Positions 1 through 64,000 of a stretch of DNA of 64,000 nt are shown here, in pieces. This DNA comes from an uncultured Lachnospiraceae bacterium (GTDB taxonomy: Bacteria > Bacillota > Clostridia > Lachnospirales > Lachnospiraceae): assembly GCA_947627245.1 (NCBI GenBank), contig CANQVH010000014.1, positions 1 through 64,000 on the forward strand, given 5' to 3'. A program made the translations under genes and the position numbers. Within the stretch, counting starts at the first letter, position 1, and the number at the start of each line of letters is the position of its first letter. The notes under the pieces are model-generated. The model was not told the DNA's origin and made no database searches. It saw only the letters and a program-made list of their open reading frames with translations.

Positions 1-423
1 GGCGACGGCAAGAACGTCCGCGACTGGCTGTACGTGGAGGATCACGCGAAGGGCATCGACATGGTGCAGGAGAAGGGTCGTCTGTTTGAGACATACAACA
101 TCGGCGGACACAATGAGAAACAGAATATTCAGATCATACATATCATTCTGGATACGCTGCAGGAGATGCTGCCGCAGGACGATCCGCGAAGGACTTTGGT
201 GAGCGAGAAGCTGATCACTTATGTGACGGACCGCAAGGGGCATGACCGCCGATATGCGATCGCGCCGGACAAGATTCGCGCTGAGGTCGGCTGGGAGCCG
301 GAGACGATGTTCGAAGAAGGGATCCGCAAGACGATCCGCTGGTTTTTTGAGAACGAGGAGTGGATGAAGAACGTGACGAGCGGGGATTACCAGAAGTATT
401 ACGAAGAAATGTATCAGAATTAA
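1..423 (+). CDS. rfbB: dTDP-glucose 4,6-dehydratase, C-terminal part (5' end outside window)
   Basis: This is the last 140 codons of an extended short-chain dehydrogenase; the frame is open from base 1 and stops with TAA at 421. RfbB converts dTDP-glucose to dTDP-4-keto-6-deoxyglucose, the precursor of dTDP-rhamnose and of dTDP-amino sugars. Visible family marks are RDWLYVEDHAKGID near the start, YNIGG followed by NEKQNI, and the C-terminal GWEPETMFEEGIRKTIRWF block. The N-terminal NAD-binding Rossmann half lies upstream of the window. rfbA and rfbC follow on the same strand, so this is the nucleotide-sugar supply part of the polysaccharide locus. rfbD, which would complete dTDP-rhamnose synthesis, is not in the window and may lie upstream. 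Confidence 0.93.
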   Translation, partial: GDGKNVRDWLYVEDHAKGIDMVQEKGRLFETYNIGGHNEKQNIQIIHIILDTLQEMLPQDDPRRTLVSEKLITYVTDRKGHDRRYAIAPDKIRAEVGWEPETMFEEGIRKTIRWFFENEEWMKNVTSGDYQKYYEEMYQN

Positions 424-447
424 AATTTTTCCAAAAATAAAAATTTT
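422..447. repeat. AT-only inverted repeat after rfbB
   Basis: Two perfect 9-base arms of A and T (422-430 and 439-447) flank an 8-base spacer just after the rfbB stop. The hairpin would be weak because it has no G-C pairs. It may be a weak pause or processing site. No standard terminator is seen, so rfbA is probably co-transcribed. Confidence 0.3.
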
Positions 448-518
448 CCGAAGAGATCTGTGCTGAGGGAAATGGCAGGAATATTTGAGGAAGCTCGAAG
501 CGAAAGGAACAGGAAACC

Positions 519-1388
519 ATGAAAGGTATCATACTTGCCGGCGGAGCCGGTACGAGGCTTTATCCATTGACGAAGGCGGTGTCCAAACAGATCCTTCCGG
601 TTTACGACAAGCCGATGATCTACTATCCGCTGTCGACGCTGATGCTGGCGGGCATCCGCGAGATCCTGATCATCTCGACTCCGCGGGATCTGCCTGTGTT
701 CCGCGAGCTTCTGGGAACCGGGGAACAACTGGGCCTGAAACTGTCCTACGCGGTGCAGGAATCTCCGCGCGGGCTGGCGGACGCTTTTCTGATCGGCGAG
801 GAATTTATCGGGAGCGACCGTGTGGCGCTCGTGCTCGGAGACAATATTTTTTACGGGCAGAGCTTCTCGAAGCTGCTTCTGAATGTTGCCTCAAGGGAAG
901 AGGGCGCGACGATCTTTGGCTATTACGTGCGTGACCCGCGGGAGTACGGCGTCGTCGAGTTCGACGAGGAAGGAAAGGCTATCTCCATCGAGGAGAAGCC
1001 GGAGCACCCGAAGTCCAATTACGCGGTGCCGGGGTTATATTTCTATGACAATGAGGTTGTGAAGATCGCAAAAAATGTCAGGCCTTCGGCGCGCGGGGAG
1101 ATCGAGATCACGAGTGTGAACAATGAATATCTGCGCCGCGGCCAGCTCCGTGTAGAGACGATGGGACGCGGGTTCGCGTGGCTCGATACGGGCAGTCATG
1201 ATTCTCTGCTGGACGCGTCCGATTTCGTGGCGGCGTTCCAGAAGCGTCAGGGACTTTATATTTCCTGCATCGAGGAGATTGCGTATAAGAGAGGATTTAT
1301 TGACAGGGATCAACTGATTGCGCTGGCGCAGCCGCTTTTGAAGACGGCATACGGGAAGTATATGCTTGAGGTCGCGGAAGGGCTTTGA
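519..1388 (+). CDS. rfbA: glucose-1-phosphate thymidylyltransferase
   Basis: RfbA joins glucose-1-phosphate and dTTP to make dTDP-glucose, the first step of the dTDP-rhamnose pathway. The 289 residues match the usual length. The nucleotidyltransferase signature [11 protein letters not shown] is at residues 8-18, followed by [20 protein letters not shown]. Also visible are the metal-binding [10 protein letters not shown] segment, [16 protein letters not shown], and a C-terminal [13 protein letters not shown] block. The start ATG at 519 has a GGAACAGGAA ribosome-binding stretch before it. The gene sits 95 bases after rfbB and 193 bases before rfbC, on the same strand, so one transcript is likely. 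Confidence 0.97.
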
Positions 1389-1581
1389 TTATAATCAGGC
1401 CGCGCTGCAGATTCGGGGCACGTAAAGGAGCTCAGGAAAGGATGCCTTTGTCTGAGGTGCTAAGAGCTGGAGCGATTGCCGGAACGACTCCGGGCAGATA
1501 GAGCAGGGGTATAAAGGCAGAGCCGGTGAAAAGCTGCGGATGAAGGACAGGATTCGATAAGTAAGGAAAGGAATCAAAAAA
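1389..1581. other. 193-base spacer between rfbA and rfbC
   Basis: No open frame with a ribosome-binding site, no tRNA and no strong terminator is visible here. The last bases hold a purine-rich AAGGAAAGGAA stretch that serves as the ribosome-binding site of rfbC. Confidence 0.5.
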
Positions 1582-2151
1582 ATGGGAAAGATAACGGTTG
1601 AGACGTGCGGGATTGAGGGCCTGAAGGTTATCACTCCGGCGGTATTCGGGGACGATCGCGGTTATTTTATGGAGACCTACAATTACAACGATTTCAAAGA
1701 GGCCGGGATCGACCAGATCTTCGTGCAGGACAATCAGTCCGCATCCCGGAAGGGTGTGCTGCGCGGCATGCATTTTCAGATCAATTACCCGCAGGATAAG
1801 CTTGTGCGTGTGATCTCCGGAGAGGTGTTTGATGTCGTCGTGGATCTGCGCGAGGGTTCAAAGACCTACGGACAGTGGCATGGCGTGCGTCTTTCCGCAG
1901 AGAACAAAAAGCAGTTCTTCATTCCGAAGAACTTCGCGCACGGATTCCTTGTGCTTTCCGACTATGCGGAGTTCGCATACAAATGCACGGACTTTTATCA
2001 TCCGAACGATGAGGGCGGCATTCGCTACGACGATCCGGATATCGGAATTGAATGGCCGATTCCGAAGGAGATGGAGCCGATCATGTCTGAGAAGGACACG
2101 AAATGGGGCGGACTGCGCGCCTATATGCAGGAGCGCGGCATACATCAGTAA
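1582..2151 (+). CDS. rfbC: dTDP-4-dehydrorhamnose 3,5-epimerase
   Basis: RfbC epimerises dTDP-4-keto-6-deoxyglucose at C3 and C5 to give dTDP-4-keto-L-rhamnose. At 189 residues it is the usual length for this cupin-fold enzyme. Family motifs are visible: GYFMETYN near residue 27, then FVQDNQSASRKGVLRGMHFQ with the catalytic His of the RGMHFQ motif. VRVISGEVFDVVVDLR, FFIPKNFAHGFLVLS and YKCTDFYHP follow. The ATG at 1582 is preceded by a purine-rich AAGGAAAGGAATC. The product still needs RfbD for the final reduction; that gene is not in the window. Confidence 0.97.
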   Translation: MGKITVETCGIEGLKVITPAVFGDDRGYFMETYNYNDFKEAGIDQIFVQDNQSASRKGVLRGMHFQINYPQDKLVRVISGEVFDVVVDLREGSKTYGQWHGVRLSAENKKQFFIPKNFAHGFLVLSDYAEFAYKCTDFYHPNDEGGIRYDDPDIGIEWPIPKEMEPIMSEKDTKWGGLRAYMQERGIHQ

Positions 2152-2190
2152 GAATCTTGACATGGTAGCTGACTCACAGGAGTTTTGTGT

Positions 2191-3003
2191 ATGAAGAAGG
2201 AAAATTCATTGCCGGCGCAGATCTATCAGAGCCGGAGAATGATCTATAAATTGGCAAAGAATGACTTCCGGAAGAAGTTCGCGGGCTCGTACCTCGGGAT
2301 CGTCTGGGCGTTCATTCAGCCGGTCGTGACGGTGCTGGTGTACTGGTTCGTGTTTCAGGTGGGATTTCGGGCGGATCAGGGCGTACTTCCGGTGCCGTTT
2401 GTGCTGTATCTGGTGGCGGGCATCGTCCCGTGGTTCTTTTTTCAGGACGCGCTGAACGGGGGCACGAACGCGCTCATTGAGTACAGCTATCTGGTGAAGA
2501 AGGTGGTGTTCAATATCAGCGTTCTTCCGATCGTGAAGCTGATCTCGGCGCTGTTTGTCCACCTGTTTTTTGTGTGTTTTATCGCGCTTTTGTACTGCTT
2601 CTACGGACATTTCCCGGATCTGTACTACCTCCAACTGTTTTATTATACGGGGGGACTTTTCCTGCTGACGCTCGGACTTTGCTATGCGACGGGCGCGGTG
2701 GTCGTGTTTTTCCGCGATCTCTCCCAGATCATCGGCATCGGACTGCAGGTCGGCATCTGGCTGACGCCGATCATGTGGATTGCCGACAGTATGCTGGCGG
2801 AGCATCCGGTCATCCTGAAGATCCTTAAGCTGAATCCGGTTTACTATATCGTCGCAGGCTACCGCGACGCGTTCATTTACAAGCATTGGTTCTGGGAGCG
2901 TCCGCTGTGGACGCTGTACTTCTGGGCCTTCACGGTCGGCGCGTTCCTGTTCGGGACATGGGTGTTCCGGCGGCTGAAGGTGCATTTTGCGGATGTGCTG
3001 TAA
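2191..3003 (+). CDS. wzm: ABC-2 type polysaccharide exporter, permease (Wzm-like)
   Basis: This is the membrane half of an ABC exporter that moves a finished lipid-linked polysaccharide across the membrane. The 270-residue protein starts with a cytoplasmic amphipathic segment, with KNDFRKKFAGSYLG before the first membrane span, as is typical of Wzm/RgpC/TagG proteins. About six hydrophobic spans follow, and the usual C-terminal LKLNPVYYIVAGYRDAF motif is present. I chose ATG 2191 over an in-frame TTG at 2185 because AGGAG at 2178-2182 sits at the right distance. The ATPase gene follows after 59 bases. The neighbouring rfb genes suggest a 6-deoxyhexose-containing cargo. Confidence 0.92.
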   Translation: MKKENSLPAQIYQSRRMIYKLAKNDFRKKFAGSYLGIVWAFIQPVVTVLVYWFVFQVGFRADQGVLPVPFVLYLVAGIVPWFFFQDALNGGTNALIEYSYLVKKVVFNISVLPIVKLISALFVHLFFVCFIALLYCFYGHFPDLYYLQLFYYTGGLFLLTLGLCYATGAVVVFFRDLSQIIGIGLQVGIWLTPIMWIADSMLAEHPVILKILKLNPVYYIVAGYRDAFIYKHWFWERPLWTLYFWAFTVGAFLFGTWVFRRLKVHFADVL

Positions 3004-3062
3004 GACCGCATTCGGCTCCTGCGGCGTCCAGTTGCTCACTAAATACGAAAAAGGAATCGCAT

Positions 3063-4352
3063 ATGAAAAACGACATCGCGATCCATGTGGATCACCTCTC
3101 AAAACTGTATAAGCTCTACGACAAGCCGTCCGATCGTCTGAAGGAGAGCTTGGGGCTGACGAGAAAAAAATGCTACCGGGAGCACTATGCGCTCACGGAC
3201 GTCAGCTTTGACATCGGCAAGGGAGAGACGGTCGGCATCATCGGGACGAATGGGGCGGGCAAGTCGACGATCCTCAAGATCATCACGGGCGTGCTGAACC
3301 CGACGCAGGGCGAGGTGACGGTCGACGGGCGCATTTCCGCGCTGCTCGAGCTGGGCGCGGGCTTCAATATGGAGTACACCGGGATCGAGAATATCTATCT
3401 GAACGGGACCATGATGGGCTTTTCGGAGGAGGAGATCGACGCGAGGCTGGAGAGCATTCTGGCCTTTGCCGATATCGGAGACTTCGTCTATCAGCCGGTC
3501 AAAATGTATTCGAGCGGCATGTTCGTGCGGCTGGCGTTTGCGGTCGCGATCAACATCGATCCGGAGATATTGATCGTCGACGAAGCGCTTTCGGTCGGCG
3601 ATGTGTTTTTTCAGGCGAAGTGCTATCGCAAATTTGAGGAGTTCAAACAGCAGGGGAAGACGATCCTTTTCGTCACGCACGATCTGACCAGTATCAGCAA
3701 GTACTGCGACCGCGTGATTCTGCTGGATCATGGAAAAGTGATGGGCTACGGTTCTCCGAAGGAGACGGTAGATCTCTACAAACGGCTTCTGGTCGGTCAG
3801 GGACCGGACGGGGAGGAAGGGCCGAAGGGGACGCAGGCCTATACGAAGAAACAGGGCTGGATCGCGCCGTATGAGATGAACCCGAACGCGCTCGAATACG
3901 GGGACAAGCGGGCGGAGCTGCTCGGTTTCATGCTGCTGGATGCGGACGGGCTTCCGACAAACACGGTCGACAAGGGCTCGTATTTCACGATGAAGCTGCG
4001 CGCGCGGTACAATGAGGATATTGACGATCCGATTTTTGCCTACACGATCAAGGATATGCGGGGGACGGAGATCACCGGAACGAACACGATGTATGAAAAG
4101 ATCACGGTACAGCCCCGCAAGGCGGGCGAGACCGACGTGGTGACCTTCACGCAGAAGGCCGATCTGCAGGGCGGCGAGTATTTGATCTCGTTCGGGCTGA
4201 CCGGGTATCGGGACGGCGATTTTGTGGTGTATCACCGCCTGTACGACGCTTGCAGTCTTGTCGTGGTGTCGACAAAGAATACGGTCGGATTTTATGATAT
4301 GAATTCTGAGGTCACGGTAGAACGGGAAGACGGGGACAGAACGGATGGATAA
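3063..4352 (+). CDS. wzt: ABC polysaccharide exporter ATPase with C-terminal glycan-binding domain (Wzt-like)
   Basis: This is the ATP-hydrolysing partner of the preceding permease. In the 429 residues, Walker A GTNGAGKST is at 61-69, the ABC signature is in YSSGMFVRLAFAVA, and Walker B ILIVDEALSVGD follows; the nucleotide-binding domain ends near residue 245. The remaining ~180 residues form a separate domain rich in beta-type sequence (for example YFTMKLRARYNED and GGEYLISFGLTGY). This matches the C-terminal domain of Wzt proteins from O9a-type systems, which recognises the modified end of the glycan before export. ATG 3063 has AAAGGAATC upstream. The stop overlaps the next gene by 8 bases, which fits translational coupling with the capping-type enzyme. 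Confidence 0.92.
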   Translation: MKNDIAIHVDHLSKLYKLYDKPSDRLKESLGLTRKKCYREHYALTDVSFDIGKGETVGIIGTNGAGKSTILKIITGVLNPTQGEVTVDGRISALLELGAGFNMEYTGIENIYLNGTMMGFSEEEIDARLESILAFADIGDFVYQPVKMYSSGMFVRLAFAVAINIDPEILIVDEALSVGDVFFQAKCYRKFEEFKQQGKTILFVTHDLTSISKYCDRVILLDHGKVMGYGSPKETVDLYKRLLVGQGPDGEEGPKGTQAYTKKQGWIAPYEMNPNALEYGDKRAELLGFMLLDADGLPTNTVDKGSYFTMKLRARYNEDIDDPIFAYTIKDMRGTEITGTNTMYEKITVQPRKAGETDVVTFTQKADLQGGEYLISFGLTGYRDGDFVVYHRLYDACSLVVVSTKNTVGFYDMNSEVTVEREDGDRTDG

Positions 4353-6693
4353 GAGGCAGGAATACAACAAAGCCGGGGCGCAGGGGGATGCGCACGGAGA
4401 CAGTCCGAAAGAGGCGCATATGGAAAAGATCGGACAGGTGACGCTTGACTATACGTATTATCCGGGCGAGGATCAGTACAGCGACGGCGGCATCGAGGAC
4501 GAAATGCTCCGGATCGCAATGGAATGCAAAGAGGACGAATTTGAGGACGTGATCGTCCGCAGCAAAAGCTGGCCGGTCCTGTATCATTTCTCCCATGTCC
4601 GGCAGAACATCATCGACTGGCTTCCGATGACCGGGCAGGAGAGCGTGCTTGAGATCGGAGCGGGACCCGGGGCGATCACCGGGGCGCTCGTGAAAAAGGC
4701 ACGGCAGGTGACTTGTATCGATCTGTCGAGGAAGCGCAGCCTGATCAACGCGTACCGCCATCGGGACTGCGGGAATCTGCGCCTTCTGGTGGGAAATTTT
4801 CAGGATATCGAGCGCAGCCTTGAGGAGCGGTTCGATCTGATTACGCTGATCGGCGTGTTTGAATACGCGCAGTATTCTATACAGGCGGAGGATCCGTTCG
4901 TGGAATATCTGCGGCGGATCCGGCGGCATCTGAAGCAGGGCGGACGGCTGGTGATCGCGATCGAAAACCGGCTGGGGCTGAAATACTGGGCCGGGGCGAC
5001 CGAGGACCATACGGGCGTTTATTTTGAAGGGCTGGAGGGCTATCCGACGACGGATTATGTCCGCACCTTCTCGAAACCGGAGCTCGAGGCCGTCTTGCGG
5101 CAGGCGGGCTTTGAAAACGATACATTTTATTATCCGTATCCGGACTATAAGCTTTCGGAGAAGCTGTATTCCGACGCGTATCTCCCGAAGCGGGGAGAGC
5201 TGAACCACAATCGGCAGAATCTGGACCGGGAGCGCATACAGGTATTCAGCGAGGAGCGGGTCTATGATTCACTGACGGGAAGCGGGCTTTTCCCGCAATT
5301 CTCCAATTCGTTTTTTGCGGTCTGCAAGGCCGCGGATGACGGGATGACGTTGCCGGTGGATCCGAGGCCGGATGTTTCGGCGGCGGATTCTCAGGTACTG
5401 TTTACCAAGTATTCGAACGAGCGGGATCGGAGGTTCCGGATCCGCACGGACATTCTGGAAGAGAACGGCGCGCGCCTCATCTGCAAGACGGCGCAGGGGC
5501 CGGAGGCCGCAGCCCACATCGCGCATATCTATGATTCCTATCTGGCGCTGAAGAAGGATCTGGCGGGCACGTCCCTGTCTGTGAACGAGTGCGTGCCGGA
5601 GACAGGCCGCATTGCACAGGGAGAGACGCGCGGCGAGGAAATGCCTGACATTCAGGCCGCCGATGTGGAGCATCAGGCAGCTTTCCGCCCGGAAAAGCTG
5701 AGCTTTCCGTGGCTGTCCGGGCGGACGCTCGAGGAAGAGCTGGACGGGCTTTTGCAGAGCCACAGGCTCGGGGAAGTGAAGGAGAAGATCCGCGATTATT
5801 TGGCGCTGTTTTCGGATTGCGATACGGAGTTTGTGCCGACGCCGGAGTTTGCGGAGGTGTTCGGGAACGTCTCGTTCGCGCGCCCGCAGAAGAGCCGGGC
5901 CGTCTCCGATATTGACATGATCTTTTCAAATGTCATCGAGACGGAGAACGGCCGGGAGCTGATCGACTACGAGTGGACGTTTGACTTTCCGGTTCCGCTC
6001 CGATTCCTGCACTACCGCTGTCTGCATTATTATGCGCAGGGAAACGCGGCCCGCGCGGGCGGGGAGCTTGACGAGCGGCGGCTCATGGAGGAATTTGACA
6101 TTACCGGGGACGAGCAGCGGCAGTTCGCGGCGATGGAGCGGAGTTTTCAGAAATATATTCTGGGCGGGTACCGCCCGATCTGGAAACTGTATGACGATAT
6201 CTCGGACGGGGTGATCGAGATCGCCCCGCTTGTGGCGAAGGAAAGCCTGCGCAAAAAACACTGCCCGGCGTCGGTATGGTTCGATACGGGAAACGGCTTT
6301 TCGGAAGAGGGGCGCAGGGAATATCCGCTCGCGCGGACAGAAGGTACGACGCTTGAGATCGAGCTTCCGGAGGGCACGAAGGCGCTGCGGTTAAAACCGT
6401 ACAGCGGAAGGTGCCTCGTGCGGCTGAAGGCGGTCGGACAGGAGGAGCGCACGCTTGCGTGGACGTCCAACGGTTCGCCTGCGGACAACGGAGATCTGAT
6501 CTTTGACACGGACGATCCGCAGATCGAGATCGAGACGCAGGGGGACGCGCCGGTACAGATCTCGTTCGGTGTCGAGCCGCTTACGGGCTTTGCGCGCGAG
6601 CTGATCCTGAATCAGCACGGACGGATCCGCTGGATGGAGCAGACAAAGGCGTGGAGACTATACCGGAAGCTGAGGGGTTCAAAGCAGATATGA
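4345..6693 (+). CDS. large methyltransferase with kinase-like middle domain (WbdD-like organisation)
   Basis: The N-terminal part is a class I SAM-dependent methyltransferase: motif I LEIGAGPGAITGAL starts near residue 102, followed by VTCIDLS and LITLIGVFEYAQ. From about residue 350 the protein resembles an aminoglycoside-kinase fold. LICKTAQGP holds a candidate ATP-binding Lys381. DIDMIFSN has Asp524 five residues before Asn529, the catalytic-loop spacing. LIDYEW holds a candidate metal-binding Asp541. A C-terminal beta-rich region follows from about 640. In the E. coli O9a system the gene order wzm-wzt-wbdD is the same, and WbdD (methyltransferase plus kinase) caps the chain. Here the kinase assignment is my inference from motifs. 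An alternative start is ATG 4420, which has AAAGAGG upstream; ATG 4345 overlaps the wzt stop. Confidence 0.8.
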   Translation: MDKRQEYNKAGAQGDAHGDSPKEAHMEKIGQVTLDYTYYPGEDQYSDGGIEDEMLRIAMECKEDEFEDVIVRSKSWPVLYHFSHVRQNIIDWLPMTGQESVLEIGAGPGAITGALVKKARQVTCIDLSRKRSLINAYRHRDCGNLRLLVGNFQDIERSLEERFDLITLIGVFEYAQYSIQAEDPFVEYLRRIRRHLKQGGRLVIAIENRLGLKYWAGATEDHTGVYFEGLEGYPTTDYVRTFSKPELEAVLRQAGFENDTFYYPYPDYKLSEKLYSDAYLPKRGELNHNRQNLDRERIQVFSEERVYDSLTGSGLFPQFSNSFFAVCKAADDGMTLPVDPRPDVSAADSQVLFTKYSNERDRRFRIRTDILEENGARLICKTAQGPEAAAHIAHIYDSYLALKKDLAGTSLSVNECVPETGRIAQGETRGEEMPDIQAADVEHQAAFRPEKLSFPWLSGRTLEEELDGLLQSHRLGEVKEKIRDYLALFSDCDTEFVPTPEFAEVFGNVSFARPQKSRAVSDIDMIFSNVIETENGRELIDYEWTFDFPVPLRFLHYRCLHYYAQGNAARAGGELDERRLMEEFDITGDEQRQFAAMERSFQKYILGGYRPIWKLYDDISDGVIEIAPLVAKESLRKKHCPASVWFDTGNGFSEEGRREYPLARTEGTTLEIELPEGTKALRLKPYSGRCLVRLKAVGQEERTLAWTSNGSPADNGDLIFDTDDPQIEIETQGDAPVQISFGVEPLTGFARELILNQHGRIRWMEQTKAWRLYRKLRGSKQI

Positions 6694-9197
6694 AACGATT
6701 TAACAGGGAGCGGGTCCGTTTCCATCTGAAAGAACCGAATACGCTTGTGATTCAGGGCTGGTTCGAGGACGATGCGGCGGGCGCGGAGCAGTTCGAGGCG
6801 CGGATGGCGGGAAGAAAGCTTCCGCTGACCGTTCGTGTGCAGCGGGGCGTCGAGGTCACGAAAAAATATCTCCGTTACAAGACGAATGTGATGACGGAAT
6901 ATTTCGTGATGGTCGAGCTGCCGGGTTTTCGGGAAAATGCAGCCAAAGACGCTGCCGGCCGGACCGGGCAGGCGTCTTCCGGAGAAGGACGGGACGCGCG
7001 AGCGGGAATGCTTGAGGTATATCACACGGGCGAAACCGGCCGTTCTTGTATCTACCGCGCTTTCGGACATACGCTGGAAAAGCTTTCTCACCGCATGGAG
7101 TCATGGGTGGAGAAGCTGGACGAGCTTTCGGACGGCAGATACCGGCTGCGCGGGTGGTATATCGGCTGCGATCACGCGCAGATGGCGCTTCTGGATGCCG
7201 ACGGACATGTGATCGAGACGGAACGCACGCAGGCGGAGCGCATCGATATTCTTGGGGAATTTCCGGAGGCGGAGCTTGCGGACACGCACGGATTTGAGCT
7301 TGTGTTTGCAAAGCCCGGGGACAATTTCCTGCGCCTCGCGATCAAGGGAGAGGGGAAGAAAGCTCTCTATCCGATCAACTGCAGCAAGATGCTCTCCGGC
7401 AGGGAGGGATTCGCGAATCTGTGCCGGAAGAGCTGGCGGTATCTGAGGCGGAAAGGCTTCCGCCAGTTCACGAAGCGGGTGTCGGATCAGGTGCTCGGCA
7501 TCGACAGTATCAGCTACGACAGATGGCGCAGAAAATACGGCGTGACCGCGCAGGAGCTGCAGCGTCAGCGGAATCAGCATCTCGGCTGCGAGCCGAAGAT
7601 CAGCATTCTGGTGCCGGTGTACCGCACGCCGGAAAAATATCTGAGAGAGATGATCGCGTCCGTGAAGGCGCAGACCTATAAAAACTGGGAGCTGGTTCTC
7701 TCGGACGGCAGCGGGGAGGATTCTCCCGTTGCAGATTTGCTTGCGCGCTATGCCCGGGAGGACAAACGGATTCGTGTGCTGAACCACGGACGGAAGCTGC
7801 GCATCGCCGAGAATACGAACGAGGCGATCAGGGCGGCGGCCGGGGAATACCTGCTGTTCGGGGATCACGACGATCTGCTGGCGCCGGACGCCCTGTTCGC
7901 TTGCGTGAAGCGGATCAACGACGCGCCGCAGACGGAGCTGATCTACTCGGACGAGGACAAGGTCGACGCGGGCGGACGGCATTTTTTCCAGCCGCATTTC
8001 AAGCCGGACTACAGCCCGGATCTGCTGTGCAGCATGAATTATTTCTGCCATCTGGTGATGGTGAAGCGCAGTCTGCAGGAGCGTGTGGGTTTTTTGGACG
8101 CCGCGTTTGACGGAGCGCAGGATTACGACTATGTGCTGCGCTGCACGGAGCAGACGACGCCGGAACGGATCGCGCATATCCCGCAGATCCTTTATCACTG
8201 GCGCGCACACGGAGGATCGACTTCCGAGAATCCGGAGAGCAAGCGGTATGCCTTCGAGGCGGGGGCGCGCGCGATCCAGGCGCACTATGACAGGCTCGGG
8301 ATTCCGGCGAAGGTCACAGAAGGGGAATACGCCGGGCTTTATCACTCGGACTATGAAATCGTGGGCGAGCCGCTGATCTCGATCCTGATCCCGAATAAAG
8401 ACCACATCGCGGATCTGCGCAAATGCATCGGCGCGATCGAGCAGAAATCGGACTATCGCAATTTCGAGTACGTTGTGATTGAGAACAACAGTCAGGAACC
8501 GAAGACCTTCGAGGAATACGAGGCGCTGATGCGCGAGAATCCGAAGGTGAGAGTCGTGCGCTACGAAGGAAGTTTTAATTTTTCCGACATCAACAATTTC
8601 GGCGCGGCGCACGCGAAGGGCGAGTATTTCCTTCTGCTCAACAACGACACGGAGATTATCCGCCCGGACTGCCTGCTGCAGTTGCTCGGCTACTGTCAGC
8701 GGCCGGACGTCGGGATCGTCGGCGCGAGGCTCTACTACGAGGATGATATTATCCAGCACGCGGGCGTTGTGCTCGGTTTCGGCGGGATCGCCGGTCATAC
8801 GTTTATCGGACAGAGACGCACGGACAACGGCTACTTTTCGAGGATCATCTGCGCTCAGAATTACAGTGCCGTGACCGCGGCCTGCATGATGGTGCGGGCG
8901 TCGGTTTACCGCGAGGTCGGGGGCATGTCCGTCGATCTTCCCGTGGCGTTCAACGATATCGATTTTTGCATGAAGGTGCGCAGGGCGGGGTATCTGATCG
9001 TGTATAACCCGCGCGCCGAGCTTTATCATTATGAGTCGAAGTCGAGAGGGCTTGAGAATACGCAGGAGAAGATCGAGCGATTCAATCAGGAGATGGCGCG
9101 CTTCCTCGACCGCTGGGGCGAGGAAGTGAAGGCCGGAGATCCGTACTACAATCCGAATCTGACGCTGGATAAGGCAGATTTTTCCCTGAAGGTGTGA
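6690..9197 (+). CDS. two-domain GT2 glycosyltransferase with extra N-terminal domain
   Basis: The 835-residue protein has an N-terminal region (1 to about 240) of unknown function with beta-type sequence. It then has two GT-A fold family 2 glycosyltransferase domains. The first starts near residue 304 (ISILVPVYRTPEKYL), with LLFGDHDDLLAPDAL and YSDEDKVD as nucleotide and metal motifs. The second starts near residue 560 (ISILIPNKD), with LLLNNDTEII, an NDIDFCMKV acceptor-side motif and YHYESKSRG. Such proteins add sugars to a lipid-linked glycan in the cytoplasm. The start ATG overlaps the previous stop as ATGA at 6690-6693; a GTG at 6651 is also in frame but less likely. The donor sugar cannot be told from sequence, though dTDP-rhamnose is a fair guess. 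Confidence 0.9.
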   Translation: MKRFNRERVRFHLKEPNTLVIQGWFEDDAAGAEQFEARMAGRKLPLTVRVQRGVEVTKKYLRYKTNVMTEYFVMVELPGFRENAAKDAAGRTGQASSGEGRDARAGMLEVYHTGETGRSCIYRAFGHTLEKLSHRMESWVEKLDELSDGRYRLRGWYIGCDHAQMALLDADGHVIETERTQAERIDILGEFPEAELADTHGFELVFAKPGDNFLRLAIKGEGKKALYPINCSKMLSGREGFANLCRKSWRYLRRKGFRQFTKRVSDQVLGIDSISYDRWRRKYGVTAQELQRQRNQHLGCEPKISILVPVYRTPEKYLREMIASVKAQTYKNWELVLSDGSGEDSPVADLLARYAREDKRIRVLNHGRKLRIAENTNEAIRAAAGEYLLFGDHDDLLAPDALFACVKRINDAPQTELIYSDEDKVDAGGRHFFQPHFKPDYSPDLLCSMNYFCHLVMVKRSLQERVGFLDAAFDGAQDYDYVLRCTEQTTPERIAHIPQILYHWRAHGGSTSENPESKRYAFEAGARAIQAHYDRLGIPAKVTEGEYAGLYHSDYEIVGEPLISILIPNKDHIADLRKCIGAIEQKSDYRNFEYVVIENNSQEPKTFEEYEALMRENPKVRVVRYEGSFNFSDINNFGAAHAKGEYFLLLNNDTEIIRPDCLLQLLGYCQRPDVGIVGARLYYEDDIIQHAGVVLGFGGIAGHTFIGQRRTDNGYFSRIICAQNYSAVTAACMMVRASVYREVGGMSVDLPVAFNDIDFCMKVRRAGYLIVYNPRAELYHYESKSRGLENTQEKIERFNQEMARFLDRWGEEVKAGDPYYNPNLTLDKADFSLKV

Positions 9198-9307
9198 GGA
9201 CAGCCGCCAGATGGTAAGTGTGTTTTCAGGAACGGAGGAGCCCGGCAAGAATGCCGAGAGGCAAGGTCGTCCCGGCAGGATAGGAAATGCGCAGGAGGAC
9301 AGATGAT

Positions 9308-10975
9308 ATGAAGAAGGCAAGGCAGCTCTGGCTGTCGTTAAACGGAAAAATCGACCGGATCTGGGAGGATTCCGGGCAGGAGCGGGAAACGGCCCGCTGT
9401 AAGGACGGCTCTCGCGCGGCCCGGCTGAAGGCGTTTCTGAGACAGTATCGCTGGGAGTTATTATTCGTGCTTGCGATGGGCGGCCTGCTGTTTGTGCTCT
9501 CATGGATTCTGCCGTTCGATCAGGGGCCGGACGAGAAGCTGCGCTATCTTATACCGGATTACATTTACCGCCACGGGACACTGCCGGTCGGCTCGGATCC
9601 GGAGATACGCAGCAAGACATGGGGATTTTCCTATGGTTTTCATCCGATCCTGCCGTACATATTCGGCGGTTATCTGATGCGTCTGGTGAGCCTGTTCAGC
9701 AAATCGCAGAAAGCGCTTTTGATGGCGGCGCGCTCGATCAACATACTGATCGGGATGGGTTTTTACTGGTATGTGGCGCGGATCGCGAAGCGGTTGTTCC
9801 AAAGCAAACTGTTCCGCGGGTTCTTCGTTGCGCTTCTGGCGTTGCTCCCGCAGCTTCTGTATCTGTTTGTCTATGTAAACACGGACGCGATCGCCGTGTT
9901 TTCCGGGGCGATGCTGATCTGGTGCTGGCTGGACGGGATGGACCGCCGCTGGGACCGGGGCTCGTGCACAAGGCTCGCGGTGGGCGTTTCGATCTGCGCG
10001 CTGTCTTATTTTAACGCGTATGGGTACGCGCTGTTTTCGATCGTTCTGTTCGTCGGTTCTCTGATCGGATTTTATGCGCACAAGGGAGCGGGCTTTTGCG
10101 CGCGCGTGATCCTGAAGCGCGGCGTTTATGTGACGGTGCTGGTGCTGATCCTTGCAGGCTGGTGGTTCGCGCGCAGCGCGGTGCTCTATGACGGAGATAT
10201 CCTCGGGATGGAGGCGTCCGACCAGTGCGCGGAGCAGTATGCGAAGGAGGAGTTCAAGCCCTCCGTCCGTCAGTCGCTTGCCGAGCAGGGCGTGCCGCTT
10301 TCGCAGATGCTGAGGGCGGACAACGGGGGCATGGAGTGGGTTCGCTCGACCTACCGCAGTACCATTGGACTGTTCGGATACGCCAAATATCTGCTCGGTC
10401 TGGACATTTATGAGATCCATCTGAAGCTTTTCGCGATGGGAATGATCGGGCTGGCGCTGTTGTTTTTGCTGTCGGCTGCGTACTATCCCGTGGGCGCGGC
10501 GGCGCGGTTCTTGGAGCGATCCGGACGAAAGATTCCACTGCCGAAAAAGCCGTGGGAAGGACTGGAGGGCTCGCGCGATACGCAGGGGGAACCGGTGTCG
10601 GCGGTAAATTTCTGCCTATTGCAGATTTCTTTTGTTTGCTGTATTATTATTCCTGTGATATTGTCGGTGTATTACTCTTATACGAGTGATTTTCAGGCGC
10701 AGGGGCGTTACATCATGCCGATGGTCGTCCCGCTGGCCTACTATATCACGGTCGGGATCAGAAGATTCCTGACGTTGTTTTTCCGAAAATGGATGATTTT
10801 TGTACTGATGATACCGCTGTATTACGCAGTGCTCCATGTGTTTCTCTCAGCGTTTGTCTGCGTCTATGTGCCGACTTTTGTGGAGTCGCTTTCCGCATGG
10901 TCGCAGATACGGTTCCCGTGGTTCGTCGACAGCAGTATGCTGAACCGCCTGCTGTATCTTCTGATTCCGGGGTAA
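9308..10975 (+). CDS. polytopic membrane protein, possible GT-C type glycosyltransferase
   Basis: The 555 residues hold roughly ten or more hydrophobic spans, starting with LLFVLAMGGLLFVLSWILP near residue 50. The first outside loop carries an acidic DQGPDEKLRY motif, which recalls the metal-binding acidic pair of GT-C glycosyltransferases and DUF2142-type proteins. Such enzymes use polyprenyl-phosphate sugars and act on the outer membrane face. That would fit decoration of the exported polymer, but the role is inferred. ATG 9308 is preferred over ATG 9287 because AGGAGG at 9293-9298 is ideally placed. A 110-base spacer separates it from the GT2 gene before it. Confidence 0.7.
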   Translation: MKKARQLWLSLNGKIDRIWEDSGQERETARCKDGSRAARLKAFLRQYRWELLFVLAMGGLLFVLSWILPFDQGPDEKLRYLIPDYIYRHGTLPVGSDPEIRSKTWGFSYGFHPILPYIFGGYLMRLVSLFSKSQKALLMAARSINILIGMGFYWYVARIAKRLFQSKLFRGFFVALLALLPQLLYLFVYVNTDAIAVFSGAMLIWCWLDGMDRRWDRGSCTRLAVGVSICALSYFNAYGYALFSIVLFVGSLIGFYAHKGAGFCARVILKRGVYVTVLVLILAGWWFARSAVLYDGDILGMEASDQCAEQYAKEEFKPSVRQSLAEQGVPLSQMLRADNGGMEWVRSTYRSTIGLFGYAKYLLGLDIYEIHLKLFAMGMIGLALLFLLSAAYYPVGAAARFLERSGRKIPLPKKPWEGLEGSRDTQGEPVSAVNFCLLQISFVCCIIIPVILSVYYSYTSDFQAQGRYIMPMVVPLAYYITVGIRRFLTLFFRKWMIFVLMIPLYYAVLHVFLSAFVCVYVPTFVESLSAWSQIRFPWFVDSSMLNRLLYLLIPG

Positions 10976-11040
10976 AGGCCGTCGGCGCAGGGCCGGATCT
11001 GTTTTGAGAGGCAATGGAGGACAGTTTCAAGGAGCGAAAA

Positions 11041-12183
11041 ATGGACAGAAAGAGGATAGATTTCAACAGGGCGCCGTTTATCGGAACCGAGATGGAGTAC
11101 ATGAGACAGGCGATCGACAACGCAAAGCTTTGCGGGGACGGGCCGTTTACCAGAAAGTGCTCCGAGCTGATGAAGGAAAAATTCCGGGTGGAGAACGTAC
11201 TGCTGACGACCTCCTGCACGCATGCGCTTGAGATGGCCGCGTACCTGTGCGATCTTCAGCCGGGGGACGAGGTCATTATGCCGTCCTACACGTTTGTCTC
11301 GACGGCGGACGCGTTCGTGCTTCAGGGGGCGAAGATCGTGTTTGTCGACATTCGCCCGGACACGCTGAATATCGACGAGACGAAGATCGAGGCGGCGATC
11401 ACGGACCGCACGCGGGTGATCGTGCCGGTGCACTATGCGGGCGTGGCCTGCGAGATGGATACGATCATGGAGATCGCCGGAAAATATCACCTGAAGGTTG
11501 TGGAGGATGCGGCGCAGGGCGTGAACGCATACTATAAGGGCAGGGCGCTCGGGACGATCGGGGATTTCGGCTGCTACAGCTTCCATGAGACCAAGAACTA
11601 CACGATGGGCGAGGGCGGCGCGCTGTTGTTCAACGATTCCTCTTATCTGGAGCGCGCGGAGGTTCTGCGCGAGAAGGGAACCGACCGCAGCAAATTTTTC
11701 CGCGGACAGATCGACAAGTACACATGGGTGAATTATGGGTCCTCTTATCTGCCGAGCGATTTGAACGCGGCGTATCTGTACGCGCAGCTTTCGCAGATGG
11801 AGAAGATCAACGACAAGCGCCGGCAGATCTTCGACCTTTATCACGAGCGGCTGGCGGTGCTGGAGGAGCGCGGGGCGATCGAACGGCCGACGGTGCCGGC
11901 GGAGGCGACGCCGAATGCGCACATGTATTATATAAAGGTGAAGGATTTGAAGGTCCGCACGGATCTGATACAATATATGAAGCAAAAAGGCGTTCAATGC
12001 GTGTTCCATTACATTCCGCTGCACAGCTCTCCGGCCGGTCAGAAGTACGGGACCTTCTTTGGCGAGGATGTCTGCACGACGAGGGAGAGCGAGCGGCTGA
12101 TGCGGCTGCCGATGTACTACAGCCTGTCATTGGAGGACGCGGCTTATGTGGCCGATTGTCTGCTGGAGTATAAAGGATATTAA
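11041..12183 (+). CDS. rffA: DegT/DnrJ/EryC1-family dTDP-sugar aminotransferase (RffA/WecE-like)
   Basis: This PLP enzyme of 380 residues is the length of RffA/WecE, which aminates dTDP-4-keto-6-deoxyglucose to dTDP-4-amino-4,6-dideoxygalactose. Motifs seen are the N-terminal IDFNRAPFIGTEMEYM, TTSCTHALEMAA, VIMPSYTFVSTADAFVLQGA and VEDAAQGVNAYY. GCYSFHETKNYTMGEGGA carries the PLP-binding Lys in HETKNY. Its likely substrate is the RfbB product, so it would compete with RfbC for the same intermediate. ATG 11041 is chosen over ATG 11014 because AAGGAG ends seven bases before it. The symbol rests on similarity; FdtB-type 3-amination is an alternative. Confidence 0.88.
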   Translation: MDRKRIDFNRAPFIGTEMEYMRQAIDNAKLCGDGPFTRKCSELMKEKFRVENVLLTTSCTHALEMAAYLCDLQPGDEVIMPSYTFVSTADAFVLQGAKIVFVDIRPDTLNIDETKIEAAITDRTRVIVPVHYAGVACEMDTIMEIAGKYHLKVVEDAAQGVNAYYKGRALGTIGDFGCYSFHETKNYTMGEGGALLFNDSSYLERAEVLREKGTDRSKFFRGQIDKYTWVNYGSSYLPSDLNAAYLYAQLSQMEKINDKRRQIFDLYHERLAVLEERGAIERPTVPAEATPNAHMYYIKVKDLKVRTDLIQYMKQKGVQCVFHYIPLHSSPAGQKYGTFFGEDVCTTRESERLMRLPMYYSLSLEDAAYVADCLLEYKGY

Positions 12184-12188
12184 CCGGT

Positions 12189-13997
12189 ATGAGAAAGCTT
12201 ACTTTGTATAACATCCAAAAGGGCCTCAGATATCTGAGGCATTTTGGTTTTAAAGAGTTCATGATCCGCCTGCGCGACCGCATGGAGCCGGAGGAGGTGC
12301 CCTATGGTCCGTGGTACGAGAAGCACCGCGCCACGCAGGAGCAGTTGGACCGGCAGCGTATGCGCAGATGGAAGGAGCCGGTGACCTTCAGCATTGCGGT
12401 TCCGGCATACCGGACTCCGCAGGAATATCTGCGCGCGATGATCGCGTCGGTGCAGGCGCAGACATACCCGCACTGGGAGCTGTGTATCGCGGACGGCAGC
12501 CCGGAGGACGGCGCGCTGAGAGAAGCGCTTGAAACATACGCGAGAGACGACGCGCGCATCAAGGTGAGTTATCTGAAGCAAAATGAGGGGATTGCCGGCA
12601 ACACGAACGCGGCGTTTGCGATGGCGGCCGGGGAATATATCGGGCTGCTGGATCATGACGATCTGCTTGCGCCGGACGCCTTGTATGAGGCCGCCTGCGT
12701 GATCGAGGAGGCCAAAAGCCGCGGCGGCGCAGGTCCCGAGCTGATCTATACGGACGAGGACAAGGTATCCGGAGACGGCAAGGAGCATTTTCAGCCGAAT
12801 CTGAAGCCGGATTTCAGTCCGGATCTTTTGCGGTCCAACAATTACATCTGTCACTTTCTGATCGTGTCCCGAAGACTTCTCGACCGGGTGGGCGGCATCG
12901 ACAGCGGCTACGACGGGGCTCAGGATTATGATTTCATCCTGCGCTGCACGGAGCAGGCGCAGGGAATCTGCCATATTCCGCGCATTCTCTACCATTGGCG
13001 CACGCACGCGCAGTCGACCGCGGACAATCCGATCAGCAAGCAGTATGCGTACGAGGCCGGCCGGCGCGCGATCGAAGCGCATCTTGCGCGGTGCGGACTG
13101 TCCGGAACCGTCGCCTGCAAGAAAGATTTCGGTTTTTACCGGGTACACTATACCGTGAGCGGAAATCCGACGGTCTCAATCATCATTCCGAACAAGGACG
13201 AGAAGGAGACGCTGCGGACGTGTCTTGCGTCGATTTTTGAGAAGACAACGTACCGGAATTTCGAGATCATTATCGTCGAAAACAACAGCAAAACGCAGGA
13301 GATTTTCGATTATTATAAAGAAATAGATGGACGAAACGGCGTTCGTGTTGTATATTGGGACAGGGACTTTAATTATTCTGCGATCAATAATTTCGGAGCC
13401 GCCCATGCGAAGGGAGGCTATTTTGTCTTCCTGAACAACGATATGGAGATCATAAGCGGGGACTGGCTGGAGGAGATGCTCGGCCACTGCGAGAGACCCG
13501 GGACCGGGATCGTCGGGGCAAGGCTCTATTATCCGGACGACACCGTTCAGCACGCGGGGATCATCGTGGGAATGGGCGGCATCGCGGGCAACATTCTGGT
13601 CGGGCTGAAGCGGGGGCATACCGGATATATGCACCGGGAATCGCTGCAGCAGGATCTGAGCGCCGTGACGGCGGCCTGCATGATGGTAAAACGCGAGGCG
13701 TTTGAAGCCGTAGAAGGCTTTGACGAGCGGCTGAAGGTCGCGTTCAACGACGTCGATTTTTGCCTGCGCGTAGGCGAGCGCGGCTATCTGACGGTGTACG
13801 ATCCTTATGCGGAGCTCTATCATTATGAGTCAAAGACGCGCGGAGCGGAGGACACGAAGGAAAAGGTGCACCGCTTCCAAGATGAGATTGAATATATGCG
13901 CGGCCGGTGGAAGGCGCTGTTAAAGTCCGGCGATCCTTACTACAACAGAAATCTTTCGCTGAGCAAATGGAATTATTCGCTGAGAAGCAGGGATTGA
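12189..13997 (+). CDS. two-domain GT2 glycosyltransferase, paralogue of the 6690-9197 gene
   Basis: The 602-residue protein has two GT2 domains in tandem: the first from about residue 65 (FSIAVPAYRTPQEYL, LLDHDDLLAPDAL, YTDEDKVS), the second from about residue 328 (VSIIIPNKDE, FLNNDMEII, NDVDFCLRV, YHYESKTRG). Nearly every block has a counterpart in the 835-residue enzyme at 6690-9197, including the linker phrases CHIPRILYHWR and AQDYDFILRCTEQ. It lacks that protein's ~240-residue N-terminal domain. It starts 5 bases after the aminotransferase stop. The two probably arose by duplication and then took on different linkages of the same repeat unit. Confidence 0.9.
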   Translation: MRKLTLYNIQKGLRYLRHFGFKEFMIRLRDRMEPEEVPYGPWYEKHRATQEQLDRQRMRRWKEPVTFSIAVPAYRTPQEYLRAMIASVQAQTYPHWELCIADGSPEDGALREALETYARDDARIKVSYLKQNEGIAGNTNAAFAMAAGEYIGLLDHDDLLAPDALYEAACVIEEAKSRGGAGPELIYTDEDKVSGDGKEHFQPNLKPDFSPDLLRSNNYICHFLIVSRRLLDRVGGIDSGYDGAQDYDFILRCTEQAQGICHIPRILYHWRTHAQSTADNPISKQYAYEAGRRAIEAHLARCGLSGTVACKKDFGFYRVHYTVSGNPTVSIIIPNKDEKETLRTCLASIFEKTTYRNFEIIIVENNSKTQEIFDYYKEIDGRNGVRVVYWDRDFNYSAINNFGAAHAKGGYFVFLNNDMEIISGDWLEEMLGHCERPGTGIVGARLYYPDDTVQHAGIIVGMGGIAGNILVGLKRGHTGYMHRESLQQDLSAVTAACMMVKREAFEAVEGFDERLKVAFNDVDFCLRVGERGYLTVYDPYAELYHYESKTRGAEDTKEKVHRFQDEIEYMRGRWKALLKSGDPYYNRNLSLSKWNYSLRSRD

Positions 13998-14015
13998 GAG
14001 GGGCAGGAGCCTGAC

Positions 14016-14975
14016 ATGCAGCAAACGACAGTGGTGGTACCGAATTACAACGGGATAAAATATCTGGCGGCCTGTCTGGATTCGCTGAGGGTGCAGACGT
14101 CGCAGGATTTTTCGGTCATTCTGATTGACAACGGTTCTACGGACGGGAGCGCGGAGTTTGTGCAAACGCGTTATCCGGAAGTGACGGTGCGCAGGTTTGA
14201 GGAGAACCGCGGCTTCTGCGCGGCGGTGAACGAAGGGATCCGGATGGCGCAGACGCCCTATGTGATCCTTCTGAACAACGATACGATATGCGAACCGGCC
14301 TTTGTGGAGGCGCTTTTGAGCGCGATCCGGGAGAAACCGAGGTGCTTTTCCTGCGCGTCAAGGATGGTGAAGATGAGGCATCCGGAGCGGATCGACAACG
14401 CGGGAGATTACTACTGCGCGCTCGGCTGGGCGTTCGCGCGCGGAAAAGGAAAACCGGCGGACGAGTACCTGACGGGGCGGGAGATCTTCTCGGCGTGCGC
14501 CGGGGCCGCGATCTACCGCAGGGAGATCTTTGACGAGATCGGACTGTTTGATGAGGCACATTTTGCGTATCTGGAGGACGTCGACGTCGCGTATCGGGCG
14601 CGGATCGCCGGGTACCATAATTATTACGTCCCGGAGGCCGTTGTGCGCCATTTCGGAAGCGCCACGAGCGGATCCGGCTACAATGAATTCAAGGTGCATT
14701 ATTCCTCGCAGAACAGCGTTTATCTGGTATACAAAAATATGCCGTGGCCGCAGATCATCCTGAATCTGCCGTTTCTTGCGGCGGGATTTGCGGTGAAGAT
14801 CGGATTCTTCGCGCGCAGGGGATATCTGAGGCAGTACGTCGCCGGGCTTGGAAGAGGGCTCCGCATGTGCGGCGCGGATAAGAAGGTGCGGTTTCATGCA
14901 GGAAATCTGCCGCACTATCTGAAGATACAGTGGGAACTCTGGGTCAATGTATTCCGGAGGGTGTTCGGTTTCTGA
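14016..14975 (+). CDS. GT2 glycosyltransferase, rhamnosyltransferase-like
   Basis: A single GT-A domain of 319 residues begins with TTVVVPNYNGIKYL and IDNGSTDGS. It continues with ILLNNDT as the metal-binding motif, FLEDVDVAYR-type acceptor motif YLEDVDVAYRARIAGY, and AVVRHFGSATSG, a pattern shared with WbbL-type rhamnosyltransferases. A hydrophobic stretch near residue 245 (ILNLPFLAAGFAVKIGFF) may attach it to the membrane. ATG 14016 follows GGGGCAGGAG. It sits between the double GT2 gene and the initiating transferase. Confidence 0.88.
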   Translation: MQQTTVVVPNYNGIKYLAACLDSLRVQTSQDFSVILIDNGSTDGSAEFVQTRYPEVTVRRFEENRGFCAAVNEGIRMAQTPYVILLNNDTICEPAFVEALLSAIREKPRCFSCASRMVKMRHPERIDNAGDYYCALGWAFARGKGKPADEYLTGREIFSACAGAAIYRREIFDEIGLFDEAHFAYLEDVDVAYRARIAGYHNYYVPEAVVRHFGSATSGSGYNEFKVHYSSQNSVYLVYKNMPWPQIILNLPFLAAGFAVKIGFFARRGYLRQYVAGLGRGLRMCGADKKVRFHAGNLPHYLKIQWELWVNVFRRVFGF

Positions 14976-15000
14976 CCGGACGTTTCAGAGGTGAAAACGA

Positions 15001-16401
15001 TTGATTAGGGATAATCAGAAATATTTCAACCGACTGCAGGTGGTTCTGGACGCAGGGGTGATTATTCTCTCCTACCTTGTGGCATGGTATGTCATGATGG
15101 CGAACGTGGGCGGTCGGGAGATCGGCGTTCTGCCGCCGGAAGTTTATATGATGGTACTTGTGATCCTTGTACCATTTTTTTTGCTGCTGTATTATGCGTG
15201 CAACCTCTACACGCCGATGCGGATGCAGGGCAGGCGCCTCGAGGGCGGCAATATCCTGAAGGCAAACATCATCGGCGGCCTGTCGGCGATGGCGGTGCTC
15301 TACCTGATCCATCAGATGGACGCGTCACGTATGCTGCTGATCGTGTTCCTGTTCCTGAACGTCACGCTGACGGTTGTGGAGCGGAACATCGTGCGCATGG
15401 TGCTGATGAACGCCCGCAGGCTCGGACTGAATCAGAAGCATATCATTCTCGTCGGCTACAGCCGGGCGGCGGAGGAGTACATCGACCGCATTGTTCAGAA
15501 TCCGCAGTGGGGCTACCGGGTGATGGGGATTCTCGATGACAACATCGCTCCGGGCACGCTGTACCGCAACGTGGAGGTGCTGGGCTTCATCGAAAGCCTC
15601 AGCTATATCCTCGAAGGGAACCGGCCGGACGAGATCGCGATCACGCTCGGTCTGGAAGAGTACGACAAGCTAGAGCGGATCGTAGCCATGTGCGAAAAAT
15701 CCGGCGTGCACACGAAGTTCATCCCGGATTACGGCAACATCATTCCGACAAAGCCTTACACGGAGGACATTCTGGGCCTTCCGGTCATCAACATCCGTCA
15801 TGTCCCGCTGTCGAATACGTTTAATATGATGGTAAAGCGCGTGATGGACGTCTTCGGGGCGATGGGAGCGATCGTCCTGTTTTCCCCGGTCATGCTGTTC
15901 GCGGCCGTACTGATCAAGCTGACCTCGAGGGGGCCGCTGATCTTCCGGCAGGAGCGCGTAGGACTCCACAACAAGCCGTTTCAGATGTACAAATTCCGGT
16001 CGATGGAGGTGCAGACGCAGCGAAAGGAGCAGAACGGCTGGACGGTGAAGAACGATCCGAGAGTCACCCCGGTCGGGAAGTTTTTGCGGAAGACCAGCAT
16101 CGACGAGCTTCCGCAGCTCTTCAACGTGCTCAAGGGAGATATGAGCCTTGTCGGGCCGCGGCCGGAGCGTCCGCAGTTTGTAGAGAAATTCCGCGAGGAA
16201 ATCCCGCGCTATATGGTTAAGCATCAGGTGCGTCCCGGCATGACCGGCTGGGCGCAGGTCAACGGGTACCGCGGGAACACGTCGATCCGCAAGAGGATCG
16301 AGTACGATCTGTATTATATCGAAAACTGGACGGTGGGACTGGATATCAAGATCTTGGTGCTGACCGTGTTCAAGGGGTTTATCAACAAAAACGCTTATTA
16401 A
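15001..16401 (+). CDS. polyprenyl-phosphate sugar-1-phosphate transferase (WcaJ/CpsE-like)
   Basis: This integral membrane enzyme starts polymer synthesis by moving a sugar phosphate from a nucleotide sugar to undecaprenyl phosphate. The 466 residues begin with four or five membrane spans (from [19 protein letters not shown]) and a CoA-binding-like Rossmann region ([13 protein letters not shown]). The bacterial sugar transferase domain starts near residue 275 with [18 protein letters not shown]. Catalytic-core motifs [46 protein letters not shown] and [15 protein letters not shown] are all intact. The start is probably TTG at 15001, with AGAGGTG at 14986-14992 as ribosome-binding site. Its presence beside an ABC exporter and an LCP ligase suggests a wall-linked polymer. 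Confidence 0.93.
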
Positions 16402-16416
16402 AAAGAGAGGGGTTTC

Positions 16417-17421
16417 ATGAAGGGGAAGAAAAAGAAGCATAGAAAACTGAAATTTTTTCTGGAACTCATAATTTTAGTCATATTAGGAGCAGGATTGTTT
16501 GTGTTTGCGCAGTTAAGCAGGATTGACCGGGTCAAGCTGAGAGATATTCTTGTCAATACGGGGATCGGCACGTCCGGGTACCGCAACATCGCGCTTTTCG
16601 GCGTTGATTCCCGCGAGGGCGAGCTGGAGAGCGGCACGAACAGCGATACGATCATGATCGCGAGCATCAACAAGTGGACCGGCGACGTGAAGCTGGTGTC
16701 GGTGTACCGCGACACGTATCTTGACAACACGAACGGAGAGTACCGCAAGGCGACGGAATGCTTCGCGGGCGGCGGCGCCGAGCGCGCGGTCAACATGCTG
16801 AATAAGAATCTGGATCTGGATATCAAGGATTTTATGACGGTGGATTTCAACGGGATCATCGAGGCGGTGGATCTGCTCGGAGGGATCGAGCTCGACATCA
16901 CGGAGGAGGAGCGGCAGTGGCTCAACGGCTATCTGGTCGAGACCTCACAGGTGACCGGAGTCCCGTACACGGAGGTCGCTTACGCAGGGACGCAGCAGGT
17001 GACCGGCATTCAGGCGATGGCCTACTGCCGCATCCGTTATACGGAGGGCTGGGACTTCAAACGCACGGAACGCCAGAGGATCGTGCTCGAAAAGCTGTTT
17101 GAAAAGGCGAAGGCGAAGGGCATCGGAGGACTGGTTCCCGTAGTCAATACGATGATGGACTATGTGTCCACGAGCATGGGCAACACCGAGCTGCTGTCCC
17201 TTGCGGCGCAGATTGGCAGGTTCAACATTCAGGAGACCACGGGCTTCCCGTTCAATCAGCAGGCCGCGAACATCGCGGCGGGAGACTGTGTCGTCCCGGT
17301 AAATCTGGCGGCCAATGTCTCGCAGCTTCATGCTTACCTGTTCGGGGAGGAAGGGTATACGCCGTCGCAGACGGTGCAGGAGATCAGCAACAAGATCATC
17401 TCGGACACGGGGATACAGTAG
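16417..17421 (+). CDS. LytR-CpsA-Psr family wall-polymer ligase
   Basis: LCP proteins transfer polymers from their polyprenyl-phosphate carrier to peptidoglycan on the outer face of the membrane. The 334-residue protein has a basic N-terminus, one membrane span (FFLELIILVILGAGLFVFAQL region, about 11-30) and one outside LCP domain. Marks include NIALFGVDSRE, NSDTIMIASIN, VKLVSVYRDTYL, the DFNGIIEAVDLLGGIELDI block and YCRIRYTEGWDFKRTERQR with the lipid-phosphate-binding arginines. GAGAGGGG precedes ATG 16417. Directly following the initiating transferase, it is the likely anchoring step of this locus. Confidence 0.94.
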   Translation: MKGKKKKHRKLKFFLELIILVILGAGLFVFAQLSRIDRVKLRDILVNTGIGTSGYRNIALFGVDSREGELESGTNSDTIMIASINKWTGDVKLVSVYRDTYLDNTNGEYRKATECFAGGGAERAVNMLNKNLDLDIKDFMTVDFNGIIEAVDLLGGIELDITEEERQWLNGYLVETSQVTGVPYTEVAYAGTQQVTGIQAMAYCRIRYTEGWDFKRTERQRIVLEKLFEKAKAKGIGGLVPVVNTMMDYVSTSMGNTELLSLAAQIGRFNIQETTGFPFNQQAANIAAGDCVVPVNLAANVSQLHAYLFGEEGYTPSQTVQEISNKIISDTGIQ

Positions 17422-17441
17422 AATATCTTGGGGTATACAGT

Positions 17442-18371
17442 ATGGGAAAAAGGGAAAACGTCCCTGCGATCGATGCGGTGATACCGGTGTACAAGCCGGG
17501 ACGCGAGCTGCGGATGCTGCTTGAGCGGCTGGCGCGGCAGACCGTGAGACCCGAGCGGATCCTTTTGGTGAACACGGAAAAGGAATATTTCGACGAGCGT
17601 CTGATCGAAGGGATCCCGGACGTGGAGGTCATCCATATCGAAAAAAAAGAGTTCGACCACGGTGGGACGAGGCACATGGCCGCGTCGCTGCTTTCGGGAG
17701 AGTTTCTTCTGTTTATGACGCAGGATGCGCTTCCGGCGGACGAGCATCTTGTCGGGAAGCTGCTTGAACCGTTTTCGCAGAAGGAAGTCTGCGCGTCCTA
17801 TGCAAGACAGCTTCCGGCGGACGACTGCAACGCGCTGGAGCGCTACGCGAGGAGCTTCAATTACGGACCGGAGAGCCGGATCAAGACGGAGGCGGATCTG
17901 CCGGAGCTCGGGATCAAGACGTACTTTTGCTCGAATGTATGTGCTATGTATCGGAAAAGCGCATACGATGAACAGGGAGGATTTGTGCGTCATACCATAT
18001 TCAACGAGGATATGATCCTTGTGGGAGGACTTGTCAAGGGCGGAAAAGCGGTTGCCTATTGCGCGGATGCGCGGGTGATCCACTCCCACAATTACAGCAG
18101 CGCGCAGCAGTTTCACAGGAATTTTGACTTGGGAGTTTCCCAAGCGGAGCATCCGGAGGTGTTCGAAGGGCTCAAGTCGGAGGGCGAGGGCGTGCGTATG
18201 GTATGCCGGACGGCCGGATGGCTGTGCAGGAACGGAAAGGTCTGGCTGCTGCCGAAGCTTGTGGTCCAGAGCGGAGCCAAATATCTCGGCTACCGCATGG
18301 GAAAGAATTACCAAAGGCTTCCGGGGTGGCTCGTCAGGAAATGTACGATGAATCAGGATTATTGGAGGTAG
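17442..18371 (+). CDS. GT2 glycosyltransferase, rhamnosyltransferase-like
   Basis: A 309-residue single-domain GT2 enzyme. It opens with IDAVIPVYKPGRELRMLLE and carries FDHGGTRHMAAS and LFMTQDALPADEHLV, motifs typical of RfbF/RgpB-like rhamnosyltransferases in which the TQD element binds metal and nucleotide. It also has FNEDMILVGGLVKGGKAV. ATG 17442 lies 20 bases after the LCP stop. The last codons carry the GGAGGT ribosome-binding site of glmS, so the two genes are tightly spaced. It appears to be the last polysaccharide-specific gene of the run. Confidence 0.86.
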   Translation: MGKRENVPAIDAVIPVYKPGRELRMLLERLARQTVRPERILLVNTEKEYFDERLIEGIPDVEVIHIEKKEFDHGGTRHMAASLLSGEFLLFMTQDALPADEHLVGKLLEPFSQKEVCASYARQLPADDCNALERYARSFNYGPESRIKTEADLPELGIKTYFCSNVCAMYRKSAYDEQGGFVRHTIFNEDMILVGGLVKGGKAVAYCADARVIHSHNYSSAQQFHRNFDLGVSQAEHPEVFEGLKSEGEGVRMVCRTAGWLCRNGKVWLLPKLVVQSGAKYLGYRMGKNYQRLPGWLVRKCTMNQDYWR

Positions 18372-18378
18372 ATGCGAA

Positions 18379-20211
18379 ATGTGCGGAATTGTCGGATACA
18401 CGGGAAAAGAGCAGGCTGCGCCGATCCTTCTGGACGGCCTCGATAAGCTGGAATACCGCGGCTATGACTCGGCGGGCATCGCGGTCTACGACGGGGAGAA
18501 GATCCGTTGGATGAAGGCCCGCGGACGGCTGAAAATACTGCGCGAGATGACGCACGACGGGCAGATCCTTCCGGGCATGTGCGGGATCGGGCATACGCGC
18601 TGGGCGACGCACGGAGTCCCGTCCAATGAGAATGCGCATCCGCATTTCAATGAAACGGGCACGATCGCGGTCGTGCACAACGGAATTATCGAGAATTACC
18701 AGAAGCTGCAGGCCAGCCTGACCGAGAAGGGTTATACGTTCGCCTCGGATACGGACACGGAGGTCGTGGCGCACCTTCTGGACTACTATTACAAAGAGGA
18801 GAAGGATCCGCTTCAGGCGATTCTCCGGACGATGAACCGCGTGGAGGGTTCGTACGCGCTCGGGATTATTTTTCAGGATCATCCGGGACAGCTTTATGCG
18901 GTGCGCAAGGACAGTCCGCTGATCACGGGAAAGGCCGCGGACGGCTGTCTGATCGCGTCCGATGTGCCGGCAATCCTCAAGTATACAAGGGACGTCTACT
19001 TCATTCAGAATGAGGAGATCGTTTGCATGGACGCGGAAAGCCTGCGTTTTTACAACGTGGACGGAGAGCAGATCAAGAAGGAATCTGTAACGATTCAGTG
19101 GGACGTAGCGGCGGCCGAGAAGGCGGGCTACGAGCATTTCATGCTCAAGGAGATCTACGAGCAGCCGAAGGCCGTGACCGATACGTTGAACCCGAGGATC
19201 CGCGACGGAAAGGTCGAGATCGAGGAGCTTGGGATGACGGATGAGGAGATCAGGGCTCTGAAGAAGATCTACATCGTGGCCTGCGGCTCCGCCTACCACA
19301 CCGGAGTCGTCGCGAAGTATGTGTTCGAGGAGCTGGCTCGGATCCCGACAGAGACGGATCTGGCGTCGGAGTTCCGCTATCGCAATCCGATTCTGGACGA
19401 GGGGACGCTGGTAATCGTAGTCAGTCAGTCTGGCGAGACCGCCGACACGCTGGCGGCTCTGCGCGAGGCAAGGAAGCGCGGCATCAGGGTGCTCGGGATC
19501 GTGAACGTGGTCGGAAGCTCTATTGCAAGAGAGGCGGACGACGTGATGTATACGTGGGCCGGCCCGGAGATCGCGGTGGCGACGACAAAAGCGTACAGTA
19601 CGCAGTTGATTGCGGAATATCTGCTCGCGATCCGTTTCGCGCAGGCGCGCGGCACGGTGAGCGACGATGAAGTCAGCGAGATGCTGACCGAGCTTCGCAG
19701 ACTTCCGGAGCACATCGACCTGCTTTTGGGACATAAGGAAAAGATCCAGAGATTCGCGAACCGGTACATTGCGGCGCGCGACGTGTTCTTCATCGGGCGC
19801 GGCATCGACTACGCGATCTCGCTTGAGGGTTCGCTGAAGCTCAAGGAGGTCTCTTACATTCACTCGGAGGCTTACGCGGCCGGAGAGCTGAAGCATGGGA
19901 CGATCTCGCTGATCGAGGACGGCACGCTCGTCGCGGCGGTGCTGACGCAGGAGGATCTTTACAAGAAAATGATCAGTAACATGGTCGAGGTCAAGACGCG
20001 CGGCGCGTTTCTGCTCGCGGTGACGAACGTCGGAAACACGGAAGTGGAGAAGGCCGCGGACTATGTGATCTATATACCGGAAACGCATAAATATTTCACG
20101 GCTTCGCTCGCGGTGATCCCGCTTCAGCTTTTCGCATATTATGTGGCGATCGGCAAGGGCTGCGACGTAGATAAGCCGCGGAATCTCGCAAAGTCGGTGA
20201 CGGTGGAGTGA
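18379..20211 (+). CDS. glmS: glutamine-fructose-6-phosphate aminotransferase (isomerising)
   Basis: GlmS makes glucosamine-6-phosphate from fructose-6-phosphate and glutamine, the entry step to UDP-GlcNAc for peptidoglycan and wall glycans. At 610 residues it has the standard length. Cys2 after Met removal becomes the nucleophile (MCGIVGYTGKEQA). The glutaminase half shows IGHTRWATHG and HNGIIENY. The two SIS domains show ACGSAYHTGVVAKY, SQSGETADTLAALREA, TTKAYSTQL and a C-terminal KPRNLAKSVTVE. GGAGGT at 18365-18370 overlaps the preceding gene's end. No glmS ribozyme is visible upstream; the 7-base gap leaves no room for one. Confidence 0.98.
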   Translation: MCGIVGYTGKEQAAPILLDGLDKLEYRGYDSAGIAVYDGEKIRWMKARGRLKILREMTHDGQILPGMCGIGHTRWATHGVPSNENAHPHFNETGTIAVVHNGIIENYQKLQASLTEKGYTFASDTDTEVVAHLLDYYYKEEKDPLQAILRTMNRVEGSYALGIIFQDHPGQLYAVRKDSPLITGKAADGCLIASDVPAILKYTRDVYFIQNEEIVCMDAESLRFYNVDGEQIKKESVTIQWDVAAAEKAGYEHFMLKEIYEQPKAVTDTLNPRIRDGKVEIEELGMTDEEIRALKKIYIVACGSAYHTGVVAKYVFEELARIPTETDLASEFRYRNPILDEGTLVIVVSQSGETADTLAALREARKRGIRVLGIVNVVGSSIAREADDVMYTWAGPEIAVATTKAYSTQLIAEYLLAIRFAQARGTVSDDEVSEMLTELRRLPEHIDLLLGHKEKIQRFANRYIAARDVFFIGRGIDYAISLEGSLKLKEVSYIHSEAYAAGELKHGTISLIEDGTLVAAVLTQEDLYKKMISNMVEVKTRGAFLLAVTNVGNTEVEKAADYVIYIPETHKYFTASLAVIPLQLFAYYVAIGKGCDVDKPRNLAKSVTVE

Positions 20212-20358
20212 CAAGGTTCGAGCGCGCTCCGGCTTAGGTGCGGTTTCTTCGGCGGAAGAATAAGATAGAAAAAGAGATGGAAATAAGAGAGAGTCATAAG
20301 AGATATGGGATGGAATCACGAGACAGAAACATGAGATAGAATGGGAGTATACCAGTAG

Positions 20359-21912
20359 ATGGACGACAAGGACAGAAAAGACGAATACGAGAAGATCTGC
20401 CTTATGTGCAGGCGTCCGGAGAGCCGGGCCGGGAAGATGCTGGAGATGGGAAACGACATCTGCATCTGCCGGGAGTGCTTGCAGAAGGCAATCGATTCGA
20501 TGAAATTTTCCGGGATCTCGTACGATGATTTTATGAATTTTATGCCGGACTTTTCCAAAAACGGCGGTACGGATTCGAAGGATAAAAAAGAAAAACAGGA
20601 GGTCGTCGAGGCGGGCTCCGGCTCAGGTGATCCGGACGATCCGGGGAAGAAGGACGGAAAAGACGGCTCGGAAAAGAAGCCGGGCGGGATACCGACGATC
20701 GGAATGATCAACCTGTCAGACATCTTAGGCGGTATGGGGATGGGCGTTCCGCGCCAGCAGATCCGGAAGAAAAAGGAAAAAGAAAAAAAGCCCGTAAAGC
20801 AGATCGATATCAACAACATCCCGGCGCCGCACAAGATCAAGGCGAGCCTCGACGAGTATTTGGTCGGGCAGGAGCATGCGAAGAAGGTGATTTCGGTCGC
20901 CGTCTACAACCACTACAAGCGGATCGCGGCAGGGGCGGAGGACGTCGAGATCGAGAAGTCCAACATGCTGATGCTCGGACCGACCGGCTGCGGCAAGACG
21001 TATCTGGTGAAGACGATGGCGCGGCTTCTGGACGTGCCGCTCGCGATGGCGGACGCGACCTCTCTGACGGAGGCGGGCTACATCGGCGATGATATTGAGA
21101 GCGTGATCTCGCGGCTTCTGACGGCGGCGGACAACGACGTGGATCGGGCCGAGCAGGGGATCGTTTTCATCGACGAGATAGACAAGATCGCCAAGAAGCG
21201 CAACGCGAATCAGCGCGACGTCAGCGGCGAGGCGGTGCAGCAGGGAATGCTGAAGCTTTTGGAGGGCAGTGAGGTGGAGGTGCCGGTCGGCGCGGCGAGC
21301 AAGAATGCGATGGTGCCGATGGTGACGGTGAACACGCAGAACATCCTGTTCATCTGCGGCGGAGCGTTTCCGGGGCTTGAGGATATCATTAAGGAGCGAT
21401 TGAACAAGCAGGCCGCCATCGGCTTCTTCGCGGATCTCAAGGACAAATACGACGACGATCCGAATCTTCTGTCGAAGGTGACGGTCGAAGACCTGCGGAC
21501 GTTCGGCATGATCCCTGAGTTCATCGGGCGTCTGCCGATCATCTTCTCGCTGGAGGCGCTGACAAAGGATATGCTGGTGCGGATCCTCAAGGAGCCGCGC
21601 AACGCGATCCTCAAGCAGTATCAGAAGCTGCTCGCGCTCGATGAGGTGCAGCTCGAGGTCGACGACGGCGCGCTGGAGGCGATCGCGCAGAAGGCGCTTG
21701 AGAAGAAGACCGGCGCGCGGGCGCTGCGCTCGATTCTTGAGGAATTTATGCTGGATATCATGTATGAGATTCCGAAGGATGATAATATCGGGAAGGTGAC
21801 GCTCACGCGGGAATACATCGAGCATACGGGAGGTCCGGTGATTACGCTGCGCGACGTAGGCTACCGTCTGACTCAGAGCGAAACGCCTCCGGCTAACATT
21901 GCGGCAAAGTAA
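20359..21912 (+). CDS. clpX: ClpX-like AAA+ unfoldase, divergent paralogue
   Basis: ClpX rings unfold tagged proteins and feed them to ClpP. The 517 residues start with a four-cysteine zinc finger (Cys14, Cys17, Cys37, Cys40). A charged, Gly- and Lys-rich linker (about 70-145) follows, longer than in typical ~420-residue ClpX. The AAA+ core shows Walker A GPTGCGKT, pore loop EAGYIGDD, Walker B IVFIDEIDKIAKK, DVSGEAVQQ, and sensor motifs FIGRLP and KKTGARALR. An IGF tripeptide, the ClpP-docking loop, is kept (AAIGFFAD). The RKH loop expected before the FICGGAF block is replaced by an ASKNAM sequence. No clpP or tig gene is nearby, so this may be a second ClpX with other substrates. Confidence 0.88.
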   Translation: MDDKDRKDEYEKICLMCRRPESRAGKMLEMGNDICICRECLQKAIDSMKFSGISYDDFMNFMPDFSKNGGTDSKDKKEKQEVVEAGSGSGDPDDPGKKDGKDGSEKKPGGIPTIGMINLSDILGGMGMGVPRQQIRKKKEKEKKPVKQIDINNIPAPHKIKASLDEYLVGQEHAKKVISVAVYNHYKRIAAGAEDVEIEKSNMLMLGPTGCGKTYLVKTMARLLDVPLAMADATSLTEAGYIGDDIESVISRLLTAADNDVDRAEQGIVFIDEIDKIAKKRNANQRDVSGEAVQQGMLKLLEGSEVEVPVGAASKNAMVPMVTVNTQNILFICGGAFPGLEDIIKERLNKQAAIGFFADLKDKYDDDPNLLSKVTVEDLRTFGMIPEFIGRLPIIFSLEALTKDMLVRILKEPRNAILKQYQKLLALDEVQLEVDDGALEAIAQKALEKKTGARALRSILEEFMLDIMYEIPKDDNIGKVTLTREYIEHTGGPVITLRDVGYRLTQSETPPANIAAK

Positions 21913-21975
21913 GACGCGGACTGCCCGGCAAAATTTGAGATTATCAGGATTTTTCTGACAATATCGGTGCGGGCG

Positions 21976-22004
21976 TTGACAGCGTTTGACAAAAATGATA
22001 TGTT
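21976..22004 (+). promoter_or_regulatory. sigma-70 type promoter of rpoD
   Basis: A consensus TTGACA at 21976-21981 is followed 17 bases later by TATGTT at 21999-22004. It lies about 75 bases before the rpoD start in the space after clpX. Confidence 0.65.
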
Positions 22005-22078
22005 AAAGAGTACGAAAGCAACTACTCGGCACAGACCGAAGCAATAGCTACGAACGAAGTAATGAGGAGAGAGCATTG

Positions 22079-23206
22079 ATGAATGAAGCACAGGAGCAGT
22101 TTTTGAAGGTTCTGGAAAGCCTGAAAGCAACGGCCAAGGCAAAGAAGAATACTTTGGATTACGACGAGATCCTCAAGGCTTTTGAGGGAGTCGAACTGAC
22201 GGAAGATAAGATGGATGTGATCTTCGAATATTTGGAGAAGAACCACATCGACGTGATGCAGGTGAAGTCTGAGGAGGATGCCGCGGACGACCTGCTTCTC
22301 GAATCGGAAGAGGATATTCTGCTGTCCGACCATGACGAGATCGATCTGATCAACGACGTGGATGTCCTTGAGGGTGTCAGCACGGAGGATCCGGTGCGGA
22401 TGTACTTAAAGGAGATCGGTAATGTTCCGCTGCTCTCCGGCGATGAAGAGGTCGAGCTGGCGAAGCGTGTGGAGGCCGGAGACGAGGAAGCGAAGAAGGC
22501 GCTGACGGAAGCGAACCTGCGTCTGGTAGTCAGCATTGCCAAAAAATATGTCGGCAGGGGCATGCCGTTTCTGGATCTGATTCAAGAGGGCAACATGGGC
22601 CTGATGAAAGCCGTCGACAAGTTTGATTACACGAAGGGCTATAAGTTCAGTACATACGCGACATGGTGGATCCGTCAGGCGATCACGAGAGGCATCGCGG
22701 ACACGGGCAGGACCATCCGCGTTCCGGTGCATATGGTTGAGACGATCAACAAGACGCTGCGCATGACGAGGACACTGCTTCAGGAGTTCGGACGCGAGCC
22801 GACCCCGGAGGAGGTCGCGGAGCGGCTGGGCGTTCCGGTGAGCCGCGTGCGCGAGGTGCTGAAGATTTCGAGGGATCCGGTGTCGCTCGACACGCCGATC
22901 GGCGAGGAGGACGATTCCCACCTCGGGGACTTCATCGAGGATGATACGGCGCTTTCGCCGGCGGATTCCGCGGCGTTCTCGATGCTGCGCGAGGAGCTGG
23001 GTACGGCGCTCGAATCCCTGACGGACCGCGAGCGGCAGGTCGTACAGTTGCGTTTCGGACTCAAGGACGGCCGCGCAAGGACGCTTGAGGAGGTCGGCAA
23101 GGAGTTCAAGGTCACGCGTGAGCGTATCCGCCAGATCGAGGCGAAGGCCCTGCGGAAGCTGCGCCATCCGTCGAGAAGCAAACGGCTGAAGGATTTCCTT
23201 ACATAA
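22079..23206 (+). CDS. rpoD: primary RNA polymerase sigma factor (sigma-70/SigA)
   Basis: This is the main vegetative sigma factor; 375 residues fits the Firmicutes SigA size. A region 1.1-like acidic N-terminus is followed by region 1.2 ([11 protein letters not shown]), region 2 ([33 protein letters not shown]), region 3 ([15 protein letters not shown]) and region 4 ([29 protein letters not shown]). ATG 22079 is preferred over the adjoining TTG 22076; GAGGAGA ends 8 bases upstream. In many Firmicutes dnaG lies directly upstream of this gene; here it does not. Promoter at 21976-22004, terminator at 23232-23258. Confidence 0.97.
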
Positions 23207-23231
23207 GCTCTGAATACAGGCAAAACAGCAG

Positions 23232-23258
23232 GCGGCGCCGGATGTACGGCGCCGCTTT
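23232..23258 (+). terminator. terminator after rpoD
   Basis: A perfect 9-base GC-rich stem (23232-23240 pairs with 23247-23255) with a 6-base loop is followed by TTT. The short T run makes it a modest intrinsic terminator, though Rho is also encoded in the window. Confidence 0.65.
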
Positions 23259-23291
23259 GACCGTTCCGGTATTTTTGCGGTAAGGTTCTGG

Positions 23292-23320
23292 TGTACAAAC
23301 CGGCTTTTTTGGCTTATAAT
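23292..23320 (+). promoter_or_regulatory. candidate promoter of the yqeY-like gene
   Basis: TATAAT at 23315-23320 has a partial -35 TGTACA 17 bases upstream at 23292-23297. It lies 47 bases before the next gene and after the rpoD terminator. Confidence 0.55.
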
Positions 23321-23366
23321 AGAAAACAATAATGCATGGCAAATACAGGATTGCAGGAGGTAGGAC

Positions 23367-23804
23367 ATGGATATTGAATTGTTGAGAAAAGACATGGTGG
23401 CGGCGATGAAGGCAAAGGATAAGCCGCGCAAGGAGGCGATCTCATCTCTGATCTCCGCGATTAAGAAGGTCGCGATCGACGAGGGATGCAGGGACGATAT
23501 TCCGGAAGAGCTGGCGGATCGCGTGATCCTAAAGGAGATGAAGACGGTCAGGGAGCAGATTGACACCTGCCCGGATTCACGCGTGGATCTGAAGGAGGAA
23601 TATCAGTTCCGCTATGACGTGATCTCGGAGTATGCGCCGAAGCTGATGTCGGCGGACGAGGTGAAAGCGTATCTGCAGGACAAATTCGCCGATCTGCTTG
23701 CGACAAAGAACAAAGGGCAGATCATGAAGGCGGTTATGACGGAGCTCAAGGGAAAGGCCGACGGCAAGGTGATCAATCAGGTCGTCGCGGTGCTGTGTGG
23801 CTGA
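23367..23804 (+). CDS. yqeY: GatB/YqeY domain protein
   Basis: A 145-residue helical protein of the YqeY family, which shares its fold with the tRNA-binding tail domain of GatB. Its precise function in bacteria is not settled; a role linked to aminoacyl-tRNA amidation is often assumed. Family marks are the N-terminal MDIELLRKDMVAAMKAKDKPRKEAISSLI stretch (read 1-29) and the C-terminal KNKGQIMKAVMTELKGKADGK, which contains the usual GxxM and G+ADG elements. GGAGGT precedes ATG 23367. The next gene starts 37 bases downstream, so the pair may be an operon. Confidence 0.93.
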   Translation: MDIELLRKDMVAAMKAKDKPRKEAISSLISAIKKVAIDEGCRDDIPEELADRVILKEMKTVREQIDTCPDSRVDLKEEYQFRYDVISEYAPKLMSADEVKAYLQDKFADLLATKNKGQIMKAVMTELKGKADGKVINQVVAVLCG

Positions 23805-23841
23805 ATTAGAGGTAGAGGTAAAAATACAGGAGGAAATGCAG

Positions 23842-24954
23842 ATGCAGGAAACCAGACCTTTCGTTCCGTGGGAGATGATGCGGAACTTCATGGAGCAGGT
23901 ATTTCAGAAGGAAGGAGTGCCGGAGGCGGACGCGAAGGTCTGCGCCGAGGTGCTTCTTGAGAGCGACCGCCGCGGCATCGAGAGCCACGGGTGCAACCGT
24001 TTCAAGCCGATCTATATTGACCGCATCGACGCGGGCATCTTAAACCCGGTGACGGAATTCGAGGTCGTCCGGGAGACGCCGACAACGGCGGTCGTGGACG
24101 GACACAACGGCATGGGTATGGTCGTCGGGACGAAGTCGATGCAGATGGCGATCGACAAAGCGAAGCAGTACGGTATGGGCATGGTGGCTGTGCGCAATTC
24201 GACGCACTACGGGATCGCCGGTTACTATGCGACGATGGCGACGAAGAACAACATGATCGGCATCACGGGCACGAACGCGCGCCCGTCGATCGCGCCGACC
24301 TTCGGCGTGGAAAATATGCTGGGGACGAACCCGATCACCTTCGGCATGCCGACGGACGAGGAGTTCCCATTCGTGCTGGACTGCGCGACCTCAATCTCCC
24401 AGAGAGGCAAGATTGAATATTTCGCGCGCGCCGGTCTTCCGACGCCTGCCGGCATGGTGATCGGACGGGACGGAAAGCCGATGACGGACAGCGCGGATAT
24501 CCTGAACGCGCTGAATGAGAAGCGCGCCGCGCTTGCGCCGCTCGGCGGAATCGGAGACGAACTCGCGGGCTACAAGGGCTACGGCTATGCGACGGTGGTG
24601 GAGATCCTGTCCGCGGCGCTGCAGGCGGGAAGTTATCTTCGCATGCTCTCCGGGTTCGATGCGGACGGCAACAAGATCCCGTATCCGCTCGGGCACTTCT
24701 TCATCGCAATCGACACGGAGGCGTTCATGGGCGCCGATTCCTTTAAGAAGACCGCCGGAAACATTCTGCGCGAGCTGCGCGCGTCCGAGAAGGCGCCCGG
24801 CTGCGACCGCATTTACACGGCAGGCGAGAAGGAATACGAGATTTGGCAGTTCCGCAAGGACAAGGGCGTACCGGTCGGCGAAGCCGTCCAGAAGGAGCTC
24901 ATCGGACTGCGCGACCGGTTTGGACTGACGCAATTTTGCTTTCCGTTTGAGTAA
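23842..24954 (+). CDS. Ldh-family NAD(P)-dependent dehydrogenase (malate/L-lactate dehydrogenase type)
   Basis: The protein belongs to the malate/lactate/ureidoglycolate/sulfolactate dehydrogenase family, unrelated to classical LDH. Key pieces are ESDRRGIESHGCNRF with the conserved SHG, VDGHNGMGMV, RNSTHYGIAGYYA, a GTNARPSIAPTFG segment and MLGTNPITFGMPT. From ATG 23842 it has 370 residues, close to the family norm. AGGAGG at 23828-23833 selects this ATG over GTG 23797 and ATG 23836. The substrate cannot be assigned from sequence; a 2-hydroxy acid is the family expectation. Confidence 0.9.
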   Translation: MQETRPFVPWEMMRNFMEQVFQKEGVPEADAKVCAEVLLESDRRGIESHGCNRFKPIYIDRIDAGILNPVTEFEVVRETPTTAVVDGHNGMGMVVGTKSMQMAIDKAKQYGMGMVAVRNSTHYGIAGYYATMATKNNMIGITGTNARPSIAPTFGVENMLGTNPITFGMPTDEEFPFVLDCATSISQRGKIEYFARAGLPTPAGMVIGRDGKPMTDSADILNALNEKRAALAPLGGIGDELAGYKGYGYATVVEILSAALQAGSYLRMLSGFDADGNKIPYPLGHFFIAIDTEAFMGADSFKKTAGNILRELRASEKAPGCDRIYTAGEKEYEIWQFRKDKGVPVGEAVQKELIGLRDRFGLTQFCFPFE

Positions 24955-24956
24955 AG

Positions 24957-24985
24957 TTGACAGTATAGTTGGCGAAGATTATAAT
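24957..24985 (+). promoter_or_regulatory. perfect-consensus sigma-70 promoter of the aminotransferase-trk genes
   Basis: TTGACA (24957-24962) and TATAAT (24980-24985) match consensus at all twelve positions with the optimal 17-base spacer. It begins immediately after the stop of the preceding dehydrogenase gene. Transcription would start near 24992, giving an untranslated leader of about 80 bases that contains a strong hairpin. Confidence 0.88.
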
Positions 24986-24999
24986 ATTCGCGAAAGCAA

Positions 25000-25037
25000 T
25001 GAGCCGTGCGAAGTTTTTCTGTGGCTGGCACGGCTCA
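25000..25037 (+). promoter_or_regulatory. leader hairpin before the aminotransferase gene
   Basis: A perfect 10-base stem (25000-25009 with 25028-25037) encloses an 18-base loop rich in T. It starts about 8 bases after the predicted transcription start and ends 35 bases before the start codon. There is no T run after it, so it is not a simple terminator. It could stabilise the messenger 5' end or bind a regulator. Confidence 0.6.
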
Positions 25038-25072
25038 GAAAACGATACAATCCAGAAGCGAGGAAAAATGCT

Positions 25073-26260
25073 ATGATTTCGGAGAAGATGAAGCCGTTTT
25101 TGAAAAATAACTCGGCGATTCGCGCGATGTTTGAAGAGGGAAAAAGAATGGCGGCCGAGTACGGCGCGGACAAGGTCTATGATTTTAGCCTTGGCAATCC
25201 GAACGTACCGGCTCCGGCGAAGATCAGGGACGCGATCGTCTCCATTCTCGACGAGGAAGATCCGGTATTTGTGCATGGTTATATGAGCAATGCCGGATTT
25301 CCGCATGTCCGGAAAGCGATCGCAGACAACTTAAATGTCCGATTCGGGACGCATTTTACGGAGAACAACCTGATCATGACCGTAGGCGCGGGCAGCGGAC
25401 TCAACGTCTGCCTGAAGACGATCATAAATCCGGGCGATGAGGTGATCGTTTTCGCCCCGTATTTTCTCGAATACGGCGCGTACATCGGCAATTACGACGG
25501 AGTGCTGGTGCAGGCGGATCCGGACACGGAGACGTTCCAGCTTAATCTGGCGGATTTTGAGCGGAAGCTCTCCCCGAAGACCAAGGCGGTCATCATCAAC
25601 AACCCGCACAACCCGACGGGCGTCGTCTTCTCCGAGGAGACGATCAAGACGCTTGCCGCAATCCTGACAAAGAAGCAGCAGGAGTACGGGCATGCGATCT
25701 ATCTGCTCTCGGATGAGCCGTACCGCGAGCTCGCGTTCGACGGCGCGCAGGTGCCGTTTGTGACGAAGTATTACGAGAATACGATGGTGGTCTATTCTTA
25801 CAGCAAATCCCTCTCTCTGCCGGGTGAGCGTATCGGCTATGTCGTGATCCCGGATGAAGTGGAAGACAGCGAGGATACGATCACCGCGGCGACGATCGCG
25901 AACCGCATCAGCGGCTGTGTGAACGCGCCGTCCTTGATCCAGTTGGCCGTCGCGAAGTGCGTCGACGCGGAGGTGGACTTGAACTATTACGACCGGAACC
26001 GCAAAGCCCTGTACGACGGGCTGACCGGGTTCGGCTTTACGTGCGTGCGGCCGGAGGGCGCCTTCTATCTGTGGCTAAAGTCTCCGGTGGAGGATGAAAA
26101 GGCATTCGTGGAGGCCGCGAAGAAATACCATATTCTGATGGTGCCGGGCAGCTCGTTCGCCTGCCCCGGCTATGTGCGGCTCGCGTACTGTGTTTCCTAC
26201 GAGACGATTCAGAACGCGCTGCCGGAGTTTGGGAAGCTTGCAAAGGAGTACGGCTTATGA
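25073..26260 (+). CDS. class I pyridoxal-phosphate aminotransferase (AspC/PatA-like)
   Basis: The 395-residue protein has the fold-type I aminotransferase layout: DFSLGNPNVPAPAKI near the start, VGAGSGLNVCLKTI, NNPHNPTGVVFSEE, LLSDEPYRELAFDG, and YSYSKSLSLPGERIGYV holding the PLP lysine. PGSSFACPGYVRLAYC near the end carries the substrate carboxylate-binding Arg. The exact amino-acid substrate cannot be told. ATG 25073 has GCGAGGA upstream; the frame is open further 5' but those codons overlap the promoter. The stop overlaps the trkA start as ATGA at 26257-26260, so expression is coupled. Confidence 0.92.
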   Translation: MISEKMKPFLKNNSAIRAMFEEGKRMAAEYGADKVYDFSLGNPNVPAPAKIRDAIVSILDEEDPVFVHGYMSNAGFPHVRKAIADNLNVRFGTHFTENNLIMTVGAGSGLNVCLKTIINPGDEVIVFAPYFLEYGAYIGNYDGVLVQADPDTETFQLNLADFERKLSPKTKAVIINNPHNPTGVVFSEETIKTLAAILTKKQQEYGHAIYLLSDEPYRELAFDGAQVPFVTKYYENTMVVYSYSKSLSLPGERIGYVVIPDEVEDSEDTITAATIANRISGCVNAPSLIQLAVAKCVDAEVDLNYYDRNRKALYDGLTGFGFTCVRPEGAFYLWLKSPVEDEKAFVEAAKKYHILMVPGSSFACPGYVRLAYCVSYETIQNALPEFGKLAKEYGL

Positions 26261-27612
26261 AGATCATAATAGTGGGTCTCGGCAAGGTCGGGCAGTCGCT
26301 CGCAATCGAGCTGAGCCGGGAGGGCAACGATATCACGGCCATCGATCGGAAAGAGGATGTGGTAGAAGAGATTTCGAGCCTCTACGACCTGATGGGCATT
26401 CTGGGGAACGGCGCGAGCTATTCCGTGCAGATAGAGGCCGGCATCGAGAAGGCCGATCTGCTGATCGCGGTGACCGGCTCGGACGAGCTGAACCTGCTCT
26501 GTTGCCTGATCGCGAAGAAGGCCGGCAACTGCCACACGATCGCGCGGGTGCGCAATCCGGAGTACAGCAAGGAGCTCAGCTTCATCAAGGAGGAGCTTGG
26601 GCTGGCGATGGTGATCAATCCGGAGTTCACGGCGGCGCGCGAGATTTCACAGGTGCTGAAATTTCCCTCGGCGATCGGGGTCAGCTCCTTCTCAAAGAGC
26701 AGGGTGGAGCTGCTGAAGTTCCGCGTGTCAGAGCAGTCCGCGCTGAATAACGCGCGCATCTCCGATCTGTTTTCCGACGGACAGAACGTCCTGATCTGCG
26801 CGGTCGAGCGCGGCGAGGAGGTCTTCATTCCGGACGGCAATTTTGTCCTTGAGGCGAGAGATCTTGTATCCGTCGTCGGCGCGACCGCGGAGGCCAATGA
26901 ATTTTTCCGCAGGGCCGGGATCGTCACGAATCAGGTGAAAAGCCTGATGATCGTCGGCGGCAGCTCCGTCGCCTACTATCTTGCGAAGATGATGCTTTCG
27001 CTCGGCGTGAGAGTCAAGCTGATCGAGAAGGACCTCAAGCGTTGCGAACAGCTCTCCGAGATGCTCCCGAAGGCCACGATCGTCCACGGAGACGGCACGG
27101 ACAAGGAGCTTCTGATGGAGGAAAAGATTGACAAATACGAGAGCTTTGCGGCTCTGACGAATATCGACGAGGAAAACATCCTGATCTCCCTGTTTGCCCG
27201 GAAGATCGGCAATATGAAACAGGTCACGAAGATCAACCGCGCCGTATTCGATGAGGTGATCGACGAGTTGGATCTCGACACAGTGGTTCATCCGAAGGAT
27301 ATTACGGCGGAGCATATCGTCCGCTATGTCCGCTCCATGAAAAACGCGTCCGGCAGCAATGTGGAGACGCTGCATAAGATCATCAACGGCAAGGCCGAGG
27401 CGCTGGAATTCATGATCCGGGGCAAATCCCGCGTGACCGATACTCCGCTTCAGGATCTTCGGATCCGCAAGGGCATCCTTGTCGCGAGCATCAGCCGGAA
27501 GGGACAGGTCATCATCCCGCGCGGCGCGGATATGCTCAAGGAGGGCGACGGCGTGATCGTGATTACGCAATTCAGCGGATTGAACGACATTCAGGATATA
27601 CTGGAGAGATAG
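26257..27612 (+). CDS. trkA: Trk potassium uptake regulatory subunit
   Basis: TrkA is the cytoplasmic NAD(H)/ATP-binding ring that gates TrkH. The 451 residues show the duplicated RCK layout: N-domain 1 with IIIVGLGKVGQSLA (GxGxxG intact), ITAIDR and LGNGAS; TrkA-C 1 (about 140-220); N-domain 2 with LMIVGGSSVAYYLA, VKLIEKD and HGDGTD; and a final TrkA-C domain. The second Rossmann motif GGSSVA is not a full GxGxxG, which may mean only the first half binds nucleotide well. ATG 26257 overlaps the aminotransferase stop; trkH follows after 10 bases. Confidence 0.95.
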   Translation: MKIIIVGLGKVGQSLAIELSREGNDITAIDRKEDVVEEISSLYDLMGILGNGASYSVQIEAGIEKADLLIAVTGSDELNLLCCLIAKKAGNCHTIARVRNPEYSKELSFIKEELGLAMVINPEFTAAREISQVLKFPSAIGVSSFSKSRVELLKFRVSEQSALNNARISDLFSDGQNVLICAVERGEEVFIPDGNFVLEARDLVSVVGATAEANEFFRRAGIVTNQVKSLMIVGGSSVAYYLAKMMLSLGVRVKLIEKDLKRCEQLSEMLPKATIVHGDGTDKELLMEEKIDKYESFAALTNIDEENILISLFARKIGNMKQVTKINRAVFDEVIDELDLDTVVHPKDITAEHIVRYVRSMKNASGSNVETLHKIINGKAEALEFMIRGKSRVTDTPLQDLRIRKGILVASISRKGQVIIPRGADMLKEGDGVIVITQFSGLNDIQDILER

Positions 27613-27622
27613 GACGGCGGAT

Positions 27623-29059
27623 ATGAATTACAAGATCATTCGAAACATTATAGGCTGGGTTCTGATCATAGAGGCGGCGTTCATGGCGCCGGCCTGTCTG
27701 GTTGCCGTGGTTTATCGGGAGCAGGCAGGTCTTTCTCTGCTGTTCTGCGCCCTGCTTTGCCTGTTGTGCGGCGGACTGCTTGTGCGCAAAAAGCTGACCG
27801 ACAAGCGCATGTACGCGCGGGAAGGTTTCGTGGCGGTCGCGCTGTGTTGGATCGTGCTGAGCGTGTTCGGAGCGCTTCCGTTTGTGGTGTCGGGCGCGAT
27901 TCCGTCCTATATCGACGCGCTTTTTGAGACGGTGTCCGGCTTTACGACGACCGGCTCCAGCATTTTGACTGAGGTGGAATCGATGCCGCATTGCCTGCTG
28001 TTCTGGCGTAGCTTCACGCACTGGATCGGCGGCATGGGTGTGCTCGTCTTCCTGATGGCGCTTCTGCCGCTCACCGGCGCCACCAACATGTACATGATGA
28101 AGGCGGAGAGCCCGGGCCCGTCCGTGGGCAAGCTCGTTCCGAAGGTCAAGTCGACTGCGGTGCTTCTCTACAAGATGTACCTTGTATTGAGCGTCGCGCA
28201 GCTCTTTTTCCTGCTGATCGGCGGGATGCCGGCGTTTGACGCGCTGACGACCGTATTCGGTACGGCCGGCACCGGCGGTTTCGGCGTCAGAAACGACAGC
28301 ATTGGCGGCTACTCGACCTACCTGCAGGTGGTCGTGACCGTGTTCATGATCCTCTTCGGCGTCAATTTTAACGCATATTACTTTTTCGCGTGCCGCAAGC
28401 CGAAGGAAGCGTTCAAGATGAGCGAGGTGCGCGTGTACCTCGGCATTATCCTTACGTCGATCGTGCTGATCACGATCAATATTTCCGGAATGTTTGAGAA
28501 TGCGGCGAAGGCTCTGCAGCAGGCGGCGTTTCAGGTGGGATCCATCATCACGACGACCGGCTTTGCGACGACCGATTTCAACCAATGGCCGTCCTTCTCC
28601 AAGACGATCCTTGTGATGCTCATGTTTATCGGTGCCTGCGCCGGCAGCACGGGCGGCGGTATGAAGGTATCGCGTATCATCATCCTGTTCAAGTCGATTT
28701 TGAAGGAGCTGGACGTGGTCGTGCATCCGCGTCATGTCAAGAAGGTAAAAATGGACGGGCGGCTGGTGGAGCACACCGTGATCCGCTCGGTAAACGTATT
28801 TCTGGCGTCCTATGTGATCGTGTTTGCGCTCTCGGTGCTGCTGATTTCGCTCGATAATTTTGATTTTACGACGAATTTCACGGCGGTGGCCGCCACGATC
28901 AACAATATCGGACCGGGACTTGAGATCGTCGGCCCGACCGGAAATTTCAGCACGTTTTCAAATTTTTCCAAGCTGATCCTGACCTTCGATATGCTGGTCG
29001 GAAGACTGGAGCTGTTCCCGGTACTGGTGCTTTTCGCGAAGCGGACGTGGTCGAAATAG
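27623..29059 (+). CDS. trkH: Trk potassium transporter membrane subunit
   Basis: TrkH is the K+-translocating subunit with four pore-loop repeats. All four filter-like segments are visible in the 478 residues: SGFTTTGSSIL, GTAGTGGFGV, TTTGFATTDF and, near the end, AATINNIGPGL. The GACAGSTGGGMKVSR intramembrane loop is also present. About ten hydrophobic spans are spread through the protein. The 10-base gap to trkA and shared strand indicate one operon for both subunits, driven by the promoter at 24957. Confidence 0.96.
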   Translation: MNYKIIRNIIGWVLIIEAAFMAPACLVAVVYREQAGLSLLFCALLCLLCGGLLVRKKLTDKRMYAREGFVAVALCWIVLSVFGALPFVVSGAIPSYIDALFETVSGFTTTGSSILTEVESMPHCLLFWRSFTHWIGGMGVLVFLMALLPLTGATNMYMMKAESPGPSVGKLVPKVKSTAVLLYKMYLVLSVAQLFFLLIGGMPAFDALTTVFGTAGTGGFGVRNDSIGGYSTYLQVVVTVFMILFGVNFNAYYFFACRKPKEAFKMSEVRVYLGIILTSIVLITINISGMFENAAKALQQAAFQVGSIITTTGFATTDFNQWPSFSKTILVMLMFIGACAGSTGGGMKVSRIIILFKSILKELDVVVHPRHVKKVKMDGRLVEHTVIRSVNVFLASYVIVFALSVLLISLDNFDFTTNFTAVAATINNIGPGLEIVGPTGNFSTFSNFSKLILTFDMLVGRLELFPVLVLFAKRTWSK

Positions 29060-29080
29060 CAAGGCGGGAGGTAAGTTTGC

Positions 29081-29109
29081 TTTACAAGAAAGGAATTGTG
29101 TGTTAAAAT
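29081..29109 (+). promoter_or_regulatory. promoter of the NlpC/P60 gene
   Basis: TTTACA at 29081-29086 and TAAAAT at 29104-29109 are separated by 17 bases. It lies 61 bases before the start codon, in a locally AT-rich stretch after trkH. Confidence 0.65.
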
Positions 29110-29170
29110 AACAAAATAGGTTTTGGGAACAGGGTATTAAGGGGAGAGGTTTTACAAGAGGGGATAACGA

Positions 29171-30832
29171 ATGCGAAAAAAGACATTGCTTACTGTCGCA
29201 CTGTGCATGGTACTTACGGTAGCGTCGCAGAGCGTCGGCAGTGACCTTTATAAATCACAGCGTGTAAAGGCAGAATCAGTAGACAGCGGGGATTCAGGAA
29301 AGAGTCTGATATCCGAGCCTCCTCAGGAGACGGTGCCTGAGTCTACGCCCGAGCCGACACCTGAGCCAACGCCGGATCCTTCACCGGAGCCGACGCCATC
29401 CGCGCCGCCGCAGACGGAGACGCCTGCACAGACGGAAGCGCCGCCGCAGACGGAGACACCTGCAGCGCCGGAGACACCCGCGCAGACAGAGACGACACCT
29501 GCGACGCCTGCGCAGACAGAGACACCCGCGCAGACGAATTCCGAGAGCACGGAAGGGAGTTCGGAGACGGATCAGCAGACCGGGAGCACGGATGCGCCGC
29601 AGACGGAGACTCCGAGCGAGACGGCTCCGACCGAAGCGCCGTCCACGGAACCGGCTCCGGTCGAGACGCCTATCACAGAGCTGGGTCTTGACACCGGACC
29701 AGTCATACTTGAAGAATCGGAGGTAGACCGGGAGCCGGAGACCGAGCACATGACGAACGAGGAGCTGATCGCGCGTCAGCAGATCGTGATCCCTCCGGAG
29801 ATAGAGAAGGAATTTCGGTTTACCAAGGTCGAGAAGCAGTACGCCATCGTCAGCAATCCGGATGGGACGCAGGTCTATGAGAAGAAGTCGACGAACGCAA
29901 GGGCGGTCGGGACTTTGAACTACTACGGGTGCTGCTACATTCTGGACGACCAGAAGGATGACTGGTACTACATAGAATCCGGAAACGTAAGGGGATTTAT
30001 CAAAGCGGAGGACGTCGTCGCAAACGACGTAGCCAACCGAATCGTCAAGATCAAGGGGATGGAGAATCTCCCGTCGGCAAGGCTTCTGATCGCGCGCACG
30101 GACAACTCGGCGTTTACCTACACGCACACGACGGTCCAGAAGGTTATGGCTGCGCCGGAATATGCGCTTGCGGACGGAGACGTGAATATCTACGAGCAGA
30201 AAAAGGATTCCGCCCGGGTGATCGGGACGATGTCCGATGATGATCTCTGCTACATACTTGACAAGGCGGACGATACGTGGGCCTTTGTCGAATCCGGAGA
30301 CGCGCGGGGCTTTGTGGAGAAGAGCAGCCTGACGACCGGACAGGAGGCTGCGGATGCGGTGTCCGAGACGGGCGAGGAGAATATGCCGCTCGCCGAGGTT
30401 ATGGTGGAGCCGGAGGAGAATAAGGCTTGCTACTATACGCTGGCTTCCGTGAAGGAAGCGTCCCAAGGAGCTAAGACGCGCGAAGCGATGATTAATTTCG
30501 CGAAGCAGTTCGTCGGGAATCCGTATGTCTGGGGCGGGACGAGTCTGACGCAGGGTGCGGACTGTTCCGGATTTGTACAGAGCATCTATTCGTACTTCGG
30601 GTATTCGCTTCCGCGAGTTGCGGAGGATCAGGCCGGATACGGGATGCAGATCCCGATCTCATCCGCGGAGCCGGGTGATCTGATCTTCTACGCGAGGAAC
30701 GGCTATGTATATCATGTCAGCATGTACATCGGTGACGGACAGGTCATTCAGGCAGCCGGCAAGAGAGTCGGCATCATCATATCCGGGATCGGCGACAACG
30801 CCGTGTGGGCGACACGGGTGATCAAGGACTAG
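29171..30832 (+). CDS. secreted NlpC/P60 peptidoglycan hydrolase with SH3-like repeats
   Basis: A 553-residue exported protein. A signal peptide (KKTLLTVALCMVLTVASQSVG, cut near residue 27) is followed by a Pro/Thr/Glu-rich linker (about 55-170) made of short PTPEP and QTETPA repeats. Two bacterial SH3-like domains follow (around 225-285 and 335-395, each with YEKKSTNARAVGTL or YEQKKDSARVIGTM and a RGF(I/V) end). The C-terminal NlpC/P60 domain (from about 440) has the catalytic Cys in GADCSGFVQSIYSYFG and the His in YVYHVSMYIGDG. It likely cuts stem peptides in the wall. GAGGGG precedes ATG 29171. Confidence 0.93.
   Translation: MRKKTLLTVALCMVLTVASQSVGSDLYKSQRVKAESVDSGDSGKSLISEPPQETVPESTPEPTPEPTPDPSPEPTPSAPPQTETPAQTEAPPQTETPAAPETPAQTETTPATPAQTETPAQTNSESTEGSSETDQQTGSTDAPQTETPSETAPTEAPSTEPAPVETPITELGLDTGPVILEESEVDREPETEHMTNEELIARQQIVIPPEIEKEFRFTKVEKQYAIVSNPDGTQVYEKKSTNARAVGTLNYYGCCYILDDQKDDWYYIESGNVRGFIKAEDVVANDVANRIVKIKGMENLPSARLLIARTDNSAFTYTHTTVQKVMAAPEYALADGDVNIYEQKKDSARVIGTMSDDDLCYILDKADDTWAFVESGDARGFVEKSSLTTGQEAADAVSETGEENMPLAEVMVEPEENKACYYTLASVKEASQGAKTREAMINFAKQFVGNPYVWGGTSLTQGADCSGFVQSIYSYFGYSLPRVAEDQAGYGMQIPISSAEPGDLIFYARNGYVYHVSMYIGDGQVIQAAGKRVGIIISGIGDNAVWATRVIKD
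29331..29560 (+). repeat. Pro/Thr/Glu/Gln codon repeats in the NlpC/P60 linker
   Basis: Short in-frame units of CC(G/T)GAGCC(G/A)AC and CAGACGGAGAC type are repeated many times. They encode a flexible spacer through the wall. The same Gln-Thr-Glu codon theme appears in the N-terminal part of the giant adhesin at 42080-42410. Confidence 0.75.
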
Positions 30833-30861
30833 GCCGGATCCGGGATCATAGGTCAAAAGAA

Positions 30862-30890
30862 AATGCCGCGGGCGGTTTGCTCGCGGCATT
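30862..30890. terminator. bidirectional terminator between converging genes
   Basis: A perfect 9-base stem (30862-30870 with 30882-30890) and an 11-base loop lie 29 bases after the NlpC/P60 stop. On the - strand the stem is followed by TTTTCTTTT, which makes it a good terminator for the gene reading from 32313. On the + strand the T content after it is modest. Confidence 0.75.
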
Positions 30891-30896
30891 GTTGCG

Positions 30897-31030
30897 TCAT
30901 TCTATTATTCTATTATTCTGTCATTTTGTCATTTTGCTACTCCGTTATTCTATGCATTTGCTACCTCGTTATTCTGCCATTGTGTTACTCAGTGATTTGC
31001 CGTTTTGTTACTCCGTTATTCGGCTACTTT
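30897..31030. repeat. degenerate 24-base tandem repeats
   Basis: A pyrimidine-rich stretch repeats with a 24-base period. The units at 30931-30954, 30955-30978 and 30979-31002, and a fourth from 31003, share a core like TTGCTACTCCGTTATTC. A shorter TATTATTC stutter precedes them. It fills the space between the terminator and the 3' end of the - strand gene. No gene is seen in it. Confidence 0.75.
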
Positions 31031-31038
31031 ATGGTTCT

Positions 31039-32313
31039 CTACTCTTCACCAGAGGTTTCTTCCGCTTCCGGGAGAATCAGGCGAACCGTCTCGATTCGAT
31101 GCTTGTCCATCTGATCAACCACAATTCTGATCGCGTCGTCGGTCGTCACGGACTCGCCGGCGGTGGGCAGATGATCCAGCTTCTCGATCACGAGGCCGCC
31201 CACGGAATCATAATCCTCAGAATGCAGGGAAAGTCCCAGCGCGTCGTTGATATCGTCCAGCTTGACAGAACCCTCGATCAGATATTCTCTGTCGCTTTGC
31301 TTCCGGATCAGATCCTTCTCATCGTCGTCGTACTCGTCGCGGATCTCGCCGACAATCTCTTCGAGCAGATCCTCCAGAGAGATCAGGCCGACAGCCGCTC
31401 CATATTCATCGAGAACGATCGATATGGTGACGGAATTCTCCTGCATGTCCATCAGAAGCTCGGAGGTCTTCTTGTATTCGTAGGTATAATAAGGCTCGTA
31501 CATCACGTCCGTGACCCGGAAGTTCCCCTCGTCGCAGAACAGGAAATCTTTAATATTCAGGATTCCCGTGATATTGTCGCGGTCCTCCCGATAGACCGGC
31601 AGGCGCGAATAGCGTTCCGCGTGGAAGAGCTCCTTGACTTCCCCGTAGGAAGCAGTCTCGCTGACGGCGGCCATATCTGCGCGCGGCACCATGATGTCTT
31701 TGGCTGTCGAATCGCCGAAATCCACGACGTTGTAGATCATCTGGCGCTCCTCTTTCTCGATGACGCCCTCCTTGTGACTGACGTCCACGATCGTGCGCAG
31801 CTCCTGCTCGGTGATCGTGTTGAGCGAGCTGTCCGCGTTCACATGCATCAGCCGCAGGATGAACCTGCAGATGTGGTTGATGATGAAGATCACCGGAGTG
31901 AGCAGCTTCATCAGGAACAGGATGACCGATGCGTATGCGAGCGAAAGCTTTTCCGCGTTCACGGTCGCGTAGGTCTTGGGCGTGATCTCGCCGAAGATCA
32001 GGATCAGGATCGTGAGGATCCCTGTCACGGCGCCGACCGCGCCGTTGCCGAAGAGTTTAATAGCAAGAGCGGTGGCGAGCGCAGCCGAGAAGTTGTTTAC
32101 CAGATTGTTCCCGATCAGGATCGTGCTCAGCATTTTCGGCGAGTTTTCGATTGTCTTCAATACGATGTCCGCGCGCCGGTCGCCTTCCTCCGAGAGCGTC
32201 TGCAGGCGGATGCGGTTCACGGTCGTGAGCGCGGTCTCTGCGGAGGAGAAAAACGCGGACAGAAGAACAAGGGCAAGCAGTATCAATAATTGTATGGCGT
32301 CGTCCGAAGCCAA
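31039..32313 (-). CDS. CNNM/CorC-HlyC family membrane protein with CBS domains
   Basis: The family is annotated as hemolysin-related or CorC-like; members are thought to transport Mg2+ or other cations. The 424 residues comprise a DUF21/CNNM membrane domain with about four spans (LLILLALVLLSAFFSSAETAL at the start, then GNNLVNNFSAALATALAIKL and GEITPKTYA), a CBS pair (DIMVPRADMAAVSE, RYSRLPVYREDRDNITGILNIKDFL), and a C-terminal CorC/HlyC domain (LGLSLHSEDYDSVGGLVIEKLDHLP in two parts). I place the start at TTG 32313 because AGGAGA (complement of 32321-32326) lies 7 bases upstream. ATG 32331 is in frame but lacks a ribosome-binding site. It is the only clear - strand gene here. Confidence 0.9.
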   Translation of the reverse strand: MASDDAIQLLILLALVLLSAFFSSAETALTTVNRIRLQTLSEEGDRRADIVLKTIENSPKMLSTILIGNNLVNNFSAALATALAIKLFGNGAVGAVTGILTILILIFGEITPKTYATVNAEKLSLAYASVILFLMKLLTPVIFIINHICRFILRLMHVNADSSLNTITEQELRTIVDVSHKEGVIEKEERQMIYNVVDFGDSTAKDIMVPRADMAAVSETASYGEVKELFHAERYSRLPVYREDRDNITGILNIKDFLFCDEGNFRVTDVMYEPYYTYEYKKTSELLMDMQENSVTISIVLDEYGAAVGLISLEDLLEEIVGEIRDEYDDDEKDLIRKQSDREYLIEGSVKLDDINDALGLSLHSEDYDSVGGLVIEKLDHLPTAGESVTTDDAIRIVVDQMDKHRIETVRLILPEAEETSGEE

Positions 32314-32367
32314 GAAACCATCTCCTATCATACTTTTGCGGCCGCGGCAGCGGATGCCCGGCCTATG

Positions 32368-32396
32368 TTGAACAGTTACTTGAGAATATACATGAT
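32368..32396 (+). promoter_or_regulatory. candidate promoter of the small membrane protein gene
   Basis: TTGAAC at 32368-32373 and CATGAT at 32391-32396 with a 17-base spacer. It overlaps the opposite-strand promoter for the CNNM/HlyC-type gene. Confidence 0.4.
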
Positions 32397-32413
32397 ATTT
32401 GCGGAAAATGCAA
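32385..32413 (-). promoter_or_regulatory. candidate promoter of the CNNM/HlyC-type gene
   Basis: Read on the - strand: TTGCAT (32413-32408), 17-base spacer, TATATT (32390-32385). Transcription would start near 32378, about 65 bases before the TTG start. It overlaps a + strand promoter, so the two genes may be co-regulated. Confidence 0.45.
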
Positions 32414-32475
32414 CAAATAATCACGGAACCGCGCGCATATATATAAAACAGAATATCGCGCGGGAGGTATCTGCG

Positions 32476-32853
32476 GTGGAACAACTGCGAATGAAAAGAA
32501 AAATGGCGTCCGGAATGCTTATGGGACTTGTGCTTTCGTGTCTGGCGACGACCGCAATCCTGCTGGTGCTGGCGTTTGTGATGCTGAAGCTCCAGCCGGG
32601 AACCGGGACGATCGAGACCGCGATTCTGGTGACGTATGCGGTTTCGTGTTTCTTGGGCGGCCTGTATTGCGGGAGAAGGGCGGAGCAGAAAAAATTTGTA
32701 TGGGGGATGTTGCTGGGCGTTCTGTATTTTCTCCTGCTGTTTCTGATTTCCGGGATGGGGGATCGCACCGTCCAGTCCGGGCTTGTGCAGAGCCTGACGG
32801 CGCTTGCAATCTGCGCGGGCGGCGGGATGCTCGGCGGCATGCTGGCGAGATAG
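32476..32853 (+). CDS. small membrane protein, TIGR04086-type
   Basis: A 125-residue protein with four hydrophobic spans: LMGLVLSCLATTAILLVLAFVM, ILVTYAVSCFLGGLYCG, FVWGMLLGVLYFLLLFLISGM and LTALAICAGGGMLGGMLA (segments given separately). The GGxYxGRRAxxKxFxWG pattern between spans 2 and 3 and the C-terminal GGxLGGML resemble the TIGR04086 family of Firmicutes, whose function is unknown. GTG 32476 is chosen because GGGAGG at 32462-32467 is 8 bases away; the open frame upstream overlaps the promoters. Confidence 0.82.
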   Translation: MEQLRMKRKMASGMLMGLVLSCLATTAILLVLAFVMLKLQPGTGTIETAILVTYAVSCFLGGLYCGRRAEQKKFVWGMLLGVLYFLLLFLISGMGDRTVQSGLVQSLTALAICAGGGMLGGMLAR

Positions 32854-33232
32854 ACCGTGGAAGGACCGGTGGACCGGTAATCTGCAAGAACTCGATCGGC
32901 TGCTGTTGCACAGGGGTTCGATCGGCTGCTGCGGCACGGCGGACAGTAAGGACTCGATCGGTGGCGGCTGCAGCACAGCGGACGGCAGGGATTCGATCGG
33001 CTGTTGTGGCACGGCGGACGGTAGGGATTGTTCGACGCTGCGCCGCCGGTCGACATTTCTGCGCGGATCTTTCAAATTTCCCTTTTCTTTTCCGGATTCT
33101 TGTGATAAGATGGGAAAAACAGAGTTTATCAGGAATTCGTTTCTGTCGATTCAGACAATCATTCCATCAGAACAGTATCAGACAAAGCAGTTTTTGTGGA
33201 ACAGGCAAATAATAAATTTTTATGAGGTGAAT
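32854..33232 (+). other. 379-base region between the TIGR04086-type gene and rho
   Basis: The first part holds the 36-39 base tandem repeats (32892-33028). The second part (33050-33232) is AT-rich and should hold the rho promoter. A TGATAAGAT stretch near 33102-33110 resembles an extended -10 element, but no good -35 is seen. The rho reading frame stays open through the whole region although the start codon and ribosome-binding site are at its end. Confidence 0.55.
32892..33028 (+). repeat. tandem repeat, units of 36, 39 and 36 bases, upstream of rho
   Basis: Units start with TCGATCGG at 32892 (shortened, 26 bases), 32918, 32954 and 32993. Each full unit runs through a GC-rich GGCTG...GGCACGGCGGAC block to a closing (A/G)GGA(C/T). 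Full unit lengths are multiples of three and lie in the same open frame as rho, where each would read DSIG...TAD. Confidence 0.8.
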
Positions 33233-34834
33233 ATGAGAGAAAAGTATGAATCGCTGTCCCTGACCGTGCTGAGAGATCTAGCGAAGGCAAGGGGCATGAA
33301 GGGTATTTCCGGAATGAAAAAGGGCGAGCTGGTGGAAGCGATGCTCGCACAGGACGAAGAGGACAAGAAGACGCAGACTGTCGCGGCACAGCCGGAAAGA
33401 ACGGACGGAGAGGCGCAGACGGATCGCGGGAGAGCCGAAGCAGGCGCTCAGGAACGGCCGTTAAGAAGACCGCAGAGGCTGACTGCAGGGCCGGTCAGAC
33501 GCCGTATGGAGCGGGACGCGCAGCCGGGGGAAACAGGCGCGGCAGATGCAGGGATCGCTCTGAACGACATGAGTGTGCCGAGACAGGGCGCGGAGCGTGA
33601 CAGCCGTGCAGATGCAGGAATGCCGAGACAGAGCGCGGAGCGCATCAACGCGGAATTTCCGCGGCAGGACAACCGGGACAAGCCGCCGACAGAGCTCTCG
33701 CAGCTTGACAGCGGACAGGTGGCGACCGGTATTCTGGAGGTCATGCAGGACGGCTTCGGCTTTATCCGCAGCGACAATTATCTGCCGGGCGAGAACGACG
33801 TGTACGTCTCCCCGTCGCAGATCCGTAAGTTCAATCTGAAGACCGGGGATATCATTTCCGGGAACACGAGGATCAAGGCGCAGCAGGAGAAGTTCAGCGC
33901 GCTTCTGTATCTGAAGACGATCAACGGCAAGCTTCCTTCCGAGGCGACGAGGCGCTGCAATTTCGAGGATATGACGCCGGTCTTCCCGAACGAGCGCCTG
34001 CGCATGGAGCGCGCGTCACGGGCAGTCGCGATGCGGATCGTGGATCTATTTTCCCCGATCGGCAAAGGTCAGAGAGGCATGATCGTCTCGCCGCCGAAGG
34101 CTGGAAAGACAACGCTTCTGAAGGATGTGGCGCGGTCGATTCTGGAGAACGATCCGAACATGAAGCTTTTGATCCTTCTGATCGATGAGCGGCCGGAGGA
34201 GGTCACGGATATCAAGGAGGCCATCCGCGGCGACAATGTGGAGGTCATCTATTCGACGTTTGACGAGTTGCCGGAGCACCACAAGAGGGTGTCCGAGATG
34301 GTGATCGAGCGCGCGAAACGGCTCGTGGAGCAGCGGGAGGATGTGACGATCCTGCTCGACAGTATCACGCGCCTCGCCCGCGCGTACAACCTCACGGTCC
34401 CGCCGAGCGGCAGGACGCTCTCGGGCGGACTCGATCCGGCGGCGCTGCACATGCCGAAGCGCTTTTTCGGCGCGGCACGAAAGATGCGCGAGGGCGGCAG
34501 CCTGACAATTCTGGCGACAGCGCTCGTGGACACGGGCAGCAAGATGGACGACGTCGTCTACGAGGAATTCAAGGGCACCGGCAACATGGAGCTTGTGCTG
34601 GATCGAAAGCTCTCCGAGCGACGTGTATTCCCGGCCATCGATATTCCGAAGTCCGGCACGCGGCGCGAGGATCTTCTGCTGGACCGCGAGGAGCAGGAAG
34701 CCGTCTACATCATGCGCAGGGCGCTGAACGGACTGAAGTCCGACGAAGCGGTTGAGAATATCCTGAATATGTTCGTGCACACGAAGGACAACCGCGAGCT
34801 CGTACAGCGGGTGCGTCGGCAGAAGTTTGTGTAA
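33233..34834 (+). CDS. rho: transcription termination factor Rho
   Basis: Rho is the hexameric RNA helicase that ends transcription. The 533 residues start with the N-terminal helical domain ([29 protein letters not shown]). A charged Gln/Arg/Asp-rich insert (about 45-155) with short internal repeats ([27 protein letters not shown]) follows. Next is the cold-shock-like RNA-binding domain ([35 protein letters not shown] in parts). The ATPase core has Walker [35 protein letters not shown] and the Q/R loops ([10 protein letters not shown]). Such inserts are known in high-GC or clostridial Rho proteins. ATG 33233 has TGAGGTG upstream. Confidence 0.96.
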
Positions 34835-34885
34835 GAGGCGATTGAACAGGTAATTTTCGGAACGGGCAATTTTCATATTTTTCGG

Positions 34886-34914
34886 TTGCATTTTTTCCGA
34901 AAATATGCTATCAT
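34886..34914 (+). promoter_or_regulatory. promoter of rpmE with extended -10
   Basis: TTGCAT at 34886-34891, 17-base spacer, TATCAT at 34909-34914, with TGC directly before it (extended -10). Transcription would start near 34921, giving a leader of about 180 bases. Confidence 0.7.
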
Positions 34915-34946
34915 CTATAAGCTGTTCTATTGTGTGAACCAGAATG

Positions 34947-35077
34947 GTGAACTGCAGGGACTTGCAGGGATAGTCCGGGAAAGCTTGCCGCGGTAATATC
35001 TGAGCGGCATCGACCGGAAAAGGGCTGAGGCGAAGCGCGGCGAATGGACCGCCAGAACAGGCCGGGCCGCAGTTCAC
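34947..35077 (+). ncRNA. structured rpmE leader RNA (candidate L31 autoregulatory leader)
   Basis: A perfect 9-base closing stem pairs 34947-34955 with 35069-35077, enclosing about 113 bases. Inside are at least three local stems: GGACT with AGTCC, TGCCGC with GCGGCA, and GGCG with CGCC. The layout is a multi-branched leader that ends 25 bases before the rpmE start. Leaders bound by ribosomal protein L31 are known in several phyla, so autoregulation is a reasonable inference. I cannot match it to a named family by eye. Confidence 0.5.
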
Positions 35078-35102
35078 GATCAAAGAGGAAGAGGTGAAAA
35101 TC

Positions 35103-35309
35103 ATGAAGGAAGGAATCCATCCGGAGTATTATCAGGCAACTGTGACATGCAACTGTGGCAACACATTTGTGACAGGCTCTACGAGAAAGGACATCCACGT
35201 GGAAGTTTGCTCCAAGTGCCACTCGTTCTACACGGGTCAGCAGAAGACTGCAGCAGCCCGCGGCCGTATCGAGCGATTCAATAAGAAGTACGGAATTGAA
35301 TCCAAATAG
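35103..35309 (+). CDS. rpmE: 50S ribosomal protein L31
   Basis: L31 binds at the central protuberance of the large subunit and bridges to the small one. The 68-residue protein shows MKEGIHPEY at the start, then TCNCGNTF (CxC), [12 protein letters not shown] (CxxC) and a C-terminal [11 protein letters not shown]. The four cysteines make it the zinc-binding form. ATG 35103 is chosen because GAGGTG at 35091-35096 sits just upstream; GTG 35094 overlaps that site. Confidence 0.97.
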
Positions 35310-35322
35310 TTCAGAGATCATA

Positions 35323-35380
35323 CGGGACTGTCGTCAAGTAGAGCTCGTGAGGCACGGGCTGTTTTGCGGCAGTCCCGTTT
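35323..35380 (+). terminator. terminator after rpmE
   Basis: CGGGACTG (35323-35330) pairs with CAGTCCCG (35370-35377), and four more pairs including two G-T extend it inwards, making a 12-base stem with a long loop. It is followed by TTTGCATTT. Confidence 0.6.
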
Positions 35381-35393
35381 GCATTTATGTGAT

Positions 35394-35420
35394 AAAGCCC
35401 GAAGCGCTCCGTCGGGCTTT
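35394..35420 (+). promoter_or_regulatory. perfect hairpin before the DUF1385 gene
   Basis: AAAGCCCGA (35394-35402) pairs fully with TCGGGCTTT (35412-35420) around a 9-base loop. It lies between the rpmE terminator and the next ribosome-binding site, 24 bases before the start codon. It may act as a second terminator or as an attenuator. Confidence 0.5.
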
Positions 35421-35443
35421 AGGGAGATGAAGGAGGAAACACA

Positions 35444-36538
35444 ATGAAACCATCCGGGATAGGAGGACAGGCGGTAATCGAGGGCGTCATGATGCGCAAC
35501 GGCGGCAAATACGCGGTGGCGGTGCGGACGCCGGATAAGCAGATCGTGGTGGATGTGCAGGACTGCAAGAGCTCAAAATTCAAGCATCAGAAGTTCGTGA
35601 AGCTGCCGATCATCCGCGGCGTGGTGAATTTTGTCGATTCGCTTGTGCTCGGCATGAAGTCGCTGATGTATTCCGCGACGCTTTTTGCGGAGGAGACCGA
35701 CGAGGAGCGCGCGGAGCGCGAGGGCAAGGCCCGGAAGAAGGCGCAGGAAAAGGCGCAGAAGCTGAAAGCAAAGGGGAAGGACGCCGAGGCGCAGAAGGCA
35801 CTTGACAAGTGCGAGGCAAAGCTGAAGAAAGAGGCGGAGGATCCGGATTCGGCCGGGGACGACGCGCTGATGACGGCGACGGTCGTCTTCTCACTTGCGT
35901 TCTCGGTAGCGTTGTTTATCCTGCTGCCGTATTTCCTGTCGCGTTTTCTGCGGAACGTGATCGCCTCGGAGACGTTGATATTGGTGGCGGAGGGTATCGT
36001 GAAGCTGCTGATTTTCTTCGGGTATCTGTATCTGGTTTCGCGGATGAAGGATATCCAGCGCAATTTCATGTACCACGGCGCGGAGCACAAGTGCATCAAC
36101 TGCATCGAGCACGGACTGGAACTGAATGTGGAGAATGTGCGGGCGAGCTCGCGCGAGCACAAGCGCTGCGGCACGAGCTTTCTGTTTATCGTAATGTTTG
36201 TGAGTATCGTTTTCATCATGGTGGTGAGCATTCCGCTGTTTGCGCTGATCCATGTGCATGCGGGATTCTGGCGTGTCGTGCTGCGTCTGGCGTTGCTGCC
36301 GCTGATCGCGGGCGTATCGTATGAGTTTATCCGTTTGGCGGGGACGAGCGACAGCAAGATCGTCAATATCCTGAGCAAGCCGGGGATGCTGCTGCAGCAC
36401 ATGACGACGAAGGAGCCGGACGACTCGATGATCGAGGTGGCGATCGCGTCCGTCGAGGCGGTGTTTGACTGGAAGAAATTTGAAAATGAGCAGTTCGGGA
36501 CGCATTACGAGCTGGATGAGGAGAAGACGGAAGAATGA
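35444..36538 (+). CDS. DUF1385 membrane protein
   Basis: A 364-residue protein of a conserved Firmicutes family of unknown biochemical role. It starts with GGQAVIEGVMMRNGGKYAVAVR, the family hallmark (first part IGGQAVIEGVMMRNG). A Lys/Glu/Ala-rich coiled stretch (about 85-135) follows, then four or so membrane spans (VVFSLAFSVALFILLPYFLS; LILVAEGIVKLLIFFGYLYL; FLFIVMFVSIVFIMVVSIPL; LALLPLIAGVSYEF). Between them is the conserved YHGAEHKCINCIE and SREHKRCGTSFLF histidine/cysteine region, which may bind metal. GGAGGAAAC precedes ATG 35444. Its stop overlaps prmC as ATGA, a common arrangement with prmC and prfA. Confidence 0.9.
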   Translation: MKPSGIGGQAVIEGVMMRNGGKYAVAVRTPDKQIVVDVQDCKSSKFKHQKFVKLPIIRGVVNFVDSLVLGMKSLMYSATLFAEETDEERAEREGKARKKAQEKAQKLKAKGKDAEAQKALDKCEAKLKKEAEDPDSAGDDALMTATVVFSLAFSVALFILLPYFLSRFLRNVIASETLILVAEGIVKLLIFFGYLYLVSRMKDIQRNFMYHGAEHKCINCIEHGLELNVENVRASSREHKRCGTSFLFIVMFVSIVFIMVVSIPLFALIHVHAGFWRVVLRLALLPLIAGVSYEFIRLAGTSDSKIVNILSKPGMLLQHMTTKEPDDSMIEVAIASVEAVFDWKKFENEQFGTHYELDEEKTEE

Positions 36539-37419
36539 CGTTGCGCGAAATGCTGCGGTTCGGAGAGGATTATCTGACGCGGCGCGGGATCGCGGATGCG
36601 TCCGTGGATGCGTGGCTGCTGCTGGAGCATGTGACGGGCTTGAGCCGCGCGCAGTATCTGGCGCAGGCGGCAGAACCGCTGGACGGATTTTGCGGAGATC
36701 TATTCCATAAGTATCAGGAGCTGCTGGAGCAGCGGGGACGACACATTCCTCTGCAGCATCTGACCGGCGAGCAAGAATTCATGGGATTGACGTTTTTGGT
36801 GAATGAGCATGTGTTGGTCCCGCGGCAGGATACGGAAACGCTTGTGGAGGAGGCGCTTGCGAGGCTGCGTCCGGGTATGTGCGTGCTCGATCTGTGTACC
36901 GGTTCTGGGTGCATTGCAGTGAGTCTCGCGAAGCTGGGACCGGAGTACCTTGCGCGAAAGGCGGCGGAAGAAGACTCTTGGAAAATATGCGTGGACGCTT
37001 CGGATATCTTGACGGAAGCTCTTGCGGTCGCGCGGGAAAATGCAAAGCGTCTGGGCGCGCAGATACGATTTATCGAGAGCGATCTGTTTGCCGAAATCTC
37101 CGGGGAATATGATATGATCGTGTCGAACCCGCCCTATATCCGTACGGCGGAGATTGGGGAACTGTCGGAAGAGGTGCGGCTGCATGAACCGCTTCAGGCG
37201 CTCGACGGAGCGGAGGACGGGTTGCGTTTTTACCGGGAGATCGTGCGGCAGAGCCCGGCGCATCTGGCGAAAGACGGCTGTTTGCTCTTTGAGATCGGAT
37301 ACGATCAGGCGGAGGCGGTGCGTGAATTGATGGAAAAAGCCGGTTTTGGCGAGATTCGGGTGGTCCGCGACTTGGCCGGACACGACCGCGTAATCGAAGG
37401 GAGAAAAATTCATGTTTGA
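36535..37419 (+). CDS. prmC: peptide chain release factor N5-glutamine methyltransferase
   Basis: PrmC methylates the Gln of the GGQ motif in release factors, which is directly relevant to the next gene. The 294 residues have the N-terminal helical substrate-recognition domain (ending [15 protein letters not shown]) and a Rossmann methyltransferase domain. Motif I is [16 protein letters not shown], and the catalytic NPPY is at residues 198-201 (VSNPPYIRT). ATG 36535 overlaps the DUF1385 stop; its own stop overlaps the prfA start by 8 bases, so the three genes are translationally linked. Confidence 0.96.
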
Positions 37420-38482
37420 TAAATTAGACGATTTGCTGATGCGGTTCGAGGAGATTTTAAATACGCTCAACGATCCCGCGGTGATCGCGGATCAGGCGAG
37501 GTTTCAGAAGCTCATGAAGGAGCAGGGAAGCCTGCAGCCGATCGTGGATGCGTATCGGGAATACCGCAAATGCAAAGAGACGATCGACGACAGCCTTGCG
37601 ATGCTGGACGAGGAGTCGGACGAGGAGATGCGCGAGATGCTCAAGGATGAGCTTGCGGACGCGCGGAAGCAGGCCGGGGAGCTGGAGCAGAAGCTGAAGA
37701 TTCTGTTGCTGCCGAAGGATCCGAACGACGATAAGAACGTGATCGTGGAGATCCGCGCGGGCGCGGGCGGAGACGAGGCGGCGCTGTTTGCGGCCGAGAT
37801 CTATCGCATGTACGTGCACTATGCGGAGAGTCAGAGATGGAAGGTCGAGACGATGGACGTTGAGGAGATCGGCATCGGCGGCATGAAGTATGTCAGCTTC
37901 ATGATCACGGGGCAGGGCGCGTATTCCAAGCTGAAATATGAGTCCGGCGTGCATCGCGTTCAGCGTGTGCCGGAGACGGAGTCGGGCGGGCGGATCCACA
38001 CGTCGACGGTCACGGTGGCTGTGATGCCGGAGGCGGAGGAATTCGAGGTCGTGATCGACGAAAAGGACATCCGTATTGATGTGATGCGCGCGTCGGGCAA
38101 CGGCGGACAGTGCGTCAACACGACGGATTCCGCGGTGCGCCTGACACATTATCCGACGGGGATCGTCGTTTACAGCCAGACGGAGAAATCACAGCTCCAG
38201 AACAAGGCGAAGGCGTTCGCGCTGCTGCGGACGAAGCTGTACGATATTGAACAGCAGAAGGCGCACGACGCGGAGGCGGAGCTGCGCAGGAGTCAGGTAG
38301 GCACCGGGGATCGCTCGGAGAAGATCCGCACCTACAATTTCCCGCAGGGGCGCGTGACGGATCATCGGATCAACCTGACGCTCTACAAGCTGGAAAAGAT
38401 TCTGGACGGCGACATACAGGAGATCATTGACAGTTGCATTGCGGCGGATCAGGCGGCGAAGCTCGCGAAGATGAACGAGTGA
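37412..38482 (+). CDS. prfA: peptide chain release factor 1
   Basis: RF1 ends translation at UAA and UAG. The 356 residues show a coiled N-terminal domain, the stop-codon recognition PxT motif as PET in [15 protein letters not shown], and the catalytic GGQ at residues 231-233 ([17 protein letters not shown]). Here Cys follows GGQ where His is more common. The C-terminal part includes the conserved [15 protein letters not shown]. The gene overlaps prmC, whose product modifies Gln233. Confidence 0.97.
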
Positions 38483-38512
38483 CGCGCCGGGGAACAGTAG
38501 GAGAATAGTCGT

Positions 38513-38959
38513 ATGGAAGATAAGAACAAGAGCCGGATCTATCCGGCAAACAGCATTCGGGTCTGCGTGGACAGCGACGCCGCGCAGGATTTCCGGGGAA
38601 AATTTTACAGCAAGATGAACCGCGAGCCGATCAGCTTCCGCGATTTCGGAGAGATGATCGTGCTGGCGGACAAGCTTTTCGACAAACGGGGATATCCGCA
38701 GACCTTTCAAGAGAAGCGGAGCTTCCGCAGCAAGGCGCCGGAGAAAGGCCGTTACGCCGCGCCGGAGATCTTTCTGGAGGATGAAGAGATCCTTGCGCAG
38801 CAGGGCGGGCGCTGCACGTTTGACATTCTGGTGCAGAGCCGCCGCAGAGCCGGATGGCAGGGTGTCCTGCTCGGCGAGGACGGAATCATGCACGAATACC
38901 AGAGCGAGATGGAGCTGCTGAAGGAGATCGGCGCGGAGGTGGGAAAGCATAAGGCTTAG
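38513..38959 (+). CDS. hypothetical protein, 148 residues
   Basis: I do not recognise this protein. It is soluble and charged, with no signal peptide or membrane span. Readable blocks are RVCVDSDAAQDFRGKFYSKM, FRDFGEMIVLADKLFDKRG and FDILVQSRRRAGWQGVLLGE. The last is reminiscent of a small beta-sheet with a GWQG turn. Base composition matches the housekeeping neighbours, not the AT-rich ATPase downstream. It starts 30 bases after prfA, preceded by AGTAGGAGAATAG, so it is probably in the same transcript. Confidence 0.75.
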   Translation: MEDKNKSRIYPANSIRVCVDSDAAQDFRGKFYSKMNREPISFRDFGEMIVLADKLFDKRGYPQTFQEKRSFRSKAPEKGRYAAPEIFLEDEEILAQQGGRCTFDILVQSRRRAGWQGVLLGEDGIMHEYQSEMELLKEIGAEVGKHKA

Positions 38960-39070
38960 AAAGCGATGCCTGTCACTGTGCTGCAAAAGCCAACCTCAGA
39001 TGATAAAACATGCAGAGTCTCGATAATCTGCAAATAAAACGAATAAAAATGTGAAAAAACCGTAAAATTA

Positions 39071-39100
39071 TTGACATAAGACCAAAAATCTGTATATTAT
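39071..39100 (+). promoter_or_regulatory. promoter of the ATPase gene
   Basis: Consensus TTGACA at 39071-39076 is followed by TATATT (39093-39098, spacer 16) or TATTAT (39095-39100, spacer 18). It lies in a sharply AT-rich stretch (39000-39110) that marks the border of the insert. Confidence 0.7.
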
Positions 39101-39121
39101 GTTATAGAGGAGGCTGGCGAT

Positions 39122-40315
39122 ATGTTAATTCAGTTTATGGTAAAGAATGCTTTTTCCTTCAGAGAAGAGACCGTATTTGATATGACGGCAATCAATGCGT
39201 ACAAAGAACATCCGGAGAACTTGATCGATATCGGGACAAAGGAGAAATATATCAGGGTTGCGGCGATTTATGGCGCAAATGCGAGCGGTAAGACGAATTT
39301 GTGCGCGGCTATGCTGTGTTTTCTGCGGATTATTGCCGAGTCATTTAATAATGTGTCCGACGGAAATAGTACGGCGATCGAAGAATACTATGCTCCGTTT
39401 TCTTTTGAGAGCCATAAGGATAGTTCGGAATTTGAGATCGTTGAATCTTTAGGAGATTTCGAGTACAAATACGGATTCGAGTATAATGCAAAGTGCATTA
39501 TGGCTGAATGGCTGTATAGAAAGAATTTGAAGACAAATCGAACAGTTACCATTTTCGAGAGGACAACTGACAAAATAGAATTCGGCGCCGCTGCCAGAAA
39601 AGAATGCGAGGTATATAAAGAACAACTTCCTGCAGAAACATTGGCGCTTTCTTTTTTTAACAAACTGAAACTTCAAACGGACATTTTCAGGAATTTTTAT
39701 GATAGTGTTATGGCTACGTTAATTGTTCCCGCAAGCATTCGTGAGGACGCCAGCATATTGGAGAGACATTTGCCGGCGTTGGTGGATCATGACAAGCCGA
39801 AGCTGGTGGAATTTTTGACGGCGATTGACACCGGAATTAAAGATATTGATTACGACGACAGTGAGAATGAAATCAAATTTGTCACATTTCATAAAGGAAA
39901 GGACGGAAGAGAATACCCGTTGAATCTGTATAACGAGTCAGAAGGGACATTAAAGAGTATTTTGCTTTATATTTATGTGAGGAAAGCGATTCAAGGCAAC
40001 AGATTGATTTTGATCGATGAGTTAAATATTAAACTGCATCCGCTACTGCTGAAGTTTATCATCGATTTATTTTATGACAATGATTCAACAGCACAGTTGA
40101 TTTATACGACGCATGATACGACATTGATGGACAAAAAATTCTTCAGAAGAGACCAGATCTGGTTTGTCCAGAAGGATGAGTTCGGCTACTCCGAGCTGTT
40201 TGCGCTTTCGGATTTTAAGGTGAGATCGGACGCGTCGTTTGAAAAGGACTATCTGGCAGGCGTGTATGGCGGTATTCCGTATCTGAAAGAGTTTGAAATG
40301 GAAGAAGGCGAATAA
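39122..40315 (+). CDS. AAA15/RloC-OLD-like ATPase, probable anti-phage or abortive-infection component
   Basis: A 397-residue ATPase of the type annotated AAA15 or ATP-binding abortive-infection protein. The N-terminus MLIQFMVKNAFSFREETVFDM is typical. Walker A is GANASGKT at 51-58 and Walker B is LILIDELNIKLHP with Asp299-Glu300. A late TTHDTTLMD segment matches the switch His of ABC-like ATPases, and KKFFRRDQIWFVQKD follows it. In such systems the ATPase is paired with a downstream RloB-like TOPRIM nuclease; here only a short downstream piece resembles that. The gene is distinctly AT-rich compared with its neighbours, which suggests transfer. GAGGAGG at 39107-39113 supports ATG 39122. Confidence 0.85.
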   Translation: MLIQFMVKNAFSFREETVFDMTAINAYKEHPENLIDIGTKEKYIRVAAIYGANASGKTNLCAAMLCFLRIIAESFNNVSDGNSTAIEEYYAPFSFESHKDSSEFEIVESLGDFEYKYGFEYNAKCIMAEWLYRKNLKTNRTVTIFERTTDKIEFGAAARKECEVYKEQLPAETLALSFFNKLKLQTDIFRNFYDSVMATLIVPASIREDASILERHLPALVDHDKPKLVEFLTAIDTGIKDIDYDDSENEIKFVTFHKGKDGREYPLNLYNESEGTLKSILLYIYVRKAIQGNRLILIDELNIKLHPLLLKFIIDLFYDNDSTAQLIYTTHDTTLMDKKFFRRDQIWFVQKDEFGYSELFALSDFKVRSDASFEKDYLAGVYGGIPYLKEFEMEEGE

Positions 40316-40487
40316 GTGGGTTCAGATGATCTGTTCAAAAGATAGGGTAAATACCGCGATAAAAAATGCGAAACGCAGAATGGTAGAATACAGAAGCGAC
40401 GTTGATAAGCCGTCCGAATATGATCCCGGCACGACAGTGCATGAGTTGGTGCAGGAACTGAAAAGATATCTGGATGAAAAGCAGTAA
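40293..40487 (+). pseudogene. short open frame resembling the C-terminal end of an RloB-like protein
   Basis: The frame encodes 64 residues and overlaps the end of the ATPase gene. From residue 12 (internal ATG 40326) it reads ICSKDRVNTAIKNAKRRM and then DPGTTVHELVQELKRYL. That resembles the closing helices of RloB-type proteins, in which an alanine/lysine helix is followed by PxTxVxxLVxxL. A full RloB protein is about 200 residues, so most of the gene would be missing, including the TOPRIM acidic motif. A small intact gene is the alternative. The match is from memory of the family pattern. Confidence 0.45.
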
Positions 40488-40534
40488 TAGAAATGCCGGT
40501 TATAATGGCGGTAGATGACAGAAGGGATGCTGGA

Positions 40535-41152
40535 ATGAAACACACTGCAATGACGATCTTATATGAGGTACACGACAATCTCTACGTGAACCTGACGAAC
40601 AAGTGCCCGTGCGCCTGCACATTTTGCCTGCGGCAGACACGCGAGAGCATGGAGGAGTCCGGGCCGCTTTGGCTGGAGCATACGCCGACGCTCGACGAGG
40701 TGCTGGCAGAGTTTGAAAAATTCGATATGGACAAATATGCGGAGGTGGTCTTCTGCGGCTTCGGCGAGCCGACTGAAGCGCTGGATGTGCTGCTTCAGAC
40801 CGCGCGCTTTGTGAAGGAGCGTTACGGAAAGCCGATCCGCATCAACACAAACGGCCTCGGCAATCTCGTGAATGGGAAAGACATCGCGCCGCTTTTGGCA
40901 GGGCTTGTCGATACGGTCTCGATCAGCCTGAACACGCCGGATCGGAAGAAGTACTATGAGCTTGTGCGTCCGAAATTCGGAGAGCAGTCGTTTGACGCGA
41001 TGCTGGACTTTGCCCGGGAGTGTGTGAAGTACGTGCCGCATGTGGTAATGACGACCGTGGCGACGACGCTGACCGCGCAGGAGGAAGAGCAGTGCCGCGC
41101 GATCTGCGAGCAGCTTGGGGTGCGCTATCGTATTCGACCTTGGGAAGACTAA
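40535..41152 (+). CDS. radical SAM protein, TatD-associated type
   Basis: A 205-residue protein. The iron-sulfur motif CPCACTFC (CxxxCxxC) is near the N-terminus in VNLTNKCPCACTFCLR. The SAM-binding glycine motif is EVVFCGFGEPTE, and later elements include RINTNGLGNLVNG and TVSISLNTPD. The sequence and short length fit the family often found beside or fused to TatD-type nucleases; no tatD is in the window. The reaction is unknown. ATG 40535 is chosen; ATG 40550 (MTILYEVHDNLY) is an equally good family-type start. The terminator at 41275-41308 lies downstream. Confidence 0.88.
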   Translation: MKHTAMTILYEVHDNLYVNLTNKCPCACTFCLRQTRESMEESGPLWLEHTPTLDEVLAEFEKFDMDKYAEVVFCGFGEPTEALDVLLQTARFVKERYGKPIRINTNGLGNLVNGKDIAPLLAGLVDTVSISLNTPDRKKYYELVRPKFGEQSFDAMLDFARECVKYVPHVVMTTVATTLTAQEEEQCRAICEQLGVRYRIRPWED

Positions 41153-41274
41153 AAGAAATTAATTAATCACTTTTTGTTATTGATATATATACTGTCGGAA
41201 ATCATGCAGGAGCACTTTTGAAAGATGCTCCGAGTTCAAAATGAATAAGATCCTGAGCGTAAAAAAGACGAGGG

Positions 41275-41308
41275 AAGCCGATGGCAGAAAGAGCCGTCGG
41301 CTTTTTTT
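41275..41308 (+). terminator. intrinsic terminator after the radical SAM gene
   Basis: An 11-pair stem (41275-41285 with 41293-41303, one G-T) with a 7-base loop is followed by a run of T to 41308. It is the clearest intrinsic terminator in the window. Confidence 0.85.
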
Positions 41309-41501
41309 GTTTTATGAAACTCATAAGGTTTATACGGTTTATAAAACTTTAAAAAAGGCATCTTGTAAGTAGGTAATAATCAACTTGTTGAAAGAGGAAT
41401 TCCGGAGAGAATTTTGCGAACTGTCACAAAAAAATCCGAAAAAATTTTCAAAAATTTATGAAAAAGAGCGGTTTTGTTACCAAAATGTGACTGGCGTGCT
41501 G

Positions 41502-41507
41502 TATAAT
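41502..41507 (+). promoter_or_regulatory. candidate -10 element for the surface-protein locus
   Basis: A consensus TATAAT with no good -35 element at the usual distance (best TTACCA at 41477-41482, spacer 19). A weak -35 would fit a promoter that needs an activator. It lies 58 bases before the GTG of the 90-residue gene. Confidence 0.45.
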
Positions 41508-41565
41508 CGAAATTAACATTGGGTGAAGTATGCGCATCAGGCGACTATAAGGAGGAGTTACATCC

Positions 41566-41838
41566 GTGAAAAAACAAATGTTTATTTTGGAAATAAACGA
41601 TACGCAGGACCATAGCTGGCAGGGTCAGTTGAAGTGGATCCAAGGCGACAACAAGCAGAGCTTCCGGAGCGTAGTAGAGCTGCTCCGCCTGATCGACTCT
41701 GCGATAAATGAAGAAGAGACTGTTTTTGCCGAAGGAGGCGCCCGCGGACCGGGAGATATGGCGGATCCGTGGGAGGGCGCAAGCCCGGGAGATATGACCG
41801 ATCCGGATGCTCCGGATTTCGGTGTCCCGGACGACTGA
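41566..41838 (+). CDS. small acidic protein of unknown function preceding the giant adhesin
   Basis: A 90-residue soluble protein. The first half (MFILEINDTQDHSWQGQLKW, then FRSVVELLRLIDSAI) looks like a small folded unit: two strands with a W-Q-G turn and a helix. The second half is an acidic, Gly/Pro-rich tail with the pair PGDMADP and PGDMTDP. GTG 41566 has an ideal AAGGAGG upstream, so it is a real gene. It lies 120 bases before the giant adhesin with no terminator between, so they are probably co-transcribed. I believe similar small genes occur beside surface-protein loci in Lachnospiraceae, but the function is unknown. Confidence 0.8.
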   Translation: MKKQMFILEINDTQDHSWQGQLKWIQGDNKQSFRSVVELLRLIDSAINEEETVFAEGGARGPGDMADPWEGASPGDMTDPDAPDFGVPDD

Positions 41839-41958
41839 CACGATACAACCGGGACGCGGTTTCCGGAACAAATAGCAGGACAGAACAATAGATTAAGAGA
41901 GCAGAAAGAAATCCGGCCGGAAGGCCATTCAAAACTCCAACCAAGAAAGGGGAACATC

Positions 41959-44900
41959 ATGAAGAAAACAAGTCGTATAAGCAGATTGCTGGCTATGCTG
42001 TTAGCGCTTGCTATGATCGTCAACTCGCAGGGTATGACTGCGATGGCAGCGGTAATCGGCGGCGTGACCGGCGGCACGAAGCAGACAGAGGCTCCGCAGA
42101 CGGAGACCGAGAAGGAGTCCTTGAAAGAGGAAGAGACCGAGGTTGAGTCTGAGAGCGAATCGGAGGGCTTGACACCGGCCGAGAAAGAGGCGATGTCAGA
42201 AGCGGCGGCCGAGACAGAGCTTGAGGCCGAGACGGAAGTCCAGACCGAAGCACCGATCGAGACGGAAGCCCTGACGGAAGCACCGGCTGAGACCGAAGCA
42301 CCGGCAGAAACGGAAGTCCTGACGGAAGCTGAGACGGAGCTTGAATCCGAGGCGATCGTTGAAGAAGAGAGCGAGACGGAGACCGAAAGCGAAAGCGAGA
42401 CGGAGCTGCCGGAATTTGCAGAGCCGCAGACATATACATATGAAGACGGAAAAGTAACGATTGAAGTTACTGTACCGGAAGGCGTGAAGCTTCCCTATGG
42501 GGCAGAGATGAGGGTTGAGCCGGTACCGGAGGATTCGAAAGAATATGCGGAAGCGGTAGAGGCTGTGGAAACCGCCAATCCGGATGTTGTATTTAACGAG
42601 CATGTTTTCTATGATATTTATTTCGTGACGAAGGAAGGCGTAGAGGTTGAGCCTGTCGGCGGAGAAGTATCTGTTCAGATGAGATTCAATGATCCTCTTA
42701 AGACAGAAGTTGAAGATGTATCCGGTGATCCGGTTGCGGTTGTGAGCCATATTCAGGACAACGGCGAACTGGAAGATGTGACGGATGAGGTCAATCTGAA
42801 CAGGAAGGACGAGGTCAAGGCTGTAGAGTTCTCGACTGATAGTTTTACGATTTATGGGGCAGGCGCCGGTGTACAGAATAACTATGAGACGACAGATACT
42901 ATCCCGAGCTATTCCCTGAAGTATTTGCTGGAGGGTTATAACGCGGTTGCTATTAAGGATACTGACGGCAATGGCGGCGATATTGTGATGAACCAGCATA
43001 CCATGGGTGGTATTCTGGCGCAGGGTAATCTTAAAGGTACAAGTGGCGCTGGGTATGCGGATTCTCCACTAGTGAATCCATCTTATATTGCTGGGCTGGT
43101 CGAAACCGCTGATTTGACATGGAAGGAAAACGGGCAGGAGAGGCACGGTAGGGGACTTGTCGGCGGAAAATTGAATGGACGCCACACATACTATTGGAAG
43201 CCCTTGTATGTAGGAAGCATTAATAATACTGTTACAGATCCTTGTGATATTCCTGCCGGTGAAAACGGTGAAAACGGTGGAAAATATTTAAATGGCTCTA
43301 CGAACGTATACAATGAGATTGGCGTAGGGGGAGACGGAAAGAGCGGAGAGAGTGCGCCAATCTATAGAACAGATAAATATGTTGATTGGAGTACTTTAAG
43401 AAATGCTGTTGTATCTGGTATGGACTATTTAGCCGGTGATACAGAGGATAAAGAGATACCAGAGAAGGCACCAAATGGAAACCTGTATGGACAAAATGGA
43501 GCCCCATTTCCAATAGAGCTGGGTTCCAAGGTGTCATTGACACTGGGAGATAAATGCCATATTGATAATAATGGCTTTCATATTGAATTAATCGGAGACG
43601 GTTCGATTCATGATACGAAAACAATTATCAATATCAAGGATTCAGGGGAAGTTCATGTTCCGATAATCAAGTCTGTTAATGGGGTAACGCTTAATACTAC
43701 AGAGGGCGATGCAACAGGTACGTCAATCGTATTCACATTTCCGAATGCGACAAAAGTGTTGATGTCTGAGGCCCCAATGTTTGGTCATGTGATTGCTCCT
43801 AAGGCGGATATTATAACCGGAGGCGGCAATTATAGCGGTTGCTTGATTGGTAAGAGTGTCACACTTAATGGCGAAGGGCATATGTGGCCATATACTGGTG
43901 AGACTTTGATTCCGGATCAGGAAGGATTCCATGCATCAAAGCAGGTGGATGGAAAAGCTCCGAAGCTAGAGGAGAATAAGAAATTTACTTTCCATTTATA
44001 CGAATTAAAGAATGGTATATGGGATCCTCTTGCTACGGCGGAAAACGATGGTTCGAAAATTTATCTGGGTGATCAGACATACGCTGAAAATTCACAGGGT
44101 GATCACTGGTATTTGATCCGCGAAGATTGGACCCCAATTAATGGATATGAGATTTCCAAGGTTCTTTATGTAGTAAAAGTACATGTAGAAAAAAAGAGCG
44201 AAACTATTAATGGTACGACCACGACGGAATGGTTTGTCACGGAGAAGAAGTATTACAAGACAAGTGCTGATTCTCCGGAAGCCCTTATTAACGAAGATCA
44301 TTCTATTAAGGCAGAGCTTTTAGGTGAGTCTATTCCGGAAGATGGAGTTGTTTTCAACAACACTACCGAAGAGGAGAAGGGCAGCCTCAGGATTAAGAAA
44401 AACGTAACGGTCAACGGAGAGCCAACGACCGGTACGCTTATGGATGATACGTATACATTTACAATTACTAAGAATGGAGATCGGCGCTTTAACGCAAAGC
44501 GAGAAATCAAAATTGTAAATGGAAAATCTACCGTGGAGTATGTTGAACTTGATAATCTGGATCCGGGTTGGTATACCGTGACAGAGGAATATCGAAGCGG
44601 CATTGATGTAAAGCCTAATAGAATCCAGAGTGTGGAAGTGAAGGCGAACAATACAGCCGAAGTCCCGACGGTGGAATTTACGAACAACAAGACAGTCAGA
44701 GGAGAGTTTTCTCTTTCTGGCAAAAAGACTGTTGATAACGAAGATCTTACCGATGATGAAAAGAATCATAAGTTTATATTTACGTTGAAAAGACCTGTCT
44801 GGGATATTCAAGAGAAAAAATATGTTTGGGGAGACGAGAAGTCGACGACAAACGAGGACGAGACCTTCACCTTTGAAAATCTTGAATATGATTATCTTGA

Positions 44901-47900
44901 AGGGACGGATTATTGGTATCTGATCGAAGAAAAAGAAGGTACTGATGATTATGTTTATTCTAAAGCAAAATATCTTGTGCATGTAAATGTTACTTATAGA
45001 TTGCTTAGCGATAAGATAACAACTACCTATTATAAAGTTCCGGAGGGTAAAGAAAACAGCATTATTGAGACTAAGAGTGGCTCAACACTATTGGGAGACT
45101 ATCACTACTATGATATCGATAATACTGGACTTGAACAGAAAACGGAAGCGGAATTCGATAATGAGCGTCTTGGCGAGTTGTCTGTCACCAAGGCTGTGTC
45201 CGGCACGGCGCCGGAGTCAGACGCTTCTTATGAAGTGACGGTTAAACCGGCCGAGGGTCAGACCGGCATCGACATGAGCGGCGTGAAGGTGAAGAAGGGC
45301 GACCGGGATATTACGAGTGAGGTGACGGTTGCAGAGAATTCCGTGAAGTTCTCCTTCAAGGCCGGAGAGACGGTTACTCTGAGCAAGCTGCCGAAGGGCA
45401 AGTATGTGGTTGAAGAAACGTCGAGCGGAAAATTTATCAAGGAGTACACGGTTGGCGATTCGACAGATAAGCAGAACGACCCGGTGACTGTCGAGATAAA
45501 GAAAGGTGCGACATCGGCATCTGTCACTGTGACGAATACCTATCCGACGGATGCAAAGATGAGCCTGAAGGCGAATAAGACGCTGACGAACGGAACGCTT
45601 GGTGATGATTACAGCTTCACATTGAAGTTGACCGGCGATTCGACGGGTCTTGTCGTGAAGGATGCCGAGGGTAGGGATCTGACAAATAATCTGAAGGACG
45701 CGGGCATTGTGCGCGGCAATAATGCAAGCGGTGAGATTCTGTTTGACGGATTTACGTTCAGTAAGGAAGGAACGTATACGTTCACGCTGTCTGAGAACAT
45801 TCCGGAATCAGAGGATGACGGTATTGAGTATGATGCTGCGGAATATACGATAACAGTCGAGGTTGAGCTGGATAAGTCTACAACGCCATATCAGTATAAG
45901 GTGGCAGATGTGACCGCAACGAAGAAAGCAGATAAGAGCGACGCGGAGAGCGCGAAGACTGCGGAGACTGATATAAAAGTCGAACTTGACAAGGACGGCG
46001 TTTACAAGATTAATTCCGGAATTACCTTCGCGAACCGCGTGAAGAAGGGCAAACTGTCTGTCACAAAGGAAGTACTTGGTAATACGGCGGATGATGAAGC
46101 AATATACACTGTTCATGTGACGGGCGAGCTCACAAAAGAGCAGTGGGATGAGGTTCTTGAAGACAATGATGGAAAGAACCTTGGGTTGTTGTATTCAAAA
46201 GAAAATTCTGATGAAGTGATCGGTTTGCAGTTCTCTATCAGAAAAGGTGAGACTGTAATGATCGATAAACTTCCGATCGGGAATTACCATGTAGAAGAGC
46301 TTATTGAGGGCGAGGTTGCTTACGAGGCGTCTTATGCGGTAGGCGCGGATGAAACGAAAAAGTCTGATGGTATTGATGTAGGAGTGCCAGATGAAGAGGA
46401 AGAGCCTGCTGGTTATACGGTCAAGATTACGAACACCTATCCGAACGAGGTGAGCGTGGCCTTTGGCGGTACGAAGCATGTGGAAGTAAAGGGCACAGAC
46501 GTTGACGAGAATACAGTATATCCGGACGCGACCTTTACGTTCAAGCTTTACAATGCGGTCGAGACAGAGGACGGCGGATACACAGTAAGCGGCGATGCAA
46601 TCCAGTCTGTAGATGTAACGATGCCTCTGGAGAGCGGTGAGGACGGAAGCTTTGTATTTGATGAGGCTTCGCTTGGGGAAGCTGTAAAGGGTGCTCTTAC
46701 CTATAAGAAAGCAGACACGTACTATTACATCGTCAGGGAGACGGTGAAGGAGACGGAGAAAGGCTTCACCTATGACGGTACGACATATGTCATCAAGGTT
46801 GAGGTGACGAAGTCTACGGATGGCAAGAATCTGGAGGCGGCAGCGTCTATCGTTTTCCCGGCTGGTAAAGAGCTTAAAAGGGCGGAGGATGGTATATTCT
46901 ACGGTCTTGACTTTACGAACACCTATACGTACGGGGATCTTGTAGTCGAGAAGGCTGTCTTGGCGTCTGAGGGTGTTGCGGATCCGAATAAAGAATATAC
47001 GATCTATGTCACCAATACGGAGGGCAAGGATCTCAGCGGCGCGATGGTAGCCGTTACAGGGGATGACGGTGTGTTTGGCGAGGCACAGGCCGTGACTGCG
47101 GATCAGCTTACGTCGGACAATACGGTTATTGTTCTGAAGCTGAAGGGTTCGCAGAAGGCGAAGATCACGCAGCTTCCGCTCGGGTATTATCATGTGGAAG
47201 AGATCATTCCGACGAATGAGGAAGGTGACTACAGCGCCACGTATGAAGGCGGAATTGAGGTCGCGGACAAGAAAGGCGTGAATGTTGAGCTTGAACAGGG
47301 CGAAGATAAGACGACGAGCGACAGAGTGACCGTGAAGAACACATACCCGAATCAGGGTGAGCTTCGTGTGCGCAAGAAGGTGACCGGCACGTGGCTTCCG
47401 GATGCTGATACGACGGAATATACGATTGAGATCTCCCGTGAAGACGAAGCGGCTATGACCGGCGCAGAGGTTTCTAAGGTTGCGGCCGGCGTAGAGACCA
47501 AGGCAGACAACGCTCTTGCGGCGGATAGCTCGAAGATTACGGTTGAGTTGAAAGCGGGCGAGGAGATTGTTGTCAGGAATCTCGCTCCGGGCGGTTACGT
47601 TGTGAAAGAGACGACGCAGGACGAGGCGTTCACGACACAGGTGACTGTGACAACCACGCCGAACATTGGGGAGAATACGCTGAAGACTGAACCGGGTGCA
47701 GAGGTAGAGTTCTACTTCGGCTACAAGGATACCGTCAGCGTCGAGATCCAGAACGACTATAAGAACAAGGGCGCGCTGGAGATTAAGAAGACGGTTGACG
47801 GCACTACGGCTCCGAGTGACGATACGTGGTATGAGATCACGGTGGAAGGCCCGGCAGGCGCGTTTACGGCAGAGAACGTAGGCAAGGCAAGCGAGAAATA

Positions 47901-50900
47901 TATGCCCGGTGTGCCGAGCGATGATGGAAGCAAGGTTACCTTCAAGCTGCGCAAGGATGGCAGTGTGAAGTTTGAGAATCTGCCGGCAGGCGACTATACG
48001 GTAACAGAGGCAGGAAGCGGCTTCACGAAGAAGCTCACGGTGGATTCGGCAACGGAAGGCTCGGAGTCTGCAACGGTGAATCTGAGCGGCGAGAAGACCG
48101 AGGGCACGGTAACGGTCAATAACCATTACCCGAACAAGACTTCTATGAAGCTGAAGGGCACCAAGGCAGTAGTCGGCAAGAAGCTGGAGGATCAGAAGTA
48201 TAGCTTCTATATTAATCTTGAATCCACTGTACCGGAAGGGAACAAAGACGGTGCAACGCTTGAACATGAAGAAAAGATTTACAATAGCGATACGGAAATC
48301 GACTTTGGTTCAATCACCTTCACGAAGAATGGGGAGTACACGTTTAAGATAGGTGAGAATGATCCTGATGATACGGATGTGAACAAGGACGACAGCATCT
48401 ACAAGGTAACTGTGAACGTGGATAATGTCAACGGCGATTACCAGATCACCAAGGTTGAGATCACGAACGACAAGAGTAACGTGAGCAAGACCTACGATAA
48501 GAATGCAGAGGGCGGCGAGTGGCCTGCGGATGGCGAGCCGTTTGAGCTTCCGGAATATGTGAAGGACGGCGCGACAGCTTCCTTCATCAACGATGTGAAG
48601 ACTGGCACGCTCCATGTGAACAAGACGGTTATCGAGGGCGATGTGGCCGTAGATCCGAACGCTACTTATACAGTCAATGTGACGGCTGACGTTGACTGGA
48701 GCCATGTGACTGTAGATGGTGCAGTATCGACCGATATTACGGAAACCAAGGAAGGCGAAGAAGATGTAGTCGTTGGCAAGTCCTTCGAGATCAAGGGTGG
48801 TGCTACGGTTACGCTGAATAATCTTCCGGTGGGAACCTATACGGTAACGGAGGAGTCCGGCACAGAATATGTGGCGAGCTATGTAGTGAGCGAGGACGGC
48901 AAGACGACTGAAGACGAAAGCAATGAGAAGGTCGTTCTTGGATATCAGGACGAGAAGACCGTTGCAATCACGAACACCTACCCGGAGAATGTGTCTATGA
49001 GCCTGAAGGGTACGAAGCAGGTTGAGGATGGTTTGCTCGGGACGTACAGCTTCAAGCTGATTAAGGTGGATGGGCCGGACGGTGTTGCTATTGATGAGGC
49101 GGATGCAGACGGCAGTCTGACGGTGCAGAATGCGGGTGAAACATTCACCTTCAATGGTATCACCTTCAGCGCGGCAGGTACTTATACGTTTGAGGTATCT
49201 GAGGTAGAGGATAAGGATAACAGCGGTATTGAGTACGATAAGACGAAATACCGCGTGACCGTGAAGGTTGCGAAGACCGCCGATGGCACGACCTACGAAA
49301 TCACCGAGGCGAAGATTGAGACGATCAAGACAGTCAAGGCCGACGAGGAAGGCAATGAGACCACGCAAGTGACCGCTACCGAGGTTTACGGCACGAGTGA
49401 AGGAGAAAAAGCTCTTCCGGAGAGCAACGCGTTTACGCTTCCGGATAAGACCTTTACGAACCGCGAGAAGCGCGGCACGCTCCAAGTAGAGAAGATCGTT
49501 GTTGGCGATCCGGCTACGATTGCTGCGCATACATCGGATGAGTATACCGTCAGGGTGACGAATGATAAGATCAACTGGGGCGATGATCAGATCGAGATTA
49601 AGTCTTCTGTGGGAGATGAGAAGGTCACGACGGATCTGATCGGAGCTAACGCTGCGGGTAAAGAGAATGCTGTTATCGGCAAGGAGTTCACAATCGCGAA
49701 GGGCGAGATCGTGACATTCAGCGGGCTGCCGATTGGCGAGTATACGGTGGAGGAAATTCTTCCGACCGGCGAGACGGCTGCTCTGTATACGGCGACGGTT
49801 GAAGGCGTAAAAGTAGAAGACGCAGAGCCGACGGAAGATGTCGTAGGCGGAACCGTGACGGTAGAGGATGGCGGTACGGCTACCGTGACCGTGACAAACA
49901 CCTACCCGACCAAGGCAAGCGTAGATTTCGACGGCATGAAGACGCTTGAAGTCATAGGCGGCACGACGGCGCCGCAGGCGACGTTTACATTCGAGCTGTA
50001 CGAGACGGATGATGAGTATAGTCTGGATGGCGCTAAGAAGATAGACAGCGCGTTTATTGACGATCTGGCAACAGCAGGCAGCAAAGAATTCAACTTTAAA
50101 TCGATTGATTACACGGATGTAGGGACTCATTATTATGTAATCAAGGAAACTGTGACGGTGACGGACGGTGACGGCGGCTTCACGAACGATACCAGACTGC
50201 ACAAGATTACGGTAGTTGTCACAAAGGATAAAGCGACTAACAAGCTGGTTGCTACGAAGACGGATGTAGACAAAACTGGTTTCAATTTCACGAATACCTA
50301 CACCTACGGCAGTCTGTCTGTGCAGAAGGTAGTGTCCGGCAGAGCTCCGGAAGGTGAGGAATATAGCGTCACTGTGAGCAGTACGAAGAACTTTGCGAAA
50401 GCGAAAGTGCAGATCAATAGTGACAAGCCGACGTCGTTTGAAGAGAATGACGTAAAAGAGAAGGATGGCATGTATTCCTATACCTTCACGCTGGGTGCAA
50501 ACGATGTGGCTAAGTTCACGGAGCTTCCGGTGGGCAGCTATACCGTGACTGAGGAAACGCCGGAGGGTGTAAACTATGCGGCGACCTACAATGTGGCAGG
50601 CAGTGACGAAGAAAGCGGAACAGATAGCACTGGTGCGACTGTGAAACTCACTCCGACCGTAAAGGAAGGCAATGTGACAATCACAAACACCTACACAAAC
50701 AAGGGCGAGCTCTCGATCGTCAAGACGACAGACGGCTCATGGGCTCCGGACTCTGAGACGTATACGATCACTGTGACCGGAGGACCGGAGGGCGCGGATC
50801 TGTCTTCTGACGAAATTGAAGTAACCTTTGATGGCATATCGGCTACAAGTGAACAAGTACAGAAGGACAAGAATAGCATTGTTCTTCAGATGCCGAAGGA

Positions 50901-53900
50901 TGTGACGGTGAAGATCAGCGGACTGATGCCGGGTGATTACACTGTAACTGAGAAATTGCCGGAGAATGCAAACTATGCAGCGACCTATTCTGTGAAGGTG
51001 AATGGTGTGGTTGCGATGGATGCTAAGGGAGGCGTGAAAGACCGCACGGACGCTCCTAAGGTAGAAATCGAGAACAATAAGTCCACATCTGTGGAAGTGA
51101 AGAACACCTATCCGGAGATCGGCGAGCTGAAGATTAAAAAGGTTGTGACAGGCGAGACGAAGGATCTCTATACAACGGATGTATATGAGATCACGGTAGC
51201 CGGAACCGCCGGAGAAGACATGTCGGGCGCTGAAGTAAAAGGCGCGATTGCAGATTCTGTCTCCGTAAGTGACGACGGCAAGACGATCACCTTCAAGATG
51301 AATGCTGATGGTACCGTGACGATCACCGGGCTGAAGAAGGGGAATTATACGGTTACTGAGACGTCGGAAGGCAACTATGTGGCGTCGTATACCTACACGT
51401 CGGATGGAAGTAATGTTGATTCGGTTGAGGGTATACCGCTCGGGACAGTAGCGTCGCAGGATGTGACGGTGACGAACACCTATCCGAATGAGCTTCACCT
51501 TACTATTGAGGGCGACAAGAAGCTTGTGGGACGCGATCTGGGGGATGGAGAGTTCACATTCAAACTCAGAGATCTTTCTGCTCCGGAAAAGGCGACTCTC
51601 ACAGACGCGGTCGAAGAAGGTGCACTGACGACTGGAAATAATGTCGAAACCGGCATGTTCAAGTTCGAGGGCATCACATTCCGCAAGGAAGGCACATACA
51701 CCTTCGAGATCAGCGAGGTTATTGGCACTGACGAGGATGTGACCTACGATCGTGTTGTTTATACAGCAACTGTTGTGGTAGTGAAAGACGACGACACGAA
51801 TCAGTACAAGGTAGAGTCAGTAACCGTCACTGCGGCTGATGAAGCTGGTAATGTGACAGTGTCCGAGCCGAAGTTTGAGGGCGAGGGCAACAACTGGGCA
51901 GTAACGCTTCCGAAGCATACTGGCGCGGATACGGCAACCTTTGTCAATGAGATCAAGAAGGGCAGTTTAATAATTAAGAAGACCAGCATTGACGGTTATG
52001 CGGAAGATATCTTTACATTCCACGTAACGCTGAATGGTACGCCGTACGATGGCAAGGCGAAGCTCAATGACGGTACGGAGCTATCAATTGAGAATGGCGT
52101 ACTTAATCTGAAGGGTGGCCAGACCGCGACGATTGACGGTATTCTGTATGGCACTGCCTATGTAGTGACGGAGAATAAGGATGGCGCGTATACTCCGGAG
52201 CAGCAGGAGTTCAGCGGCACGATCAGCGCGACGACGCCGACGATCAGTGCCGAGTATGTCAATACCTACGAGACGAACGACGTGAACTTCCAGCCTGAGG
52301 TGACGAAGACCGTGAACGGGCGTCCGGCTCCTAAGGTTGACGGTGAGACATACACCTTCAAGCTGACGGTTGTGAAGAAGGACGCGGAAGGCAACATCGT
52401 AGAGGGCGGCTGGACGGAGACGAAAGAGCTGACTCTTGAAGGTGTCGATGCCGAAGGCATACTTCGTGCGTTCGCACAGTTTGAGAACCACACCTTCAAG
52501 AAGGCCGACAGAGGTTATACCTATGTTTATACGATCACCGAGGATATTCCGGAGAAGGCGAAAGAGAACGGAAATGTCCTTGACGGAGTGACTTATGATG
52601 ATACGGTATACACCTATGAAGTGACGATCGTCGATGACGCCAAGGGTCATCTGACTGCGGAAGTCGTGAAGAAGACGACGCGCAACGGCGTGGAAGTGAA
52701 AGACGGCAACGAGCAGATCGTTACAGGCGACGCGATGGGTACAGTGACGGCGACGTTCGTGAACGAGTACGAGGCGGCAGGTCTCGGTGAAGTGAGCGGA
52801 ACGAAGACGCTGACCGGACGTCAGTTGGATGACAGAATGTTCACCTTCCAAGTGAAGAATGCTAAGGGTGACGTGGTTGGCGAGGCACAGAATGTCGGCG
52901 GCAGCTTCACGATTAAGAACATCGGTAAGGAGAAAGCAGAGAATGGCACGGTATTGCCGTTCACACTGGAGGATGTCGGTAAGGATCTGAGCGGCTACAA
53001 GCTGGTAGAGCTGATCCCGACAGATGCGAAGGACAACACAAAAGACGGCGTACGCTATACCACGAAGGATTACAAGCTGAATGTAAGCGTAAGCGACGAC
53101 GGCGATGGCTCGCTGACTGTGAGCGTGACGGTTGTGAAGGGACCTGCATTCTTCCAGAACACATACAATACGGAAGAGACGATCGGTCTTGACGCGACGA
53201 AGAAGCTGATCGGGCGCAAGCTGGGTAATGGGGAATTCACGTTCGTGCTGGCGGCGGCTGACGATGTGAATGAAGGAACTGTCCAGAATCCTACCGTGCA
53301 AAACGACGCGGATGGAAAGATTGATTTCGGCGAAGACGCGATTAAGATCACGCTGAGCGACATGGACGACGTGTATCCGACGGTGGATGAGAAGGGCGAG
53401 AGTATTTCCACGAAGTATTTCAAGTACACGCTGACCGAGCAGCCGACAGACAATGTAGAGGGCAGCGAGTCTACGGTTACGAACGACCCCGTACCGATGA
53501 GAACGCTGACTCTGAAAGCGACATACAACTGGACAACGGGCGTATTGACGCTTGCTTGGGAAGATGACGCAGACGAGCAGGTATTCGTAAATAACTACGA
53601 TATCCGGAAGAAGACGGGCGTTGAGCTCTCGAAGAAGCTGACCGGACTTGACTTGGCGACGCATCCGTTCACTTTCGATCTGGAGAAGCAGAATGATGAT
53701 GGTGGATGGACTCGGATCGTTTCCAAGATCAATGATGCAGAGGGCAACATAAGCTTTGCGGATGCAATCGAGATCGCGCTTAGCGACCTCAGGATTGATC
53801 CGGAGGCTGAGGACAGCGCAGCTAACTATTATAAGGAGCGGACGTTTACCTATCGCGTGAAGGAGTCCATACCGGAGAAACCTAATGCGGATATGGATTA

Positions 53901-56900
53901 CGACGATCACAGCTACGTGTTTACGGTGGTTGCGAAGTATAACTACGAGACCGGAGAGCTGGAGCTGACGAGGAATGAGTCGAAGGATGATAAGACGTTT
54001 ACGAACACATGGTCCGCGGAAGCGTCAGTACCGCTTATCGGTTATAAGATGCTGAAGGACATGAAGCTTAAGGAGCACAAGTACAGCTTCAACGTATATC
54101 ATGTGGAGACTAGGGTAGACGGCAAGACAGTATGGACAGCATCGGCGGATGAGAAGCCGGTAATCGGACCGGTCTGGAACGAGGCAAACGGAGCCATCAC
54201 GTTCGGCAGTCTGGAGTACAATCTTTCTCATATCGAACTCGAAGACGGAAGCTATCCGGCGGAGACATTCTTTTACTATAAGGTGGTTGAGGCCGAGCCT
54301 GAAAAGGACGATAACCTTCAGGGCAGTGTCAGCTACGACAAGAGCGAGAGGAACGTGACCGTGAGGGTGACGTATAACGCAGTGACCGGCAAGATGGAAG
54401 CGAAGCTGGTAAGCGTCACGGATCTGCTGGTATTCGTTAATGATTACGATACGGAAGAGACGATCGGGCTGAACGCGAAGAAGGAAATGTTAGGCCGCGA
54501 TCTGACGCAAGAGGATCTGGATACGTACACATTCACGCTGGCAGCGGCTGATTCAGCATATGCCCATACGGTTCAGACGAAGGATCCGCAGAAGCTTAAG
54601 ATGGTTGGCGAGGATGCGGTAGTTGATTTCGGCGAAGCGGCAATCAAGATCGAGCTGGACGACATGACGGGCATGCGAGCGACAGATGTCGAGGGCGAGT
54701 ACAAGAAGGAGTTCCGGTACACGCTGACAGAGAGCGGAAACAGACCGCATGTGACGAACGCGGCCGCACAGACGCTGACGCTGGTAGCAATCTACAATGA
54801 GAACAGTGGTCGTCTGACGCTGGCTTGGCAGAACGCACCGGCGGATGTGAAGTTTACCAACACTTACGCGGCGACAGGTCTGGGCGAGCTGGAAGGCAAG
54901 AAGCTCTTGGAAGGTCGTGAGATAAAAGACGGCGAGTTTACTTTCCAAGTGAAGAACGCTAATGGTGAGGTAGTCGGCGAGGCGACAAATACCGGCAGCA
55001 GCTTCAAGATTACCGGTATCGGCAAGGCGCTGGATGCAGATGGCAAGGTACTGCCGTTCACGCAGGATGATGTAGGTAAGGAGATAACGGGCTTCACACT
55101 GACCGAGGACAGGGGCAGCGATCCTAAGATCGTGAAGTACGATAGTAAGAGCTATCCGTTAACTATAACCGTAAGCATTGGCGATGACAGCGAGCTGAAG
55201 GTGGAAGTGGACGGCGGACCGGATGTGAAGTTTGAGAACGAGTACGATACATCTTACGAGGTTACGCTGCAGGCCAAGAAAGAGATGCTGGGCCGCGCGC
55301 TGAACACGGATGACGTAGCCGGGTACACGTTTACGCTGACAGAGGATGTTCCGGAAGATACAGAAGGTTCGGAGTTCAAGAGTACAGTGCTGGCGGATAA
55401 TAGCACAGATGGGCTTGAGCTGACCGAGGACGGTGGCGCGATAATCGACTTCAATAACCAGCCGGTTGTCAGGATCACGCTGGCCGATATGGATGACGCA
55501 GATAAGAGCGGCAGCGATGGCATATGGAGGAAGGATTTCCACTATACGCTGACCGAGACCGGCACAAGACCGGGTGTGACGAATGATCCGGATGCAAAGA
55601 AGCTGACACTCCATGCTACTTATAATTACAACACAGGCGTCTTGTCGGCAACTTGGGAGGAAGGTTTGGACGATCTGACCTTCAGGAACACTTACGAGGC
55701 GACAGGCAGCTTCAGCTTTGAAGGCAAGAAGGTGCTGGAAGGCAGAAATCTGGAGGATGATAACAGGAAGTTCCGGTTCTCGGTTGTGGAGACAAAGGAC
55801 GGTACGCCGACGGGTAAATCATGGATCGTAAGGAACAACGGCGGCACAATCGACTTTGGACCATTTGCTTATACGCTGAACAAGGATCAGGACGACACCG
55901 GCATCTATGTATACCGGATCAGAGAGATCGTCGGCGAGACGGATAAGGGTTACACTTACGATGATTCCGTCTATGAAGTGACCGCAGAGGTGGAAGACAA
56001 CAAAGAAGGCAAGCTGATCGCAACGAAGAAGTCTGTGACGAAGAACGGCGAAGCAGTTGCGGATCAGACGGTTACCTTCACGAACAAGTACGAGGCGACG
56101 GGCAGCATCACGTTCGACGGCGTGAAGACGCTGGAGGGCAAGGATCTGAACGACGAGAGATTCCAGTTCTCATATGTCGAGATGAAGCAGACGAGCGGCG
56201 GCAACACGCCGACGGGCGCTTCGGGAATCGTAAGGAACGACGACAAGGGTAAGGTTAGCTTCGGACCGTTCACCTACACGAAGAATAAGGATGCGGACGG
56301 TACCGGCACTTATGTATACCGGATCAGAGAGATCGTCGGAGACCTTGACGGAGATTACACCTACGACGATACCTACTATGATGTGACGGTAGTGGTTACG
56401 GACAACGGTGACGGAACGCTGAAGACACAGAAGACGCGCGTGACGAAGAACGGCACGGAGGATGTGACGGCGGTTGCATTTGAGAACGAGTACGACGTGC
56501 AGGCGCAGACCGGCCTTGACGCGACGAAGGTGTTGGTTGGACGTAAGCTGAAGAAGGGAGAGTTTGCCTTCACGCTGAAGGAGGAAAAGGGCAGCGAGGG
56601 TACGCTGGATATATCCAAGGCGATGGCAGTGAACGACGAAGACGGCAATATCGTATTCGCGGACGACACGATTACGATCGAGCTGGCAGACATGACGGGC
56701 ATGCAGCCGACCGGTGCTGAGAACGAGTATGCGAAGGACTTCACGTATACGTTGACTGAGGCTCCGACGAGCAACAAGAGTGTGACGAGTGACTTGAGAC
56801 GTGAGCGTATGCTGACGCTGAGAGCGACGTACAACAAGAAGACCGGCAGCCTGACGCTTGCATGGCTGAATGAACTTCCGGACCTGACGTTCACGAACAC

Positions 56901-59900
56901 CTACGATACGCAGGAGAAGACGGGCGTAGAGCTCACGAAGGAGCTGACAGGACTTGACCTGGCGATGCATCCGTTCACATTCGACCTGGAGAAGAAGACT
57001 GGTGAGAATGAGTGGACACGGATTATTTCCAAGATCAACGATGCCAAGGGTAAGGTAAGCTTTGCAAACGCGATCACGGTCAGACTGGCTGATATGCTGA
57101 ACGAGGATGGTGTGACTTACGCGGAGGATAAGACGTTCACCTATCGCGTGAAGGAGTCCATACCGGAGAAACCTAACGCGGATATGGATTACGATGATCA
57201 CAGCTATGAGTTCACGGTGGACGCGCATTATGATTTTGCAAGCGGTAAGTTGACGCTGACGAAGCATGAGCCGGAGAACGGCAAGACATTTACGAACACA
57301 TGGTTCGCTGAGGCTGCTGTACCGCTCACAGGATCCAAGACACTGGAAGACAAGAAGCTTGAGGCAGGCAAGTACAGCTTTGCGGTATATCATGCGGAAG
57401 ATGTGGAAGTGGTCAATGGCAAGGAAACCGTAAAGGCTGGCGCGAAGCCGGTGCTTGGACCGGTTGCGAATGAAGAGAACGGAAGCATTACGTTCGGTAG
57501 TCTGACGTACTACCTTGAAGATATCGTGAATGCGGACGGCAGCTATCCGGCTGAGAAGACATTCAATTACAAGGTAGTTGAGCTTGCCGGAAACGAGCAG
57601 GGCGTCAGCTACGACGAGAGCGTGAAGAACGTGATCGTGAAAGTAACGTATAACAGAGTGACGGGTAAGATGAACGCGACGCTGGAAAGCGGAACGGATC
57701 GTCTGATATTCGTAAATGATTACGATACGGATGAGACGATCGGGCTGCATGCGAGCAAGGTGATTGACGGCCGCGAGCTGACGGCGGAGGATGAGGGCAA
57801 GTTCACATTTACGCTGGCAGCGGTTGATCCGGCATATGCGAAGACTGTCACGAAAGCGACGGCGACGAACGGAGCGAACGGAGTGATCGACTTCGGCAAT
57901 GCTGCGGTTACGATTGAACTGGATGATATGACAGGCATGCAGCCGACCGGCACTGAGGGTGAGTACACGAAGCAATTTGCGTACACACTGACTGAGTCGC
58001 CGAAGGCAGAGAATGCCGAGGACGACGGCGTGACGAACAACACTACGCCGAAGAACCTGACGCTGATCGCGACGTACAATGAGATTTCCGGTCTGCTGAC
58101 GCTCGCATGGGCAGAGGGCTCGGATAACCAGACATTCATTAACACGTACGAGGCGACCGGTAAGCTCTCACTCGAAGCGCAGAAGCTGATGGCAGACGGG
58201 ACGACGCCTGTGCCGGAGATCTTCTGGTTCACAGCGGAAGCGGTGAGCGCGGTGAAGGCGGATGGTACGGAGGTCGAACTTGAAGGGCCGACAAAGACCA
58301 AGGTGCATAACGATGCAGATGGCAAGGTTTCCTTCCCGAATTTCGTGGAGTACAGCCTTGCGGACGTCGGAACGACATTCACCTACACGGTGACTGAGGA
58401 TATTCCGGCAGACAGAGGCATCTATCTGTACGATGAAACGGTCTACACGGTGACGGTTACGCTTGAAGACAACGGCGACGGCACGCTGAGTGTGCGTAAG
58501 ACCATAACGAAGGACGATGGAACGGAGATCACGGAGCCGATGCAATTCGTGAACGACGTGACCGATGTGAAGCTTGATAAGGTAAATGAAGCGGGCGACA
58601 AAGTAGTAGGCGCGAAGCTTCAGATCAAAGATGCGGAAGGCAAGGTAGTGGACGAGTGGACGACGACTGAGGAAATCCATGAGCTCACCGGCAAGCTGGA
58701 AGCTGGCAAGACCTATACGTTAGAAGAGGTTGAGGCTCCGGTCGGCTATGGCACGGCTAAGGCAGTCGAGTTCACGGTGACTTTGGACGGCAAGATCACG
58801 GTTGACGGCAAGGAAGTTACGCTGGTGACCATGGTCGATAAGCACATTTACTTCAACGTGAATAAGGTAGACCTTACGAACGATGAGGAGCTGGACAACG
58901 CGACGCTCACGGTATATGAGGCAGACGAGAACGGAGAGATCGTCGGAGAGGCGATCGAGAGCTGGACGTCGAAGAAGGGCGAGACGCACGACTTCGGTAG
59001 CAGCCTGAAGGCAGGCGGAAGCTACGTGCTCCGTGAGGAAGCGGCTCCGGATGGATACGCGTTCACGAGCGACATTCCGTTCACGGTAGACGAGGATGGT
59101 ACAGTCACGGCAGAGATGCGGACGACGAAGAACGCGGACGACGAGACAGTATACCTTGTGGATGATAAGCCGCTGCACTTCAACGTGAACAAGGTAGACC
59201 TTACGAACGATGAGGAGCTGGACAACGCGACGCTCACGGTATATGAGGTAGACGAGAACGGAGAGATCGTCGGAGAGGCGATCGAGAGCTGGACGTCGAA
59301 GAAGGGCGAGACGCACGACTTCGGCAGCAGCCTGAAGGCAGGCGGAAGCTACGTGCTCCGTGAGGAAGCGGCTCCGGATGGATACGCGTTCACGAGCGAC
59401 ATTCCGTTCACGGTAGACGAGGATGGTACAGTCACGGCAGAGATGCGGACGACGAAGAACGCGGACGACGAGACAGTATACCTTGTGGATGATAAGCCGC
59501 TGCACTTCAACGTGAACAAGACGGAAGTCGGCGACAACAGCAAGGAAGTCGCGGGCGCGGAGATCACGGTATACGAGCTGACGACGGACGAGGAAGGCAA
59601 TACGGTAGAGACGAAGGTCGACAGTTGGATCTCGAAGGAAGGCGAGACGCACGACTTCGGCGGTAAGCTGAAGGCAGGCAGCAAGTACGTGATGCGTGAG
59701 ACGGTCGCTCCGGACGGATATGCATACACGAACGACATTGAGTTCACGATCGACAAGGACGGCAAGGTGACGACCGACGCCCAGACGGTAACGGATGAGG
59801 ACGGCAACCCGGTATATCTGGTAGAGGATGCACCGCTGCACTTCAATGTGAACAAGACGGAAGTCGGCGACAACAGCAAGGAAGTCGCGGGCGCGGAGAT

Positions 59901-61770
59901 CACGGTATACGAGCTGACGACGGACGAGGAAGGCAACACGGTTGAGACGAAGGTCGAAAGCTGGACGTCGAAGGAAGGCGAGACGCACGACTTCGGCAGC
60001 AAGCTGAAGGCAGGCGGAAGCTACGTGATGCGTGAGACAGTCGCTCCGGACGGATATGCATACACGAACGACATCGAGTTCACAATCGACAAGGACGGCA
60101 AGGTGACGACTGACGCTCAGACGGTAACGGATGAGGACGGCAACCCGGTATATCTGGTAGAGGATGCACCGCTGCACTTCCATGTTGACAAGGTTGAGCT
60201 TGGCAACGGCGAGGAGCTGGACGGCGCAGAGCTTACAGTATATGAAGTAACGACAGACGAGAACGGCAACCGCGTAGAGACGAAGGTTGAGAGCTGGACG
60301 TCGAAGAAGGGCGAGAACCACGACTTTGGCGCGGGTCTGAAGGCAGGCGGAAGCTACGTGCTTCGCGAGGAGCTGGCTCCGACCGGATACGCTTACACGA
60401 GCGATATCGAGTTTACGGTCGATAAGGACGGCAAGGTTACGGCGAATATGCCGACGACGACGGATGCCGAGGGCAACACGGTATATCTGGTAGAGGATGC
60501 GCCGATCATCGGTTCCGTGACGCTGAAAAAGACGAGCGAGACGACAGGCGATGTGCTGGCAGGCGCGGCATTCCAGTTGTACTACAAGACGACTGAGACC
60601 GAGAGCGGCTGGGCGCTGTACAACAACGCGGCGTATGTGACCGGTATTGACGGCACGCTGACGATCAGCGGCCTGACGGCGAATGACTACTACTTCGTTG
60701 AGACGGAGGCTCCGGAAGGATTTGTAATCGCGACGGATGAGAACGGTGCGCCGAAGCAGTATCCGTTCACAATCGCTCCGGACGAGGCTGACAGGACGAA
60801 GGCAGAAATATCCGTGACGCTGGATGTGACGAACGCTCCGGAGGAAGAGGATACGAGCCTTGTGGTGACGAAGCAGTTGGTATACCAGAACGAGCTTTGG
60901 AACGCAGTGGACGCGACCTTCTATGTGGCGCTGTTTGATGACGCAGCATTGACGAACCGCGTATCTGAGGTACAGGCGATCGAGTTCAAGGATATGAATA
61001 CATCCTCGACGACGTTTGAGAAGCTCGAAGCGGGCAAGACCTACTACGTGGCAGAGACGACGGCGGACGGCACGGTGGTGAATGACATCGGCGGCGCACT
61101 GGCAACCGGCGAGATCTACAAGGTAGATTTCTACAACGACAATGTGGTGACGGTTGAAAAGGGCAACGGTACGCAGGTGATCTACTTCCGCAACGTATTC
61201 ACGGAGCTGCCGACAGAGTTCTACCGTGAGGGCAGACTGACGATCACGAAGCAGTTGCTCGGCGCGGACGGAGTACTCAAGAAGAGCAACAAGACGTTCT
61301 ACGCAGGTATCTTCGACGACGCGGAGTTCACGAAGCTGTCCGAGAACGTATCTAAGAACATTGTGAAACTGGCGATGGGGGGAAGGTCTTCGGTATCCGA
61401 CAGCGTGAATGTTGCGGTGGCGAATGAGGGCCAGACGACCGTATATGTGACCGAGGTTGACGAGAACGGCAAGCCGGTAGCCGGAGCGGCATCGTTCCAG
61501 TACGATGTATCCGTGGACGGCACGACAGTCACGATGGATATCGACCATCTTGAGGGCGCGGCCGTGATCACGAACAAAGAGCGTGAGAAGGAGACCGAGA
61601 CGGAAGGCTACCACGAGGAAGAGACAGAGGGTACGGTTCCGAAGTCGACGAAGGCCGTGAAGACGGGTGATGAGACGCCGATTGCGCTGTACATCGGATT
61701 GCTGCTGGCGGCGGCACTGCTGCTGATCGTGGCGTTCGTACTGAAGCGCAGAAAACGCAACCAAGGCTGA
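41959..61770 (+). CDS. giant cell-wall-anchored adhesin of about 44 isopeptide-type domains (6,603 residues)
   Basis: The protein is about 700 kDa. Layout: signal peptide (1-30); Glu/Thr/Ser-rich segment (about 35-136); a beta domain (about 140-300); a domain like the choice-of-anchor A adhesin head (about 305-655, with FGHVIAPKAD and CLIGKSVTLNGEG). A long stalk follows. Stalk domains are FctA/Spy0128-like (GxKxLxGRxL...FTFxL) and DUF5979-like (GxLxVxKxVxG...LPxGxYTVTE) in the first half, mostly FctA-like in 3700-5500, and SpaA/CnaB-like near 5520-6270. Most domains show an early Lys, a Glu in YxVTE and an Asn in FxNxY, the triad that forms Lys-Asn isopeptide cross-links. The C-terminus has VKTGD (6567-6571), a hydrophobic span and KRRKRNQG, a sortase signal with an atypical first residue. 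AAAGGGG precedes ATG 41959. No sortase is in the window. Confidence 0.93.
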   Translation: MKKTSRISRLLAMLLALAMIVNSQGMTAMAAVIGGVTGGTKQTEAPQTETEKESLKEEETEVESESESEGLTPAEKEAMSEAAAETELEAETEVQTEAPIETEALTEAPAETEAPAETEVLTEAETELESEAIVEEESETETESESETELPEFAEPQTYTYEDGKVTIEVTVPEGVKLPYGAEMRVEPVPEDSKEYAEAVEAVETANPDVVFNEHVFYDIYFVTKEGVEVEPVGGEVSVQMRFNDPLKTEVEDVSGDPVAVVSHIQDNGELEDVTDEVNLNRKDEVKAVEFSTDSFTIYGAGAGVQNNYETTDTIPSYSLKYLLEGYNAVAIKDTDGNGGDIVMNQHTMGGILAQGNLKGTSGAGYADSPLVNPSYIAGLVETADLTWKENGQERHGRGLVGGKLNGRHTYYWKPLYVGSINNTVTDPCDIPAGENGENGGKYLNGSTNVYNEIGVGGDGKSGESAPIYRTDKYVDWSTLRNAVVSGMDYLAGDTEDKEIPEKAPNGNLYGQNGAPFPIELGSKVSLTLGDKCHIDNNGFHIELIGDGSIHDTKTIINIKDSGEVHVPIIKSVNGVTLNTTEGDATGTSIVFTFPNATKVLMSEAPMFGHVIAPKADIITGGGNYSGCLIGKSVTLNGEGHMWPYTGETLIPDQEGFHASKQVDGKAPKLEENKKFTFHLYELKNGIWDPLATAENDGSKIYLGDQTYAENSQGDHWYLIREDWTPINGYEISKVLYVVKVHVEKKSETINGTTTTEWFVTEKKYYKTSADSPEALINEDHSIKAELLGESIPEDGVVFNNTTEEEKGSLRIKKNVTVNGEPTTGTLMDDTYTFTITKNGDRRFNAKREIKIVNGKSTVEYVELDNLDPGWYTVTEEYRSGIDVKPNRIQSVEVKANNTAEVPTVEFTNNKTVRGEFSLSGKKTVDNEDLTDDEKNHKFIFTLKRPVWDIQEKKYVWGDEKSTTNEDETFTFENLEYDYLEGTDYWYLIEEKEGTDDYVYSKAKYLVHVNVTYRLLSDKITTTYYKVPEGKENSIIETKSGSTLLGDYHYYDIDNTGLEQKTEAEFDNERLGELSVTKAVSGTAPESDASYEVTVKPAEGQTGIDMSGVKVKKGDRDITSEVTVAENSVKFSFKAGETVTLSKLPKGKYVVEETSSGKFIKEYTVGDSTDKQNDPVTVEIKKGATSASVTVTNTYPTDAKMSLKANKTLTNGTLGDDYSFTLKLTGDSTGLVVKDAEGRDLTNNLKDAGIVRGNNASGEILFDGFTFSKEGTYTFTLSENIPESEDDGIEYDAAEYTITVEVELDKSTTPYQYKVADVTATKKADKSDAESAKTAETDIKVELDKDGVYKINSGITFANRVKKGKLSVTKEVLGNTADDEAIYTVHVTGELTKEQWDEVLEDNDGKNLGLLYSKENSDEVIGLQFSIRKGETVMIDKLPIGNYHVEELIEGEVAYEASYAVGADETKKSDGIDVGVPDEEEEPAGYTVKITNTYPNEVSVAFGGTKHVEVKGTDVDENTVYPDATFTFKLYNAVETEDGGYTVSGDAIQSVDVTMPLESGEDGSFVFDEASLGEAVKGALTYKKADTYYYIVRETVKETEKGFTYDGTTYVIKVEVTKSTDGKNLEAAASIVFPAGKELKRAEDGIFYGLDFTNTYTYGDLVVEKAVLASEGVADPNKEYTIYVTNTEGKDLSGAMVAVTGDDGVFGEAQAVTADQLTSDNTVIVLKLKGSQKAKITQLPLGYYHVEEIIPTNEEGDYSATYEGGIEVADKKGVNVELEQGEDKTTSDRVTVKNTYPNQGELRVRKKVTGTWLPDADTTEYTIEISREDEAAMTGAEVSKVAAGVETKADNALAADSSKITVELKAGEEIVVRNLAPGGYVVKETTQDEAFTTQVTVTTTPNIGENTLKTEPGAEVEFYFGYKDTVSVEIQNDYKNKGALEIKKTVDGTTAPSDDTWYEITVEGPAGAFTAENVGKASEKYMPGVPSDDGSKVTFKLRKDGSVKFENLPAGDYTVTEAGSGFTKKLTVDSATEGSESATVNLSGEKTEGTVTVNNHYPNKTSMKLKGTKAVVGKKLEDQKYSFYINLESTVPEGNKDGATLEHEEKIYNSDTEIDFGSITFTKNGEYTFKIGENDPDDTDVNKDDSIYKVTVNVDNVNGDYQITKVEITNDKSNVSKTYDKNAEGGEWPADGEPFELPEYVKDGATASFINDVKTGTLHVNKTVIEGDVAVDPNATYTVNVTADVDWSHVTVDGAVSTDITETKEGEEDVVVGKSFEIKGGATVTLNNLPVGTYTVTEESGTEYVASYVVSEDGKTTEDESNEKVVLGYQDEKTVAITNTYPENVSMSLKGTKQVEDGLLGTYSFKLIKVDGPDGVAIDEADADGSLTVQNAGETFTFNGITFSAAGTYTFEVSEVEDKDNSGIEYDKTKYRVTVKVAKTADGTTYEITEAKIETIKTVKADEEGNETTQVTATEVYGTSEGEKALPESNAFTLPDKTFTNREKRGTLQVEKIVVGDPATIAAHTSDEYTVRVTNDKINWGDDQIEIKSSVGDEKVTTDLIGANAAGKENAVIGKEFTIAKGEIVTFSGLPIGEYTVEEILPTGETAALYTATVEGVKVEDAEPTEDVVGGTVTVEDGGTATVTVTNTYPTKASVDFDGMKTLEVIGGTTAPQATFTFELYETDDEYSLDGAKKIDSAFIDDLATAGSKEFNFKSIDYTDVGTHYYVIKETVTVTDGDGGFTNDTRLHKITVVVTKDKATNKLVATKTDVDKTGFNFTNTYTYGSLSVQKVVSGRAPEGEEYSVTVSSTKNFAKAKVQINSDKPTSFEENDVKEKDGMYSYTFTLGANDVAKFTELPVGSYTVTEETPEGVNYAATYNVAGSDEESGTDSTGATVKLTPTVKEGNVTITNTYTNKGELSIVKTTDGSWAPDSETYTITVTGGPEGADLSSDEIEVTFDGISATSEQVQKDKNSIVLQMPKDVTVKISGLMPGDYTVTEKLPENANYAATYSVKVNGVVAMDAKGGVKDRTDAPKVEIENNKSTSVEVKNTYPEIGELKIKKVVTGETKDLYTTDVYEITVAGTAGEDMSGAEVKGAIADSVSVSDDGKTITFKMNADGTVTITGLKKGNYTVTETSEGNYVASYTYTSDGSNVDSVEGIPLGTVASQDVTVTNTYPNELHLTIEGDKKLVGRDLGDGEFTFKLRDLSAPEKATLTDAVEEGALTTGNNVETGMFKFEGITFRKEGTYTFEISEVIGTDEDVTYDRVVYTATVVVVKDDDTNQYKVESVTVTAADEAGNVTVSEPKFEGEGNNWAVTLPKHTGADTATFVNEIKKGSLIIKKTSIDGYAEDIFTFHVTLNGTPYDGKAKLNDGTELSIENGVLNLKGGQTATIDGILYGTAYVVTENKDGAYTPEQQEFSGTISATTPTISAEYVNTYETNDVNFQPEVTKTVNGRPAPKVDGETYTFKLTVVKKDAEGNIVEGGWTETKELTLEGVDAEGILRAFAQFENHTFKKADRGYTYVYTITEDIPEKAKENGNVLDGVTYDDTVYTYEVTIVDDAKGHLTAEVVKKTTRNGVEVKDGNEQIVTGDAMGTVTATFVNEYEAAGLGEVSGTKTLTGRQLDDRMFTFQVKNAKGDVVGEAQNVGGSFTIKNIGKEKAENGTVLPFTLEDVGKDLSGYKLVELIPTDAKDNTKDGVRYTTKDYKLNVSVSDDGDGSLTVSVTVVKGPAFFQNTYNTEETIGLDATKKLIGRKLGNGEFTFVLAAADDVNEGTVQNPTVQNDADGKIDFGEDAIKITLSDMDDVYPTVDEKGESISTKYFKYTLTEQPTDNVEGSESTVTNDPVPMRTLTLKATYNWTTGVLTLAWEDDADEQVFVNNYDIRKKTGVELSKKLTGLDLATHPFTFDLEKQNDDGGWTRIVSKINDAEGNISFADAIEIALSDLRIDPEAEDSAANYYKERTFTYRVKESIPEKPNADMDYDDHSYVFTVVAKYNYETGELELTRNESKDDKTFTNTWSAEASVPLIGYKMLKDMKLKEHKYSFNVYHVETRVDGKTVWTASADEKPVIGPVWNEANGAITFGSLEYNLSHIELEDGSYPAETFFYYKVVEAEPEKDDNLQGSVSYDKSERNVTVRVTYNAVTGKMEAKLVSVTDLLVFVNDYDTEETIGLNAKKEMLGRDLTQEDLDTYTFTLAAADSAYAHTVQTKDPQKLKMVGEDAVVDFGEAAIKIELDDMTGMRATDVEGEYKKEFRYTLTESGNRPHVTNAAAQTLTLVAIYNENSGRLTLAWQNAPADVKFTNTYAATGLGELEGKKLLEGREIKDGEFTFQVKNANGEVVGEATNTGSSFKITGIGKALDADGKVLPFTQDDVGKEITGFTLTEDRGSDPKIVKYDSKSYPLTITVSIGDDSELKVEVDGGPDVKFENEYDTSYEVTLQAKKEMLGRALNTDDVAGYTFTLTEDVPEDTEGSEFKSTVLADNSTDGLELTEDGGAIIDFNNQPVVRITLADMDDADKSGSDGIWRKDFHYTLTETGTRPGVTNDPDAKKLTLHATYNYNTGVLSATWEEGLDDLTFRNTYEATGSFSFEGKKVLEGRNLEDDNRKFRFSVVETKDGTPTGKSWIVRNNGGTIDFGPFAYTLNKDQDDTGIYVYRIREIVGETDKGYTYDDSVYEVTAEVEDNKEGKLIATKKSVTKNGEAVADQTVTFTNKYEATGSITFDGVKTLEGKDLNDERFQFSYVEMKQTSGGNTPTGASGIVRNDDKGKVSFGPFTYTKNKDADGTGTYVYRIREIVGDLDGDYTYDDTYYDVTVVVTDNGDGTLKTQKTRVTKNGTEDVTAVAFENEYDVQAQTGLDATKVLVGRKLKKGEFAFTLKEEKGSEGTLDISKAMAVNDEDGNIVFADDTITIELADMTGMQPTGAENEYAKDFTYTLTEAPTSNKSVTSDLRRERMLTLRATYNKKTGSLTLAWLNELPDLTFTNTYDTQEKTGVELTKELTGLDLAMHPFTFDLEKKTGENEWTRIISKINDAKGKVSFANAITVRLADMLNEDGVTYAEDKTFTYRVKESIPEKPNADMDYDDHSYEFTVDAHYDFASGKLTLTKHEPENGKTFTNTWFAEAAVPLTGSKTLEDKKLEAGKYSFAVYHAEDVEVVNGKETVKAGAKPVLGPVANEENGSITFGSLTYYLEDIVNADGSYPAEKTFNYKVVELAGNEQGVSYDESVKNVIVKVTYNRVTGKMNATLESGTDRLIFVNDYDTDETIGLHASKVIDGRELTAEDEGKFTFTLAAVDPAYAKTVTKATATNGANGVIDFGNAAVTIELDDMTGMQPTGTEGEYTKQFAYTLTESPKAENAEDDGVTNNTTPKNLTLIATYNEISGLLTLAWAEGSDNQTFINTYEATGKLSLEAQKLMADGTTPVPEIFWFTAEAVSAVKADGTEVELEGPTKTKVHNDADGKVSFPNFVEYSLADVGTTFTYTVTEDIPADRGIYLYDETVYTVTVTLEDNGDGTLSVRKTITKDDGTEITEPMQFVNDVTDVKLDKVNEAGDKVVGAKLQIKDAEGKVVDEWTTTEEIHELTGKLEAGKTYTLEEVEAPVGYGTAKAVEFTVTLDGKITVDGKEVTLVTMVDKHIYFNVNKVDLTNDEELDNATLTVYEADENGEIVGEAIESWTSKKGETHDFGSSLKAGGSYVLREEAAPDGYAFTSDIPFTVDEDGTVTAEMRTTKNADDETVYLVDDKPLHFNVNKVDLTNDEELDNATLTVYEVDENGEIVGEAIESWTSKKGETHDFGSSLKAGGSYVLREEAAPDGYAFTSDIPFTVDEDGTVTAEMRTTKNADDETVYLVDDKPLHFNVNKTEVGDNSKEVAGAEITVYELTTDEEGNTVETKVDSWISKEGETHDFGGKLKAGSKYVMRETVAPDGYAYTNDIEFTIDKDGKVTTDAQTVTDEDGNPVYLVEDAPLHFNVNKTEVGDNSKEVAGAEITVYELTTDEEGNTVETKVESWTSKEGETHDFGSKLKAGGSYVMRETVAPDGYAYTNDIEFTIDKDGKVTTDAQTVTDEDGNPVYLVEDAPLHFHVDKVELGNGEELDGAELTVYEVTTDENGNRVETKVESWTSKKGENHDFGAGLKAGGSYVLREELAPTGYAYTSDIEFTVDKDGKVTANMPTTTDAEGNTVYLVEDAPIIGSVTLKKTSETTGDVLAGAAFQLYYKTTETESGWALYNNAAYVTGIDGTLTISGLTANDYYFVETEAPEGFVIATDENGAPKQYPFTIAPDEADRTKAEISVTLDVTNAPEEEDTSLVVTKQLVYQNELWNAVDATFYVALFDDAALTNRVSEVQAIEFKDMNTSSTTFEKLEAGKTYYVAETTADGTVVNDIGGALATGEIYKVDFYNDNVVTVEKGNGTQVIYFRNVFTELPTEFYREGRLTITKQLLGADGVLKKSNKTFYAGIFDDAEFTKLSENVSKNIVKLAMGGRSSVSDSVNVAVANEGQTTVYVTEVDENGKPVAGAASFQYDVSVDGTTVTMDIDHLEGAAVITNKEREKETETEGYHEEETEGTVPKSTKAVKTGDETPIALYIGLLLAAALLLIVAFVLKRRKRNQG
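53164..54864 (+). repeat. four-domain block A of a higher-order duplication in the adhesin
   Basis: Residues 3736-4302 hold four domains in the order TIGLDATKK, KTGVELSKK, EASVPLIGYK and TIGLNAKKE. The same order of types recurs in block B (56491-58146). Within the second domain a stretch near 53851-53917 is almost identical in bases to 57141-57207. Confidence 0.8.
56491..58146 (+). repeat. four-domain block B of the higher-order duplication
   Basis: Residues 4845-5396 repeat the block A order as QTGLDATKV, KTGVELTKE, EAAVPLTGSK and TIGLHASKV. The blocks start 3,327 bases apart, with four other domains between them (54865-56490). The last two of those, near 55690 and 56090, are themselves close relatives in tandem. 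Confidence 0.8.
58852..60504 (+). repeat. five tandem SpaA-type domain repeats, 327-336 bases each
   Basis: Units start at 58852, 59179, 59506, 59842 and 60178 (residues 5632-6182). Units 1 and 2 are nearly identical in bases, units 3 and 4 likewise, and unit 5 is more divergent. Each encodes an FxV(N/D)K...ESWTSK(K/E)GE(T/N)HDFG...PDGYA(F/Y)T domain. The pairwise identity points to recent unequal crossing-over. Confidence 0.92.
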
Positions 61771-61842
61771 TTTCCGCACAGACGTGCGAAATGAGGGCCG
61801 GGACCGGATCTGATCCGGCGGAAAACGAAATACAGTAACACA

Positions 61843-61875
61843 GGGGGCGCCGCAGGATTGTGGCGCTTCCTTTTT
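61843..61875 (+). terminator. intrinsic terminator after the giant adhesin gene
   Basis: A 12-pair stem (61843-61854 with 61859-61870, including three G-T pairs) has a GGAT tetraloop and is followed by TTTTT. A separate perfect inverted repeat with 7-base arms around a single T lies just before it at 61804-61818. Confidence 0.85.
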
Positions 61876-61897
61876 GACAAGATTTAAAGGATTGGAA

Positions 61898-61927
61898 TTG
61901 ACAGAACAGGGAATTACAGGATATGAT
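61898..61927 (+). promoter_or_regulatory. promoter of the pyridoxamine-kinase-like gene
   Basis: TTGACA at 61898-61903 and TATGAT at 61922-61927 with an 18-base spacer, placed right after the adhesin terminator and 38 bases before the start codon. Confidence 0.65.
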
Positions 61928-61965
61928 TACTCAGATGTTCCATTAATTTATTGAGGTGAGCATAC

Positions 61966-62802
61966 ATGAAAGCAGACCATAATCATCAGAAGAAGATCGC
62001 CGTAATCAATGATTTTTCCGGTTTCGGGCGCTGCTCGATCGCGGTGGCGCTCCCGATCATTTCCGCGATGCGGATCCAGTGCTGTCCGGTTCCGACGTCG
62101 ATCTTTTCCAATCATACCGGTTTTGACAGCTTTTTTTTCGAGGACTACACCGACCGGATGCAGGCATATATTGATGAATGGAAGAAGCTGGGGCTGGAAT
62201 TTTGCGGCATCAGCAGCGGTTTCCTCGGTTCGAAGGAGCAGATCCGGATCGTGATTCGATTTTTCCGGGAATTTCGCAGGGAGGATACGATCATTGTCGT
62301 GGATCCGGTCATGGGAGACTATGGGAAGCCGTACCCGACGTATACGCCGCAGATGTGCGAGGAGATGAAGAAGCTCGTGACGTATGCCGACATCCTGACG
62401 CCGAATCTGACGGAGGCGTGCATCCTGACGGACACACCGTATCATCCGGATCACTGGAGGATGAAGGAGATCGTCGGTCTGGCGGAGAAGCTCGGCGCGC
62501 TCGGGCCGTCGAAGGTGGTGATCACGGGGATCCCGCAGGGGGGATTTATCGCGAATTACTGCCATGAGCAGGGGAAACCGGGCAAGATCCGGCGCACGCA
62601 CAAGGTGGGCACACAGCGCTCGGGGACCGGGGATATCTTCGCGGCGATCGTCGCGGCGGACGCGGTCAACGGCGTGCCGTTTCAGGATTCCGTGCGCAAG
62701 GCGTCGCTCTTCGTCAAGCGCTGTATTGAGCGGTCGATTGAGATGGATCTGCCGCTGACGGACGGGGTGTGTTTTGAAGAGGTGCTTCACAGACTGTCGT
62801 GA
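61966..62802 (+). CDS. pyridoxamine/pyridoxal kinase-like protein (PfkB/ribokinase fold)
   Basis: The 278-residue protein resembles PdxK/PdxY kinases that phosphorylate B6 vitamers for PLP synthesis. Seen are IAVINDFSGFGRCSIAVALP near residue 11, SIFSNHTGF, IIVVDPVMGDYGKPY, LTPNLTEACILT, VVITGIPQGG, and the anion-hole/catalytic-base region THKVGTQRSGTGDIFAAIVAAD, in which GTGD holds the catalytic Asp. In this clostridial variant the family is usually annotated pyridoxamine kinase; other hydroxymethyl substrates remain possible. TGAGGTGAG precedes ATG 61966. PLP-dependent enzymes occur elsewhere in the window (11041, 25073). Confidence 0.88.
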   Translation: MKADHNHQKKIAVINDFSGFGRCSIAVALPIISAMRIQCCPVPTSIFSNHTGFDSFFFEDYTDRMQAYIDEWKKLGLEFCGISSGFLGSKEQIRIVIRFFREFRREDTIIVVDPVMGDYGKPYPTYTPQMCEEMKKLVTYADILTPNLTEACILTDTPYHPDHWRMKEIVGLAEKLGALGPSKVVITGIPQGGFIANYCHEQGKPGKIRRTHKVGTQRSGTGDIFAAIVAADAVNGVPFQDSVRKASLFVKRCIERSIEMDLPLTDGVCFEEVLHRLS

Positions 62803-62909
62803 CAGTTCAAGGCGCGCTTCAGATGGGTGCAATTTTCTATCGAATTTTGCAGGCAAATAAATTTATCTGACTTTTTCTGTGTTTTTCTCTTATGTGTCAT
62901 AAACAGTTG

Positions 62910-62938
62910 TTGCGATTCTGAAAATTATATGGCATAAT
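62910..62938 (+). promoter_or_regulatory. promoter of the BTAD regulator gene
   Basis: TTGCGA at 62910-62915 and CATAAT at 62933-62938 with a 17-base spacer, 45 bases before the start codon. Confidence 0.6.
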
Positions 62939-62983
62939 GGTAACGGGTGACACGGGATTTAGGGAAAGCGAGGTGCGAATATC

Positions 62984-64000
62984 ATGGCGGAGCAGACGTT
63001 GAAGGCGAAGATGCTTGGCGGATTTTCCATTTATTATGAGGGACGTGAGATTGCTCTGGACCGCAATACGACGTCCAAGTCGATGCAGCTTCTGCAGATA
63101 CTTCTGATGAATATTGAAGCCGGAGGGATCGCGAAGACCAGCCTTGCGGACGCGCTGTACGGGCGTGAGGAGGTCGAGAACAAGAACGGCAGTCTGAACA
63201 ATACGATTTTCCGCCTGAAGAAGCAGCTCAAGGCGGGGGGATTCCCCGAAGCGAATTATGTTGTGATCAAGAGGGGCATGTGCCGCTGGGAGGATGAGGC
63301 GATCCCGGTGCAGGTGGATGCGATCGAGTTTGAGAAGCTGATCGAGAAGGGAAAGAAGGAAACGGACCGCGCGGCGAAGACGGAGCTGTATCTGGAGGCG
63401 TGTCGTCTCTATACCGGCGAGTTCCTGCCGAACATGGTTGGCGAGGACTGGGTCGCCGTGCGCAACGTGCATTATCAGGAGCTCTATGAGGAAAGTCTTC
63501 GGGCTTTGTTCGGCTGGCTGCAGGAGGAGGAGCGCTTTGACGAGATCCTTCAGCTTGCGACGACGGCCACAGCGATCTATCCGTTCGACGACTGGGCGCT
63601 CTGGCAGATCGACAGTCTGATCGCGATGTCCCGTTTCCGCGAGGCGATGGAGATCTACGAGAAGGTGACGAAGCTGTTTTTTGACGAGCTTGGGCTGCCG
63701 CCTTCGCCCGAGATGCTGAGCCGCGCGCGCCTGATGGCGGAACGGATCTCGCAGTCCTCCGGGGTCATTCACGATATCAAGCAGAGGATCCGGGAGAGGC
63801 AGAAGTTCCCGGGGGCTTATTATTGTACATATCCGAGCTTTGTCGACATTTACCACGTGATCAGCCGTATGATGGAGCGCAACGGGATGTCGGTGTACCT
63901 GATGTTGTGTACGATCAAGTACACGGGCGGGGACATGGGCTCTGCGGAGAAGGAGCAGGCGGTTTCGAAGGCGCTGCGCGATTCAATCATGGAGGTGCTG
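62984..64000 (+). CDS. BTAD-domain (SARP-like) transcriptional regulator, 3' end outside window
   Basis: The frame is open from ATG 62984 to the last base, 339 codons with no stop. The N-terminal ~100 residues look like a winged-helix DNA-binding unit (KAKMLGGFSIYYEGREI, LADALYGREEVENKNGSLNNTIFRLKKQLK in parts). The bacterial transcriptional activation domain with TPR-like helices follows (VDAIEFEKLIEKG, LYTGEFLPNMVGEDWVAVRN, AIYPFDDWALWQIDSLIAM, YEKVTKLFFDELGLPPSPEM). From about residue 280 there is a third region (FVDIYHVISRMMERNGMSVYLMLCTI) that could be a degenerate GGDEF-like domain. AGGTG precedes the start. Target genes are unknown. Confidence 0.85.
   Translation, partial: MAEQTLKAKMLGGFSIYYEGREIALDRNTTSKSMQLLQILLMNIEAGGIAKTSLADALYGREEVENKNGSLNNTIFRLKKQLKAGGFPEANYVVIKRGMCRWEDEAIPVQVDAIEFEKLIEKGKKETDRAAKTELYLEACRLYTGEFLPNMVGEDWVAVRNVHYQELYEESLRALFGWLQEEERFDEILQLATTATAIYPFDDWALWQIDSLIAMSRFREAMEIYEKVTKLFFDELGLPPSPEMLSRARLMAERISQSSGVIHDIKQRIRERQKFPGAYYCTYPSFVDIYHVISRMMERNGMSVYLMLCTIKYTGGDMGSAEKEQAVSKALRDSIMEVL

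Follow-up and report, generated by a model that had tools for sequence, protein, structure and literature searches.

A giant gene for a putative cell wall-anchored fibrillar adhesin with 44 isopeptide-type domains occupies a fixed locus in related Lachnospiraceae

The DNA analyzed here, a window of 64,000 nt with zero N, carries on its + strand a single giant open reading frame (41959..61770) that begins with ATG, has zero internal stops and encodes a surface protein of 6,603 aa. We consider it very likely that a gut Lachnospiraceae species uses this protein as a single-chain fibrillar adhesin, anchored to the cell wall and equipped with a stalk that cross-links itself. What is new here is the position and the variability of the gene, which sits at a fixed chromosomal place and occurs in related species in versions of different length, with segments that appear to have been swapped. 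Computation established the open reading frame, its domains with their bond triads and sorting signal, and the fold of one of these domains; it also established that the locus is conserved, that the gene varies in length and that two of its tracts show excess similarity. The window corresponds to positions 1-64000 of contig C14 (65.9 kb) of the host genome (G000), an assembly of 3.84 Mb in 151 contigs that is 96.97% complete and 7.01% contaminated.

Domain architecture of the giant protein

The protein has a computed mass of 720 kDa and a pI of 4.4. Its three Cys residues (429, 533 and 628) all lie inside the head, and the stalk is devoid of Cys. All features described below are encoded on the + strand. 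A signal peptide (aa 1-31, boundary set by eye; 41959..42051), whose N-terminal residues are shared across the relatives at the locus, is followed by an acidic spacer that is rich in Thr and Glu by sequence (aa 32-157; 42052..42429) and contains tandem 30-bp and 18-bp repeats at 42228-42316. Next comes an N-terminal domain (aa 158-300; 42430..42858) for which no Pfam model exceeds its cut-off, but which is common to many giants of the genus. Family models identify an adhesin-like head (aa 324-641; 42928..43881), which is matched by pAdhesive_15 over its whole length (E 5.9e-18) and also by choice_anch_A. The stalk begins with 21 domains, F1-F21 (43912..52770; 9 FctA and 12 DUF7601/5979), which are collinear with those of the ortholog in a related species (G015). 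It continues with 13 FctA domains, F22-F34 (52771..58149), which are missing from that ortholog and form part of an old internal duplication. F35 (58150..58557), the final FctA domain ahead of the SpaA section, matches the last FctA of the G015 ortholog at 44%. Seven SpaA domains, S36-S42 (58558..60846), and two CnaB-like domains, C43 and C44 (60847..61596), complete the stalk, S42 ending at aa 6296 and C43 beginning at aa 6297. The CnaB-like domains, over which no Pfam domain model passes its cut-off, were assigned by alignment; their Lys, Glu and Asn are invariant in 6/6 tails. An acidic linker, a VKTGDE sorting motif, a hydrophobic helix and a basic tail (61597..61767) close the chain, as read from the sequence and from sorting-signal models. 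This signal scores over the NCBIfam cut-offs for srtB_target and LPXTG_anchor and under that of Pfam Gram_pos_anchor, the anchor motif being VKTGD, not LPxTG.

By our own parse the protein contains 44 isopeptide-type domains (23 FctA, 12 DUF7601/DUF5979, 7 SpaA and 2 CnaB-like), arranged as a mixed stalk of 20 domains (8 FctA and 12 DUF7601/DUF5979), 15 FctA domains, 7 SpaA domains and the 2 CnaB-like domains at the C-terminus. A preliminary description of this DNA had likewise arrived at about 44 such domains, and its order of head, mixed stalk, FctA region, SpaA section and sortase tail agrees with our parse and with the family models. It had also proposed a domain search for FctA, DUF5979, SpaA and choice-of-anchor A; when run, this search found choice_anch_A in the head, and 39/44 domains were called by a curated Pfam model, while F1, F26, D2, C43 and C44 rest on alignment. 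Pfam searches of the genome placed 21/23 FctA domains (F1 and F26 were missed), 11/12 DUF7601 domains (D2 was missed) and 7/7 SpaA domains; two additional weak SpaA matches sit within DUF7601 domains. Domains of the kind labelled DUF5979 in the preliminary description are indeed present, but over residues 1-3,200 DUF7601 scores higher (151.1 bits in 10 stretches versus 112.1 bits in 6 stretches), suggesting that DUF7601 is the better name for much of this part of the stalk.

Repeats within the protein are mostly divergent. Self-matches among the FctA domains reach at most 61%, F1 and F3 have none, and highly similar pairs are restricted to S37/S38 (97%) and S39/S40 (96%). The gene also contains an old internal duplication, in which aa 3605-4436 match positions 56095-58494 at 52%.

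Conservation of the putative bond-forming residues

Aligned over 250 columns, the 23 FctA copies have a mean column identity of 25% and share no more than five invariant positions (K12, F26, E80, F130 and N132 in the numbering of F30). Since three of these five are the Lys, Glu and Asn of the isopeptide triad, conservation of the triad seems to go beyond chance. In the 12 DUF copies the triad accounts for three of eight invariant columns. Lys-Glu-Asn is thus kept in 35/35 FctA/DUF domains, and together with S42, C43 and C44 the alignment yields 38/44 domains with Lys, Glu and Asn, as expected from the earlier statement that most domains keep this triad. In the FctA profile search, the Lys, Glu and Asn columns coincide with Lys, Glu and Asn of Spy0128 (3b2m). 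The E117A mutant structure (3gld) has Ala at the position of the triad Glu, and the match to the N168A mutant structure (3gle) stops before the triad Asn. The predicted structure of one FctA domain adopts the FctB/Spy0128 fold.

With regard to Asn, the SpaA section is largely an exception. Lys and Glu are invariant in 7/7 SpaA domains, but the last strand carries Asp rather than Asn in 6/7 repeats, and no single column holds the acceptor in all seven. The C-terminal ends read TMVDK in S36, LVDDKP in S37 and S38, LVEDAP in S39-S41 and VTNAP in S42. The SpaA profile is closest to CnaB2 of FbaB (2x5p), which forms a Lys-Asp bond and is the parent of SpyCatcher. In the profile alignment, the 2x5p Asp falls on a column that is Asp in S36-S38 and Glu in S39-S41, and the column after it holds Asp (S37-S41), Asn (S42) or Lys (S36). 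The acceptor register of S36-S41 is uncertain by one residue; an Asn or Asp lies within one residue of the acceptor position in each of the seven domains, and in S36-S41 it is an Asp at or beside that position. From these residues, the protein is probably cross-linked internally by dozens of isopeptide bonds, and the expected mass loss of the whole chain would be 38 NH3 plus up to 6 H2O, not 44 NH3. If the bonds form, the tandem SpyCatcher-like SpaA domains could serve protein-ligation tools.

A conserved locus with proteins of different length

Four congeneric species carry a giant gene at one locus (G000:C14, G015:C15, G463:C8 and G464:C5), the encoded proteins having 6,603, 4,380, 6,144 and 4,941 aa, respectively. 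The neighbours shared with G015, G463 and G464 are rho, DUF1385, prmC, prfA, a small ORF and an rSAM gene upstream, and PfkB and BTAD genes downstream. By Pfam scan and locus comparison, prfA is located in the window at 37412..38482 (+), within the conserved upstream flank DUF1385-prmC-prfA-orf-AAA_21-rSAM. A gene of the PfkB / phosphomethylpyrimidine-kinase type (61966..62802, +), followed by that of a BTAD-domain regulator, forms the conserved downstream flank. The AAA_21 (AbiEii-like) gene at 39122-40315, between prfA and rSAM, is also present in G463 and G464; a search of 38 kb of G015 gave no copy of it.

The ends of the predicted proteins are conserved across the locus, whereas the middle varies. 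The first 40 residues share 38/40 with G000 in G463 and in G464 and 32/40 in G015, and all four proteins end in VKTGDETPI plus a helix. The heads of G000 and G464 match both pAdhesive_15 and choice_anch_A and that of G463 matches choice_anch_A only (900 aa scanned); the G015 head is 91% identical to the G000 head. In the G015 ortholog, domains 1-21 follow in the same order as in G000 and are succeeded by one FctA, three SpaA and two CnaB-like domains, giving a total of 27 versus 44. G000 has 13 FctA domains (F22-F34) and 4 SpaA domains more, and the G463 version likewise has a long FctA array. Because the main FctA region and four SpaA domains are absent from the G015 ortholog, stalk length would be an evolving trait; the four loci fit either a gain or a loss of the FctA block.

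Relatives of the FctA block were detected at E 1e-10 in 9/47 genomes of the genus, the host genome included; those in G003, G463, G011 and G015 have best matches of 45-50% identity. In 395/397 genomes of the family, with few candidates scored per genome, no block was detected at E 1e-15. Among 13 other isopeptide ORFs extracted from the host genome, F29 and F30 have weak matches (32-41%), and F22-F28 and F31-F34 have no match at 1e-5, save F33 at 28%. Comparisons within the host genome, the genus and the family did not identify a donor of the block.

In principle the great length could stem from faulty assembly, in which reads of related giants were joined and thereby expanded the FctA block or the SpaA array. 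The shorter G015 ortholog would fit this explanation, as would the exact repeats in the SpaA array, the two longest being 195 bp and 89 bp, and a 77-bp exact overlap that links two giant-gene contigs in G015. Nevertheless, we regard it as quite unlikely. Exact repeats of at least 40 bp occur in the giant gene only in the SpaA array (195, 89, 75, 63 and 58 bp; the longest lies between S37 and S38), so the FctA block does not look like a product of read joining. The sole match of at least 30 bp to 13 stretches of other giants in the same genome is 32 bp long and falls in SpaA. Furthermore, relatives of the FctA block occur in the genomes named above, and G463 has its 6,144-aa version at the same place. 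The least secure part of the giant is the SpaA copy number, which is uncertain. The preliminary description had named a mis-assembly or a stop as grounds against its reading; neither was borne out for the two termini or for stalk domains 1-21, since the G015 assembly has all of these at the corresponding chromosomal position. A mis-assembly may still affect how many near-identical SpaA copies there are.

A 5,122-bp contig of G015 (C120), open at both ends, encodes 8 FctA and 6 SpaA domains. One of its ends shares the 77 bp exactly with the C15 giant and the other overlaps contig C75 at 99%, which makes a second giant gene likelier than an allele of the C15 gene. The sequence common to C120 and C15 reflects either a collapsed repeat or a recent transfer of sequence from one giant of the genome to another, and the short form of G015 could have arisen in assembly, by a short-cut through these 77 bp.

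Probable exchange of segments between species

Seven genes of the flanks were compared, leaving out rho, of which only a part aligned, and AAA_21, which G015 lacks. Their amino-acid identity to G000 is 0.897 in G015, 0.912 in G463 and 0.913 in G464, and their identity at fourfold sites is 0.683 (n = 808), 0.708 (n = 809) and 0.721 (n = 813), respectively. Judged by the flanks, G000 appears no nearer to G015 than to G463 or G464. The last 421 residues of the giant, 71% (G015), 86% (G463) and 84% (G464) identical to those of G000, give the same picture. The tract D4-D18 (45166..51483, +) is 85% identical between G000 and G015, with a fourfold-site identity of 809/921 = 0.88 versus 0.68 in the flanking genes, and the head reaches 128/151 = 0.85. 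Compared with the flanks (552/808), Fisher p is 3e-23 for D4-D18 and 2e-5 for the head, values that serve as a guide since sites within a tract are not independent. At the 5% level, the flanks cannot be distinguished by fourfold-site identity from domains 1-3 (0.60), domains 19-21 (0.64) or the tail (0.61). Correspondingly, dS between G000 and G015 is 0.17-0.18 in the head and D4-D18, but reaches 0.88 for domains 1-3 and 0.60 for the tail. Between G000 and G464, identity over the 21-domain stalk is 50%. Because the head and D4-D18 are more alike at fourfold sites than the flanking genes, an exchange of gene segments between species is likely, the simplest reading being that both moved between the G000 and G015 lineages.

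More tentatively, the locus might be a dedicated site of diversification, although we hold this to be possible rather than probable. A fixed signal peptide and anchor would frame self-locking head and stalk segments, foldable in any order, which different species, and different giants within one genome, would trade with each other; a chain of 44 domains would owe its tolerance of shuffling to the bond chemistry. A fixed locus with four length versions offers a testable system for fibre growth and the trading of pieces, and its traded segments are the part worth following.

GC3 along the giant gene climbs overall from 0.48 in the head, with dips to 0.34 in F3, to 0.76 in C44; along the G015 ortholog it rises from 0.47 to 0.88. 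In six genes of the flanks, GC3 lies between 0.48 (AAA_21) and 0.81 (prfA). Exchange between species could explain such a pattern, if a head of low GC was placed on a resident base of high GC.

A probable single-chain, self-cross-linked fibre

As a wall-anchored adhesin, the giant would be secreted through its signal peptide, and a sortase with VKTGD as its target would link it to the cell wall. The stalk, made up of 44 immunoglobulin-like domains, would present at its tip, for adhesion, the adhesive head of predicted ice-binding fold. Every domain would close its own bond, aided by a buried Glu, Lys-Asn in 38 domains and Lys-Asp in up to 6 SpaA domains, and the cross-linked beta-sandwiches would bear the pull. 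At 4-5 nm per domain, the stalk would be perhaps 0.2 micrometre long and would carry the head beyond the wall without polymerization by sortase.

That the protein is instead a stiff spacer or surface-masking polymer, with a head that binds nothing specific, seems improbable. The heads of the locus members differ, no ligand is known and ice binding would be senseless for a gut bacterium. On the other hand, 4/4 locus members have retained a tip head of the adhesive type (by family models in G000, G463 and G464, and by 91% identity to G000 in G015), and head dN/dS between G000 and G015 is 0.29, a sign of constraint, though not proof of binding. It is very improbable that the giant is a shaft or tip subunit polymerized by a class C sortase into a longer fibre, like Spy0128: FctA domains do build the shafts of streptococcal pili, and three of the 5 sortases of the genome (PF04203) are encoded on contigs with giants (C1, C2 and C13), but the pilin motif YPK occurs 0 times in the 6,603 residues, none of the 5 sortase matches lies on the 65.9-kb contig C14, and a chain of 44 domains does not need polymerization. 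The G015 ortholog has a single YPK at aa 2330, between two domains.

An operon organization was considered and rejected, as a Pfam scan of ten neighbours showed no sortase or partner gene. In simple scans, the sequence directly downstream of the giant gene had no terminator-like site and, for one promoter type, that directly upstream had no + strand promoter-like site.

Comparison with known systems

The preliminary description regarded the fibre as a single-chain alternative to a polymerized pilus. The absence of YPK and of a sortase match on the contig is in keeping with this idea, which is however already in print: a single-chain giant cross-linked fibre is a known kind, described for Mobiluncus mulieris (PMC10619420). 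In this closest precedent, the Mobiluncus adhesin comprises 7,651 aa and 51 cross-linked Ig-like domains (18 ester-bond and 33 isopeptide), as well as a disulfide, a thioester domain and LPxTG, and an M. curtisii homologue is without 21 isopeptide domains. Shared with the window giant are the single giant chain, the sortase signal, dozens of Spy0128-like isopeptide domains and an N-terminal adhesive region; the block difference between G000 and G015 resembles that seen in M. curtisii. In contrast, the window giant has no stalk Cys, its 44 isopeptide-type domains include DUF7601 and SpaA and exceed, by our own count, the 33 of the Mobiluncus protein, and its anchor is VKTGD. The ester-bond motif HxDxxDxxQ and the thioester motif TQxx[aromatic]W both occur 0 times in its 6,603 aa.

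The window giant also resembles fibrillar adhesin-like proteins, as outlined in excerpts of two surveys (PMC8286594, PMC9210967), in its adhesive domain, repeated stalk, wall anchor and great length. It has a pAdhesive_15 head, a stalk of FctA, DUF7601 and SpaA domains and a surface anchor by NCBIfam models. With 1 to 73 stalk domains given for such proteins (PMC8286594), it lies at the large end, and the anchor motifs that these excerpts quote do not include VKTGD. In periscope proteins (PMC8201768), how far an N-terminal head reaches depends on the length of the stalk, which differs from one relative to another, and the repeats are highly similar. The number of stalk domains varies here too (44 versus 27 in G015; 4,380-6,603 aa in four species), but only two SpaA pairs are 96-97% identical, the majority of stalk domains have diverged widely and it is whole blocks that account for the changes in length. 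In domain folds and bond residues the giant is akin to the S. pyogenes pilin Spy0128 and to CnaB2 of FbaB, unlike which it is not limited to few domains per chain; Spy0128 is, in addition, polymerized.

FctA, DUF7601/DUF5979 and SpaA are listed as isopeptide-bearing families in a survey (PMC12617251). As AFDB stops at 1,280 residues according to the same text, giants of this kind would escape that survey. In the literature on Lachnospiraceae and giant isopeptide or fibrillar adhesins, as far as its accessible parts go, we found only ester-bond domains and gut colonization, and no such giants. On this basis, gut Lachnospiraceae would join the few lineages with described giant single-chain isopeptide-type adhesins.

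Giant genes elsewhere in the genus

FctA was found at 1e-6 in 32/47 genomes of the genus. Giants are common there and the window giant is not unusual among them. The host genome alone has further open frames of 5,204, 3,110, 2,855 and 2,836 aa, and 13 ORFs of at least 600 aa with two or more such domains, several being cut by stretch or contig ends. A related species has an open frame of 8,115 aa (G465:C6); the 7,187 aa fetched, open at the 5' end, contain 18 FctA domains by HMMs, hence at least 18 in total.

Throughout the genus, copies of the N-terminal domain of about 140 aa (42430-42858) are found both in many giants and in short frames (about 200-340 aa), with eight matches in G006 alone, and many genus matches to the giant cover only about query residues 2-158. 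Two genes of the host genome, on contigs C97 and C9, match the N-terminal domain plus head of the window giant at 66% and 52% identity, respectively. The 3,110-aa giant on contig C1 has the tail GTIPTDS instead of a KTGD-type motif, and a sortase is encoded on the same contig (C1:101939); the two are possibly a dedicated sortase-substrate pair.
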